The notes beneath the pieces are model-generated. The model did no database searches, was not told the DNA's origin, and worked only from the letters and a program-made list of their open reading frames with translations. The position numbers and the translations under genes are program-made. A stretch of DNA of 64,000 nucleotides, taken from assembly GCA_905221605.1 (NCBI GenBank), contig CAJNDS010001802.1, forward strand, positions 339,501 to 403,500. The letters run 5' to 3'. Every line of letters starts with the position of its first letter. Position 1 is the first letter of the stretch. Shown one piece after another: positions 1 to 64,000 of this stretch. This DNA comes from Symbiodinium natans (taxonomy: Eukaryota; Sar; Dinophyceae; Suessiales; Symbiodiniaceae).

Positions 1-497
1 CAAAATGTTGCGGAGGCAAAACGTTCAACATACCAAAACCTCTTGAGGCAGACTCGTCCAGGCCTGGAACGCTGAACAAGCTGGCACAAAGCATTGCCCA
101 CCAAAATTATTGCGGGTTACCAATCTGTTGCATATTTCCTATCCTCTCAGTATCAACCCTCTGTTGAGTCCTGGAGGGCTTTGGGCTCAGGTTCTATATG
201 TCCAAGAATCCCTGAGCCCGAGATCCTAAAATTCCAAGCGCCCCAAGCGCCTTCCCAGGAACCCCCACTTCAACGCCTCCTGGGGGCAGCTCAAGGAGGC
301 TTCTTCTATTTATATAGGGGTTTAGGGTTTAGGGTTTAGGGTTTAGGGTTTAGGGTTCAGGATTTGATTCTCGGAGGGGCTGGGAGTGAAGTCGAAACCG
401 CTGATTTCCAGGCCTCCAACCCCACTTCAGCGAGGTTTAAAGTTTTCTAGAGCCCCTCGCCCGGCTTGAGCCCTTAGCTTCCCTGGTCCTCTTGAAG
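1..497. other. Left edge: probable intron DNA of the first hydrolase gene
   Basis: No exon is recognisable here. A telomere-like TTTAGGG tract lies at about 321-358. In the neighbouring paralogue, the exon preceding the one at 498 sits about 300 bp upstream, but no match to it is visible here. The missing 5' exons of the first hydrolase must lie left of the window or have diverged. Confidence 0.4.
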
Positions 498-2238
498 GTG
501 GTCCTCTCCTTCGCCCCTGAGAATGAAGCCCAAGGGCACCTTGAGCCTGTTCCTCAGTGCCACGGGGGGTTGCAGGGGCTTTTCGCTTTTCATTCGGGTT
601 TTCGGAGCTCGCTTTGTGTGCCTCACGAACCAGCAGAGGGCGAAGGGGTTTTGAGACGCAGCAGTTCCAGTCACAGCAAGCATTTCCTAGCGGCAGGCTG
701 CAGGCATTGGCACGGTAGGCCTGCTACCAGTGCCATCACAACAGTTGACAGTAGTCATCCTCATCTTTAATGCAGCCTATCTTGTCTTACGATGTTTTGT
801 CGAGCCAGGTCCGTGGACAAGGGCTGGTGGTGTCGCCGGGCCCAGGTCATGAAGGCGACGGTTTTTTTTGCTGGATGGAGAGTTCATCATGATGTTTTGC
901 AGGAAAGGCCTGAAGAAGCTTGCGCCCAACGGAAGCCCTAACCATCATTTAGCCTGCATCGTCGTAACGTGCACCTCCCGCAAGCGGATGGATACCTTGG
1001 ATGTTCACGGACCTGCCCCACCCGAAGGCCAACATGCACCCTGGCATAGCCATCTCCACTGGCGGCTCCATTGAGCTCACGGATGCGCTGTATCAGCAGC
1101 TTTATGCCTGTCCAGAGATTGGTGCCGCTTTGTGGCAAGGGGGCGAAGCCCGAACCCTATACCCTCAAATGGTCCACCAGTCGGTTCTTTTACAGCAACT
1201 GCTGTCTCAGCGTGGGAGTAGCTGACATGCCCGTAGTCTTCCGTTGCCCTTTAAATCAAAATCCCTCATATCGAATGCGGAGGTCATCGATATCCATACC
1301 TATACCACCGACGTCCAGAGTGTCAAGGATGTGCTGCAGATCTCGCTGACCTGGGCAGTGAGCCATGGAAAGCGAGTGAGGCTTCAGGAGTTTGGTTTCA
1401 AGGGGAATGACGACCTGAAAGCTCAGAACGTGTTCCCCCTCATTCATGCTGCCAGCGAGATTGGGATCCCCTTCATGCCGTGGGAGCTCTTACATCCAGA
1501 GAGCTCTACAGACTTCGAGTTCTGGAGAGAAGGGGGGTTCTGGCGTGGGCTGTCCGAGCTCAGCCACGCCGCGCAGCGCAACGCCACAATCCTCCCATGG
1601 CCAGAGCTGAGCCTCTCAAACGCGAGCATGCGGCTCAAGGCGAACTGGCTGCTTTGCATTGTGAACGAGGAGTGTGCTTCTGGTTGTTGCAGCAACGAGT
1701 GGAGCGACGACCACAAGTACAAGTGCACTCCGGGTGGTAGTCGGTGCACGGGCAACCGCCTTGCAGACTGGGTGTCCTGTACCCAAAACAGGGACTGCGC
1801 CAACGGGTGCTGCAGCAAAGAAAAGAGTGACGATGGCCAACACAAGTGCACGCCAGGTGGCACCCCGAGCCTTTGTGGTGATGCGGTTCTGAAAGATGGA
1901 GAGGCCTGCTCTTCCAACGGCAACGTGGCGTTCGTTTGGTGTACTAGCCTCCCGACAATTGTCGTGATAAGCGTGTCTTGATCTTACATATTTAGTATAA
2001 TGTAAAACACCTGGCAACCCAGTGCAGCCCTGTGCAGCCCAAGCATCAAAGTAAGAACACAAGAGCCTGTTGACTTGCTATGTGCCTCCTCGTGGCGTTT
2101 CATGGCCCAGGCAACTGCGCCAGTGGCTGCTGCTCCAGCCAGCGGTGCGTGGCACGGGCCCTCCCAGCACACTGCAACGCGATGCACATCTCTCAGTCAG
2201 TCGTGCTAGAGAGGCCGTTTGCATCTTTATTCCTCTGA
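498..2238 (+). CDS. GH5-like secreted glycoside hydrolase, copy A (5' part missing)
   Basis: Multi-exon gene for a GH5-like endo-glycanase, most like mannan endo-beta-mannosidases. Exons: 498-about 545 (VVLSFAPENEAQGHL, with an Asn-Glu pair as expected for the acid/base Glu); 809-854 (VDKGWWCRRAQVMK, GC donor); 1028-about 1130 (HPGIAISTGGS, ALYQQLYACPEI); 1283-about 1920 (VIDIHTYTTD, then RLQEFGF with the likely nucleophile Glu, then MPWELLHP, then two Cys-rich EECASGCC...KCTPGG repeats); and 2111-2238, a third Cys-rich unit (NCASGCCSSQRCVA) ending in TGA. The Cys-rich tail may bind substrate or wall (inference). It is a tandem paralogue of the gene at 2641-6606. Oddity: the donor after the PEI exon reads GG, where copy B has GA. 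Upstream exons are not in the window. The family call is good; the exact substrate is unknown. Confidence 0.72.
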
Positions 2239-2640
2239 GAGCTGTGTGGCTGTCCGAGCCAAGAATCCCTACCTTCAAACGAAGGAAGGGAAGGAGCTGA
2301 ACGGCTTGTATTTATGTGGCCGCATGGTACATAAGAACTGGCTGTGAGCCTGCGGACTTGTGTGAAAGTTCTAGGAACATACAAGCTATCGAGCAACGCA
2401 CTCACAGGCAGCAACTTCACGACGTGGCGTGAGCTGCAAAGACCGGCTCATGATTGATTTGAAATCCAAGCACATGCGGATGTGCTGTGCCACGCGTTGC
2501 TTCCAGCTCTATGTGATGCAGCAAGCGATTACAAAAACGGACATGCACCAAGGCGAACTGATGCACGTCAGACTGCTCGATGTTGCCACATCTTGCGCTT
2601 TCGCAGCTTTTGTAGATGCGAGCCGACATAGATTGTTGCC

Positions 2641-5600
2641 ATGGCGAGCCTACGTTTCGCGGTGTTGGGCAGCCTACTCCTGGCCGTGAGAGGCCTGGCG
2701 CTGAGCTTCCGGAGTCGAGTCTTGTTCAGGGGGGGCGATGGCAGTCACTTTGTTGCGCTGTTGTATGTGCTTTGGCTTGAGATCAGTCGCTGCTGTGATG
2801 GTTCCTGTGCTGCCCATGAGGCTATGCAGAACCTAATCGTAGCATTCGTTCGTAACGTTCATCAAATAAAGATGAAGGTGCAGAAGTGGGTGCCAACTGG
2901 GCGGGAGTGAACTCCTTCTTTGCCCATGCGCTGCCCAGTACAGGCCTGTATGTCTGTGATGTGTGGCACTTTTGCATATATTATTAATATATGATTAATA
3001 TATTAATAGTATATTATTAAAGCTAATATACTATTCACATATTATTATTAGATTCGTGTTCCGTCAGCGTGTGTCTCCAGGCCCAGGCAGCCGTACAGCC
3101 TACTTGGACCACATGAGGCCGGGACACAACCCACTGTGGTTGGCCAGCAGCTGGAAACCCTTAAACCCCTTTACACCCTAAACCCTAAACCCTAAACCCT
3201 AAACCCTAAACCCTAAATCCTAAACCCTAAACCCTAAACCCTAAACCCTAAACCCTAAACCCTAAACCACCCTCAAACTGCAAAAGCCAAAAAGCCCTGC
3301 ACCCCAGGGCAGCGGGGCTCCGTCTGCTTCGCATCTTCATCGTCTCTACCTCTGAAAACTACAAGAACAGCGGGTCGCAGGCCCGGCGAACATGGCATTG
3401 TATTCTTATTGTTCGTATGATTTTTCTGGTTCGTATTCCTACTCTTCGCACTGGTGGGTTCAGTATTGCCTAAACCCTAGACCTAAACCCTACGCCCTAA
3501 ACCCTAAACCCTCAAACCTCAAATTTAAATGAAACGAGTACTTTTCAAAGTGCAAGTGCTATAGGGGAACAAAGAAGCATGCATTCAATCGTGGTTGTAG
3601 TTGTTGTTGCGGTTGTTGGTGGTCAGCCGTCTTCATCGTTTTGTTTTGTAGGGTGGTTGCAGGTTTCGGTGGTTTTCCGAGTTCAGGGCTTAGGGCTTAG
3701 GGCGCCTGGTGCGAAAAGGCGGTCGAGGACTTGGAGGCCAAACAAGTGGGTACGTACGACGACCGCATCCTCACCCTTATCGACGACTTGATGCTCGAGG
3801 CAAGATCAGCAAGAACTGGGCGGTGTGGAGAAGAAATGTCTGAAATATGTTTCTGACCGCGAAAGCAAGCATAGCACGAGAGGCAATGGCAGGCGTGTCG
3901 GGGGCATGGTGGTATCAGTCGTCGACAGAAGCAGAGCAATCATAATAGTTGCATCTGCATGGTAAGTTGAAATCGATACCCACCGGTCTCTCTCACGTTC
4001 CAAGATTTGCGAGAACTAGTTGTTGGTGCTACTGGCAATGCTCGCACAAGGCGCATGAGCGTGGAATCAAGCCGCTTGGTGTGCGGTTGAATCGACCCAT
4101 TAGAAGGTGGTGAAGTTGAGTACTTACGCGGCCGTGTTCACGTCGTCAGGGGGTCGTGGTGAATGTTTACCACAGCGAGGCTTGACATTGCCATGCACGA
4201 CCGCTACTCCCTGGGTTGCTGGAGAGCAGATGCCTACGTTCCTTGGCTCAGGTTATTCCGGTTTGCGAAATTTAGGGTGCATGCCAGTTTGCCCGTGGGA
4301 TGGTGGGGAAGTTCTCCATTATGCAGCAAGAGTCATCTGGTCTTCCATTTGCTCAGGTAGGCAAGTACAACTTGCCAAATGCCTCCTGCTGCACATGCGT
4401 CGCCGTGAACAACCAAGTGGACCGCTTCTACACCGACCCGGACATCCAGGCACTGCAGCCAATAGCTGGCCAGTAGGCATGAGTTTGGGCTTTTGCCCTG
4501 GGGCATGGACAGGCCGGTGCATACTTTCGCAGCATATGAACGCCACACCGTCGACTAACATTTCTAAACATTCCTGGTGCTTTTGGTGGAACTGCGCTAA
4601 GTTTTCGGCCCCATGTCTGAGCCGCTCTTTCAAGGCGAAGTTCGATGCGCGCCTCGTGCACATCTTGCAGCACCGGAAACTTGGGAATTGCAAGTTGTTT
4701 ACCAGTTGTGCTGGTCAACATATAGGGTTTACGCGAACCTGGGAACACTTCATCTGCAGTCCTGGCTATTCATCCAAGTGCTATTCAGTTCTCCGCACAG
4801 CCGGCTTCGGAATGCGTGTCAGGTGCGTGCAGAGTTCCTGAGCTGAACAGACCAGTGCTGCCCAGGAACCCCCACTTCGGCAAGACATGGGGCAACTTGC
4901 ATGAGGCTGGCTTGTGAAATTCTTCCCTCGGCCCCAACAAGACCTGACCCTGGCGGTGCTCCCTGGGTTCGGCAGGTTGTCGCCTCTTTCGCGCCTCAGA
5001 ATGAAGCTCAGGGCCATCTCCGGTGGGGGGCTTGAAACATCAGGATGTGCTGGGGCCGTCAGGGGTTCCGGTTTCGGGTTCGGACTTGCTGCTCCTTATC
5101 GCAGGGTTTCCTGCTTGCTGATCCCTCGAGGTCAGTCGACAAAGGCTGGTGGTGCCGTCGTGCACAGGTCATGAAGGCCAGGCCAGAACTGCCCCAGCAT
5201 ACTATCACCACTAGTGCGCACCGATCACCACCAGTACGCGCCGCCTCGGCCTCTGGTACAAACGATCATAGGGAGGTCTTGACGTTGCCATAGCGGGACC
5301 GAAAGGAGGTCCGAATATGAAGGTCTCTGTGGGATGGAAGGGCTGCAGGTGCCTGAAAGGGCCAAGGGAGGTCGTGAGTCGTCCACGGAGTCCATGCTGG
5401 CAGAGTCAGGAGGGGTCCATCGGGCCATAGTTTATATGGATCTTGGGTTTATCCAAGCATTCCCTAGAGGGTCCACACACAGCTAGATGATCCTTCGGGG
5501 GTTGGGTAGGTGGTCGTTCGCTGTCGTTCTGTGCCGTGCCGGCGAGGCTCACATGCACCCCAGCATCCCCATCTCCACTGGTGGTTCTGTCGACCTTGCA

Positions 5601-6606
5601 GACGCGCTCTATCAGCAGCTGTATGTCTGCCCTGAGATTGATGCCACTTGTCATTACCTGTCCTACTCATGGCAAGCCCTGAGCCCTGGACTCGGCCCCT
5701 TAGAGGCCTTAAGAAGCCCCAAGAATGTGCCACCCCCAAAACCTGAGTGTAGACTGTGCTCAGGTTGTGGACATCCACACTTACAGCACCGATGCTTGCG
5801 ACATCAAGAAGATCTCTAAGATTGCGGCAACCTGGGCCGTGAGCCAAGGCAAGAGGGTGAGGTTGCAGGAGTTCGGCTATCAAGGAACAGACGCGCAAAA
5901 GGTCAGCACGGTGATGCCCATACTCCGTGCGGCAAGCGAACTGGGCATTCCATTCATGCCCTGGGAGCTCATGCACCCAGACAGCTTGGACTACGAGTTC
6001 TGGGTAGAAGGTGACTTCTGGCGCGGGCTTTCCTCGCAGAGCGAGGCTGCTCTGCAAACGGTTTCGCCCTTCTCTTGGCCCGAGCTGCCGAGCAGTCAGC
6101 AGCCTCGGCTGAAGGGCGACTGGTACTTCTGTCTTGTGAACGAGGAATGTGCTTCCGGCTGCTGCAGCAACGAGTGGAGCGACGACAACAAGTACAAGTG
6201 CACTCCGGGTGGCAGCCGGTGCACGGGCAACCGCCTTGATGACTGGGTCTTCTGTACCCAAAACAGCGACTGCGCCAACGGGTGCTGCAGCAAACAGTGG
6301 AGCGACGATGGCCAACACAAGTGCACGCCGGGCGGCACCCGAGCCTTTGCGGCGACGCGATTCTGAAAGATGGAGAGACCTGCGCTTCCAACAGTGGCTC
6401 GGCCTATGATCTGATTAGCTGATTGTGGTGTGCCACTTCCCATTGCCACCAGGACCCATTGGGCTCTTTATTTTTTCTCGTGACACACATCGCGTTACTA
6501 AGACGACTGCGCCAGCGGCTGCTGCACCGGCGTCTGCGTGGCCCAGGCTGCCCCGGCCCAGTGCAGCCAGGGCAGCCTTGGAAATCTCAATTGTAAGATA
6601 TTGTAA
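2641..6606 (+). CDS. GH5-like secreted glycoside hydrolase, copy B
   Basis: Near-complete paralogue of copy A. A possible first exon from ATG 2641 encodes a signal peptide (MASLRFAVLGSLLLAVRGLA); its link to the rest is inferred. Then: 3719-3799 (AVEDLEAKQ...YDDRILTLIDDLMLE, GC donor); 4180-4237 (LDIAMHDRYSLGCWRADAY); 4357-4449 (VGKYNLPNAS, QVDRFYTDPDIQ, GC donor); 4635-about 4676 (AKFDARLVHILQHR); 4975-about 5022 (VVASFAPQNEAQGHL, acid/base Asn-Glu); 5131-5176 (SVDKGWWCRRAQVMK); 5547-about 5633 (ISTGGSVDLADALYQQLY); 5764-about 6366 (VVDIHTYSTD, RLQEFGYQG with the nucleophile Glu, MPWELMHP, two Cys-rich repeats); and 6503-6606 (DCASGCCTGVCVAQ, TAA stop). One base is missing near 6340 relative to copy A, so the large exon runs into TGA at 6364-6366 and would lose the last Cys-rich exon. 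At least one exon between 3800 and 4179 was not found. Confidence 0.75.
2971..3051. repeat. AT-rich island with perfect 12-bp inverted repeat
   Basis: About 80 bp of almost pure A/T in a GC-rich region. AATAGTATATTA (3005-3016) and TAATATACTATT (3024-3035) are perfect inverse complements around a 7-nt loop. It lies between the signal-peptide exon and the first catalytic exon of copy B, so it is probably intronic. Confidence 0.8.
3174..3269. repeat. Telomere-like (CCCTAAA)n tract
   Basis: About 13 near-perfect CCCTAAA units, with one CCCTAAT variant. A shorter degenerate tract follows at 3470-3527. It is inside the presumed first intron of hydrolase copy B and is flanked by ordinary sequence on both sides, so it is not a chromosome end. 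Confidence 0.95.
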
Positions 6607-7907
6607 GGCTGTAAGGATAGGCTGGGGTATACCAGGACTCAATTAGGAAATAGATCTTTCGGGTCTTCTTGAGCTTGAGGCACAGGGCGATGAGGCAGCC
6701 CAGAGGGGGAATCCACAGTTCTGATGAGCTCAGACGCTGGACCTTTTGTGTCGTGCCTGGATCCGACTTCAGAAGACTTCCGTTGCCTTTTGGTGCACGG
6801 GTCCCTTTGTGGAACATCACTCCCGGCTTGATGTTGGTGTGTCAGGCACATGGAGCATTCTCAACGGTACCGGCCGCGATTTTGAGACCGACACTGATCC
6901 GGTCGTAAAGCAGCAGCTGCACCTTTCTTCCCAGTATGCCCACAATCAATGCTCGCTTCCGCACATCGCAAACCTACGAAAGTTGCTCCCACCTAGCTCA
7001 CCGTTTTGATGATTTGGGCTCACTGGGCGATCTCAGCAGCAATTCAGGCAAAGCCGACCCTGCATGGCGCACGACCGACCGGTCGCCAAGGGTGGCAGGT
7101 AGCATGCCAGGACATGGACGAGACGGGGGAGCCGTGAATGGGATCGGGGCTCCCATGGATCGTCCGTGCGTGCTCTTGGGGATCTCCCGGTGTCGTCCCG
7201 CAGGGGCAGAGGACACCCCTTGTACAGCTCCGGTGGACTTGTACAGACCGTTTGAAGGAGCGTGGACGGCCCAAGTCTTCCACAAAGCCTCGGTGTTCTG
7301 GTCCGAAGGTTGGTTTCTTGCAGCTGCAACACTGCGATGCACGGTTGCATACGGTTGCGATCGGACTTGATCCATGGTTTCTACGATCAAGCTTCTCTAC
7401 TGGCGTCGGAACCTAGACTTCAAGCCTCAGACGTGCCGACTGCGGATCCCAGTCCCAAGCCCCAAGCCCCAACTACACTAGAAGAATGGAAACGCAAAAG
7501 CATCGCGCAATTACCTGTCATCAAATGTCAAGGGTCGGCACCGTAGTCCGTGGAAAAGCCCTTCGCAAGAACGCTGGGGTCAACAACCACGGTCCAGGCT
7601 TTAGATAAGCTGTTGAACTGATGCAGCCAGCTCTTTAGAAGCATCTGAACATGTCTGGGCCAAGGGAAACCGCACCGCCCAGCGGCAGTTGCGCAGCGCC
7701 TGGGCCGCGTGGACTGGGGTGGGGCGGGGGGTTGCTGCATGTGAGGGTTTCTGGGTTCAGGTGTTGAGCCCATCGGGGCTTGCAGGTCTTGAGGACTTTG
7801 GGCGCACTCTTTTGAGGATTGATGTGTTTTTCCTAATGAATCGCATCCATTGCCTGAGTCTCAAGCGTTCAGGCTGCATTACTGTGTGCCCATGGAGTGA
7901 CACAGTG
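6607..7907. other. Gene-free stretch between hydrolase B and the PPR gene
   Basis: No convincing exon, repeat array or element was found on either strand. It presumably holds the 3' UTR of the hydrolase and the 5' region of the PPR gene. Open frames here have no recognisable motif and overlap each other on both strands. Confidence 0.4.
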
Positions 7908-10435
7908 ATGGAGGTCCGGGATGCGGTTCCGCCCGCAAGGAGCAGGGCTGGCAGGGACCAGACACGCAAGAATGACTGGCAGCGAGCATGTAGGGCGCTG
8001 GCAAGGGTGGAGGCTGCGTCGGCAGAGCCGAGCTTGAAGATGAAACGAACGGCAGTTGTGACTGCCGGACGCGGCGGGCACTGGCAAGAAGCCTTGGGGG
8101 TGTTTGCGCACGATGTAGATACTCAGAGGGATGTGCTCATGTACAATGTCACGATGACGGCGTGCGAAAAAGGGACGCAGTGGCTGAAGACGCTCCACCT
8201 GTTGTCGCAGTTAGGTCGAGACCATCTGCAATGTAGTATCGTCACGCATGGAGCTGCACTGAGTGCCTTCCAGCGAGCTGAAGATTGGAGCGCTGCAACG
8301 CTGTTATTCGGCGAGCTGGAGCAGAAGCAGTGTCCTGCGAATCTGATCATGTACAATGCAGCCATGGGAGCGTGTGGGGTTCGGTGGCGGCAGGCGGTGC
8401 AGCTCATGTCTGAGCTTTCCCGTGTTTCCCGTGTGGACCGGGACGTGGTGACATATACTTCCGCGATCAGCGCATGTGCGGCCGCACATCGCTGGCAAAC
8501 TGCCCTTCATCTCTTGGCAGAGCTGCAAAACCAGCGCCTGGAGGAGGACATCGTGGTCCACAACTCCGTCATAAGCGCCTGCAGCTTGGGGCAACAGTGG
8601 CAGAGGTCTCTGTCCTTGCTTCAAGGGCTGGGCCACGCAAATGCCATCTCCTACGGAGCCACAGTCGCGGGATGCGAGAGATGTGGTTGTTGGCAGCAGG
8701 CGCTGGCTATTCTAAGAAGCATGTGGGAAGGATCGGTGCAAGGAAACGTGATTGTTCTCAACTCCGTGATTAGTGCCTGTGAGAAGGCAGGACAGTGGAA
8801 GGCAGCTTTGCAACTGCTGGGCGAGGTTGATGGCAGCAAGCTGCAGCCAGACATCATTACCTTCAACGCCGTTATCAGTGCCTGTGAAAACTGCAGTCGC
8901 TGGCAGCAAGCACTTCAGTCCTTTAGCCGCTTGCAGGAGCTACGACTCCAGGGCAGCATCGTCACCTACAGTGCCCTGATCAGCGCCTGCGGGAAAAGCA
9001 GCCGCTGGGAAGAAGCGATCCAGGTGCTTGCTGACCTGAGGAGCTCCAGGCTGGCCGGCAACACGTGTTCCGGCGTGAGAAGCTCAAGCTTTTTTTTTTT
9101 TTTTTCTTTTTGTTTTTTTTTTAAAATTTCGAGCCTGCAATCGGGTCAAAATATCTTGAACCCGAACACCATCGAAGCCCCCACCTGGCCCTTCCCACCC
9201 TACCCACGCACCGAGGGTTACCTTCACCTCGGCAATCTCTGCCTGCGGTTTGGGTCTCGAGTGGCAACCGGCGCTCTCCTTGCTGCAAGAGCTGCGCGCG
9301 GAAGGGGGCCGAGGCATCTCTGGGACCTTCGGGGCTTTTGGGGAACTTGGGTCGCCTTTGGGTTCAGAGTTCAGAGCTGCTGGCGCATTGCTAAGAGCTT
9401 CTAAGAGCTTCTAGGAGGTTTGCTGTGTGCCGGCTTTGTAGGATTTGGTGGATGCTTGGGGCTTGTGGGTGGTCGGGGAGACAAGTGGTTGGAGTTTAAG
9501 GCCTCCAAGGGTTTGTGCGGATTGCTGAGTGGTTTGAGTCGGTTTGAGAGTATCGCCTGATGCTGAAGCGTCCCCAACTCAAGGTTCGGGCAGCTTTGAG
9601 CAACGGTATAGAGGTGTGCAGTGCAAGAGTGTGGGCAATGCTTGAAACTTGAAACTAGGGTTCAGCTGCTTCAGCGCTCAGGGCACTCAGGGCACTCAGG
9701 GCATTCAGGGCACTCAGAGCACTTTGCCTGCACCAGCCTCTCTAAGGTAACGTGGTGACCTTCCTGGCAGCCCTTACACCGTGTGGCATGGTCCAGCGGT
9801 GGCGCCAAGCGATGTGCCTTGGCATTGGCCATAGCAAACAGCGAAACCGAACCCTGACCCGAGATCCTGAAACCTTAAATCCTTCACCCCCTCAAGCCCC
9901 AGGGAAGCCCCTACCTCTACTGTACCCTACCGCCCTGAACGGGCAGGCAGGTTCTGCAAGAGCTTCCAGCTGAGAATCTGGAGGTCTCCGTCCTGCCCGC
10001 AGGGGCCTGCGAGAAAGGTGGTCGCTGGTCGAAGGCGCCTCTTCGGGGATGGTAAGGCTGGTAAGGGGTGTGGTTGAAACTTCTTTGGGGTGTTGGGTTG
10101 GCGAGAAAATTAGGGTTTCCTTGGGTTGTGCCTTGGAAGATGGCCAGGCCTTGTCTTTATTCCGACAGCTGCGCCTGCAGATGCTGGAGTGCAGCACCGG
10201 TGTCCTGAATGCCGTTCTGAGTACCTGTGCCAGGAAAGGGCGGTGGCAGTGTGTTCTGCAAGCCCTTCCGGAGCTCGATTCTGGCCCTCCGGCCGACTCC
10301 ATCACCTACGAGGCCATCTTCTCTGCTTGCGAGACTGGGGACCAGCGCTGGCTGTCTTCCACCTTATTCCCTGACGTTACGCGGCTGGCGCTGAGCCGAT
10401 TAAGGGAAGCCATGGGCATTGGAGCACCTGACTGA
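7908..10435 (+). CDS. Pentatricopeptide repeat (PPR) protein, long first exon
   Basis: PPR proteins bind RNA in plastids or mitochondria and act in editing, splicing or stability. The main exon 7908-9064 starts at an in-frame ATG and holds about ten 35-residue repeats with the signatures YNVTMTACEKG, VTYTSAISACA, VVHNSVISACS, ITFNAVISACE and VTYSALISACG, each followed by W-x-x-AL and an LL-x-EL helix. The frame continues across a GT-AG intron (9065-9215) into 9216-about 9307 (VTFTSAISACGLGLEWQPAL), then about 9747-9815 (NVVTFLAALTPCGMVQRW), 9951-10034 (ELPAENLEVSV, ACEKGGRWSK) and, over a GC-AG intron (10035-10147), 10148-10435 (ALSLFRQLRLQMLE...ITYEAIFSACE), with a TGA stop. No DYW or E domain is seen. 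The N-terminus is Arg-rich, which could be an organelle transit peptide (inference). The RNA target cannot be read from sequence. Confidence 0.88.
9080..9124. repeat. Poly-T tract in PPR intron
   Basis: A T-rich run broken by a few C/G/A lies inside the 9065-9215 intron, close after the donor. It is on the coding strand and too far from the acceptor to be its polypyrimidine tract. Confidence 0.8.
9668..9722. repeat. Short tandem repeat, 10-bp unit CTCAGGGCA
   Basis: About five imperfect copies of CAGGGCACT lie in tandem just upstream of the PPR exon at about 9747. They are intronic by position. Confidence 0.8.
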
Positions 10436-12154
10436 CAGCATCTGACAGCTATGCCTTGCTATGCCCGTGTTTCCGAAAAACGGGTTTCTGTTTCTACAAA
10501 GCGTGCGCATTCTCGTCTTCCTGACCTGTACGAGATGCGTCATCGTTGAAGAATACGTGCATGGTCTGGCAGGGGAACTCCTTGCTGCGTGGTTTTGGAG
10601 TTGAAAAAAAGGGTTCCTCGTTTGGACTCTCGCAAGCCCGCAGCCTTTCAGGGTCATGTAAGACTCGAGGTGCATGGCCACCCCCCAATCTTTCATCTTG
10701 TGCTCGAGGACTGGTGCGGTGTGGCAGTGGGACTCAGAGAAGCCTTGCAACTGCACATGCCAGCAGCTGGTGCTAGCAACTGTTTAACTTCTGTACTGTG
10801 GACAGTTGGCAATTAATAGCTTTTGCCATGAGGTGAGGAGCAAAAGAAAGGGCTCCGGCTTGCCACTGCAGGCACACGCTGTTTGCACGAGCCGGTGAGC
10901 AACGCACCCAAAGCTTGGAGAACCTCGCCGGGACCTCAGGCTTTGGGTGCTTTTGTTTCTGTTTCCTGCACTGCTCCCGTTCAAGGTTCAGAGCCGCGCT
11001 GCACCAGTCTTTCGCCAGGGTTGGGCACCCAGAGTGCTCCCAGCCATGTGAACGATCCCTAAGGAGCGCTTTGAGTGCTGCACATCCTTCTGGGGCTTTG
11101 AGTGTTTGAGTGCAGGAGTGGAGACCAAGTTGTTTGCCGTCTGATGGCTCAGACATGCCAATACACTTCACTACACAAGAGACTGCGATCGACAGCGTCT
11201 GGCTTCGCATTTGCTCGTAGACCAACCAGGATGTAGGGTAGCCAAAGCTTGGTGAGCTGCATCATGGGCTTGCGAGCTTGCTGCTCGGCAGCATTGAATT
11301 TGCGTTGGGTGGGGGAACATCTGCCCGGGTGAACGGTGATATTGTTTGGAAGACAGGTCCCTGCAGCCTTTGTACTGCATGCGCTTGTACCAACCTTGCA
11401 GAGAGACGCTTTCCGCTGCGAATTGTGTTGGCTCAGGCCTTTGCCGCCACAGACCAAGTCTTGTTACACCTAAGCATGGAATGCACACGAACTTGCTGGA
11501 GCACCGAGCATATGCCTCTTAATTTGCACAGACGCCCACTTGCGCTCTATCGCATGCAGCGCATGTGTTCTGTTGGGGTTCAGAGTCCGTCTGAAACTGA
11601 CCTAGAAGCGATATGACCTTTCAGGGTTATATTCATCCGCACGTGCCACGCACTTGGCGCCCCCTCGTGTTCTGTGAATGGCAGTACCGAGCGCGCCAAA
11701 TGGACAGAAGCCAGTGCAGGACTCAGGACAGTTGGCTGTTGGTCAAAATCCTGAGTCCGGGACATCTGCAACATGTGAACGTGAGTAAGCGAGCTTTGGC
11801 AAACATGACATATCATGCCTATAGATACACAATAGGCGCGAATATTCAGCAAAGGTGATCCTGCCCTCTTTTGAGAGAGACACAGAGAGAGGCGTTGTGC
11901 AACCACGCAGGTCGACTTCCAGAGCCATGACTCTGAGGCAGCGCGTCAGCCGGCAGCTGTTGCAGCTGCCTGCGGTGGCACTGTAGGGTTTAGGGTTTAG
12001 GGTTACGTTGTTAATCACTTCTGTTGCAGCAATGTCCGTTGGAACACCCCGATGCGGGCCCCTCCCACCCAAAGCAGTGGTTTGAAACCATAACGTATTG
12101 TGGACTCTGCACCCCTTTGCCTTGCCCCTTGCTTGCGGCGTACCCCCTGTGCAG
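10436..12154. other. Gap between the PPR gene and the ion-channel exons
   Basis: No exon is recognised. The stretch probably contains the PPR 3' end and the promoter and first exons of the channel. A short TTTAGGG tract occurs at about 11983-12003, followed 150 bp later by the first plausible channel exon. Confidence 0.4.
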
Positions 12155-14447
12155 GGCATGTGCGAGATCCGACACCAGGAGATCATGGCTCGCCTGGATG
12201 ACCTGTTCCGGCGCCAGGAGATGTAGCCTGGACTCGGCATCAGAACACTCTGAGACCCCCCCCAGAAAATTCCCCAAACTCCAAGCTTCCCACACTGGGC
12301 TTCCCCTAAACGGCAAGCCCACAGCACCCCCCCCCCCCACCCCCACTCAAGAAAGCGCAGAGTAGAGTGGGGGACCGAGGCTCCTCCAAGGCAGGATGAC
12401 GGACGCCTCGGATCTGAAGCTCACCCAGCATCTCGTTCAGCATCCTCATAAATCCTCATTGATCCTCTTCTTGTTTACACGGTTGAAGTTTTAGGGTTCC
12501 TTGGTGTGGTAGGATTTAGGGGGCTAGTAGGAATCATGCAGTAGGCCATGTAGACCCTAGACACTTGGTATCCTTGGCCCCGCAGCCCCAAGAAGATGCT
12601 GATCCTCAACGGCCCTGTGCACACCGACCCGCCGACTGAGGAGCCATCCGGCCGAGCCAGCACCGCATGCCTTTCAGACGCTCCACTCGCGGCATCTGGC
12701 TGGAGGTTTCCGGCAGGCTCAAGCAGGGCTTGAGGGGACCAGGGTTTTGGGTTTCGAGTTTGGAGTTGAGGGCTTAGGAAGCTTGGGGTTTTGGGCAAAA
12801 GCTTGCACGTAAGGGCCTGCGTGTTCTAAAGCTAGGGTCCCCTCTATTGGGGCTCCGTTTGGGTTGGTTGTTGCTGTGTACAACAGTACAAGCTACCAAC
12901 AAGGGGGGGGGGGTTGATTTTTTGAGCAATCCCCGCATGACCCAGTCCGACGGTTTATGTGACATGGAGGCCCTAAAACCTAGAACCCTAAACGTGTAAA
13001 CCCTGGACCATCCTAGACCCCCCTAAACCCTAAACCCTAAACCCTAAACCCTAAACCCTAAACCCTAAACCCTAAACCCTAAACCCCAAACCCTAAACCC
13101 TAAACCCTAAACCCTAAACCCTACACCCTAAACCCTAAACCCTAAACCCTAAACCCTAAACCCTAAACCCTAAACCCGAAACCCTAAAACCCTAAAACCC
13201 GAAGACCCTAAGACCCTTAAACCTAAATAACCTTAAATTCCCTACAGCCTCTGCGAAGCTCTGAGAAACAGCCTCCACATCGCCAGGAAGTGGGCGCCGA
13301 CTCCTACGAGTTGGCGAAGGCCTTCGCCGAGCAACCCTCTAAAAACCCTCCGAAATGGGGGGGGGGGTGTAGGAAGGTAAGGGTACCTCATTGGGGTCGG
13401 GTTTAGGGTTTAGGGTTTCAATTTTGGGTAATATGGGTGTTTACGAAGTGAAGACACCCCTTGCAGGTCAGGGCTTAGTGTTGAATCAATCGGTTTTTCA
13501 GACGTTAAGTTGTGATACCCGGATGGATGAACAGCTAGTCGACCGGGATTCCTGATTCAGGAGCTTTCATACGCGCCAAAACCCGGCAGCCGCCGCGTGG
13601 GCCGAAACCGGAGCCTCGCCATTGAAAGTGAGGAAAACGGTCAGCACGTGGGGGGTTTACGATAATAGGGACCCAACAATCGACCCCAAATAGTAGGATC
13701 CCCTTATAAAAATGACTCAAAGAAGGTACCCCTAATTGCGGAAACCCCCATGTGTTCGAAGCAGGCTGTAGGAAAGGATGTCGTCAGTCGTCAGTGGCAG
13801 CACATTGACTCGGGGTAGCAGCGGGGCAGCAGTGGGCTGTTTCCATCCGGACTCATGTTGACATGACATCGTGGTGAGGCAGAGCAATTACAAGCCAGAT
13901 GCCCGCCCGACGCCAACACAACAGCCACTTGTTCAGCAGTAGGGGTGTCAGGTTTCATCTTTGGATGCTTTAGTTTAGGATTCGCCCTTTGGTTCTTTTT
14001 TCTTCAGTGGGTTGGGTGCATGCAGACGTGGAGGTTTCCGAGCCCCAAGAACACTTTCAAACTTCTCATAGACACAAAACCCCAAAGTGGTTCACAGAGC
14101 TCCAACCACTCTCTTCTGTATTTCCTGAAGTGCCTACCGTCCAGGGTATTGTGAGAGTTTTGACGGGTCGTTGTGGGTGGAGGGGCTTGGGGCTACACCG
14201 CAGGCAAAGTGCCATCCCGCACCTCCCGACAAGCTGTGTGCAGCGGCTTGTCCGCTCGTGGGCCTTCGAAGCCTTCTTCGCTGCGGCGATCGCGCCCGGG
14301 GCTGCTTAGAAACCCTAAAACCCTATGAAAAGCTTCTTGGGTTCGGCAGGTTTCTGGGACTGGACACGATGTAGGAAGGTTGCAGCGCAGGGTCAAGTTG
14401 CTCAGGCCCTGGGCCACTCGAGAGGATGCATGGAGGTTACACCTGGG

Positions 14448-14478
<31 letters not shown>

Positions 14479-17400
14479 CATGCATGCATGCATGCATGTA
14501 TGCATGCATGCATGCATGCATGCATGGATGTATGTATGTATGTATGTATGTTTCCATGTCCTACTGACAACTACTTGTAAACCTCTCAAGTCGGCTCTCG
14601 GAACTTTGCGGGATGCAGTGGGGAGCTCTAAGACCTGAGTCGCAAATAGCTCCAATAGCAATTTCTTTCAGGCTCTGCTCTTGCGATGCTCAGGAGTTGA
14701 GAGTTTCCGGGTATTTTTTGGGGTGCCGTGTATTTTGTGGATTCGAATCAAAGTTCAAAGTGGGCATCACAACCGCCACGCCCGAATCCCGAAGCCTGAG
14801 CCTCGAGCTCTGAACCCTAAAAACTTACGGTTGCGAATCGGGAATGGCGGAATGCGGCCTTTTGTAGTGCGACTACGTAATCGAGGCTGAGTGCATCTGG
14901 CCCGCGGCCAGATGCAGCTCAGCTCGCTTAGATGTTAACAAAACGAAGAAGCCAAAATGTCGCTGGCGAAAAAGTCGTCCGAACAGGACGACTTGAGCGA
15001 GCTCTGCTGCTTCGCACCCTTCTTTGTGAGAAAAGGTCAGATGAATGAAAAGCACCGAAACTACGCTTCGGTTAAACACCCTCAGGCCAGCAAATATCGT
15101 TATAGTCACTAGATTACTACTTTCAGCCCCTCCCTGGAACCAACAGCAAGTAAATTTCAATCCCTCCGGTCCGAAACCACAGACCCGGAGCCGCCACTGG
15201 GCAAACCCAGGTGACCAACACCATTATCCTGGGGGTGCAGACAGCCTGGATGTCCGAACACTTTCTCAGCGGGGTCCCTCCCATCTTCATCGTCCTGCAG
15301 GCGCCTAAGCCCTAAGCGCCCCAAACCTCAAGCCCTAAAGCCTATTATGCAAGGGTAACGGTTGCAGCCACCCCCATCTTCTTCAGTGTCTGCCATGGTT
15401 CTGCATTTCCTCCCTAGCCCAATGGCACACCCCCCATGTTCTTCGGTGTCTGCCATTTTCTACACTTCACACGCCAGCACACCCCGATCCTCATCGGCAT
15501 CTGCCATTTCTACATTTCCCCCGGCCACGGTGCTTTCTTTTCCTTTTGACGGGGCGGCGGCGAGCCGCCCATCCGCGGGTTGGCGGGTTCGGCATCTTCC
15601 ATTTTCTGCATTTCCCCCCCGGGAGGTGGCCTACGCCGTCCTTTTCACGGTCGAGCTGTGGCTGCGGATTTGGGCAGATGGGATGGCCGCCCTTTTCTGC
15701 TCCCAACATTGGCTTTGGAACCTGCTGCTCAGTTTGCTAAGGAGCTTCAAAGGTCCCAGTTTACCCTCGGAGCTATCAGCTTGACACAGAGTCTCTTGAC
15801 GTTGAGGTTGGATGTATTTGTGGTCCTCACTTCCATATTCGAGTTGATCGTCCATGCCGCGAATGGTTTTCAGACAAATCCAGTGGCCTGGCTCTCCAAG
15901 CAGCCTATATGCGGGTAAGCAGGGTCATGCACAGGAGCTCTGCTCACGCGCACGCGCAGAAAGCAGATCAGCGAAACAGCTAAGACGTCCACAACCGCTC
16001 TCCGACTGGTGCGGATAATGAGCCTTGTCCGGCAAGGTTTTGAGGAAGTCAAAAGACGCATCACAGCAACATCATTTTAACGCTACGCGACCCGCCTCGG
16101 CCTGGCCCAGCGAAGCCCTGGTGGGGGGGGGTGGGGGGGTGTGGGGTGGGGGGTGGGGGGGTAGGGGGGGTGGGGGGGGTAGGGGGTGGGGGTTGGGTGA
16201 GGTGGGGTGTGCAAGAGGCATTGAGGAGGGGAGTAGAGGTGGGGTGCCTGCTTTGTGCTCCCCAACACCTGCGGCCCAAGGCCTCGGCGGATGAACTACA
16301 TGTACTGTCTGTGATCCATGGAGTCTGAAACTGTCATGACCCAAGGAAGATTGCGCGGCTGGTGCGGATTGTTCGCGTGGGCAAGGTCTTGCGGTTCATC
16401 CGTGCCTTGCGCGGCTCTTCTGACCAGGGGCTGTTTCAGAAACCATACCTGCTCACCAAGCGACCAACCTGTGCAGCCATAAACCCTAAACCCAGGTTGA
16501 GGGGTTGAAGCAGCTGTCCCCCGGCCTCGAAGGAATACTGATCTTCTCCATCATGCAGACGCTCAAGTCACTCTTGTGGTCGCTGGTCCTGCTGCAGCCC
16601 GGCTTAGAGTTTAGGTTTTGGGGTCTTCACCCAAAACCCTAAAACCCGAAAGCCCAAAAAACCCTAGCTGCTTTCTAGCTGCCATTTTGAACGGCAGCGT
16701 GGCAGCTTAGGGACCCAAGTTCCGCCGGTCAATGTCATTGAGTCATTATGTAGGCACCCTGTAACTTTTGAAGAGCGTCTCAAGTTTTCCCAAGCGGTCC
16801 CTGCCCATGGCTTTGAGAGCTGCAGTCTCCTGCCCAAGGTTCGTCATCATCTATGCCTTCGGTGTACCTGCGTCTGGAAAGCGGGGTGCGATCATGCAAG
16901 CTAGCGTTGACTACGTGGGGGTGGACGCCCTTAAAACAAAGTGACATGTATTGGTGACTCTATAGCAGCAACCCAGGTGTTGTTTACAGATGCTGCGATC
17001 ACTTACCAGTTTGTGCATGGGAAGCGGCCTGGACAGCAAACTTTGAAGCACTTCATTGCGGAGGGGGGCATGAGACCGGTTCCCGGTTTTTTTGCACGGA
17101 CCATTCTAAGAGCTTACAAGAGTCCTCTCATCAAGGAATGAAGAGCTCTCCCGGATGTTTGGCACCTTGTCGGACTCGATGAACACCCTGCTCAGGCGCG
17201 CGCTTTGTGCTAGAGGGCTCACTGCTTAAACATACAGGCAGTAGCTGCAGTAGATATCCGAATGCAGGTCAATATCTGGTGGGATGAACTGGGAGGGTCC
17301 CGCGGATGCCTTGAACCAGGTAGGAACAGAGCCTTGGCAAGGCATGGTAAGGAAGGGATGAGCCTTCTTCTTTGATTTATTCTCGTAGATCTCTCGCAGA

Positions 17401-20400
17401 AGGATTTGTGCATCTGCAGCTCACGTTGCCATCCGTGCGGGTGCTGTCCGACATTCTATGGTTGCAAAACCAAGCTACAGCATCGTTTGCGAGAACCACT
17501 CTTTTTTGGAAAGCGAAGTACTCACCGTAAGGTACAGTTTTCTCCTGTTTATTCAGAATCAGGCGTTCGTTTGTTGAGGCCATCCGGTACAATGGAATGT
17601 TTTTAGGGGTGCCCGTGCTCCACGTATCTTTTTTCCATGGCCGCATTCCTTACAAAGCAAGGTTACAAACAATTCGTTCAGCCCGGGGCCACTTCACTTC
17701 ACAGGAAAACGTCAGGCCCCACGGGCCTTGTCAGCCCAAGAAAGCATGCTTCACAGGCCTACAGGAAGAGGGGTCTTGGGTTCCACACCCAAGAAGGCAG
17801 GACAGCGTTTCGACCCAAAATCCTGAGTCTTAAAACCAAGTCGAACGACTGCCCAGTGTGCCCCGCCTGTTGGGGACCTCTCGGCTGGCACCGCTCAGTG
17901 GGTCCCTCCGACGCCTGCATTGAGTGGCAAAGCAAGTGGCGTTGAGTTGGCTTCAAAAGGGTAAGTGCCGTCGAAAGCGAGGCCTGCATCTGCCATGAGC
18001 GTGCCCCCCCCCAGGCAGATGCAACCTCCGAGGCATAATCCGTCGAAAGGGCTGTATTCGCTGAATCGGTTTGTCGTGACATGATTTTGCATCATGAGTG
18101 GTAAGCTCATCCCTGTCGTATAGCAACGGTTTTAGTACTGTGTGCTATTGGTTTTATGACAGGGGGATGGGGTTGATGTGCTCACTTTTGAATTTGGAGC
18201 CAAGGAGTGGGCAGCTCTTTTTACGTTGTACGTTGCCCCGCGCCTACTTGTCGGACTCGTTCCGAGAAGACAAGACAGCCGTTACGCCTTTGTGTGCAAC
18301 GAACCGCATTCTCCTGGGGCAGTGTGCACATGGCCAAGGCATTTTGCTGCTTTGCAGTTCTTAATGCCGGGACCTTGGCCGAAGCACATGCGCGGAGGAC
18401 TCGAAGTCAGTAGCGGGATGATTGTTTTGGACACCTGGGACGGGAGGGCTCGTGTATCTCGTTGTAACGAATGACAACGTGCGAATCTTGAAGCAAGGTG
18501 ATGACCGGCGTGCTCTTTGGCTGCAGACCATACGAAGTCAACGTTCAACATTTGTGATTCATTCATTTGGGGCTCGCTCTGTTGCTGGGCATTGCAAATC
18601 ATGCAGATTTGAGCCCAACCCTCCTTGATCTTGATCCACAGTCGCAAGTAAACCCAACTTCGGAAACAATGGAACCCAAGCCTTGAACCTTCTGGGCTTT
18701 TTGGCGTTAAAATAGTTCCTTTGATGCGCGCCCCCCCAATTTCTCTTTCGTTCAGGAGCGCTGCGTTTTGCCGAGGTTCTGCCACAGCGCCATCTCCGGG
18801 GCTGCCCAGGATGAGCACCTCATGGTCCAGTCCCTCCTCCAGGAGAAGGATAAGTTCCGACGCCCGGCCGAGATCTCTGGAAAATTCCCGGGCCGAGGGA
18901 CCCAAAAAGGGCCAAACGGTGCGTCGCGATGCTTGAGGCTGTGCGTAAAGCTGTTCTGTCTTGGAGTCCAGGATGTGGCGTAGTTTCGCGTATCAAACTC
19001 TGGTTCCAGGCAGCGCAGCTAAGTTAGTCTGGGCTGTGGATTTGGATTTGGTTCTCGAAGTGGAAAACAAGGGGAGGTATTTACTTCGGTCATCCACCCT
19101 GCAGCTACTCAGCTCCTCGGCATGGGAGCCATCCTGCCATTTTCGGACACGTAATTACGGGTATTTGGCCGCAGGCTTGTGTTGCGGGACTCTCCGCTGT
19201 ACTCGGCGACTTTCTGCGGGATTCTCCGGGGTGGGCACTGCAAGGATAGTACTCCGGTAGAACTCTTGCGTGCTTGTTTGGGGCCGGCGGGACTCTCTGC
19301 GAGCTTCTCTGTGGGGGTGGGCGCTTCAGGGATGATTGCTCGGCGGACTTTCTGCGGGCTTCTCTGGGTGTTGGCAGTCCAGGGCTCAGGCCAGCAGACC
19401 GCGCGCACACCGCGCGAGCAGGCGAGGAGAATGGTTGGCTTACAGTTACACGAGGGTGGGGAATACATAAACAAATTGCATGCACATGAACATGTATTGT
19501 GTATCAACATTATACAGCTAGATCCGGATAATGTTGGCAAACCATGGGTTAGGCGCTGCAAGTGTATGCCGATTCACAACCCCTGGACCAAGAAGAAGAG
19601 GAAGAAGTACAAGGAGAAGAAGAAGAAGAAGAAGAAGAAGAAGAAGAAGAAGAAGAAGAAGAAGAAGAAGAAGAAGAAGAAGAAGAAGAAGAAGAAGAAG
19701 AAGAAGAAGAAGAAGAAGAAGAAGAAGAAGAAGAAGGAAGAAGAAGAAGAAGAAGAAGAAGAAGAAGAAGAAGAAGAAGAAGAAGAAGAAGAAGAAGAAG
19801 AAGAAGAAGAAGAAGAAGAAGAAGAAGAAGAAGAATAAGAAGAAGAAGAATAAGAAACGCACCTTGTAGATAGACATATGCTGAGGTTTTGCCAGGTTTA
19901 AGAAGGTCAAGAGTCAGCCAGAATGTGTGTGAGACAAGTGCACGCCGGAACCAGTATTCGGCGTCCGACTGTAGCTCAGGCCAGAAGTTCGAGCACCTCT
20001 TCAATGAGGACGGCGGGCCCCAAACCCTGATGCCTTGGACGTTTGGGAGTTTTAGGGGCTGTGGTTTTGCGGCCCAAAGGCAGGGTTTTCAGGTTTTCGC
20101 ACTTACGAACTTCCGGATTTCCCTACACCGGCTCGGCTTCAGTGTATGGGGTCTTGGAAGGGCCTAAATAGCTTGAATCTCCACTGAGTAGGTGGATGAT
20201 GACGGCACGGGGCGCATCACGCTCAACGAGTTCGAGCGCCACTTCAACGACGCGTCCCTGGCAGCGCTCTTCGAAGCCTTGGACCTCGGGTCCACGGATG
20301 CCTGGAGCCTCTTCCAGGAGCCCGTGAGGGTTGAGGGTTTAGGATTTAGGGTTTGGGGTTTAGGGTTTAGGGTTTGTGAGTTCCTGAAACAAAGGCTCTA

Positions 20401-20740
20401 AGAAGGTGGCGATTGTCATGTTGTGTTGGCAGAGTGTGAGGGATGTTTCGGGTCTAAAGCGGTTTGAAGCTTGGCGTCGGCAGTCTGCAATGTCGGAAGG
20501 CAAATCGGACACAGGTTTTGGATTTTAGAGTCATTGGAGGTGCAGCGGCGACAGTGGCGGGGCATGGCATGTGTTTTTAGTGTAACAGTTGTCAGATTCG
20601 GCACGTGGGTTAAGGGTTATCATGGACTGGCTCGCTTGGGCTTGCAGACCCTGGACGCGGATGGTGACCACATGATCGATGCAGATGAATTCCTGGACTC
20701 TTGGCAGGATTCACGTTCCTTTCGCCCACAGGAAACGTAG
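12155..20740 (+). CDS. Voltage-gated cation channel, one 6-TM domain, C-terminal EF-hands
   Basis: Many-exon gene. Likely N-terminal exons: 12155-about 12225 (EIRHQEIMARLDDLFRRQE, helical), 12586-about 12715 (KKMLILNGPVHTDPPTEEP) and 13248-about 13338 (GADSYELAKAFAEQPS). S1: 14244-14291 (RLVRSWAFEAFFAAAI) plus 15211-15300 (VTNTIILGVQTAW). S2: 15626-15726 (VAYAVLFTVELWLRIWADG). S3: from 15807 (LDVFVVLTSIFELIVH). S4: about 15960-16019 and 16346-about 16410. S4-S5 linker and S5: about 16491-16596, then 16839-16863. Pore: 16977-about 17060, 17136-17195 and 17268-17319 (ISGGMNW). S6: around 18200 (EWAALFTLYVA) and 18339-18365 (FCCFAVLN). Post-S6: 18776-about 18850 (VFCHSAISGAAQDEHLMVQS). EF-hands: 19985-20008, 20192-20317 and 20648-20740, stop TAG. 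The layout matches the large protist family of Ca/Na-type single-domain channels regulated by Ca2+. Ion selectivity is not determinable. Confidence 0.85.
13021..13200. repeat. Telomere-like (CCCTAAA)n tract, longest in the window
   Basis: About 25 units, mostly perfect CCCTAAA. It ends about 50 bp before the acceptor of the channel exon at 13248 and sits at the 3' end of that intron. Confidence 0.97.
13345..13450. repeat. GGTACC-family element, copy 1 (degenerate)
   Basis: It contains CCGAAATGGGG, GGGTACCTCATTGGGGTC and a right end GGTGTTTACGAAG, in the order of the family consensus. A TTTAGGG tract is inserted in the middle (13400-13419). It lies in the channel intron downstream of the exon at 13248. 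Confidence 0.55.
13651..13755. repeat. GGTACC-family element, copy 2 (reverse orientation)
   Basis: The left end GGGGGTTTACGATAATAGGG and the right end GGTACCCCTAATTGCGGAAA followed by CCCCC form imperfect terminal inverted repeats. Inside are AAATAGTAGGATCCCCTTAT and GACTCAAAGAAGGTACC, shared with the copies at 28130 and 36860. Confidence 0.75.
14449..14552. repeat. (TG)n-(TGCA)n-(TGTA)n microsatellite
   Basis: A TG run is followed by repeated ATGC and then ATGT tetranucleotides, all alternating purine-pyrimidine. It lies in the channel intron 14292-15210. Open frames read through it (poly Met-His-Ala-Cys) are repeat artefacts. Confidence 0.95.
16073..16292. mobile_element. Dispersed element with G-rich core, copy 1 (220 bp)
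   Basis: The left end TTTTAACGCTACGCGACC continues into CGCCTCGGCCTGGCCCAGC. The right end is GGCCCAAGGCCTCGGCGGAT. The two ends are imperfect inverse complements (CCGCCTCGGCC against CCGCCGAGGCC). The core, about 16123-16200, is nearly all G with single T or A interruptions. It sits inside the 16020-16345 intron of the channel, between the two halves of S4. Copies also lie at 40009-41170 and 51113-51292. No coding capacity, so it would be non-autonomous if mobile. Confidence 0.7.
16346..16410 (+). other. S4 voltage-sensor exon
   Basis: Joined to the preceding exon (ends 16019) it reads ALRLVRIMKIARLVRIVR and then VGKVLRFIRALR, with Arg or Lys at every third position over about nine turns, the hallmark of S4. 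The junction needs a GA donor (intron 16020-16345) to keep frame. The exon's 3' end is approximate. Confidence 0.85.
17136..17319 (+). other. Pore-loop exons of the channel
   Basis: Exons 17136-17195 (NEELSRMFGTLSDSMNTLLR) and 17268-17319 (SISGGMNWEGPADALNQ) join over a 72-bp GC-AG intron. The FGTL...SM.TLL..ISGG.NW pattern matches the P-loop and selectivity-filter region of protist single-domain channels. The second exon ends at a GTAGG donor. Confidence 0.85.
19591..19857. repeat. (GAA)n triplet array
   Basis: About 85 to 90 GAA units with a few interruptions, purine-only on the + strand. It lies in the channel intron between the post-S6 exon (about 18850) and the first EF-hand exon (19985). 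It yields poly-Lys/Glu/Arg open frames on + and poly-Phe/Leu/Ser on -, which are artefacts. Confidence 0.97.
19985..20740 (+). other. C-terminal EF-hand pair of the channel
   Basis: Exons 19985-20008, 20192-20317 and 20648-20740 join as KFEHLFNE, then VDDDGTGRITLNEFE, then SLFQ-TLDADGDHMIDADEF. Both loops have canonical 12-residue Ca2+ ligands: D-D-T-R-T-E and D-D-D-M-D-E at positions 1, 3, 5, 7, 9 and 12. Both introns have GA donors. The TAG stop is at 20738-20740. Confidence 0.88.
20325..20375. repeat. TTTAGGG tract at an intron 5' end
   Basis: Starting 7 nt after the GA donor at 20318, the intron reads GTGAGGGTTGAGGGTTTAGG and then several TTTAGGG units. Confidence 0.9.
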
Positions 20741-21069
20741 CAGTAGGACTCGGTCTGACCCTGAGTAAGTAGAGTCTTGTTCATGGTTGCTTGCCTCGGA
20801 CTTGTGTGCCATGTGAGTTCTGAGGATAGCTGCATCCGCATGCGCGGACCCCCTCGGTCTGTGGACGTTTGTGCCATCAAGCGGCAGGCGAATAAGATTC
20901 GGAGGTGGGACCTTTCAGAGGGAGTGCGCTGGGAAGATGCAACTCGCAGCGCACCATGCCAGAGCCAGTTCAACTAGTGGTGAAAGCTTCCAAGCTACAC
21001 TTCGCCAAGTGACATTTGTGGTGTGAGGCATGTGACAGACCTGTCAGATGCGCTTGACGACGTGATGCA

Positions 21070-21240
21070 AGTCCAGGAGGCGAGCAAGTGAACCCGAGCC
21101 AAAAGCACGAGCGGGACAGCCAAGGGATAGTGCACCAAGCCTCGCCAGTCTGGTCCTTGCTGAGGAGATGCAATTCATCCTCCAGAAGACCGTCCGACAA
21201 CAAGAGGTCAAAGACATGCCGATGCTCTCTATGCAGCAGG
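21070..21240 (+). CDS. Unassigned exon, possible 5' exon of the next gene
   Basis: Open frame ending exactly at CAG before GTTTAAG. It reads APSLASLVLAEEMQF, then QKTVRQQEVKDMPMLSMQQ, a helical, Gln- and Met-rich segment. A second small candidate (SERCLLQRWRLKALKT) lies at about 21960-22005. Either could belong to the 5' end of the pseudouridine-synthase gene or to another gene. No family is recognised. Confidence 0.35.
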
Positions 21241-21473
21241 TTTAAGCCAATTTGGAGTTTAAAGGCCCTTTGCAGCCCAAAGGTCTGAAGGCCATAGGCC
21301 CTGACAGCCTAAGTTGGAGTGGCATTGCGGTTTCCGAGCGGAAGGTTTTGTAGCTGTCCCTTTTGGCGGCAGCCTCGACCCTGGAGTCTTAGACACCGGG
21401 CTTCCAGAGGCAATGCCTTGAACGCTCAGGGCTGTACAGAAGTGTTTCCAAACCGTGTCGTCGAGTCGTTCAT

Positions 21474-21502
21474 TCGTGTGTGTGTGTGTGTGTGTGTGTG
21501 TG
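21474..21502. repeat. (GT)n dinucleotide repeat
   Basis: About 14 GT units, in DNA with no recognised exon. Confidence 0.95.
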
Positions 21503-21870
21503 CCACGGCGCAGCAGCTTTTCTTGTAAAAAACGGTGAGCAATGCTGGTCGAATACTGACGGCCCTAAGCCGCTAACCCACCGCATTTCCCGAAATCCAT
21601 AAACCAGGTAAACCTTGGGAGGGTCCCCTGAGCCCTCTTCTGCAGGTGGGTTAGCCGGGGGGGCGCACCGGCGCACACAATTCCTGAGGAAAAATCGACA
21701 CCTTCCCAAGTCGCATGACCACTGTTACCTTTTTTTTTAGACTTCTCACAAGATCTGTGCTGGGTGGTACCTGGGCCCATCAGAGGCGCAGCACCCAGCT
21801 TGGGCTTCTTGGTGATGGCCCCTCTGTTGCAGCAAGCCGAGTGCAGGGGTTTCGGGTCGTGAGGTGTCAG

Positions 21871-21943
21871 TACCCTAAACCCTAAACCGCCTAAACCCTA
21901 AACCCTAAACCCTAAACCCCAAACCCCTAAACCCTAAGCCCTG
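21871..21943. repeat. Telomere-like (CCCTAAA)n tract
   Basis: About eight units, some degenerate (CCCCAAA, CGCCTAAA). It lies just upstream of the candidate exon at about 21960. Confidence 0.92.
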
Positions 21944-22129
21944 AACCTCTCGAGGTGTTCTCGGAGCGCTGCTTGCTGCAGAGGTGGCGGCTCAAGGCTC
22001 TGAAGACATGCAGACACTGCAGCTGTCGCTTTGGGCTGGCCCTTTTTTTGGGAAAACCTTAGGGAGCCTCCGGGTCTGGGGCGCGGCCTGGGGTTTTCTT
22101 TGGGCAGTTGAACCTTGAGACGTGTGCAG

Positions 22130-25100
22130 GTGGCCTACGATGGCTCCGGGTTCCGGGGCTGGCAGCCGTTGGGTGTCGAAGGTGCGCGAGAACATGTCCA
22201 GACATTTGTTTGAGCTTGTGTGTGTTTTTTGGGAATTATTCCCTCACCCCAAACTTGAGACTTAAACACGTTAATCCCTGGACCCTTGAAGTTTTGAGGG
22301 GAAGTCCTCTGCTGCACAGTCCCCGGCCTCGCAGTGAGCGTGGCTTACATCGCTCTTTGTTTTCTGGGCCTACGTTGGCCAGCGGAGCCTCTTTGGAAGA
22401 TGTTCGTAGTCCCAGCTCATCTCTCACTCTTCTGCTCTCCTCTCTATGTCTGTGTTTTGTTGTGGCAATTCGAAGAGGATGCAGCGTTCACACATATGGA
22501 CTCTACAGACTCGCATGTCAATGTTAGCCCCTCGTTGCATGTGGCGTTGTTTAAGAGGTTTCGCGAGGTTTGCTTTTGGAATTCATGTATCAGGGCCTTA
22601 GGCTCTTGATGCTCTATGTATCACATTCCTTCCACACAGCATCGGCATCACCACAGGCGCGCGGACGGTGCATCGCACACTGGCTGCTGCTTTGATGGCC
22701 TCGCATCCTTTGCACAGTGCTGCGGCGACACTTCAGAGATTGCTCTAAGGCTGATTGACATAGACAATACGATGTCGTGCCTGGGCCCGAAGCTCTAGAC
22801 CCGAAACATCCTAAACGTCCGAAAGACCTCCTTGAACAAAGCAAGGCTTTCAGCATGTGCGCGCCTTTTTGTCCCAAGTGGTCATATTCCAACTTCCGAC
22901 CCCAAAACGGCAGGTGGCATGCGTATTTCAACTAACCATCTTTGAGATTGAACGAGTGCTGTGGCTTTGATTTTGCACAAGTTTGGGGCATCTTCAGCCG
23001 TTTTTGCAAAATTTCCCGTCATGTCCGACAGCTCTGTGCATGTTGCTGTCGGAAATCGTGCTCCACGCCACCCCTCGGCCGCTGAGTCTGCGTCAAAGAG
23101 CTTTATGCCATTGCTTGGGGTGTATGCCGGCATACTCACGAGCCTCGCACGCCCTTGACTGATAAGGCCGGCTCCGGCAGGCTCCTGTGCTGGTGGGCTG
23201 TTCACGCACGGATCGGGGTGTGCACGCGGAGGCTTGGGTCATTGGGCAGAGCTTCTAAAGTTTTCGGGTCTGTGTGAGTGTGAGGGAGATTGGTGTAGAG
23301 TGTTAGGGTTTCTGGGGGTTTGAGTGCGAAGAGAATTCGAGGTACATGACGTGGCGCATGGGTTCGAGACGAGGCCCCGAAAACCCTTAAACCGTCAAAC
23401 CCCAGAAACCCCCAAAAATCGAAAAAGCCCTAAACCTTAAACCCTAAACCTTAAAACCCTAAACCTTAAACCCTCAACCTCCAACCGCACCAGGGCCAGG
23501 TGGCGCACGTCGACCTGCTGAGCCTTCCGGACCTTGATGCGGACACCCTCAGGCACTCCCGGGGCGCGAGGTTTGCTGTGGGGGTGGGGGCTGCTCGGGC
23601 CCTCAACGCACGAAGCGTGCGAGTTCAGAGTCCATGCCAGCCAAGCTTCTCATGACATGTGGATTGCTTGCTGGACAGCCTGCACAGACCCTGAGCATCC
23701 CTAAAACCCAAACATCTCCTAAGTACTCTCGGCATGCCGGAGGCGGCGGGTGAACCGCCGGCTGCCAGAAGACGTGCTACTCAGTCGCCTGCGTTCTGTT
23801 TAATTCTTGTGAACTGCTGCGCTGGGATGTCCGCACATGTCGAGGTGTTCTAGAAGTTAGAATGGAAAAGACAGAAGCCGAAGGAATGGCAGCAGCCGCC
23901 AGTAAACAGAAGCTGCATTATGTCTACAAGGGCTGACAGAGCAGGTAAGGCAGTTGCTGGAAGCCTACCCAGCCACCCAGCAGCAGACAAGCTCAATCCT
24001 GGACGGCACTAGCGCGTGACCCTTGTTGGAATCTTCGGCTTTGCAGCTCATGCATTGGTGCCAGAAATGTCCTTTACCCCCTTGCTATGACCGTAGCCTT
24101 TGTGCCGTTCATCAAAGAGGGCCACCCCGCCCCCCCCCCCCCCCCCCCCCCCGAAGCCTCCTGAAACCCATTCCCAGAAAGAGGATGCCGATGGATGGAC
24201 GCGGTTCCCCAACCGAGGTCAACAGAAGCTTTCACGCGCGGAGGTCCGCCTTGCACAAGTGCCTGGACAGCCAGACTACTTGTCCTTCGGGGACTTCGGA
24301 GTGTTCCCCCGGGCAAGGCATTGTATCATACATTCGAGGAGTTGGCAGGGGGAGGTCCAAGCAGGTGTGTGGCGCAATATTCTAGATTTCAGGCGCTACC
24401 GCTACGACTTGCTGCTGCGCCCGCGCCCGTCGCCGTTCGAAGCGCGGTTTGTCTGGGCAGCTTAGATGTCAGCAGAGCCAAGCAAGAAGTGTGCTTTTCT
24501 GCGTGCCCATGGCCTGATCTTCAGTGCTGTCTTTGGTAATGGTTGTTTGTGAGAATCGACATCTGCCAGCAATTTCAAGGCAATCACCTGCACAATTTGC
24601 CACCGTCCTATGATCTGACCAGAAGCCTGACAGTACTTCCCTTGCAGCGAAGCTCCGAGCTCGCTCTGAGATGTACCGAGTACCGAGTAGCATTCCTGAT
24701 CAAACCCTTGTGCAGAATCACAACGCAGCTCCCTGAACCCTAAATGCAAAGCCCTCGGCCCTCAACAGAGCCGAAACCCTGGAATCCCAACCCGAGCCCC
24801 CACTCCCCCCCCGCCCCCCTCCTCACGCCCAAATGAATGCTTCAAACCTCAGCCCAGGCAGTGGGTGACCTGCCCGCGGCCACTATTGCCGAGGCCGCAC
24901 AGCGGCTCAATGGGCAGGTGCGGGGTGGCTGCCAGGTTTGTTTTTGTGTCTTTTGGGGGGGTTCATCGAAGGGTTTGGGGTTCAGAGGTGCTTCAGGGTT
25001 CAGGTTTACACTCTTGAGTCTTGTGGGATGAGGCGACCTCAACCCCCTTTAATTACTCGCTTCGGCTTCCTTCCCAGAGAAGGCCCTGGACTGCAGCCTC

Positions 25101-26970
25101 CTGACCGTGAACTGGCGGGCTTCCTGCAGAGCTGGCACGGCGCCTCCATGCAATGTGGTCATGGGCCCTTCGAAGCCGCCCCCAAAGTTTTTTAAGGACC
25201 ATGGCCAGGCTACTAAGAGGCCATGGGCTTTTTCTAATATGCACCTTTTGAGTAGGATCGGGGGCCTTCTCTCTCCCGGACTGTCATGTCGGCTGTTTAG
25301 AGGTTTTGCCATGAGGATCCAGCTTCTGTGAGGCTTCCGCATGTCACCCATCTACAGCTTGACGTCAGGATGACTTCGATGAGGCCTACTACGGGCCGCT
25401 GACGAAGCGGCTGCATCCTCAGAGGCCTTTGTTAGCTAACTGCAACATCTGCGCCACCAGAATCGTTTCCTCAAAGCGCCCCCCTTCGGCCCCAAGGCTG
25501 CTCATCGACACATGCTGGGACGCTGCATCGGAAAAGCTGATCCTCAGCTGCCACCATTTGCCTGCCCCCTTTGGTGTGTCATTGAAGAAGTCTTGGTTGC
25601 TTTTTGTGTGTTGCAGGTTTTACGTACACACAGCACAAAGTTCGGCTCTATAACAGCACCTTGCGGCTAGCCAAGGAGCGTGCGCCTGGAGTGCAAGGCT
25701 TTCCTGTACAGGCGGCCTGTGTGGCGACCCCAAGAAAGCCCCAGCGGGTTTCTCTTCCATGGCCTTGTGTACATGTCTTGCAAGCTCCATGTGCTCAGTC
25801 CTCTTGATTCTGGTCCTGATGTTGGGTGCACTAAAGACTATATGGGGCCGTGCTAAGACCGGAAAGGGAAAGGGAGCAGAAAGTGCCAGTTGGGTAGATC
25901 TTTGACGGCTGGACTCTTAGACGCTGGGTTTCGGGAGGCCCCGCTGGGCCCTGAGCCCTAACTCCTACACCCAAGAACCTCCTGAACCCTAAACCCTAAA
26001 CCCTAAACCCCAAACCCTAAACCTTAAACCCTAAACCCTGAACCCTGAACCCTGAACCCTACACTGCAAACGCCCGACAGCTGCAGGATGGCTCGGGTTG
26101 CGGTTTCTGCACTTGTGGCCGGCGCACGCGGTGTCATCGACCCTGCAGACCTCAGCGACGCCGGGCACCCCGGGGTTTTCTGGGGGTTTCAGGGAGGCGC
26201 AGCTCCGACAGGTGTCTCCAATGTTTTAGGGTTTAGGGTTTAGGGTTTAGGGTTTAGGTTCTGATCAGAACCCTAAGGCCTGCTTGCCTTGGATTTGCAC
26301 AGCTTGCACTGTGTTGGCAGGGAGCGGCATCCTGTCCGATTATCAGACGTTCTCGTGTTCTTCGTGATGTGGTACGTGTGTTTGCCTCATGTTCTCTGGA
26401 ACTTTTTTGGCTGTTACCTGACTGCACACAGGAGGCTGTGAATGGTGTAGGTAAGCCGTCTCATGGATCCCCCTTTCATGGCGCCCACGCTTGAAGAGCC
26501 ATCACAATCAGTCAAGTATGCCAAGTTTTGCTGCACCTTTTCAATTCTCCCTACCGCCGAACCCCTCTGAACCCTGAATCCTAAACCCTTAAATCGAAGC
26601 CCTATAACCTCTTAAACAGTTAAACATCCGTACCGTTGCGTCCTGGAGCTCGGAATGGGCCCAGGCCTCCTCTCCGACCTTCGCCAAAGCTATGCGAAGA
26701 GTGAAGGGCAGGAGTGGCGGGTCGGGTTTTGGGGGGGTTTGCGTTGGGAGGTTGGGCCACCAAGCACCCGAATGGCCCTCAAGCCCCAAGCAGAGGGCAC
26801 TTCTGCCTGGAGTTGGGATTCGGAGAGCTTTTTTCGGGGGGGTTTGGGCAGTTTTTAGGGTTCGGCGTGGAGCCCTGAAGCAGCCCTGAAGCTCCTCAAG
26901 CCCTGGCGAGGATGGAGCTGGCCCCGCCCAGTGGTTTGTTCCTTGAAGAGGTTGCGTACCCACCAGAAGC
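22130..26970 (+). CDS. TruA/PUS-family tRNA pseudouridine synthase
   Basis: Isomerises uridine to pseudouridine in tRNA. The exons follow the TruA order: 22130-22181 (VAYDGSGFRGWQPLGVE, the family's YDG-G-GWQ motif); 22657-about 22740 (ARTVHRTLAAALM, the TVQ-x-x-LE helix), in frame across a GT-AG intron; 23500-about 23560 (VAHVDLLSLPDLDADTL); about 24215-24258 (SFHARRSALHK); 24393-24456 (RYRYDLLLRPRPSPFEARFV); 24858-24917 (AVGDLPAATIAEAAQRLNGQ); about 25369-25422 (DDFDEAYYGPLTKRL); 26087-about 26160 (MARVAVSALVAGARGVIDP, the R-hV-x-LhxhGxG segment); and 26911-about 26970 (ELAPPSGLFLEEVAYP, the C-terminal APP-GL-L motif). The exon with the catalytic Asp (consensus RTD-x-GVHA) should lie between 22740 and 23500 and was not found; it may be a very short exon. 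The 5' start and 3' stop are uncertain. Confidence 0.85.
23390..23478. repeat. Degenerate (CCCTAAA)n tract before an acceptor
   Basis: Repeated ACCCTAAACCTTAA units end about 22 bp before the acceptor of the TruA exon at 23500. Confidence 0.85.
24130..24152. repeat. Poly-C run, 23 nt
   Basis: Pure C, between two TruA exons and about 65 bp upstream of the FHAR exon. Proline-rich or glycine-rich open frames across it are artefacts. Confidence 0.95.
25984..26063. repeat. (CCCTAAA)n tract before an acceptor
   Basis: About 11 units, the last ones CCCTGAA, ending 24 bp before the acceptor of the TruA exon at 26087. Confidence 0.95.
26224..26260. repeat. (TTTAGGG)n tract after a donor
   Basis: Five units on the opposite strand sense to the tract at 25984. 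It follows the TruA exon that ends at about 26160. Confidence 0.93.
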
Positions 26971-28129
26971 TGGAGATGGCAGAGCAAAAAAAGTGGTGAG
27001 ACTGCTGGGGGATCAGAGCTTGTGGGGCTCATGTGGGATTTTTGGGTGTTTGGTTATTTGGGAATTTGAGGATAGGGGCTGCAATCTTTGTGTGTGCACC
27101 ACTGTGGCTCAAGCTTACGTTCTACCACCGTGTGAAATGCGCGAGCAGCGCCCGCCGCGTGGCTGAAGTTGTTGGGATGCTTTCGAGAGGTTTGGCAGGA
27201 GGCCGACGGGCCAGGTTGGGTGTTTGGGGTTCGAGTGCACTGGCCCATGTTGCGGAGTGCTGTGGCGCTGAGACTCGGCATGACTCGATCTTCGAGGATA
27301 TGGGCGTCCTTTCTGCCCCTCGGCAGCAGATATTCAGACATGGGTCGGGCTACTGCTGCTTGCTGCAGTGGCTATTTGCGGCCGCATCCTACCAAGATTG
27401 GTTGCGGTTATTGACGGATACTTTCAGCGATTGAGAACGGTCACAAGAGTTATGCATGGGGGTGGGCAGGCAAGTCGGCAGTGGGGGCTCAGTTTGCGCT
27501 TGTCTCTGCCATCCAAGAACCCTGCTGTCCTATGCAGCCGCAGCCTGCACAGGACAGTTCGTTTGGGGGCTTAGGGGTGTTTTGTCCAGAGGCTATCTTG
27601 TCTAAGGGTAGTTACATGGGCCCTTTTGATGGTCCCTCACCTCCTGAACAGGGTGCTGAAGTGTGGGCCCTTTAATTTTTAATGGGGTATATAAGGGGTA
27701 TGTAAGGGGTCCCGTTCTAACCTTCTAAGGGCCCATTCGGAATCCTAGCCAGACAATCTCTGAACCGCGAAGGAGACAATTGCAAAGCGGGGGAAGAGGC
27801 GCTCCGGGTCAAAAACCATGGTAGAGCTGATGTGACTTGGGCAGGAGCAGCAAGAATAGCAGTTGCGAGGATGGAACTTCCCTTTTCTGCGGATAAGGAG
27901 CTTTTAACAACGTGCTGGGTATTTGGCCCTACAGCCATCGTGTTTCACCTTCTCCAACCAACCGCATTGCAGGCCAGATGTCCGAGGCGTTTAGGGCGTG
28001 GCTCGTAAGATCCTTCGATGTGTAGGCCGTGCTGATGCAGATTCGGAGCAACAGTCAGATGAACTCTTCGCTGCCACTTGGCTGGTGCAGGTTGCCATGA
28101 GAAGCCCCGCCGCTTGTAGCTTCCCACTG

Positions 28130-28223
28130 GGAGTTTACGAAAATAAAGTACTCAAATATAGACCCCCAAGCAGTAGGATTCCCTGATATAAGGACCCCAA
28201 TAAGGTACCCCAAACCCCCCATG
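28130..28223. repeat. GGTACC-family element, copy 3 (reverse orientation)
   Basis: Reads GGGAGTTTACGAAAATAAAG, then AAGCAGTAGGATTCCC, then ACCCCAATAAGGTACCCCAA, and ends in CCCCCCATGTG. The same order is seen in the copy at 13651. Confidence 0.8.
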
Positions 28224-28307
28224 TGCTCATACTGCCAAGGAAAGAGGTCCAACCCTTTGGGACCAACCTCGGAGGAGGGGAACGGAGGGCTCCTCTTGTC
28301 AACTGGG

Positions 28308-28386
28308 CGGTTTACGAAATGAGGGACCCCTTACGTACAGATCTCCATCCAATAAGGTACCCCTCTCATGTCGGAAACCCCTAACT
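28308..28386. repeat. GGTACC-family element, copy 4 (reverse orientation)
   Basis: Reads GCGGTTTACGAAATGAGGGA, then CCAATAAGGTACCCCTCTCA, then TCGGAAACCCCTAA. It lies 85 bp from copy 3 in the same orientation. Confidence 0.8.
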
Positions 28387-29999
28387 CAGCATCTGTGGCA
28401 GTGTATTCACTGATGCAGGTTCGGGGAAGCGCTCGGATGTGCTAGGATGAACATGTTGCTGGTGCTGGACTGTTGAGGGTTGCAATGAAGCCCCCCTGCA
28501 GGCTGGCTTTGCCTTGAAGACTGGTTCTTCTCCGGCTTTGCTGGGCGCTACGTGTCGGGGCCCGGGACCTCCACGGACAGGAGTATGGTTGGACGGACGT
28601 TAGGATGGCGGCCGTTTTGTGCAGTTTCTCGAACCCTCCAAAAGAAGCGAAAGCCCAAGGCTAACATACAACCGACCGAAGCACGATAGCCCCAAGCCCT
28701 ACCAGCAGCCCGGAATGACGGAATTCTGAAACCGAGGACCCAAGGCCCAAACCTTTTTGGCTCTCCAGGTCAACCTCCGACGGGGTGGGCCAGGGCGCCT
28801 GCTTGCCGCCGCTGCTGTTGGGCTGCTGGGCCTTCAATATGTTTTGTGTTTTAAGCTGCTTGGAGGTTAGTGGGGGGGGTTCATGGGAGCCAGTTGTCTC
28901 CTTCCCAACCCCTCCTCTGCTGCTGAATGCAGACGTTGGCTGAAGAACTGGCGGGGAGCCTATACACGCGAATATGAGCTTTGGCAGCTTTGGGGTGTAA
29001 GCTCTTAGCCCTGGCACTAAGACTGCCTCACCTCGTACAGGAGAAAAGTAAGCCAGCAGCTAGGGAACAAAGGGGCAGTCACACCTGAGACAGAAGGCCC
29101 ACCACACCTAGGAAGCAACCCAGACCTTTGCCGGAGAGGAACAATAGCCAGCAAACAGCATCCACACCTAGAAGAATCTCAGACCCCTGCTGCACCCACC
29201 TTGTGTCATTAGAGATGTGAGCGGAGAGTGGTGAGACTTCAAGGCGGTCAGGCCTGGAGCCGCGATTGATCTTGGGCATGTCATTCACCATAGCCGCAAG
29301 GTCGTGATGCATCTGCCTCGTCTAAAGACCCCTTCCGCTTCTAGAATTGCTCGGGTTGGTTTCGAGAGCTGGGAAGGTTATGCCTTAGGGGTTTCGTTCA
29401 TATACTCCCAGCACAGAACCCCTACATTGCCCAAGTTCTCTGAGGAAGCTTCCCCCCACATGCCTACTTGCACGTTCCGTAGAGGGAATCTGAAGTTCCA
29501 CATCCCCCATCCCCTCAAACCCCAAACGTACTGGAAGGCTCTTCATAAGGAAGCAGGAAGGTACCCCATCTAGTCGCCATGCGAGTCTTAAATCCTACGC
29601 CTCCGACTGAGAACCCGCGAACGCCCGAGAGCCCCCGCGGAGCACCTTTTTTAAGACAGTGCCGATGAGAGTTTGGATCCCTTGAGTTGCTTTGGGGTTT
29701 GGGGTTTAGGGTCTGGGGTTTGGGGTTTGGTTTAGGGGTTAGGGTTTAGGGTTTAGTGGTCAAGGTTTGGGGTTTAAGGTTTAGGACACTTCAGCTTCAG
29801 GTGATGAGGGTCCCTGGCCATCCGAGGGCGTCCTCACACAGAGGCGGGGTCAATTCTGGGACTCCGAGCCAGGGGAGCTTGTTTACGTTGCGATCCTTTG
29901 AATTCCGAAGCCTTGAACCCCAAGAAGGCCGAATCCCGAAGCCCCAAGAAGCTCCAATGCCCTAAGGCTTGTAGCACCCCGTTCTTTGGATCATGGCAG

Positions 30000-32900
30000 G
30001 CTTGTGAAGCAGTACGGCAAGCAGTTCGCGGCCGAGGTTTTCATGGCCCACAGGCCAGTCTTCGCGCATGGGGATGGGGTTGTTCCAATTTGGCCCTGAC
30101 ATGGTGGTGTGCTGCTTTTCCTCAGAGTTTAGTCAGTCTGCATCCTGGACCAGAATGCGTATCAATTTAGTGAAAATTCGTGGCGGGATGAAGTATCTCT
30201 TCCTGATAGTTCCAGGAATCGCGAATCGAATCTGCCACCCCAAACGCTCTGGCATGCACCTTCCTTGTTTCATGCCCACACAGAGGCGGCAAGGGCTCAC
30301 TTCCATGAAAATTGACTGGTGACCAGGAATGACTTCATCGGACCGACTGACCTCCAGGCATGCGGGATGGAACCAAACGAAATTCCCAGCTCTGTTTCAT
30401 TAAAGCAGAATCGTCAGGAAGCCTCGAATTGTCGCCGCAGCCTGTGTGCAGCCATCGGTGGCGCAACGAGAGACCGCACCCCGAAAAGCTACGTTTGGCC
30501 ATGTAACACCATAGTTCTACTGGTGACGCAACAACTGGTGACGCAACAGCTGTTGCAGCTTGTTTGCCTTCGTCATGTCGCTGTTCGAGGCCATGAAGAA
30601 GATCGGCATCAAGGTGGTCAGAATCCCTATTACCTGGACTCTCTTCGCAGATGCCCTCGCTGTTGTTGTCGCTCGGCAGTGTTCCCCTCCGGGAATTTAA
30701 CATCCGAGGTCTCTAAAGGGGCTATATGGGGCTGTTGCATCTGCAGGTTCCCAATCTACTTTCCTCAACTGCACTGCGATGTCATAGTCGAAAAGCTATC
30801 AATGAAATTCTAGAGTAAATGCGAACCGCTGGCCCAGGGTGAGGGGCTCATTGGTGCTACTTTTTAATTCCGCAACGCCAGCGAGAAAACCTAGTTCTCT
30901 GCCCACGAAGCTGGTTGTGGCAGCCCTCCCTAAACCCTAAAAACCCTAAACACCCTAAACCATCTGAGGACAAGAAGGTGTATGGCTCGCACGACCCTAT
31001 CAAGGACACCGTCATTGCAGCTGGGTTGCAAATTGATCGCAGTGTGGAGTCGGCATCTTGATGTGAAGGAAAATGATTCATATACCAATGAATAAACTGA
31101 TCATAGTAATATACTAATTCATATACTAATTAAGATACTAAGTAGTATGCTGCTACTATATTTTCTGATTTTCCTAATTTGTTAATGTACTTGTTAATAT
31201 ACCGACTAATATACCGATTACTGTACTGATCTTAGAGCCGCCTGCCAGGTGCCAGATCCCTACTACACCAAGGACTCGGGAGCTCTGTCGCATGGGGGCT
31301 CAGAGTTTGAGGAGTCCACGGCTTCTAGGGATGCTTAGAGGCAGCCATATACCCTGTGCATGCAAATCTGAAATCCTGGCAGACGCTTCAAGATTCTCGC
31401 GCTTGTAGGTTTTGGGGTGTAGAGATGCTGATAGCGTCACGTCCCCAAAACAGTTAAACGCAGCAGCCGACACCATGAACCGCATGAGATCTATGGACCG
31501 TGATGAGCAAAGCTGATCTGCCTTAAGCAAGGAAAGCCAAACGAAAAAGACCTGAACCCCCAATCCCTACAGGCCTGGCTCCAAACTTGGAGAGCTTTTC
31601 AGAGCCCTTAGTAACCTGGAAGCCCTCAAAGCCACCCGTAAAGATCCTAAGAACCCTACTCAAGAAAGAGACCCACTTATAACCCCCAGACCCCTGCAAC
31701 CGGCGAGAACATCTCCTACGCGACCATCCCGCGCAGCCTCCTCGAGGGCCTTTTCATCCAGGTGGGCTTTTCTAGTTCGTCGGTATGCGTCTTTTTCTGC
31801 TTCGGGTGCGAGGGGAACTGAGTGAGGGTGGGTGCAAGGGTCTGTGGTTTGGGTGTGAATGTAAGGGTTTAGGGGACTTCGGATTTTGGGAAGGCTGCTT
31901 TTGCTTGTGAGGTCTCTTGGGGTGTTTTGCCCAGCACAGCGCCTGGCAGGCCTTGGAATCGTCTTCAGGGTTCACCCAGTGTTGACCCCCAGCCCTATCT
32001 GAGCTACTGGACAGCGCAAGGCGCCAGTGCCTCTGAACCAGGGGATGCAGGATGGACATGGAAATCCCTTGGGCATTGAAGACTGGCAGCGTGGTGTTAC
32101 ATCCACGCCTCTTTCTTCGACTGAGCAAAAGGCTCCCCCGTTTTGGCAGAATATCCACTGTGGTGGAACATCCGTAAAATTCAACCTGTATTGAGGAATA
32201 CTCCCGCTTCCTGACTGCCTGCAAAGCAAGTTGTCGCGTGATTGTCGTCAGGGTCAACGCTGTGTCATGGGCTCAAACAACGACAGACGCAGTACTGCGC
32301 TCCCCTCTGTATGCCACATGTGCCCCAATTGCAGCCTCCTACGTCTGTACTGCAAGCCTAGACCCATACGTCAGCCACCTTGAATCCTTAAGCATCACAG
32401 CCCCCCTGGGCTCAGGGCAACAAGCTTGGCCTCAAGTTCCTGCTGGCCACTTGGGGCAGCTCAGAGGGTCTTCCCCCCCCCCCCCCCCCCGGGCTTTTTG
32501 GAAAGGAAACGCTCGCACCTTTACAGTAAGGTGCTGGTTCCCTGAAACTTCCAAACACTTTCAAGCGCCCCCTGCACCGAGGATCTTCATGCCTTTCCGG
32601 GTGGATCCTCTGATGGCGCCACGCCCCGGGAAGTTTGGCATGCTGAGGGCTTCACCTCGAACCTCTCATTTGCCCTGAGAATCAGTTCGCCCCCCCCCCC
32701 CCCCCCCCAAAGCCTTTAAACCCCCCTAGGCGCCTTTAAGTATCCCCGTAGCCCCAACTTAAGTGCCGCCACACCCCTGAACCATGAAGCTGCAGGTTCG
32801 AGGGTTCGAATGCAGGGCTGGGGGTCTGGGGGTCGTGCTGAGGTTTAGGGTTCATGGGGGCAGGGCTTGAGGGTTTTGAGGTTGGAGGGTCTAGAGGCTT

Positions 32901-35900
32901 CGGGTTTAATTATGGTTTAGGGCTCAAGATTTCGGACTTGGTTCGGATCTGTCATGGCAGGCAGAGTGAGCTGTTTCAAAGGGTTCTAGGGGTTGAGGGT
33001 TGTGTGGTTCGAGTCCTGCCTGGGCCTTTGATGCCAGTTTTTCCTCAAAGCCGGTAGAGCTCCGGACACATCTCAGGCACCTACAACGGCATCTACCCCT
33101 CGAAGCCGGTGTTCTGGAGGGAGTCTGTCCAAGCTTCTTGGCTTTCGACCCCGCCGAGGGTCCAGGGCTGGGGGTTCGAGGGCCCGGTTAGGATTTTTTC
33201 AGGGAGGTGGAGCGACTGTCGGCATCTTGCGAAGGGTTGCTGGTAGCTGACGAGCGGTTGTGGTTCATGCAGGGCTCCGTTGACGGACTCTCAGGGCTCC
33301 TTGGTTTCAAGATCCTTTCATGCTTGAGGGTTTCCATGTTTGGTCTAGGACAGTTTGAGGTGGGCGGTTTCCCCCCTGGTGCGCCTGAAGACATCATGCT
33401 TGGGGTTTGCTATTGGTGTGCTGCCCCGGCACTTGGACACAATTTCCGAAGTGCCCGCAGATTTCTTTTGGATTTCTTTCCGGGTGTCCGCTGATTCCCC
33501 TGTGAGGCTTCTCAATTTCCAGCAATCCTTCATGGGCCCGGGGCCCTTAAGGCCTATCCCGAAACTCCTCTAAGCCCCTAAACCCTCAGGCACCTTGCAG
33601 TAGCCAGCCCACCACTCAATGGGTAACTAGGGATCATATCATCCCTAGGATTAGATACAGAGATCTGAGGCATCTCATTCCTACTTCCCCACTGAGAACG
33701 AATTACGAGCTACCTGACCTCTACTTCCTACAAAAGAACTAGGTACTGGCTCGGTTATAGGGTTCCTCCCAAGTTCTTCCCGAAGCTCCGCACTGCCCTC
33801 GCCCAGTTGGGCAGCTCACCGCGCATTTCCCTGCAGGAGGCGGGTCCGAATGCGGAGGGCAGACCCCCCCGACATCCCCAAATCCCCGAAAAAGTTCAGG
33901 GCTTAGGTGAAATCCTGAGGTTCAGGGTCGTGAGACTTCTCCCTACGAGTGGCTGGAGGGCGATCATTGGACTTCCGTTTCAACACTTCGGCTTTCTCAC
34001 GGGTAAGATTGCTCCTCATGTCAAAGCTTGGCTTGATGGGCTACTGTTCTGGGCCTTTCTTCTTGAATCATCTTCAACCGGCAGACGAGCAGACATGGAG
34101 CCGGTGAGAGGGTTTAGGGTCCAAGGCGCAGAGTTGCATCCATCCTCCTGTGGCCTAAGCCGTCCATTTCCCTAGATTCCCAATTCTGAAGCTCGATGCG
34201 GCCCCAGCTGCACTTGTCTTTTCCGGGGCCATATGTGTTCATTCTTTGCTTAGCCCCCTGTGCTTGCCCTCACCAAACACATCATCAGGCTGGGTTGCTC
34301 ATCGTCGAGGCGGCCATCAAGTGGTGGCCCGGCTAGGGAGATGCATAGGGTTTGGAGATGTTTCGAGTTTAGGCTGTGGAATCTTGGGGGTCGGAGGCTT
34401 CCTGGGGCGCAGGGTGGTTGCTCAGCCGGGGCGTGGAATAGTTGCCTTGCATGTGGTGCGAGGAAGAATTCTTGGGCCGCTCCAGATTCCAGTTTCACCG
34501 AACCAATGATCTTCAGATGATCTTCAGTCTCAACTTCTGATCCTCAACCCTCGACCCCTTCTACTCCCTGGACCCTAAACATTGAAACCGAAACCTCAAA
34601 CACTCTGAACTCCACAAGAGCTGGTCGTCAGAGAGCACGCTGCTCTTCTATGGGGGTAGGGGGTTCGTTTAGTCTAAGCGTTTTGGGGCTTAGGGTTTAG
34701 GGGTGCGTACTCAGATTCCCCGGCCAAGGATTGAGGGCCTAGACGACGATGTCAAGAAGGCCGTGTATGGCCTGTCACCCATGCCGCTGGGCTGAGGAGG
34801 GGCAACTCCTCCATCTGAGCTTAGGTTGGCCTGTCGGAGTTTTGGGGGTAAGGCATAGGTCGAGAGTGCAGACTCGTCGTTTTTTCGATGACCGCTCAGG
34901 AACGAGCCCGCCCACCTGGCTGGATTTCAGATGCTCGCCCGGATCTGTAAGCCGCGGAGGGTCTGAGGGTCCTCAGAATGGAAACCCTAAACGCTAAACC
35001 CTAAACCCTAAACTTTAGGCCCCAAACCCACTTTGCTGAAAGGAACCCCACCTTTGCTCATCCCGACGAAGTGCTGGTGTGGCTGGCGGAAGCCACGGAC
35101 CTCTTCAAGAACTCCAAGTTGCTCGGTGTTCCCTCGAGCCCTAAAACCTAAACCCTAATCCCTAATCCCTAATCCCTAAACCCTAAACCCTCCAATTTGA
35201 GGAACAAAGTGAACAAAATTGCTCTGAGGTTGGTCGACCAGGCTGGGCTTCTTGTGCGTTCGAGTGGGCGAGTTGAGCTGGAGCTCGGCAGAACTCCAAG
35301 TCTCGGGGGCTTGGCTATTTAAAGGATCAGGGGACTTAGTAAGCAGGGATATCATTAGGGCAACTATAGATACAAGTACTTGTAACCCCAAGTAGGTTAC
35401 TTTTCACCCTACTTCGTAAAGCTGTGTTGCTGTGTTGGTGGAACCTTGGAGGAATCTGGAGTGGAGGGTGGGTGACAGTTCTGTAAGTAGGCGTGGATGG
35501 CCTGAATGTGACTACAACGTTACATCCTGGTCAGGGCATGAAGATGTACATGCAGGTCATCGAGAGCCTTTGTTGCACTTGGAAAGTCTTGCAGGTGCTT
35601 TGCAGGTAGGCTGGAGTTCCCAACAGAGCCAGAGTAGGCTTGACGGCGGAACGGCCATCTGTCTGCTGGTGCGGGCCTCTCGTGCTCAAAGTAGGCCTTT
35701 GAACAGGGTGAACAGGGTGCAGCAGCTCGCCAGAGTTTGCTCACAGACGGTTGGCTGACAAGTGATCCGTCCCTTTTGAAGATCCAACAGGTCTTAGTCT
35801 GTATGCGTGGCTCACCTTTGATACCAGTAGAGTGTCTACTGCGAGGCACTGTGGTAGGCCATGCTGTTGCTGTAGGAGATCCAGCATGAGTAAACGAAGC

Positions 35901-36102
35901 TGTGGAAAACAACCAGAAAGGACGGCCTTTCCTGGCGGTTCCTTCAACTCGATGGCAGCTGTGTTGCAATCTGTGTCGAAGCTGTGCTGCTGGATTTCCA
36001 GTAGTACCCGGAGCTTATGGCACACCTGTCTAAGTTCCACTTTTTGTTTGGTCAGCTCTGTCAGCCGTCACGGTAAATCTTCAATGGAAAGATGATGTGG
36101 CT

Positions 36103-36166
<64 letters not shown>

Positions 36167-39100
36167 CGGGGAGTGGAGTGGGGAGTGGGTGGGGGGGGGC
36201 TGTGGAGGGGCTGCACATAGCAAAGCTGGCATAGCATCTCTTGTGCAGGGCGACAGACTTGCCAGACTCAAGACTTCTACAGTGAGGTTCCTTCTTGGTG
36301 GAAGAATACCACGAGCAAAAAGGATCGCGAGACCTGGGCCGGTGCCTTACACAAGAGCCCGCTGCTCCTAAACTCCAAAACTTCTGCCCCAACAAGAAGC
36401 CTAAACTTTAAACCCCTGATCGCTGGTAGCAAAGCCTCAGCCATTCCTTTGCCTGCCTGGCTTTTATTTCTGCGAGAGGCAGTGTTTGACATGCACTGGT
36501 ACACCGCCTGGGGCACGAAGGCTCACGGCGAAGGGGGAGTGGCTTTGACAGGTCGGCATGCCTCTGCGCGTTTTGAGGAACCCCCCACTAGCCACTGTAG
36601 CTTGAAATTAGCCAAATGTCAAAAACCTGGTTCAATTCGATGCTTTCCGGACCTGAGCCCTGAACCCTAAACCAACAGACCTTGAAGCCCAAGGCCTTGA
36701 AGCCCGGTGAAGCCCTCAAAAGGCTGCCCTCCTCCCGGGCGAAGCGGTCCTCTGCAGCCGGCCCTTGGACGAGATTGTGGAGGCCGACTCGCGAAGGGCT
36801 CCGAGAGCAAAGGGCTGAGAACATCTGAAAACCCTCCTTGTGGAGGATAAACCCTAATACGGGGGTTTCCGATATTCAGGGTACCTTACTGGGGTCCTTT
36901 AAAAAAGGAATCCTACTATTTGGGGGACATGTGCGGCAGATGAGGCAGAAGTGCCATCTGCTTGCCACACGAAGCGATGGCGCGTCACTGAGTCAGGTTT
37001 AGCTAGTTCTGCAGGTTCTAAGGGAGTCATACGGTTCTGCAGCTGGCATTTACGCCATAGACTGCAGGTTCTGGGGCCAACAGAGTTGCATCCCAAGGCC
37101 CGTGAATAGGTTAGAGGTCCTCTGAGACTTACACATCGTTGTCAGGCCCCTGTCTTCCCGAGATCCCACCAACAATCTTGGCGCAGGTCTTGACCCCGGG
37201 CATTGTCGGGTTTGCAAAGAGCTTTGAGGCCATGGCGAACTTGGTAGGTTTCTATGCTTGTGCACTTGCTCTGTATCTCCCCTAGCGGCCCTCGCACTTG
37301 CGTGTGGAGAGTGGCGTCACAGATTCGGAGTTTTGCGTCTGGCTGCGCGGGGCGTGTGATAGGGGTCAAGTTGGGTCATGCAACATGTGTGCTTGCCACG
37401 CCCTAGCACCTATCAGTCTCCAAAGCACCCCCCCCCCTCCCCCCCCTCCCCCCCCCCAAATCCTGCTGTCACAGACGCCATCGGACACCCCGAAGTCTGC
37501 TGGCCAGGAAAATTTTGATGGCCAGCGAGCCACTTCCGTACCCCGGCCAAGTCCGCACTCTGCATCTCACCGGTTCTTTGTTTGGGAAACTGGGAGTGTG
37601 TTCAAAGTTCAAGGGTTTTGGGGGTTTTGGGGTTTCAGATTCGGGTGGTTCTCTTGATGAAGGGGAGTGGTGCTCCTCATCTCACATAAACAGCAGGCTG
37701 TTCTGACGGGCGTGAGGATCTTGGACTCTGACCCTTCGACTTCAAAGCTTTGCCTTTGAAGGTTTCAAAGTTTCGGGCCAGAACCTCCCCCAACAAACCC
37801 TCGACGCCTCAACCTCCTGAACCCCAAACTGCAACCCCCCCCCCCTCCTTCCCAAAAAAACAAAAACAAGGCCTAAACCCTATAAACCCTAAGCTAAACC
37901 CTACATTCCCTTTACAAACTTTTACAAACACCCTGCCATGGATGGGATCGCTGCAGGAGTTTTCAGCAAGCACGAACGCAGATGCCCTCGTGGCTCGACT
38001 CGTCCTGGAGTTGGGGGGGTTTAGGGTTTAGGGTTCAGGGTTTAGGTTTTAGGGTTTAGGGTTTAGGGTTTAGGGACTTCGGAGTTTTGGTTCTAAAGGT
38101 CTCTAGGTTTCGCCACGAGCCGAACCCCTGTGCTGTCATTCGGAGGCGCAGTCTTTCAGGGAATTTGTGAAAGTCGAGCTTACCATCCTGAGATGACAGG
38201 CTTCGAGCCGGCATCGCATACTCGCAAGCACATCCTGCTCTGTGCCGAGGTGGCTTGCAGCGACACCGCGATTACCAAGGCCTTCATGCTGAAGCAGGCG
38301 AAGAGTGTCAAGCCCTAAGCGGACAATATTCCAAGGCCAACAAGGCCTGCGCCCAAGTAACGCTCTGAAGCGCATCGAGCTACGGAACTGCCCTCAGACA
38401 CCACAAAGAAGCTACAGTACCCCAAATGCAAATTCCAGTTGAAACAGTTCATTACATCATGTGATCCTCGCAGGTGGAGGTCATGCAGCTCCTTGGCCTA
38501 AGGGAGGTTCTTTTGAATCTGAGAAGGCGAAATCCGAAAGCATCGAGCTCAAGAGCCGCAAGCATTGGGATGTTCCCCCTTATACTAACAGTCCTTCATA
38601 GGGGTTATAATCGAGGGTATTATAGTCCCTATTAAGGAGTAGGGGGATCATCCCAACGCACGCCTCTCAAAAAGGGGCAGTGGGTCACAGGGAACCCCAA
38701 CCCGTTTCAGGGGCGAGTTTTGTATTTCACTTTGGGACAACCGACAGCTGGGAGATCTTGGACTCGATGGTTCTGGGAGGGCAGGCTTCGGCGACGGCGA
38801 TGCTGAGGTGGTTTTGTTACGCTGCGCGCAGCCCCCCGCCCACCCCCTCCGGCTATGAGGTGCTTCCATTGCTGGGACCCCAACTACATTTACATCTCAA
38901 TGCCCCAGATGCGGAGATCTCTAGCCCATCTTTTGTGCGCCCCGTCCTGGCTTCCCGCCCTAACGCTTGCATCCCAGAGCCCTTCACTTTCGCCAACCCA
39001 ACTATCGCGGAATCTGTGGGGTCCCAAACCCCTTCCTCCTGCACACTCAAAGTACGTCTCACACAGGGACATTGGCACGAAACCCAGCACGATTGTCATT

Positions 39101-39654
39101 GGACGGTATCTTGTGCAACGGGGTCGGCATGCGGCCGCCAGCAAGGGCGAACGCGGCTCGAGTGCAGTCACTGCAAACACAGGCGCAGTACTCAACAAAA
39201 CCACGTTGATGAGCTCCTCTTCTGCAGTTCCGCAGCTCAGGGTGTTCATGCTTCTGTCTGTGCCCCCCACGCGGCATCGCGGCGACGTGTCCGTAGCGAG
39301 TCGTTCCACGGGAATCAGCAGCGCGCCTCCGTGTGCCCATGGCACTGCGAATACTTCATGGGTTTGGTGATGCTTGGTGTGATGGTGGGAGTGCCGGCGT
39401 GCACAAAGACGCACGCAAAGTACCCGAGCAACTCCCGCCGACTCCCGCCAACTCTTTTTTTCGTCGGTCCAAAACAAGCAAACCCAAACCCATTGGGAAG
39501 CCTGAACCCGTTGTCGCAGGTCACGACCTATTTTTCACTTTCAAGTCCATGAGCTCAGAATTCAGGAACCACGGGATCAATCCTTACTTCTGGTCCTTGA
39601 AGATGCCCTACGGCCGGGAGGCTCAGACAACAGCAGGGCTTCGAAGTGTGCGGT
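30000..39654 (+). CDS. GH5-type (1,3-beta-glucanase-like) glycoside hydrolase
   Basis: Exons spread over almost 10 kb follow the order of oomycete/algal exo- or endo-glucanases of GH5: 30000-about 30053 (LVKQYGKQFAAEVFMAH); about 30590-30665 (AMKKIGIKVVRIPITWTLF, the G-hN-hRhP-x-W motif); about 30963-31050 (DKKVYGSHDPIKDTVIAAG); 31249-about 31290 (VPDPYYTKDSG); about 31690-31760 (ENISYATIPRSLLEGLF); about 33058-33118 (SSGHISGTYNGIYPSKPVFW, matching GGSS-GTYNG-WP); about 34726-34770 (LDDDVKKAVYGLSPM); about 35046-35128 (NPTFAHPDEVLVWLAEATDL); about 35535-35572 (MKMYMQVIESL); 36479-about 36540 (AVFDMHWYTAWG); 37957-about 38010 (EFSASTNADALVARLVL, with the SEFS-type nucleophile Glu); 38250-about 38297 (VACSDTAITKAFMLKQ); and 39566-about 39620 (NHGINPYFWSLKMPYG). 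The expected acid/base motif PMNEP appears as PMNPT in the simplest splice, so the Glu is unseen. The start, the stop and several exons are uncertain. Confidence 0.78.
31077..31232. repeat. AT-rich island with ATATACYRAT units
   Basis: About 155 bp, strongly A/T-rich, with repeated TATACTAATT, ATATACCGA and TGTACTGATC words and several short inverted repeats. It lies between the VIAAG and VPDPYY exons of the GH5 gene and ends about 17 bp before the latter's acceptor. Confidence 0.85.
32473..32490. repeat. Poly-C run
   Basis: Eighteen C, with a second run of similar length at 32691-32708. Both are intronic in the GH5 gene. Confidence 0.93.
34982..35029. repeat. (CCCTAAA)n tract before an acceptor
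   Basis: Five units, some degenerate, ending about 15 bp before the GH5 exon at 35046. A second tract of the same strand sense follows that exon at 35139-35191, contrary to the general rule seen elsewhere in the window. Confidence 0.9.
36103..36166. repeat. 64-nt pure poly-G run
   Basis: Uninterrupted G, extended by more G-rich sequence to 36215. It lies in the GH5 gene intron before the exon at 36479. Its exact length in the genome may differ from the assembly. Confidence 0.95.
36860..36933. repeat. GGTACC-family element, copy 5 (forward orientation)
   Basis: Reads GGGGGTTTCCGATATTCAGG, then GTACCTTACTGGGGTCCTTT, then GGAATCCTACTATTTGGGGG. It is a clear reverse complement of copies 2 and 3. 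It is truncated before the GTTTACG end. Confidence 0.8.
38019..38074. repeat. (TTTAGGG)n tract after a donor
   Basis: Seven to eight units begin within about 10 bp of the end of the EFSAST exon of the GH5 gene. A CCCTAAA-like stretch precedes that same exon at 37872-37908. Confidence 0.93.
38565..38656. mobile_element. Palindromic TTGGGATG element, copy 1 (92 bp)
   Basis: Starts TTGGGATGTTCCCCCTTATA and then CTAACAGTCCTT. Ends ATTAAGGAGTAGGGGGATCA followed by TCCCAA, the imperfect inverse complement of the start. MITE-like foldback structure without coding capacity. Three more copies are at 59501, 59919 and 63875. Confidence 0.85.
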
Positions 39655-39655
39655 G

Positions 39656-39677
39656 ATTTTTTTTTTTTTTTTTTTTT
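39656..39677. repeat. Poly-T run
   Basis: About 22 T immediately after the TGA (39652-39654) that closes the last recognised GH5 frame. Confidence 0.9.
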
Positions 39678-40103
39678 CGCTGGGCTCTTGGGGCAACCTC
39701 GTGGGTTTTCTGATATTCTGGCACTGCCGGGGGTTTGAGAGTTTGGGTTTGACTTCCTTGGTGGGGTCATGAACCCTGTACCGGAGACCTTGAGAAACCC
39801 CAAACCCCGGGAGGTCCGCATTTCCAGAGTTCAGCTGAGGCCCCGTCTTCGAAGCAGGATGGAGCCTGAAGAAGGCACCAGCTGATACATGGACGACTCC
39901 TTGATGTCATGTCGCGTTGCTTCAAGGTGTCTCACTGTGGTGGGCACATTGGGCACATTCCCTGAAGCAGACGCAGTGAAAGTGGCCTTCAAGCCAGATC
40001 ATAAGCTAATTTTAACGCTACGCGACCCGCCTCGGCCCGGCCCAGCGCATCCGCGTGAGCATGGTGATTCCGCAGCGCCCAAGTCGCTGGATCCCAAGCA
40101 ATA

Positions 40104-40113
40104 AGGGTTGGGT

Positions 40114-40152
<39 letters not shown>

Positions 40153-40156
40153 GGTT
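40104..40156. repeat. (TTGAGGG)n tandem array
   Basis: Seven copies of a one-base variant of the telomere-like unit, nearly perfect, which suggests recent local expansion. Confidence 0.95.
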
Positions 40157-40670
40157 CCGGGTTTATGGTTTAGGGCTCAAGGTTCACGCTTTGGGGTTGA
40201 GGGTTTTTTTGGGTTTAGGGTTCGGCTTGGGGTGATCGTAGGGTTGAGCCAGGCCATTTAAGGTTTAAGGCGACTCTTCGGCAGGGTGGGGGCAACCCCC
40301 CCCACCCCCCCCACCTCCCCCCCCCCTATCCCCCCCCTACCCCCTCCTTTTGTCCCTCCCCCAAAAGCCACATGAGCGGCTGGGCTCGAGGTGCTAATGG
40401 ACGCAACAAGAGGGGCTTGATGTTTGCAGGTGTCGCTTTCGCACACCCAATGGTTCATGACCTAGGGGTGTCGCTTTTCAAGTGTTCCCATCGTTTTACA
40501 GGGTTTTGGGCATTCGTGTCCACTCCTTGCTTAATTGAATGGCTGGGGGTTTTGGCGCTTGCTCACATAAGGTGTTTGTGAAAGGCGGAGTTTTCCTGCT
40601 CCGACGCGCTGGCTTGAGGGCCGGAGGCTCAACTGGTGTGAGCACGGCGAACAGACACCCCCCACACTTT

Positions 40671-41093
40671 CGGACCCCTTTTTTTTGGCCTCAAATGGGT
40701 ACCCCCCCTGGGAAACCGGGGTCCGCAAGCGGACGGTTCGCCAGGACCAGAGGCAGTTGAAGCCCCTCCCAGCAAGCAGGGCCCCCCCCACCCCTCCCCC
40801 ACCCCCCCCACCCACCCCACACCCCCCCCCCACCCACCCCACCCCCAACCCCCCCCCCCCACCCTCCCCCACCCCCCACCCCACCCCCCCCGGTAGGTAG
40901 GGCGGGGGTGGGGGGGTGGGGGGGGGTGGGGGGGGGGTTGTCGGGGGGGGGGGGGGGGGGGTTTGGGGGGGGGGGTTGGGGGGGTAGGCTGCTGGGAAGG
41001 GCTGCAACTGCCTCTGGTCCTGGCGAACCATCCGCTTGCGGACCCTGCTCACCTAGTGGGGGTACCCATTTGAGGCAAAAAAAGGGGTCCGAA
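40671..41093. repeat. Large near-perfect palindrome, about 420 bp
   Basis: The left arm, 40671-40785, contains GGACCCC, T-rich, CCTCAAATGGGTACCCCC, GGTCCGCAAGCGGACGGTTC and GCCAGGACCAGAGGCAGTTG. The right arm, 40987-41093, has their inverse complements in reverse order (CAACTGCCTCTGGTCCTGGC, GAACCATCCGCTTGCGGACC, GGGGGTACCCATTTGAGG, A-rich, GGGGTCC). The centre is a long C-rich stretch (to about 40895) followed by a long G-rich stretch, so the whole unit can fold back on itself. Confidence 0.9.
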
Positions 41094-43334
41094 AAAGGGC
41101 CTTGGATGTGGGGGGAGGATTTGCCTGTTCTGACTTCCTCTTGCACCTTCGGCCCGAGGCCTCGGCGGATATTTCCCGGTGCATATACTCACAGCCAAGA
41201 GCGAGTTCTTGCTTAGACATTCCGCACACCTCCCTGAAACTTAAGACCAAACCTCCAGCCTCCAAGACCCCGAAATCGCAATAACATCGCACCTGGCTGC
41301 CAGATCTACGGGCTGCAAGACACGCCGCGCTTCCCATGCGCTGTGGGAGCAGGCGGCTTTCGGTGTTCTGACTCTGCTGATTTAATCCTTCAAGCGCTAG
41401 AGGGGGGGCCGTTTTGAAGGAGATCCCTGAAGCACGCAGGTGTCAACTTTCCGGCCGGGGATGTCCCTTGCTTCGCCGGGGACTGCTCCTGGGCAAACAG
41501 AGGGCCTCTTTTCTGGACAAGTCCTGAGAAGTCCTGCGCCTCGAATCTGAGGCTGAGTGATGCCTGGAAGTTCTCCAAGGTCTCCCAGGGTTCAGCTTTT
41601 GACTGCTTGCTTTTGGGCGCTGGCGATGTGAAAACTTAAGCCACGTGCTCGCGTTCCATCCTCTCCTGAGCACGCGGCCTCTTTGCACAATGCCCGCGCA
41701 TCTTCTCTGAGTCCCGGTGCCTGCAGACTCCCTGAGGAGCCCCCTGTGTTGTGGGCAAATCCGAAGAGATTCAGCACAACATGGACTCCTGAGAGCATGG
41801 CTTTTCGCCTCCTCTGCTGTGTGCTCCATTTAGGGCACATAGGCGTATACGGAATATTTCTTCTGGGAAGCAAGTAGGTGGTTGAGAAGCATGGCGCAGA
41901 ATGACCCTCAAACTTTGCAGAGCTGCATTTTTTGCGTTGGTGAGACCATTCAGTCGGATGGCAACGCTGGTCGCAGTCTTGCCCATTAGAAAGCGAGTAC
42001 TGCCTCCACCATAGTGGTTTAATGCACCTCGGACTCAAGATTTCCGTGAGGCCGGCAGATCGCAGCAAAAATCTGACTTCGCAGACCGCGGTTTTGTTCT
42101 CGAGCCAACCCTTGTTTTCCTTTTCTGACTCGACTCTGTTGTTGGTGTTTATGACAACTGGTGGTAGCTAGCTATAACCATGCTCATTGCGAGTACTGTC
42201 CCAGCCACAATCGTTTGCCCGTAAGAACCCGGAGATTGAGCCAGGCCTAGCCAGGCCTAGATGTTAAAGCAGTACCTCTGTCTTATCACAAAGCGGTGAG
42301 GCGGACGCAACGCAGGGGCGACCGGGAGTTTGAAAGAACATGCTCATAACCTATGGCTAGCCTGGCCGGACGGGCCAAGTCCTTGATTTGATTCTTCAAC
42401 CACGAACGGCGGGGCCTTTCCCTTCAATCTCCGACTCCCGAAAGCCCAAATCCCGAGCCTTCAGATTTTCTAGCGGCCCCCGAGGCCTGCTTTGGTGGGC
42501 TTGGCGGTTGTGGTCGTCGGCGATGCATGTCCGGGAGAAGGACCCATCGCAGGAAGAGCAAGATTCATGACCAGAGTTCTTTGTATTCGGACAAGTTGCC
42601 AACACTCGAAGGAAACAACCAGTGCACGTGGCAATTTCGGGAGACCACGCAGCACAAAGAAGGGTTTGTGGGGTTCCAGAGATTCGAGAGGCGCTCTCCT
42701 CCCGACACCACGTGCTGCTCCACTCAGCCGTAAGAGCTCTGGGCCAGATGGCGCGGGTGCCCAGCGTTGTGTTGTTTCCGTGTTGTTACACCGTGTAGTG
42801 CTTTAGGGATGTTTGAGGGCCAGGGTTCTTGCATTCATGTGGTAGCGCCGCATGAAGCTAAAGGCAAGCTTCTTGGAAGTGACCTCTCTTAGGACATCAT
42901 TCCGCCTGAGACGATGCGCTCGGAGTATTTTCTACGATGGCGGCTCCAGGCGCTCGTGTGTGGCTGTGCGGAAGCCGTACTAGCTTGTGCTCCACCTCTG
43001 CTGCATGCTGCTGTTGCTGGTGGCTGACTTACGCCACTGGGAACCCTTCGGCACGCTCCTGTCCCAAGATCTGTGACATGTGACATGTCACGGACATGCA
43101 TTCCAAGGATTTTCAGGACCATGGTATTGGGTTGACCCTTCACGGGAGAACAAGACCAAAGCCCCCCAAATGCGAGGTGCAACAGGAGCGGCGGAGCCAC
43201 GTTGAGCGTATGGTCGCGTCGGATGCAGGACACGACGTGCTTGCTCCTGGGTCTGGACAAACGTGACGAAATCCGAAACCATCCTAAGCTCCTCAAACCC
43301 AGCCACCCCTAAACATCAACAAACAAGCAACAAA

Positions 43335-43905
43335 AGATAAAACTAAATAGAAATAGAAATATACATACAAATATAAACATGAAAATAAACATAAACATAA
43401 TTCATAGCACCAGAAACAGCACCAGAAATAGCACCAGACATATCACCAGAAATATCACCAGGAATAGCACCAGGAATCCCCCTCAATTTTTGGCATTTGC
43501 CGGGTGCTATATGTTGTGGGTCTGCTGGTGGGGACTGTTAGTATGGCCGGTCCGGTCCCAAAGCATGAACATGAGCATAAGCATAAACATAAACATAAGC
43601 AGAAGCATAAGCATAAGCATGAGCATAAACACATAAACACAAACATAAACACATAAACACATAAACACAGCAACACATAAACATAAACACAAACAAAAAC
43701 ATTTTCATAAACATAAACATAACCATAAACATAAACATAAACATAAGCATAAGCATAAGCATAAGCATAAGCATAAGCATAAGCATAAGCAGACGCATAA
43801 ACATGAACATAAACATAAACATAAACATAAACATAACCATAATCATAAATATAAATGCAAAAGCAGATATAAACAATATGAGAAATACACAACAAAATAA
43901 AGGAA
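43335..43905. repeat. CATAAR hexanucleotide satellite with a CACCAGAAAT block
   Basis: About 550 bp dominated by ACATAA, GCATAA and ACACAT words. A 12-bp AGCACCAGAAAT tandem block (about 43408-43475) is embedded near the left side, and a non-repetitive spacer lies at 43480-43560. Long minus-strand frames across it (Met/Leu/Phe, Tyr/Val/Ala) are artefacts. Confidence 0.95.
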
Positions 43906-44483
43906 CGACAAATCCCTAAACCTGCCGAACCCTCGACTCGAACCCCACGGTGCAGACCGGCTTCGACGAAACCTGGGCTCGCTAAGCCGGCAAGCCTCAG
44001 CGAAGGAGGGGCGTTTTGGGAGGTTTGGGGTTTTTTTTGGGGGGGTTTTGGGTGGTTTTTGGGGGGGTTTTTTGGGGGGGGGGGGGGGTTGGGGGGTTGG
44101 GGCTTTTGGGGGGTTGCAGTGCTCCACGGCCCTCGCAGGTTTTCAGTTTTGAGGGTGTTTTTAGGTGTTTTTTTTGGGCTGGGTTTTATTTAGGGTTGGA
44201 GGGTTTGTAAGGCTTTTAGGTTTTTAGGCTTTTTGTTGTTCGAGCTCGTACGGTTTTAGGTCTTGTAGGGTTTCAGGTTTTAGAGTTCAGAAAGAAGGTT
44301 TCGAGGTTTAGTGTTTAGGCATTGCGTGTAGGGAGGGGTGCAGGTGCTTGATCACTTGATCACGCAAGCTTAGGAGCATGGCGATTGGAAGGCGCCTGGC
44401 AGGGTTGTGAGTTGAGAGAGTGTTGCCGTCCATTTTTTGCGCCTGTTTCTCACGGCCCTTTGGCGTCAGCACCGCCATATTGA

Positions 44484-44590
44484 GGTATTTCCCAAAAGTG
44501 GGGGCTGCCCCGTTTATACCCCAAATAGAATAGAAGCCCCTTAAAGGGACCCTCCAAAAAGGGTTCCCCTATTTTCGGAAACCACCATTT
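44484..44590. repeat. GGTACC-family element, copy 6 (diverged)
   Basis: Reads TATTTCCCAAAAGTGGGG, then CCCCAAATAGAATAGAAGCC, then AAAAGGGTTCCCCTATTTTC, then GGAAACCACCATT. The order fits the family, but the core is GGTTCCCC rather than GGTACCCC. Confidence 0.6.
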
Positions 44591-44810
44591 AGCAAGTGTG
44601 GGGGTTGATGCTCTAGGCTGCAGTGCTGTCTGAAGGAGCTCCTCTCGTCCTCGTGGGACGGGCCTGAGGTTGCGGCTTCATGTTCATTCGCAGGTCCATG
44701 ACTTTTAGTAAGCTTCGCCCAAAGTTCAAAAAGTGAGGCGAGCAGATGTTGGTCAGGGGTCTTGTGGAGCGCTGCTCGTAAATTAAGGCATTCATGTCTT
44801 GTTTTGCCAG

Positions 44811-44876
44811 GCACAGCTTTCCCGGCTCTCGGTGGTGGTTGACGAGCTGCTGAACAAGTTGGACGTGCCCGCCTGA
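44811..44876 (+). CDS. Last exon of an unrecognised gene
   Basis: After the acceptor GCCAG, a 22-codon exon reads AQLSRLSVVVDELLNKLDVP and Ala, then TGA; it looks like an amphipathic C-terminal helix. Other candidate exons of the same or another gene are at about 41293-41355 (CQIYGLQDTPRFPCAVGAGG) and about 42913-42975 (TMRSEYFLRWRLQALVCG). No family is recognised. The gene occupies some part of 39.9-44.9 kb, most of which is repeats and introns. Confidence 0.45.
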   Translation, partial: AQLSRLSVVVDELLNKLDVPA

Positions 44877-46380
44877 TCGTGATGGGGTTCGTCTATGAGG
44901 ATTGAAACTGCGAGCCCGAGTCTTGGATGAAGCCTGGCTTGAAGCCTGGCTACACTCGGCATATTCGACACACCCATGCCCCCTCCATGCATTGGTCTCT
45001 TGCTTCTCCTGAAGTTTGTGTTTTTGGCATGGCCCTCCTTAGAAAGTTGGGCCGGCCAACGACAGGTCTGCGTCTGGCCGGTTGCTGTTGTGGAATGGAT
45101 CTTGCTTGGTGTTTTGGTGACGATGCTGCTGCAATGATGATAAATTTCGCTCCAGCCAAGCTGAAGCAACTGTGAGGATTCGCAGACTTCCACATGAGAT
45201 TTCTGAGCGGCAGGGCCGTTGATGGTGCGGACTTGTCCGTCTTCCTGCATGTGGCAGCAGCTTTTGTAGCGTTTGAGGCATCGTGCGCGCCCGGGTCGCG
45301 TGTCACCGTGTACCGTTCCAGCTCCGCGGCAGACTGTTGTGGTCGATGCTGTTGTTCTCGAGACCTTTACATCAAGCCCTGATTGGCCCAAAGCCTCGAA
45401 CAACACCAGCGGCAAGACTGGTTGGCAGGTACGGGGCGCCGCGCCGAATCTGGCCCGGGGCCCCTCTGAGAGGGAGTCGGCCGTTCTTCCGTTGGGTTAA
45501 GGGCACAGGAAGGGTCGGTTTTGGGTGTTGCAGATCGTCATGCCGAGCCCTGCTCGGGGCAAGGCGCGAGGCCCGAATTTCCCCTGAATCCTCCCGCCAT
45601 GCAGGCTGATCTTGCAGAGTGAACGGGAGAGGAGACTGTCGACATTGGGTAGTTCTAGGTTTTAAGGCCTTTGAACTATACACGCGCACACTCCTGCATT
45701 CCGAAGTCTGAATTCCGCAAGAACCGTTCAAGCCCCCAGCGCACACCTTCAAGTCCATCCAAGTCCCCCAAAATCCGAAACCCTGAGCCCTGAACCGTAA
45801 ACGCCCCCAAGGCCGCGGCAGCAGGCCGGCAGTCAGGTCTCCGCAATAGAGGCGCCATGGTGTTGAGCACGGATTAAGAGCTGGGCCTTGGGGGCTATTA
45901 CGGTTTAAAAGGTTTATAGGGTTTGGGGTGATAATTATAAGGCCTATAAGGGTTCATGGTGATCCGATGCCTGAGGCTTCGGGGCCCTTGGGATGACAGA
46001 ACTCGCGTCCCAAGCCGTAGGCTGCGACGACGTCCTGAACCAGGCCGGTTGGGGGACCTCGAGTTTGGCTTTGGTGTTCCTCAAGTGTTGGACCCGCCCA
46101 AACCCAAGCCTGAGCAGCGAAACCTTCGCCTGCCCAAATGCATGCTTGTCTGCCAGCTTGGCTCAAGGCTTCCTTGCACGGAACCATTGGAGCTGCCCAG
46201 GTGCAGGTACATGCGCCGCTGTCAAGCGCCGTAGGCCCTGTAGCGTTGGGCAGGTGCCTTTCGGGTAATCCCCTCTGTAGTCAAACTGTGGGTGCCTTAG
46301 AGATACCCTGTGGCCCCATGTCTTAAGTTGCTTTCCGTCTGCTAGAGACCCTAAGAAACCCTAAGCCATAAACCGAACAG
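44877..46380. other. Gap before the second PPR gene
   Basis: Overlapping open frames on both strands, none with a recognisable motif. A frame from 45993 (MTELASQAVGCDDVLNQAGW) could be a 5' exon of the PPR gene, but nothing confirms it. Confidence 0.35.
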
Positions 46381-49300
46381 ATCGGAAGACGACTGTAGGG
46401 AGAGCCTGAAGCTCCTGGCCGAGCTCCGCCTTGGAGCGAACCTTTGCGTCCAGGGAAGTTATCCCCCTTGAAAGCGGATGGGCAGCGAGCCCTCCCCGGA
46501 TGCTGAAGCCCATCGATGCCCTCTACTGTACGACGATCAAGGCTGCGGGCAAGAACTGGCAGCTGGCCCTTCTCCTGTGACTTGGCAGAGTCAGTGGGCG
46601 CAAGCCGAAAGGACAGCCTGTTTTACTGGCAGCAGGCCTTTGGCTCAGAAGCCTCGGCTTCCCCCCCCGTTACCTCTTACGCTGGCTCCTTAGTCCTTCG
46701 TACCCCAACTCATGGTCCGGACCTTTTCGAGGGAAGGAGCCCAAGAAGCCCAAGGAGCCCGACAAACCCATTCAGAGAGCTACCCTTTTTAAGGTTCAGG
46801 GTTTTTGAGGGCTTTAGGCGTTTTAAAGGTGTTAAAGGTCTCAAGGGTTTTAGGGGTTTAGGGCAGTTGAGGGTTTACAGGGCTTGATTCAGAGAACCCT
46901 TGAGGTTCCTGGAGGTGGGAGAGCGCCAGCTGCCGTACGATGTGCTGTCCTTCGGGGCCGCCGTCAAGGCCTCTCAGAAAAAAGATATCAGCGGCCGAAA
47001 AAGGGTTTTAGGATCGGGCTCTGGCCCTTGTAAACCCGCAAGCCTATCGGGCTCTAGGATCTTAGGATCTTCGGGTTTTTTGGGGAGGTTTGCGCCTCTG
47101 CCGGGCGTTGGCAGCTGGCGCTGTGGCTTCTGTGACTTGGCGCAGAAGGGCAGTGATGTAGTGGCTTAGGGCAGGTAGGCCTTTATTCTGTTTCCGGATG
47201 TGGGTTTCTAGCCAGCAATTGAGAGCTCCCAGCGGAAGGATCTTAGAAAGGCATGCTTGCCTAAGCCGATGTCGTGGATGTTCAGGACGCAGATGACAGA
47301 AGAGCAGCTCCGAGGAAATGCCATCGTGTGCCTCAGCTTTGCACCTTTTCAGGGCTTAGCCGAGACCCGCAACCCTAACGTCGGGGTGATGCATGTCAGG
47401 GGCATCTAGAGAACATGTCTGCCCCGGGTTCGAGAGGGAGTCAGAAGCACAAGTGTGCTTTTAGAGCCGGTTGGCTTCCCGAAGCACTACTGGAATCCTT
47501 GTCCACAGCTGCTCAGAGGTGCAGCGCAGCCATCACAGCCTGCACTCGAGGCCGGGGGGGTCCCTGGCCACCGGCTTCTTACCATCACACCTCGGAAGCC
47601 AGGCGAACACTGGCCGGATGCTGTGGCTCTCTTCGAGGGGATGAAGAGCCAGCAGGCGGCCCCTGCTCCTGTGCGATCGCAATGCCTCTGTCGTCATCTG
47701 CTGGATTCTCAAATTCTCCGACTTCCTCGCGTTTTGCCTTCCTGTCCATTTCTTACTTCTTGCCTCTGCCATGGCGCAGGTACAGAGCGACATCGTTGCT
47801 TGCAATGCGGCCATGGCGGCTTTCGGGTGCCTTCGACAGGAGTAAGGGAACGGTGGAGCGTATGGAGTTTTTGCAGCGTTCTGAATATGCAGTAGGGTTC
47901 ATATCAAAGTTTTGTTGAATGTACAAAGGTCTCTTGGACGGTGCACGTATGTGTTTTCTGAGGATACTGAGTAAGAGCAACCCTACTTCAATTGAGGGTG
48001 TTCAGGTTTTAAACCCTAAACCCTAACACCTAAACCCTAAGCCCTAAGCCCTAAGCCCTATAAACCCTAAGACCAGGGCTGGTGGCTGCTGGCTGCACTC
48101 CTTACAAATGCTGTCTGGGGCGGCGAGCAGCCACAGCTTCGGGACCGCTATCAGCGCCCCGGTTGATCTGATTGCAGGGGTACTTAGCTTCTTCTTCTTC
48201 TTCTTATTATTTTTTGTTTATGGTTATTATTATTATTATTATAGCTTTCGCCCTGGCCCAGGCGCCTGCCAAGGTGCCACGCAGTGGGAGGCTGCACTGC
48301 ATCTGCTCCCTTCGGCTGAGACGCGAAGTGAGCCGACGCTCGGAGCCAGATCTTCGCGCAAGAGATGCCTTCAAGCAATTGACAGGTTTAGGGTTTAGGG
48401 TTTAGGGCTTAGGGTTTACTCCGATGTCCCTTACGAGACGCAAGGATCTGCCGTCCCGTTGCAGTGCTGGTAGCGTGCTTGCGTTCGATTTTCTTAACCA
48501 GGCAGCAAGACAGCCCAGGCCCCGAGCAAACGTACAAGAAACGCCATAGGAATTTCTCTTTGCGGCTACTGAAATTGCCTTTCCAGGAATGCCTTCATGT
48601 ACAGCGCGGCCATCAGCTCCTGCGCGAAAGGCACGGCCTGGCAACTGGCGATTTGGTTGCCGCCAGGTCGCAGGTCTCGGGGTTCGGTTGGGTTCGGTTG
48701 CAGAAAACTTTACAGCGCCCTAGATCGTCAGAGTGGTTTAGGCAAAAGGAAACGGAAGAGTGCGAGCTGCATCGGCATTCCGCCGCCAAGGGTTTGGTGA
48801 GTTGTTCAGAAAGCCAGAAGTGTTCAAATCACGTTTTTCCCAGTATGGCCAGGCTGTAGGCAAGGTCTTGGTACATGTTTAGTCCGACACACGTAATTAG
48901 GGCGGAGCCCCAAACCCTTCCAGCAAACCTACAGGCTGTCAGAGATGCAGCTTTCGAGGCCAGATGCATGTGTTGTTAGGGCTTCCCACAAGAGGCCCCA
49001 AGCCCCTAACCCTGGCGTGCAGCAGCTTTCAAGGGGGCGACGTGAGCGGAGGAAAGCCCCACGACCTGAGACCCAAAGCCCTATGACCTGGGCCCCAGAG
49101 CCCCAAACAGTCAACTCGGTTCAGCTGCAGAAGTGTGCTCGGGGAGTGCCTCCTAAAACCTACAATCCATGCCGGTAGTTTGGGGAAGGAGTTTGGGGTG
49201 GGGGCGGGTCAACCCGAGCCTCGCAGGCTGAAGAGCAGCCTCGTAGCGCACAATGCGGCCCTTGCTGCATGTGTCCCGACTTCCGAGCAGCTGCTGTGTT

Positions 49301-51650
49301 TGGGAGTGCTGGATTTAGGTTCTAGGCAAGGTAGGATCCCAACAGAACAAAGGGAGCAAGCAAAAGCCTCAAGGTGAGCATGACGGCCAATGGCAGCGTG
49401 CTCTGTTTTTCCTGGATGCCATCCAACATGAGCAGCTGCGGAGCAACATCATTACCCATTCCTCCGCCATCAACGCGTGTGCCAAATGTGGGCAGTGGCA
49501 AGAGGCCCTGCGCTTGTTTGCAGACCTGCCACGGCTCCGAATTTCTTCGAACATCGTGGCCTATGGTGCGGTCTCTTGGCTGTCCAAGCAGCTCGTGTAA
49601 TCGGGAAGTCCTTAGCACGCAACTGCGATTTAGGATAGTTCGAGGCTTACAGCTCCCAACACTCAAAACTAAGACCCCCAGACCTTGAAACCCTAGGAAG
49701 TTTCAGGTTGTGGCAGCCTGCTCCGAAGTCTCCGAGTGGAAGCAAGCACTGGCCATGCTCGGGCAGCTGGAGACACAGGCCCTGCGGATGAATTCGGTCG
49801 TGTGCAACGTGGCTCGGAGCATTTAGGTTCCAAAACCTAAAAACCCCCGATCCCTCAACAACCTTCAACAACAACCCTACACTGTTTTATACAAACCTGA
49901 CCCAGGCGGCTATCAGTGCATGTGAAAGAGCTGGGAGGTGGCAAGAGGCCATCAGCCTGTTCGAGGCTATGGAAGCAAGGCTCGCAACACCCTTGATGTT
50001 TCCAGGGTTGCAGGAGTTGGGCTTGGCAGTTCCTTTTGGCAAACTCCGCCCGCCGATGCTCTGGGCGCGAGGTACTCCCTTTGAGACGCCCGTAAACACA
50101 GCCTAATCTTGAAGCCTCCCAGCCTTCAGCCCACTCCTCGGCATCGGAGAGGCGTCTGGCGCCAGATCGGTTTAGCGGCAGCAGCGTTGCAGCCGCCTTG
50201 GTGGCGTCGGGGAAAGGGCGCGACCCTGAGAGACTCATGACGGTGCTGGTGGGGAGCATTGGAATGTTGAGCTAGGTTTGCCCATGTCATGATCTGTGGC
50301 CAGATGCTACAGCGCTACAGCTTGTTGCAGGTTCAGGGTTTTAGGGTTCAGAGTTCGGGGCTCGAGCAGAATTGGGTGCCAGCGGCCAGATGCACAGAGC
50401 ATTCCATGATATTCCATGCAAGTTCAGAATGCAGGGTGCACGATCGTTTCTGAAGCCCGAGTTTTCAACAACCGACTCAAGAGCCCCAACGATGTATACC
50501 TCGAAGGATGAAGAGTTTGGCAGTTAAGCACGAAGCTTTTACCAAAAGAAACAGTCCACCAACTCCAAGCCTCAGAACAACGAGGCCCAATGCCTTGTCG
50601 GCTCAGATTTCGTGCAAACTCCCTGCTCAGCAAGGCTGGAGACGCATCACTTGCTTTCCCAGTTGGAGGAGCGCGCCGTGCAAAACGAGGCGATGGAGAG
50701 CAGGGTCCATGCACATGGGTCTGTAGTTCTGAGTAGGATGATGAGTAAACCGAGCAAACGACGCTCCCCAGTGTTCATCACCAAGTATGGGGCGGGCGGC
50801 GCCTCAGCCCTCAACCCTCAAGAAGGCTGGACCAGGCAATTTCCCGATCAACTTAGCATTGAGGAGACGCTATGACCAAGTTCCAAACAACGTGCTCTCC
50901 TATTCTCCGGAGTCCTCTGCAACCTGAGCTGCGCAAACGCTCACTGACGCACAGTTCTGCGTCTCAGCAGATTTTGGGCTCTCTCATGCGTGAGGTGATC
51001 ACCTACAGCGGGCTGGTCAACGCCTGCTCGAAACGACAGGACCTCTTTTGAGCACACTCAGTAGATGCAGTGTGGTTCGGCAGGATCCACGGGCGGGTTT
51101 GTGTGATGTTGGTCATTTTAACGCTACGCGACCCGCCTCGGCCTGGCCCAGCCAGCGCTGCACCTGTGCCAGCGTCATTCCTGGTGGGGGGGGGGGGTGG
51201 GGGGGGGGGGGGGGGGGGTGGGGGGGGGGTGGGGGGTTGGCCAGGAGGCAGTACGCAAGTGGTCCGGTGGACGGCCCAAGGCCTCGGCGGATTACTCGAG
51301 ATCCGCGTGTGGTGGTCTGGCAAGTGCTGTTCTGCCCCATCTGGCCATATGGAGGAGTGGCAGTCGGCATTGTCGTGGCTGCTTTTGGTGGGCAGCAAAG
51401 GCTTCTGCTTCAATACCATTGCAGCCTGGACCTTACCCAGACCCTGAGACGTGCCAGACAGAATCTGCTCCGACTCTGGGTCAGAGAGGCTTCGCTTCAT
51501 GCTGGAACGTGCCGGAGCCAGTTCAATGGGGTAGGAAGCAGCTAGCTAGCAAAGAAGCTTCATGCAGATGCCCTCCATCTATGAATGTATGCTGTTTTTC
51601 GAGGTCAATGCCGCCATCTCCGCTTGTTGCAGCCTTCGCTGGGAGTGGCC
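46381..51650 (+). CDS. Pentatricopeptide repeat protein, highly fragmented gene
   Basis: At least 14 short + strand exons each carry a piece of the PPR pattern: about 46381-46455 (CRESLKLLAELRLGAN), 46499-46577 (LYCTTIKAAGKNWQLALLL), 46902-46986 (LPYDVLSFGAAVKASQK), 47130-47148 (RWQLALWLL), 47519-47555 (SAAITACTRG), 47600-47665 (HWPDAVALFEGMKSQQ), 47780-47836 (VQSDIVACNAAMAAFG), 48266-48330 (CQGATQWEAALHLLPSA), 48592-48665 (FMYSAAISSCAKGTAWQLA), 49228-49300 (LVAHNAALAAC), 49375-49565 (ITHSSAINACAKCGQWQEAL), 49705-49823 (ACSEVSEWKQALAMLGQLE), 49908-49990 (QAAISACERAGRWQEAISLF), 50994-51045 (EVITYSGLVNACSKRQ), 51345-51415 (EEWQSALSWLLLVGS) and 51600-51650 (EVNAAISACCSLRWEW). Likely an organelle RNA-binding protein. 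The product may be one gene or two, and frame continuity between most exons was not established. Confidence 0.75.
48009..48073. repeat. (CCCTAAA/CCCTAAG)n tract
   Basis: About nine units at the 3' end of a PPR intron. A (TTTAGGG)n tract of four units begins at 48385, next to the end of the following PPR exon region, giving the usual inverse arrangement around an exon. Confidence 0.93.
48188..48243. repeat. (CTT)n-(ATT)n pyrimidine/AT tract before a PPR exon
   Basis: A CTTCTT run then a TTATTATTATTATAG run directly precede the CQGATQWEAAL exon region. A very similar tract lies at 60345-60429, ending in TTCTTCTTCTTGCAG before another exon. Confidence 0.85.
51113..51292. mobile_element. Dispersed element with G-rich core, copy 3 (180 bp)
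   Basis: The left end (CATTTTAACGCTACGCGACC, then CGCCTCGGCCTGGCCCAGC) and the right end (GGCCCAAGGCCTCGGCGGAT) are identical over about 38 and 20 bp to copy 1 at 16073. The core, 51184-51237, is almost pure G with T breaks. It lies in an intron of the second PPR gene. Confidence 0.72.
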
Positions 51651-51950
51651 GGGCTGCGAGGTCTCTGACTTGTAGCATCCAAGGAAGGGCATGGAGTCAC
51701 GTGGGCAGACCATGAATTTGGTTTCCTCTCCCAGGTGGGCGCTGCTACTCCTCACCGAGGCTGCTTGCACGAAGGCCTCGAGCCGCAGCTGCACATCCGT
51801 TCATGATCAGCGATCACCACGAGAGTGCAATGTGTGTTGCTGGTTGCGTGGTATCGCGTGGTCGTGCACTGTCGTGCACTGCAGCCATTTGGTGTCAGCA
51901 GCTAGGAGTACAGCTGAAAGCCGTCTTTTGCACAGAGCCGCTTGGTCGAA

Positions 51951-53789
51951 ATGCTCGCCCCAGCATTCTCCTTTGCGGCCTCGACTCCAGTCGCTCGAAG
52001 CCTGCAAGCGCAGAGCTTGGCGGAACCCGCAAAGCAATCTGCGCCTGGCAGCGCCCAACAGCCTGGAGCAACCCCGTCTTTCCTGGCGATGGCTGGGATC
52101 GCCGGCTTGGCAGGCCTGGCCCAGCGCACGAAGGCCACCAAGGCCACCAAGGCCAAGTTGACGGCTCGCAGATTCTCCTTTCAGATGCCCCAGATGCCCT
52201 TCATGCCACCACCGGACAAGAAGACCGTGATCATTACCGGAGCCTCGTCTGGCCTTGGCCTGGCTGCAGCTAAGGAGCTGGCAGCAACGGGGGAGTGGTA
52301 TGTCATCATGGCCTGCCGGGACTTCCAGAAGGCCGAGAAGGCAGCCAAGGAAGCGGGCATGTTTGCAGATTCCTATGAGGTGCTCCACTGCGACCTGGCC
52401 TCCAACCGCAGCGTTCGTCACTTTGTGGAGGGATTCCACGCTTTGAACAGGCCCCTGGATGCACTTGTGTGCAATGCGGCCGTGTACTTCCCCAATGCGC
52501 ACAAGCCGGGAATCTTCCTCCCGGGCCTTTTCGCAGGAGAGGGCCCTCGATATTCTGCCGATGGCCATGAGCTCAGCTTCGCGGCGAACTACCTCGGACA
52601 CTTTCTGCTGTGCAACCTGCTTCTCGAAGACCTGAAGCGCAGCACGGTCAAGCCCGCACGGTGCGTTATCCTGGGCACAGTCACAGCGACCGTGAATGGC
52701 GCGGAGTTGGGAGGAATGATCCCTCCGCTCGCGCATGTTGGGAACTTCGAGGGGCTGGAAAAGGGCATGAAGGCACCCGTGTCCATGCTTGATGCGCATG
52801 AGTTCAATGGTGCCAAAGCCTACAAGGACAGCAAGGTCTGTGATGTGATGCTCATGAAGGAGTTGCACCGCCGGTATCATGACCAGACGGGCATCGTCTT
52901 TACCTCCCTCTACCCAGGATGCATCGCAGAGACTGGGCTCTTCAGGGAGCACTACCCACTGTTCCAGCATCTCTTCCCGGCCTTCCACAAGTCCGTCACC
53001 CGCGCCTACGTCAGCCAAGAGGAGGCAGGCAAGCGCCTGGCAGCATGTGCTCCCTGCATATGAAATGTTATGTTGTTTTCTATTTTTCTATATTGTATTC
53101 CTGTGTAGGGCTTTGGTTCCCTAGTGTGTGGGGGGTCACACGTTGCTTCTTTGGGGTCTTCAAGCAAGCAGAGGCTTACCCCAGACCTCACACACCACCA
53201 AACCCCTAAGGTGGGGTTAGGGGAGTTCTTCGGATTTTGTTTTGTGCTTTGGGGTTTGGTGTTGTGTTGGGAGGTGCTTTGGTTTTGGAATTCTATTTGG
53301 AATTTCGGCGTGGGATTTGGGAGGTGCTTTGTGTTTTTTTTGGATCGTGTCATGGAGCATGGGGTTAGCTTGTCGGGTGTGCTTTGTGCATTGTGGGTTT
53401 GGAAGGGTTGATTTAGCAGGCGGGTTGAGAAATGGGGTGAAAGCGTACGGGTGGGGGTGGGGTCGGGAAATGAGTGTGCGGTCTGGGGCCAGCCACTGCT
53501 TTCGCCCTTAAGTGGAGAGAGCGGACCGCGTGCTGAGAGAGTTCACACCGAGGTTGCGGATGAGCGGTATGCGACCTCCGGCTCCTACTACAGCTGGGGA
53601 GGTGAGGCAGGAACGGGAGGAAGTGGAGGCAAGGATGCGGTGGAGAACAAGGACAAAGAGCTGGACTGGTTCATGAACTATGGCAGCTTCCGCACACTTT
53701 CCGTCGACGAGATCGGGGGAGAGGCTGCTGATGACGCCCGATGCCAGAAGTTGTGGGATCTCAGTGAGAGGCTTGTGCAGACCAGATAG
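51951..53789 (+). CDS. POR: Light-dependent NADPH:protochlorophyllide oxidoreductase
   Basis: Reduces protochlorophyllide to chlorophyllide in the plastid, using light and NADPH. Two exons, 51951-53042 and 53553-53789, join in frame over a GC-AG intron to give about 442 residues. The NADPH site TGASSGLG is at about residues 96-103, CNAA follows the fourth strand, and the catalytic Tyr-Lys pair is in AYKDSK (about Y291, K295). The C-terminal exon ([13 protein letters not shown], then [13 protein letters not shown]) matches the POR tail. The first 85 or so residues ([20 protein letters not shown], then a hydrophobic [14 protein letters not shown] and a KATKATKAK stretch) look like a plastid-targeting region. 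ATG 51951 is the first ATG after the in-frame TGA at 51915. The long, little-interrupted coding exon contrasts with its neighbours, which may mean recent retroposition or simply strong expression (inference). Confidence 0.95.
53043..53552 (+). other. GC-AG intron of the POR gene
   Basis: Starts GCATGTGC after CTGGCA and ends CACACCGAG before GTTGCGGATG. Without splicing the frame stops at 53063, losing the POR C-terminus. T/G-rich throughout, with GGGGTTTGG-like words but no perfect TTTAGGG array. Confidence 0.88.
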
Positions 53790-55055
53790 GAGCTGCTTGG
53801 AGAAAATGAGAAGATGTGGATGCAGGTGTCGATGCTTGCCATACGACGCCTGAACATCAACACATCCCCCTTTTTAATGTCTGAATTCGGTGCCAAAACC
53901 ACGTTTCCGAGCTTCGGCTTGTTTCAAGATTGGGAGCTCGGCCGCCCCCCGTGAGCGGCCGGCCTCCTTGGCGTGTGGCCTGTGGCCGCTTTCTGCCTCT
54001 GCGCAGCGCCGCCGTTTCAAGTGGTTTTTGAAGCTCGGCCCGGCTACGGCCATGGCCTCCAGTCACCTGCAACTGTGTGTTCGAGGTCTGTATACCCCAC
54101 TACCAGTAGCACTATTATATGTGAAGTGCCCCGAAGCCTTCCGGATGCAGGTGCTGTGCACATCTTTGCACCCTGCAGCAGTGCATGCAGGCATTGCCTG
54201 TCTCGCGCCTGCTGCTTTTGCGCCACAGTATTTGATTCATAAACTCCAGCCGTAGGCGCTCGCAACGAGCAAAAGGCCATGAGTGAAGACGTTCGTCCAT
54301 GCACTGCTGGAACCTGACCAAACTTAGTGAGAATCTCTTCGGCCCTTTACTAACATACAAGTTTCCTCCTTGCCATAGCCGCAGCTGCAGCCTTAATGGC
54401 TGCAGCCTTAATGGCTGTGTTTTGGTGGCTCGTCTCGTGACTTGGCCCAGGCAGAGGGCTTGGCATTAGGCCACGCCCTCGGCAGCCTGCGGGACGTCGG
54501 CCACTGGCAGCGAGGCAGATGTCGGGTTCTTGTGCAGAAGCTGGCCATGTAGGTTCCGCATCAGCAGAGAAGGTGATGGTGGGAACTCGTGCGCACAGCC
54601 TTGGAGTTTGACCCCTCTGTTCTATTCCGTGCTTGGTCAACACACGTTTCGGGTTTTCGGGGCTAGGGTTGGACACAGTTTCATGTCTTGGAGTCTACGA
54701 CTTTCACGGTTTTGGCTCTTGGCGAGATATTGCCCCTGTTGTGACGCTTGGGTTCAGGCTGCCATTTGGTGCAGGAGCCCGCGTTTGTGCCGTTGTAGGG
54801 GGTGAGGGCTTCGCAGAAGCGGCTTGAGAGGATGATCTGAAACCTGGAAGTGCGTGCCCTTGCGTGCTTCGAGGTGCATGGAGAGCTCCAAGTGGGGTCA
54901 AAAATGGCAAGACATCAGTCGACATGAGTGCTTCTGTCCTTACTTGGGGGTCCTGGGCCCCGAATTCCACCGAAGTCCTGAACCCTAAGCCCCACACCCT
55001 GAACCCTAAACCCTAAACCCCAAACCCTAAACCCTAAACCCCCTGAACCTTGAAG
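53790..55055. other. Gap after POR with a possible PPR remnant
   Basis: No firm gene. A frame at about 54447-54550 reads AEGLALGHALGSLRDVGHWQ, then VLVQKLAM and TAG, faintly PPR-like (HWQ.. helix), and could be a remnant or an exon. A (CCCTAAA)n tract lies at 54980-55044. Confidence 0.35.
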
Positions 55056-58000
55056 ACCCCTACGCCCTCGAAAAGAAACTCGAGGAGCTGCAGTCCCAGC
55101 GCACCCTCCTGACTGCTGAGGAGCAGTCCACGGCCCCCTGGCATAGCTACCTCTCTTCAGGGTTTAGGGTTTGGGGTTTAGGGTTTAGGGTTCAGGGTCT
55201 AGGGTTCAGGGTTTAGGGTTTAGGGTTCAGGGTTTAGGGTTCAGGGTTGGGGCCTTAGGGTTCAGGATTCAGGGTTTAGGTTGGGTTGAGGGCATAGCGT
55301 CGTTGCAGGGCTAGGACCCATCAGCTGCTATGTGTTTTTTCTTCTGGTGCTGCCTTCGCCTTGTACTCGATAAGATATATTATATGCCCCTTTCAAGAGA
55401 AAGAGGCATCCCTTTTTATATTTTGCATTCCTAGGTTTATTTGGGGCCCAGTAGAGGTTCTTCATGACATCGCACGTCGTGTCTAAGGGTCGGAGGTTGT
55501 CTCGGCGAAGGCGTGCCAGTCATAGACGGATCATACAAGACGCGATCCCAGGGAGCCCAAGATTCCGGCTGTAAGGGGTATACAGGCTGGTTTTAAAATT
55601 CGGACTTCTATATGACTATATGGTTCCATCAAGGTATTTTGGGTTTCTTCCTTAAGGCTGTGCGGGGCATTGGGCTTCCAGGGTACCGGGCCTGACATGT
55701 CAACCGACACAGCAATTGCCCGAACAAGGTCATCTCCATGTACGTGGCTTCGTGAGCACAAGTTCATGACCCCACACTCTGGCGCTTCATTCGCGGATTC
55801 TTCAACATGATGCAGGGGCTGTGAAGATCGTGGCCGTTGCATGCAGCATAAACCCGAAGCCTAAAAATAATGGTTTGCCTCCGTGCCTGTCAGTAGACAT
55901 GTGGCTGCTCGAACAAAGACTTCTGGCAGCAGCCAGTTCTTACTTTGCGGTGGCGTTGCAGCTTGCTTTGCAGCTTCCCACCTTGTGCAGGGGTGCGGTT
56001 TACGGGGTTCAGTCTAAGCTTTTTGGGCTCAGGGAGTTGTAGGGTTGAGGGTTGAGGGTTTAGGCCCAAGCTTTGCCGCCCAGTTTTCCATCTGTGAGAG
56101 ATGCAAGAAAGCCGCCAGTCGGAGCAAAGACAGAAGCCCCGAACCCTTGTTCGCAGGGTGCCAACTTGGAATGGTTGTGGTTTCTCCTATCGCTTAATTC
56201 TAGGATCCCCTCCCCCCCTTCCCCCCCCCCCCCCCCCCCCCAAAATTCTAGGATCCCCTCCCCCCCCCCCCCTACGCGCAAGAAATCGTTGAGGGTGGTT
56301 GAATTATATGCCTGGCGAAAGGTTTAGGGGTTTGAGGTTCAGGCTCAGGTTGGGTTCTCCATCATCTGAGCTTCGCAATGGCTTCGGTTGGGGCGTTTAG
56401 ATGTAAACTTTTGCTTTCGCAGTGAGAAATCCTTCGGGTTTAGGAGGGCTCCAGAACCGACATCGTTGGCGATTCTCCTCGAACCGAACACCACACTTCG
56501 TACACCCGAAGCCACGAAGCAGCAGAAGGGGTCTTCGTGTCGCGCCTGATTTCCTCAAGCCCCGAAGACCCTACATCACAACCCCCAAACCCTAAGCTCC
56601 AGACCCAAAGTCCCAGAGTCCCAGAGTCCCAAAGCCCCTAAACCCTAAACCCTAAACCCTAAACCCTAAACCCTAAACCCCAAGCCCTAAGCCCCAACAA
56701 ACCCCCAAATTCCCCAACCCCAAGCCCTAAGCCCCAACAAACCCCCAACTTCCCCAACCCCAAGCCCTAAGCCCCAACAAACCTCCAAATCCCCCAGCCC
56801 TCAAACCATAGGCTGTGGAGGGCCTAGTCGAGCTCGGTGCCGCCAAGCAGGCCAACAGTCGCCCTGAAGCAGGGTTCAGGGTTTATAGGGCTTTAGGGTA
56901 TACAGAGTTAAGGGTATTAGGGTTCTGGGTTTACGGTTTTAGGGCGAGCTGAGATTGAAGGATTTTCGTGGGGTTTAAGGACTTAGTGGCTTCGTGGTGG
57001 GATTTGGGGGCTTAGTTGTTGCTTTCGGGATTGGACTAATGACCCAGGGTTGCCGAACACCCAGCACAGCACACCCAGAGACATGAGAGACCAAACACCT
57101 TGGAAGCCCAAAAGGGTTTAGGGTTAGGGTTTAGGGTTTAGGGTCTAGGGTCTAGGGTCTAGGGTTTAGGGTTTAGGGTTTAGGGTTTAGGGTATAGGGT
57201 TTAGGGAAACCTGGCACTCGCCCCGGTCCTAAAGGTTTAGCGTTTAGGGTTTAGGGTTTATCAACCTAGAACTGGTTTGGGGCTTCATTGGGGTAGGTTC
57301 GGGTTTCGGGTTTTAGGGTATGGCCGCCCAAGGCTGCCTTAGCACAAAACCCGACACCACACAGGCTTTGCCCAACAGGATCCCCTGAACCTGAAACAAT
57401 ATATATCCCCTAAACCCTGAGCCCTAAACCCTAAACCGTAGAACCTAAGCCCTAAACCCTAAACCCTAAACCCTAAGCCCTAAGCCCTAAGCCCTAAGCC
57501 CTAAGCCCTAAGCCCTAAACCCTAAAAACCCTAAACGTATGCTTCGTGGTGGAAGGCTGCGGTGAGCCTGCACTCGGAGATCAAGTTTGTGTTGTGCGGC
57601 GTCCTTGGTCGAGATCTATTTTCTTTCTCCCTGCTAGACAGACCGCTGAGGTCTCCGTTGTGTCTCGGCGTGGATAAGATTCGCCTGGACCTTGGACTAA
57701 ATTCGTGAGGGAGCTCCAAGAACCATGGGAGCCATGCTTCCCGATGCTGGACATGCGATGGGCAGCAATGCTCATTGCAGGCGAGTGACGAGAGAGCTGC
57801 ACGGCGCGAGGTGGGGGGTTTGCACTGACAGCCCGGCACAGATGTTAACTTGATCCTGTCAGGCGCGCATCTCTGCTTCACGAAGCTTCCAGGAGGGAAA
57901 GCTCCGCCAGACGGCGGGGAACTTAACTATCTGCCATGTACATCCGGTTTTCCAAATCAGGGTCTCTTTTCGTGCTCGAAGTTCTTAAGGCTGCAGCTGC

Positions 58001-61000
58001 TCCAGGGCTTCCCCTCTGTCCCCAATCTAAACTCTGGGCCTCCAAGGGGCCTAGGATTATGGATGTGTAGTACTCCTGTTCTCTTGTTGTTTTGGTTAGG
58101 ATCCTGTGAGATTGACAAACTGCACCCTTGACACGTTTCACTGCAGGCTCACAAACTGGGAAGCCGCATCGAAAAGCTGGGCAGCAAGCGCTTGCCAGCT
58201 GGCCGCAGCTTTCTTGGACGTTCATAGGAGCCATCAGTAGGACGTAGGACCCCGCAGCCCCTGAACCTTTGAGGCCTAATCTCTGAACGCTGAAAGCCCT
58301 CAAGCCCCTGAAGCCCCTGAAGCCCTGAGCCCCAAAGCCTTCAGGCTGCAAGAGGCTTTTCTTCAGCTCGGGCCCCGGTTTTGGATGAATGGTAAGGTCA
58401 AGGTTAAGGCGGTTTCGGCAAGTCTTGGGATGCCTTGCAGAAGTTTAGCGTTTCGGGTTCAGGGGTCAGGACGGTCAGGGGTCAGAGTTTCTTTGGAGTT
58501 TCGGATTGTTTCGCGTTTGAGGGTTTAGGGTGCAATGTGAAAAGCATCTGTTCACACGGCAGCCTTTCCAAGCTGGCCTGCCTGAAGGCCTACTTGGCAA
58601 GAAGACCAAGATTGCCCGAAACACGGAAACCCCAAATCCAAGCATTCCCAACGCCCCTGCAAGCGCCCGAAGGTGGCTCCAACAGGCCCAAGACCAAAGC
58701 GGCTTGAGGAGGCCCACCCATGGGACTTCAGTAGGGATTTTGCAACTCAGCTATCCTCCAGGGTCTCCTGTACTCCTCCACTTCCCAGCCCCCCGGCCTT
58801 CCCAGCCTTACTGAATGCGCGCAGTCATCCTCACACAGATGATCCCTATAGAACCCTCCAGTGACAAGCAAGTTGCTAAGTTCCAGTATTGGCATCCTCT
58901 TAGTCGGCATGGAAATCTGAGTTGGGGAGGGGAGGCAGTGTAGGTTCAGTGATCAGGAGCTAAATGACGTTGAGGGTTTCCGAAATAAGGGGTACCTTAT
59001 TGGGCCCTTGCAAAAAGGACAAGGGTCCCCTTCATTGTGGGTCTAAATTAGGGGTCGCTTGTTTGGATTGGAGAGCTGGGGGGCTTTCGCCGTGGTGCTT
59101 CGCGGGCGTAAGGGGCTTGGGGGTTCGGGGACAGAGCTCCTTCAGGGCACCCCTACGCGGTGCGGAGTATGCATGAGCCTGACAGTCTACGGAAAACCCC
59201 CGAATCAGAAATCAACCCTAAGACCCTCGAACCCGAAAACCTAGGGGCCCTAAGCAATTCCCTGAAAGGAACCTTGTGAGGTTCCTCATACCCGAATTCC
59301 TTGCCAAGACAAACCTTCAACCACCCCAAACCGCGAGCCCTAAACCCTAGACCCCAAACCCTAAACCCGATGTAAACCAACAACAAGTCGAGGAGGAACC
59401 AGCTCCTGGCGGCCTCGGCGGAGCAGGTCTGGGCGATGCGCCGGGACCCGAGCAAGGGGCTTTGGGTTTTTTTGGGGTTCAAGGGTTTGAGGGTTTTGGG
59501 TTGGGATGTTCCCCCCTAAACTAGCAGTGCTTAGTAGGGATTATACTAGGGGGTACTAGAATCCCTGCTAAGGACTGCTAGTATAAGGCGGAACTTCCCG
59601 AGCTTAAGGTTTTTTTGGGTTCAAGGGCTTTGGGTGCTTGCTTTTTTTGAGGGACTGTATGTTTCTGGTGCAGGGCGTTAGACTTTGGTTTAACATAAGA
59701 AGCCCTGAGGGCTTTGTATCGGCAGGGTTGCACTTTGGGTTTCAGGATTTAATTTGGGGCTTGGAGGTTTTGTATAGGGCTGCATAGTTATGGCTCTGGC
59801 GTTTCGCAGTTTGGTCGGCTTAGGATTTCGGTCTTTGACGCTCATATCTCATGATGGGCCTCCTTAAATGAAGCGGACCGTATGCACTCAGGGAAGGGAA
59901 GCCCAGGACCTCTTCATCTTGGGATGTTCTCCCTTATACTGCCAGTCCTTGTAGGGATGATTCTACTAAGGACTGTTAGTATAAGGGGGAACATCCCAAT
60001 CTTCATTCCCCTTCCTGGGTTGTTCACCACCCTGACATCCAATCCGATCTTGTCTGCCACCAGGTCGGCACAATTGCCTATGCCAATGTCTCTCCTCACG
60101 CTAATCATTCATCGTAGAGCTGTCGTCAAGCAACATGCGGGGGTGACCCAGACTCAGGAAGCGCCTTCAGTCATTTTTTGGATCGTCCCCTGATATTCCC
60201 CCAGTGGCTGCGGTGAGAAGGCTCCGTAGAGAAGATTGCGTATTCCATCCTGACACAGACAAAGAGGCCCAATCTGGCAGTGTTGGTGGTCACTTTAATA
60301 AGACATGGTTTAGCACAGCGTCTTATATGACTATTCTTGATCTTACTATTATTAGTATTAGTATCATCATTATTCTAATTAGTATTAGTATGAGTTTTAT
60401 GATTATGATTATTATTCTTCTTCTTGCAGCACTGCTGAGGCTCCGACGCGAAGAGGCGGTCCATGCAGCAGGCGCCCTTGTGAAGGTTGTGACAAGGAAC
60501 TCGTGACAAGGAACTCACGTTGGGCTCTGTGCAGATCGCTTCAAGAGTTGCCAGGCGGAACGCTGGCAACGAGACAACGACAGTATTCTCCTTTACTTCG
60601 TCATGGAACGTCTTGCGCCCAATGTGAGGGCAATGAAATGCCTTGACATGTACAGGCTTAAGGATCTTAAGGACTTAGAGCCGTCTGGGTGTTACGGCAC
60701 AAAGCCCAGAACCGAAGTTATAAGAAATTCGCAAGTCCCTCAACACTCGAAGCCCCCAGACTGAGGCTGGAATGCTTCTGCTGCACAAAGTATGCGACAG
60801 AATGCCCAGGGACTGAGGAGCTTCGGTTGCAATGGCACCCTAAGCATTGGAAACATCATTGCTCTTCGGTCTTGAGCTTTGATATTATTGTTGCAAATGT
60901 TACAACCCTTTGAGCTATTCCGTTTTTGTCGATCCTGAACACTTAACACAGGCACTGAAGTCCTAAACCCCAAAGTACCTGCTCCATCCTAGATCCCCTA

Positions 61001-61374
61001 AACGCCCTAGCCCCGCCGTCCTTCGATTGCTGTGCTTTGCGGCGCGTGAGCCAAGGAAGATGGAGGACTGGCAGCTTGTGTTTCTGAGGCTTCCCTCAGG
61101 TTTTAGGGCTGAGGTTTGCAGCATTTTATTTTGTTTTTGGCGGGGGGTCTCCACCCTCGAAACAGGTTCTACAAGATGCGAGCAGGATGTGGGGGGTGGA
61201 GAGGGATGCCCTGTTGTATGGAGATCATTGTGTTCTCAGCCTCTCGGCCGATTCTCTTCCGCAGCTGCTGCAGCGGTAGACAGGGCGGTCGCTCATGGCA
61301 CGAAGTATGACCCGTATGCAGGATGGGATGCTAGACGATCCGCAAGTCCACCGTTAGACCAAGACGACTCTTGA
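55056..61374 (+). CDS. Unrecognised gene made of short charged/helical exons
   Basis: A series of + strand exon candidates between telomere-like intron ends: 55056-about 55155 (DPYALEKKLEELQSQRTLLT, predicted coiled coil); about 55770-55828 (HDPTLWRFIRGFFNMMQGL); about 56814-56875 (AVEGLVELGAAKQANSRPEA); 57710-57780 (ELQEPWEPCFPMLDMRWAAM, GC donor); 58147-about 58205 (AHKLGSRIEKLGSKRLPAG); 58345-58391 (LQEAFLQLGPRFWMN, GTAAGG donor); about 59388-59455 (NQLLAASAEQVWAMRRDPSK); 60430-about 60486 (ALLRLRREEAVHAAGALVK); and about 61262-61374 (VDRAVAHGTKYDPYAGWDAR, TGA stop). I do not recognise the family. The frames are helical and rich in Glu, Arg, Leu and Ala. Grouping them into one gene rests only on strand and spacing. 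Confidence 0.45.
55159..55285. repeat. (TTTAGGG)n tract after a donor
   Basis: About 15 units, many TTCAGGG or TCTAGGG variants, starting immediately after the coiled-coil exon ending at about 55155. The inverse (CCCTAAA)n tract at 54980-55044 ends about 12 bp before the same exon. Confidence 0.95.
56218..56272. repeat. Poly-C tracts with duplicated flank
   Basis: Two C-rich runs, each preceded by the same TTCTAGGATCCCCTCCCCC word (56200 and 56246 regions), so this is a small tandem duplication built around homopolymers. Confidence 0.85.
56637..56800. repeat. (CCCTAAA)n tract and 40-bp tandem repeat
   Basis: A perfect CCCTAAA run to about 56680 is followed by three 40-bp units starting at 56681, 56721 and 56761, each beginning CAAGCCCTAAGCCCCAACAA. 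The 40-mer itself begins with a variant telomere-like unit. The exon candidate at about 56814 follows. Confidence 0.95.
57114..57262. repeat. (TTTAGGG)n tract
   Basis: About 14 units to 57212 (several TCTAGGG) and a further short set at 57237-57262. The inverse-sense tract (CCCTAAA, then seven CCCTAAG units) is at 57408-57537, 145 bp away, so the pair can fold back. Confidence 0.95.
57408..57537. repeat. (CCCTAAA)n and (CCCTAAG)n tract
   Basis: About 17 units, including a homogeneous block of seven CCCTAAG copies, a local expansion of one variant. Confidence 0.95.
58972..59054. repeat. GGTACC-family element, copy 7 (forward orientation)
   Basis: Reads GAGGGTTTCCGAAATAAGGG, then GTACCTTATTGGGCCCTTGC, then AAGGGTCCCCTTCATTGTGG. 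The left half is closest to the family consensus. Confidence 0.8.
59501..59599. mobile_element. Palindromic TTGGGATG element, copy 2 (99 bp)
   Basis: Starts TTGGGATGTTCCCCCCTAAA and then CTAGCAGTGCTTAGTAGGG. Ends CCCTGCTAAGGACTGCTAGT, then ATAAGGCGGAACTTCCC. The arms are inverse complements with a few mismatches around a short centre. Confidence 0.88.
59919..59999. mobile_element. Palindromic TTGGGATG element, copy 3 (81 bp)
   Basis: Starts TTGGGATGTTCTCCCTTATA, then CTGCCAGTCCTTGTAGGG. Ends ACTAAGGACTGTTAGTATAA, then GGGGGAACATCCCAA. This is the shortest and best-matched foldback, only 319 bp from copy 2 and in the same region of the unrecognised gene. Confidence 0.9.
60345..60429. repeat. 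ATT/AGT-rich tract ending at an acceptor
   Basis: Repeated TATTAGTATTAGTAT and ATTATGATTATTATT words run into TTCTTCTTCTTGCAG, followed by the ALLRLRREEAV exon. It resembles the tract at 48188-48243. Confidence 0.85.
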
Positions 61375-63558
61375 TGAGATCGGTACAAATGCAACGACTT
61401 CCGGACCTTTCAAGCTTCGAAGGGTTTAGGGTTTAAGGGTTCAGGGTGTCGCTATGCGCCATCCTACCGCCCTCGGTCCCGCTTCTGTCGCACAAAGCGA
61501 GAGTCGAGGTTCATCAGCTTCAAAATGCCTAGCCCTTGAGCCCCGAAAACTCTCGGATACCCACCCTTTCCAGAACCCCCCCCCCCCCCGAACACCCAGG
61601 AAGCCAAACCTCCCACACGCCAAGCCTCTTACACGCTGATTCTTCAGCTGTCTTGGGCTCCTTATGATCGCCATGGTCCGCGCCAAGCTACGCCGGTCTG
61701 CGCTGGGCCTGGCCCGGTCCTCCGTTTCCTGCCGCCCCCTGCCTTCTTTTGGGGGATTAGGGGCTGCCGGGGCTTGGGAGCTTTACAGGCTTGACATTGG
61801 GAGCTATGCCCGAGGCCGTTGTTGTTAACTACTGTGAATGTGTGTGACGTTATATGCACAGACATGCAGACATGCTCAAGTATGAAATCGTAGGTACGCA
61901 GGACACGAAAAGACGGACAACCAAGTAAAGCTGGAACCTGCCCCTTCGGTACTGATGTCTTCAGAGTTTTGGAGGGGTTTAGGGCTTAAAGCCCCAAACC
62001 CGAAAGCTGCATATCACCTTTTGACGCTGAGGATCGCAAAGCCTCTGGCGGTGGCGCTTCCACTTGGCGTGTGCAGGCCCAGGGTTCATAGTCAGGGCTT
62101 CGCGCGGGATTGGGCAGGTGCAGGGTTCTAAGATATTTGGGCTTCAGAAAGTTGGGGTTTGCGGTCCAGGACGTAGGGTTACCCCAATTAGGGTTACGGC
62201 TGTGGGTTTCGGGATGTCTGGGTGTTGTGAGGTGGGCCTTCAGGTCTAGAGTCTAGAGTTTGCCGATGGGATGTTTTTTCTGGGTTGAGGCTTTAAAGGC
62301 TTCTGAGTGCGTGGAAGTACCCTATGATAGAGCGGAGAAGCTCTGCCGTTTTTTGTCGCTTGATTTCGGATGTGCCGGGTCGTGGAGGATGAGTTTGCCT
62401 GACTTGATGGACACTATGGCTTCCTGTAACAGGGATTGTAACCTGACACCCTACACCTGTGTGTTCGCCTACAGGGCCTGAGCTTTCCTGTAGGACACTG
62501 AATATTATCGGGCCCATCCAAGCAAGTGGCACCCCGGACCCCGGATCTTGAGACGGCAGGCAGCAAGCAGTGCTGGACCACCTGACAAGAAGTACAGCAA
62601 GGGTCATGATCTTCAGAGCAGCCTGTGTTTTCCCAACGCCTTATAGGGCCCCAAAGCCCCCAAAGCCAGGGAAGTGGGGTTGCGTCCTTGGTTGCGGAAC
62701 AGGCTTTTGCTCCTTCTTGGTGCCCCTACGCTGCTCCGACGGCGCACGAAGGCAAGGCATGGTTGGGAGATCTCGAGGTTCGACGCTAGCAGAGGTAGCC
62801 GCGCCTTGTAATTCGCGGAGGTCAGACCCTTGTTTTAGTATCTGCGCTGTGTGTCATCCTCGTCCTCATCATCGTCCTCAGCGGCTAAGCTGAATTCTGG
62901 TAAGGTAGAACTACACTAAAAGAAGGCATTGAGCATCCATGCCCCCCAGCCACCCTCATTCAAAACCGACATGCCTGGCATGTCAAGCAGGACCTTCTTC
63001 ACAGCAGCTCCGTTTCAGGCGCGAGCCCGAAATCCAGGCTTCTTGGCAACGGAGTATAGGATTGTGCTTGTTGTTAGAGAAGGGTTGGGCAAATAAGGCG
63101 GTAATGAGAGCCTTACGCGGCATAATTGTGAAAGCGGCCCAGTTACTACAGAACATGTCGTCAACCATGCGACCACTGGACTGCCCTGTCTGAGGCTCTG
63201 CGCCCACAGCGCGACGCTTGGTCAACGAAGCAGGCTTCGAGGCCCTGGGCATGAAAGCACGGGCCACCACCCCAAACAAGCTGAGGGTTCGGCTTGGACT
63301 TCCCCACAATCCTTTGATCCCAAGGCCCAATATAGCTTATTCTGCTCACCATGAGCCACAAAGCGTCCCAGATCAAGTGCTCAGCCACCATCTGCGAACT
63401 CCCGGTTCCCAAAAGACCTCCCCGACCTTCAATCCCAGGATTTAGCTTCTTCCCCCAAGACCCTCTTTGGGTGCCTGTGCTAGTAATTAGGGTACCCCCC
63501 CCCCTCCAATTTTGAACCCTCAACCTTGAAGAAACCCCACCACCCTGAAAACTGCCAG
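61375..63558. other. Stretch without a recognised exon
   Basis: Open frames exist, for example from about 62300 (EVPYDRAEKLCRFLSLDFG, + strand), but carry no known motif. A 13-nt C run lies at about 61578. It may be one long intron or an intergenic gap. Confidence 0.35.
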
Positions 63559-63657
63559 GTGGGTGTCATGATGTCTCCCGAAGAAGCAGACCGACTGGGT
63601 CTCAAACCTTTCGGAGATGGCGGGGCTGAGAACGAGACGTCGCCGTGCCGGGGCTAA
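63559..63657 (+). CDS. Last exon of an unrecognised gene
   Basis: After the acceptor CTGCCAG, a 33-codon frame reads VGVMMSPEEADRLGLKPFGD, then GGAENETSPCRG and TAA. The clean acceptor, good codon pattern and stop mark it as a terminal exon. It may belong to the gene at 55-61 kb or to a separate one. Confidence 0.5.
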   Translation: MGVMMSPEEADRLGLKPFGDGGAENETSPCRG

Positions 63658-63874
63658 CAGCGGAGTCCAGCCTGTTGGGTTTAGGATTTATCGGGCTTAG
63701 GGCCAGGGGTTTAGGCTATTTGGGTATTTTAGGTTGGTATTTCCAGGGTGTTTTTGGGGGTTTTTGTGGTTTGGGGTTTGCTTTGGGCTTGGAGGGTTTG
63801 GACGTGTCGGGTTCGAGCTTTCTTTAGGGTTTTGAGGCTTCGAAAACCCTCAAACTCTCAACCAACCTGATTCC

Positions 63875-63976
63875 TTGGGATGTTCCCCTTCTACTAACAG
63901 TCCTTAACAGGGATCATAGTACCCCCTTACTATACTCCCCAAAAAAGGGCTGTTGGCAGAAGGGGGAACGTCCCAA
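63875..63976. mobile_element. Palindromic TTGGGATG element, copy 4 (102 bp)
   Basis: Starts TTGGGATGTTCCCCTTCTAC, then TAACAGTCCTTAACAGGG. Ends GGGCTGTTGGCAGAAGGGGG, then AACGTCCCAA. It lies about 220 bp after the last exon, near the right edge of the window. Confidence 0.88.
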
Positions 63977-64000
63977 CTGCCTCCCGTCAAGCCGAGGCGG

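Follow-up and report, generated by a model that had tools for sequence, protein, structure and literature searches.

Telomere-type repeat tracts run outward from exon-sized segments in the genome of Symbiodinium natans

We found that tracts of telomere-type repeats beside exon-sized segments in Symbiodinium natans, an alga probably related to coral symbionts, tend to run outward, with CCCTAAA-type arrays (C-tracts) before the segment and TTTAGGG-type arrays (G-tracts) after it, and that this polarity at exon-size spacing is genome-wide. TTTAGGG is the telomere unit described for dinoflagellates (PMC11453091). A set of PacBio transcripts from S. natans is described in PMC8045281. From this anatomy we infer, with a probability of roughly 0.4, an origin and a function: the exon-edge arrays, which run outward whichever strand is coding, would have been added to DNA ends and kept for splicing. 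The stretch of 64,000 bp analysed here (the window) starts 339 kb into its contig and holds 27 tandem tracts, which are thus interstitial telomeric sequences. The mean array has about 10 units; exact units numbered 1,251, besides degenerate TTTGGGG (124) and TTCAGGG (98) units.

We searched the 759-Mb genome for exact patterns of two CCCTAAA units, a gap and two TTTAGGG units (C..G), and for the reverse order (G..C). Since the figures are raw matches, at which one tract pair gives several, and those at the longest gap are inflated by long tracts, we used ratios: 3.05 at the exon-size gap of 95–125 bp (C..G 163,885, G..C 53,725), 0.41 and hence inverted at 15–45 bp (3,488 and 8,523), and near parity, 1.07, at 300–330 bp (143,516 and 134,098). 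Between 235 and 587 kb of C1, the distinct places among the matches listed were, by eye, at least 49 for C..G and at least 10 for G..C. Neighbouring tracts 60–169 bp apart stood in C-then-G order 38 times and in G-then-C order 10 times in seven other 10-kb regions (sign-shuffle p = 5e-5), and 4 times versus once in the window (sign-shuffle p = 0.041). When every tract pair in ten regions was taken, 44 C..G, 13 G..C, 5 GG and 10 CC pairs were counted at 60–169 bp, and 148, 150, 137 and 179, respectively, at 170–1,999 bp; within 170–299 bp the opposite-sense classes were low (7 and 7, versus 16 and 15 same-sense). The three classes other than C..G total 28 at 60–169 bp, with about 28 expected from the per-base rate beyond 170 bp. 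As these stand at background, the C..G pairs form an additional class instead of being left behind by a filter. Exact triple-unit matches in the two senses are equal genome-wide (1,185,204 and 1,184,385), and tracts cover 11–27% of six sampled regions and 6% of a seventh. Read on the opposite strand, the polarity rule stays the same, so tract orientation alone says nothing of the direction of transcription. Nor is the trait universal, as three C-terminal exons of a chaperonin (CCT) gene (L057) have no called tract between them.

In the window, the first-pass annotation had placed tracts of opposite sense on both sides of several exons, and we found them around 55056–55155, 26087 and 56814, after 37957 and, on the downstream side only, after 20192. 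The segment 26064–26224, whose coding signal was not significant, has 11 CCCTAAA units to its left (25987–26063, minus strand) and 5 TTTAGGG units to its right (26225–26259, plus strand). That around 37957 (37940–38018) is preceded by a degenerate C-stretch only and followed by 8 TTTAGGG units (38020–38075, plus). A predicted exon at 55048–55155 (plus; LEDPYALEKKLEELQSQ...), with its frame open to both tracts and a coding score above 60 of 60 shuffles, lies between 8 CCCTAAA-type units (54983–55047, minus) and 17 TTTAGGG-type units (55156–55292, plus), and a Pfam search of it returned nothing. Around 56814, a TTTAGGG-type tract of 7 units lies on the right (56875–56944, plus), and the C-tract (56636–56709, minus), which continues as CCCTAAG-type repeats to about 56800, stands 95 bp off from the exon. 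TTTAGGG tracts at 57117–57256 (plus) and CCCTAAA tracts at 57408–57535 (minus) make up a convergent (G..C) pair. The exception that had been named at 35139 was upheld, as C-tracts flank 35027–35138 on both sides (34985–35026 and 35139–35187, both minus), the right one breaking the rule. At 48266, the G-tract after the exon is present (48387–48414, 4 units, plus), whereas the tract thought to precede it, a degenerate array of CCCTAAA and CCCTAAG units missed by the tract-calling rule (48010–48074, minus), precedes a separate upstream predicted exon. This array is followed by a predicted acceptor, CCTAAGACCAG/GG (the slash marks the splice junction), and by predicted PPR exon A (48077–48153, plus; ...SFGTAISA), parted by a predicted tract-free GC-AG intron (48154–48261, plus) from predicted PPR exon B (48262–48385, plus; CQGATQWEAALHLL...); both exons were read by eye, and the PPR motif fits the two joined over the intron, without confirmation from Pfam. 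The predicted donor of exon B, CAG/GTTTAGGG, would be supplied by the repeat itself. The window is also rich in other simple repeats. Scans of the whole window with Rfam (gathering scores) and for tRNAs gave no match, nor did a comparison of 54900–57600 with a plasmid collection.

Two introns could be checked by homology, and in both cases (dynein and EF-hand) the exons so placed, with known sense, follow the outward rule. In a dynein gene (L010), 11 bp separate the end of the C-tract from the 3′ end of an 81-bp GC-AG intron (TTTCAG/G), and removal of the intron gives MYQFSLDW, to be compared with the MYQYSLEW that runs without interruption in its paralog, L009. The identity of the exon comes from this homology comparison and not from a PDB search, at which its peptide alone had no match at E 1. 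In the window, an EF-hand exon (20192–20317, plus; ending ...DAWSLFQ, with a weak Pfam EF-hand match, E 0.0015, below the cut-off) is followed by a predicted GA-AG intron (20318–20647, plus) that starts with GAGCCCGTGAGGGTTGAGGGTTTAGG, and, by paralog comparison, by the next EF-hand exon (20648–20740, plus; TLDADGDHMIDADEF...), which runs up to the stop codon. Splicing CAG/ACC would restore F-x-[ST]-L-D as in the paralogs. The G-type tract (20331–20372) starts 13 bp past the donor; no tract was found before exon 20192–20317 and no C-tract at the 3′ end of the intron. Judged by their letters, both introns have the marks of spliceosomal ones, with predicted GC-AG (dynein) and GA-AG (EF-hand) borders and the frame of the paralogous protein restored. 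CAG stands at both flanks of each, which ordinary splice context gives too. The EF-hand paralogs L043 (same place as L049) and L045 have uninterrupted frames and lack the intron, by a fit made by eye; the compared paralogs (L009, L043 and L045) come from genes that were picked for having long open frames, so that loss of the intron from them and its gain elsewhere are equally likely. In both checked introns the tract is at one end only.

Segments between C..G tracts are enriched for coding signal, with under half of them significant singly. A corrected codon model was built from 46 of 48 loci, two being dropped for stops; an earlier model, which took minus-strand hits on the wrong strand and so retained 21 of 46 loci, had served to choose frames for the window Pfam search and entered the PPR reading. 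Coding at rank 0.05 or better was reached by 17 of 43 C..G segments versus 39 of 300 elsewhere, and a score of at least 9 was found on the predicted inside of 43 of 195 tracts versus the outside of 18 of 195 (Wilcoxon p = 1e-4), where tracts without 110 clean bases per side were excluded and an exon with two tracts counted twice. The same test was null for the 31 tracts of gene-anchored loci (score at least 9 at 5 inside and 8 outside). Three tests, the third splice-aware, left 29 of 49, 26 of 43 and 33 of 49 C..G segments without significant coding signal. Since segments elsewhere also carry it (12 of 48, and the above 39 of 300), exon calls are weak one by one, and the contrast alone counts. 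At L060:4820 and L064:2081, two coding methods assigned opposite strands. In splice-aware scoring, 11 of 16 significant donors lay 8–44 bp inside the segment, away from the repeat edge, and, as the score favours a G that follows AG or precedes the donor, its AG/G acceptors are partly built in. Ten likely exons, nine adjoining or lying between tracts in the expected senses and one being the exception at 35027, gave no Pfam match above the cut-off and one below it; one was weakly RRM-like in a PDB search (17 matches listed, all hnRNPs, E 0.07–0.83). Three plus-strand frames of L060 had no Pfam match.

Exon-sized segments flanked outward by telomere-type tracts imply introns that start with G-type and end with C-type sequence. 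As a trend at exon edges the first-pass description of introns in these terms is right, but not every intron conforms to it; the rule applies edge by edge, the two ends being independent. Of the origins that had been suggested there, telomere-type DNA added at break ends seems to fit the polarity best. Telomerase itself adds TTTAGGG outward, 5′ to 3′. Breaks in or beside coding sequence would be repaired with telomere-type repeat added in this outward sense at the exon-side ends, either by telomerase or from captured telomeric DNA, and introns would be made or replaced edge by edge, with unrelated filler between. Such arrays may then be retained because GGGTTTAG would supply or tolerate a GY donor, because C-type ends would lie upstream of an ordinary AG/G acceptor and because the two intron ends could pair and bring the splice sites together. 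Pooled tract junctions tend to start at GGG, a start toward which the tract caller is biased. Several observations count against this model: healing of both break ends predicts two tracts, and the checked introns have one; near-empty convergent pairs, which are expected of fused healed ends, do exceed divergent ones at 15–45 bp, yet their 8,523 matches are few beside 53,725 at 95–125 bp; and the tract at 35139 is against the rule. A further step, which we consider doubtful, is that introns in this lineage would have been produced by telomerase or by telomeric DNA as a machinery: genes would break, the break ends would receive outward TTTAGGG caps and be linked in line, and the spliceosome would excise the link, so that exons would resemble strung miniature telomere-capped chromosomes and intron ends would form one universal pairing code.

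The same orientation could come from a transposable element. A G-type start and a C-type end of an intron are equivalent to terminal inverted repeats (TIRs), which introners of Symbiodinium microadriaticum are described as carrying, together with 4-bp target duplications (PMC9860276), and the first-pass annotation had suggested a single element with telomeric terminal repeats. Our sample does not support this, and a single family of TIR introners is quite improbable. In an all-against-all blastn of 58 sampled loci and the window with tracts masked, a small sample, neither a common intron interior nor full-length alike copies were found; among 60 of the 148 matches, those between loci were short repeats of about 60–150 bp, besides paralogous genes and repeats within a locus. 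The 200-bp outer flanks had no inverted repeat beyond the unit, save one telomere-like 11-mer, and both homology-checked introns are one-ended. Repeat variants are not clearly common to the two ends either: in G..C pairs more than 200 bp apart their mean cosine was 0.224 and a variant was common in 0.50 of 24 informative pairs, compared with 0.163 and 0.35 of 37 across an exon-sized segment and 0.169 and 0.39 at random loci. Tract lengths at the two ends of G..C pairs showed no correlation. The last two results also weigh against a zipper common to all introns, in which arrays of any origin would be selected for G-type at the donor and C-type at the acceptor since any G-end pairs with the next C-end. 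Such selection would account for the independence of the edges, for introns with a tract at one end, for the orientation and for the surplus at exon-size spacing. The earlier claim that intron ends could pair was borne out in part: one predicted two-tract intron of 1,081 nt folds end to end, with about its first and last 150–180 nt paired in a model run without a shuffle control, and introns of Amoebophrya are described as having hairpins and inverted repeats at either end (PMC7789003). At intron-size distances, however, our sample has no excess of G..C pairs (150 against 148, 137 and 179 at 170–1,999 bp), and an exon's own C- and G-tracts could pair too and hide the exon. We think the zipper rather unlikely.

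Less likely again is a splicing filter, by which interstitial arrays would insert in both senses and wrong-sense ones near exons be lost, because G-type sequence before an acceptor gives a decoy TTTAG/G, and C-type sequence cannot give a GT donor. The equality of the two senses genome-wide, the level C..G and G..C counts past 170 bp, the low opposite-sense classes at 170–299 bp and the single telomeric insertions reported at repaired breaks in mammals (PMC2246262) agree with it, but a filter removes pairs, yet the other classes stand at background while C..G, with 44, is in excess, and it leaves the placement of arrays beside exons unexplained. A plain expansion of microsatellites seeded next to splice sites, in which telomerase and pairing would have no part, would suit the common degenerate units and the plentiful simple repeats of the window; we hold it to be very improbable, as donor motifs do not mirror acceptor motifs and seeds alone, on this reasoning, would not yield opposite senses.

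The mass origin of introns is a long-standing question, and its known mass sources are transposon-like introners. A telomere-unit signature that keeps one polarity beside exons across the genome would suggest, as a second source, the maintenance of chromosome ends or the repair of breaks; alternatively, it would suggest one universal repeat that joins splice sites. The pattern hints at a link between telomere repeats and the making or removal of introns. The data also suggest that telomeric arrays may be among the inverted-repeat introns that have been counted in free-living Symbiodinium. In ciliate macronuclei, likewise, telomere repeats are added de novo at fragment ends and cap gene-size segments outward on both sides; there the ends are those of real chromosomes, whereas the segments here are joined in line inside long contigs. 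The dinoflagellate introners described in Amoebophrya (PMC7789003) and Symbiodinium (PMC9860276) share abundance, unusual splice sites and, judged from the edge polarity, complementary inverted repeats at intron ends with the introns discussed here, in which, unlike in those accounts, the end repeats are telomere-unit arrays, the sample has no common interior and exon edges are independent. Plant telo boxes, too, are telomere units placed non-randomly in genes, but are described as having a length of about one unit and as being most frequent in 5′ UTRs (PMC3022908), not as exon-bounding arrays. Mammalian interstitial telomeric sequences, as presented in PMC2246262, are likewise short intrachromosomal arrays, inserted at double-strand breaks and explained by telomerase acting there; unlike what is described for them, S. 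natans has more than 1 million exact triple-unit matches per strand and a fixed polarity around exon-size segments.

The telomere unit of dinoflagellates is given as TTTAGGG (PMC11453091), and the window (G+C 54.7% from base counts) contains 73 TTTAGGG and 99 CCCTAAA units, grouped into 27 tracts of three units or more, referred to here as G-tracts (TTTAGGG) and C-tracts (CCCTAAA). We scanned 759,417,921 bases in 2,543 contigs of Symbiodinium natans, the published assembly of which is described as 761,619,964 bp in 2,855 scaffolds with 51.79% G+C (PMC8045281). The triple unit had 1,185,204 forward and 1,184,385 reverse matches, overlapping ones counted, and the reversed control triple unit had 41 and 33. 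Tracts covered 6–27% of each of seven 10-kb regions from seven large contigs, and a separate 10-kb stretch surrounding a CCT gene (L058) had no called tract. The window also holds large arrays of (AAG)n, poly-G/poly-C and (CATAAA)n (19590-19856, 36103-36199, 40782-40985, 43564-43855 and 51186-51236). In another sampled locus, a mostly open stretch made of a tandem repeat with a period of about 126/252 bp (L057:8117-9931) scores as coding.

The first-pass annotation had proposed that many introns start with TTTAGGG-type and end with CCCTAAA-type sequence, i.e. that tracts run outward from exon edges (hereafter, the rule). We counted exact two-unit patterns genome-wide at set gap ranges and, since long tracts give several matches apiece, we read ratios rather than raw counts. 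C-then-G to G-then-C matches stood at 3,488 to 8,523 (ratio 0.41) for gaps of 15–45 bp, at 163,885 to 53,725 (3.05) for 95–125 bp and at 143,516 to 134,098 (1.07) for 300–330 bp; the proposed orientation prevails genome-wide at the exon-size gap, reverses at 15–45 bp and is near level at 300–330 bp. In 235–587 kb of contig C1 at 95–125 bp, 49 distinct C-then-G places were counted by eye among the 100 matches listed, and 10 distinct G-then-C places among the matches listed. If the C1 share holds, extrapolation from this one contig gives about 80,000 C-then-G places genome-wide at this spacing alone.

Among neighbouring tracts of the seven regions, 38 of the 45 C-then-G pairs lay at 60–169 bp, as did 10 of the 43 G-then-C pairs; sign shuffles (20,000 trials) averaged 15.3 C-then-G pairs at this spacing and never exceeded 27, against the observed 38. 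When all pairs were counted in ten regions (these seven, the window, L057 and L058), the C-then-G, G-then-C, GG and CC classes held 44, 13, 5 and 10 pairs at 60–169 bp, 2, 8, 2 and 3 at 0–59 bp, and 148, 150, 137 and 179 over 170–1,999 bp. The per-base rate beyond 170 bp predicts about 9 pairs per class at 60–169 bp. Since the other three classes sum to the expected 28 and C-then-G reaches 44, the latter pairs look like an added class, not the residue of removing the others. At 170–299 bp in the window and L057–L065, both opposite-sense classes dip (7 and 7, versus 16 GG and 15 CC).

A codon model built from 46 homology-placed frames was applied to the segments between tracts. Of 43 C-then-G segments of 60–200 bp, 17 outscored their dinucleotide shuffles (rank 0.05 or better); for segments elsewhere the figure was 39 of 300 (Fisher p = 7e-5), and for those between other neighbouring tracts 6 of 34. 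Across 195 clean-flank tracts, paired or not, with the two tracts of one exon entered separately, the predicted inner side scored above the outer in 116 and below in 79 (Wilcoxon p = 1e-4). By set, this was 82 to 56 in random regions and 21 to 5 in the window; for the 31 tracts of gene-anchored loci, the inner side was not above the outer (13 to 18, p = 0.81). A splice-aware caller found 16 of 49 segments significant. Their acceptors fell 0–49 bp downstream of the C-tract, 13 of the 16 having the form AG|G that the score favours, and their donors anywhere between the interior of the G-tract and a point 44 bp upstream of it. A tract may therefore either abut the splice site or lie some tens of bases into the intron. 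The two methods called opposite strands for two segments.

Two introns could be read in genes of known sense. At locus L010, which encodes a dynein stalk domain on the strand of the reading, comparison with the uninterrupted frame of its paralog L009 (...DLCNVEPMYQYSLEWFYAIYEQAI) places an 81-bp GC-AG intron at 3702-3782, which contains AAACCCTAAACCCTAAACCCGAAA, has the 3′ end CTGCTTTCAG, and separates ...DLCIVDPMYQ from FSLDWFIAMFNQSI; on the 3′ side of the exon, a predicted GC donor is followed by a G-tract 44 bp further. In the window, a GA-AG intron with a G-tract 13 bp past its donor separates the EF-hand exon at 20192-20317 from the next exon at 20648-20740, as read from paralogs L043 (the place being seen again in L049) and L045, whose frames continue through the intron point. 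In both introns one end follows the rule, and the opposite end lacks a called tract. Read by eye, the repeat itself would serve as donor (CAG|GTTTAGGG) in a predicted PPR exon at 48262-48385. With one C-type tract to its left and another to its right, the likely exon at 35027-35138 offers a natural case in which to see whether splicing suffers when a tract has the wrong sense. Intronless long open frames for a PPR protein (7617-9035) and a short-chain dehydrogenase (52080-53039) lie beside intron-rich genes, with no called telomeric tract inside. Two related coding stretches (1277-1672 and 5761-6252; 78% over a 573-bp alignment) gave a weak, sub-threshold cellulase match.

Because the rule reads the same after reverse complementation, its source can lie at the DNA or the RNA level. 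TTTAGGG growing outward from DNA ends, the polarity of telomerase, would produce the observed pattern with no extra assumption, and the tracts would then be kept through pairing of intron ends and splice compatibility; we give this account of origin and retention a probability of roughly 40%. Selection for intron-end pairing alone, which we consider unlikely, would yield the same pattern just as directly. One predicted intron of 1,081 nt, which carries a tract at either end, folds with its two ends paired (raw, unnormalised energy −509.7 kcal/mol). Simple healing and fusion of ends fits poorly with the scarcity of short G-then-C pairs and with the two checked introns being one-ended. If the tracts did nothing but supply splice sites, G-sense would be expected at both ends, since TTTAG|G could act as acceptor; under decoy avoidance alone, C-sense would be expected at both.

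The suggestion of a single element with telomeric terminal inverted repeats found no favour in the comparisons. With tracts masked, the 60 of 148 between-locus matches listed came from paralogous genes or from short repeats, about 60–150 bp long, with no intron interior in common among them; degenerate units were not clearly shared across G-then-C pairs or exon-sized segments, and no correlation of tract lengths was found. The next tract was of opposite sense with a chance of 0.60 after a C-tract and 0.67 after a G-tract, which we read as expected for exon edges filled independently. Separately, a non-telomeric, MITE- or introner-like interspersed repeat of about 75–105 bp occurs in both orientations, about 76–83% alike between most loci (window 38565-38638, 59495-59599 and 63875-63976; L041:837-939, L059:6404-6488, L063:5665-5768 and L064:235-334). 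Two more short families (window 44486-44588; and 13672-13754, also 28155-28214 and 36861-36926) are common to the overlapping loci L056 and L057, the first being also in L065.

Dinoflagellate introners are reportedly the subject of Roy et al. 2023, as cited in PMC11453091. Telomere units at intron ends are named in none of the titles and abstract openings found on dinoflagellate or intron telomere units and on Symbiodiniaceae introners, a largely open-access set. In mammals, telomeric insertions are described as linked to breaks (PMC2246262). Free-living dinoflagellates are reported to show a higher prevalence of inverted-repeat introners (PMC10522408); Amoebophrya introners are described as bearing inverted repeats at the ends of the introns (PMC7789003), and those of S. 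microadriaticum as having terminal inverted repeats with 4-bp duplications (PMC9860276).
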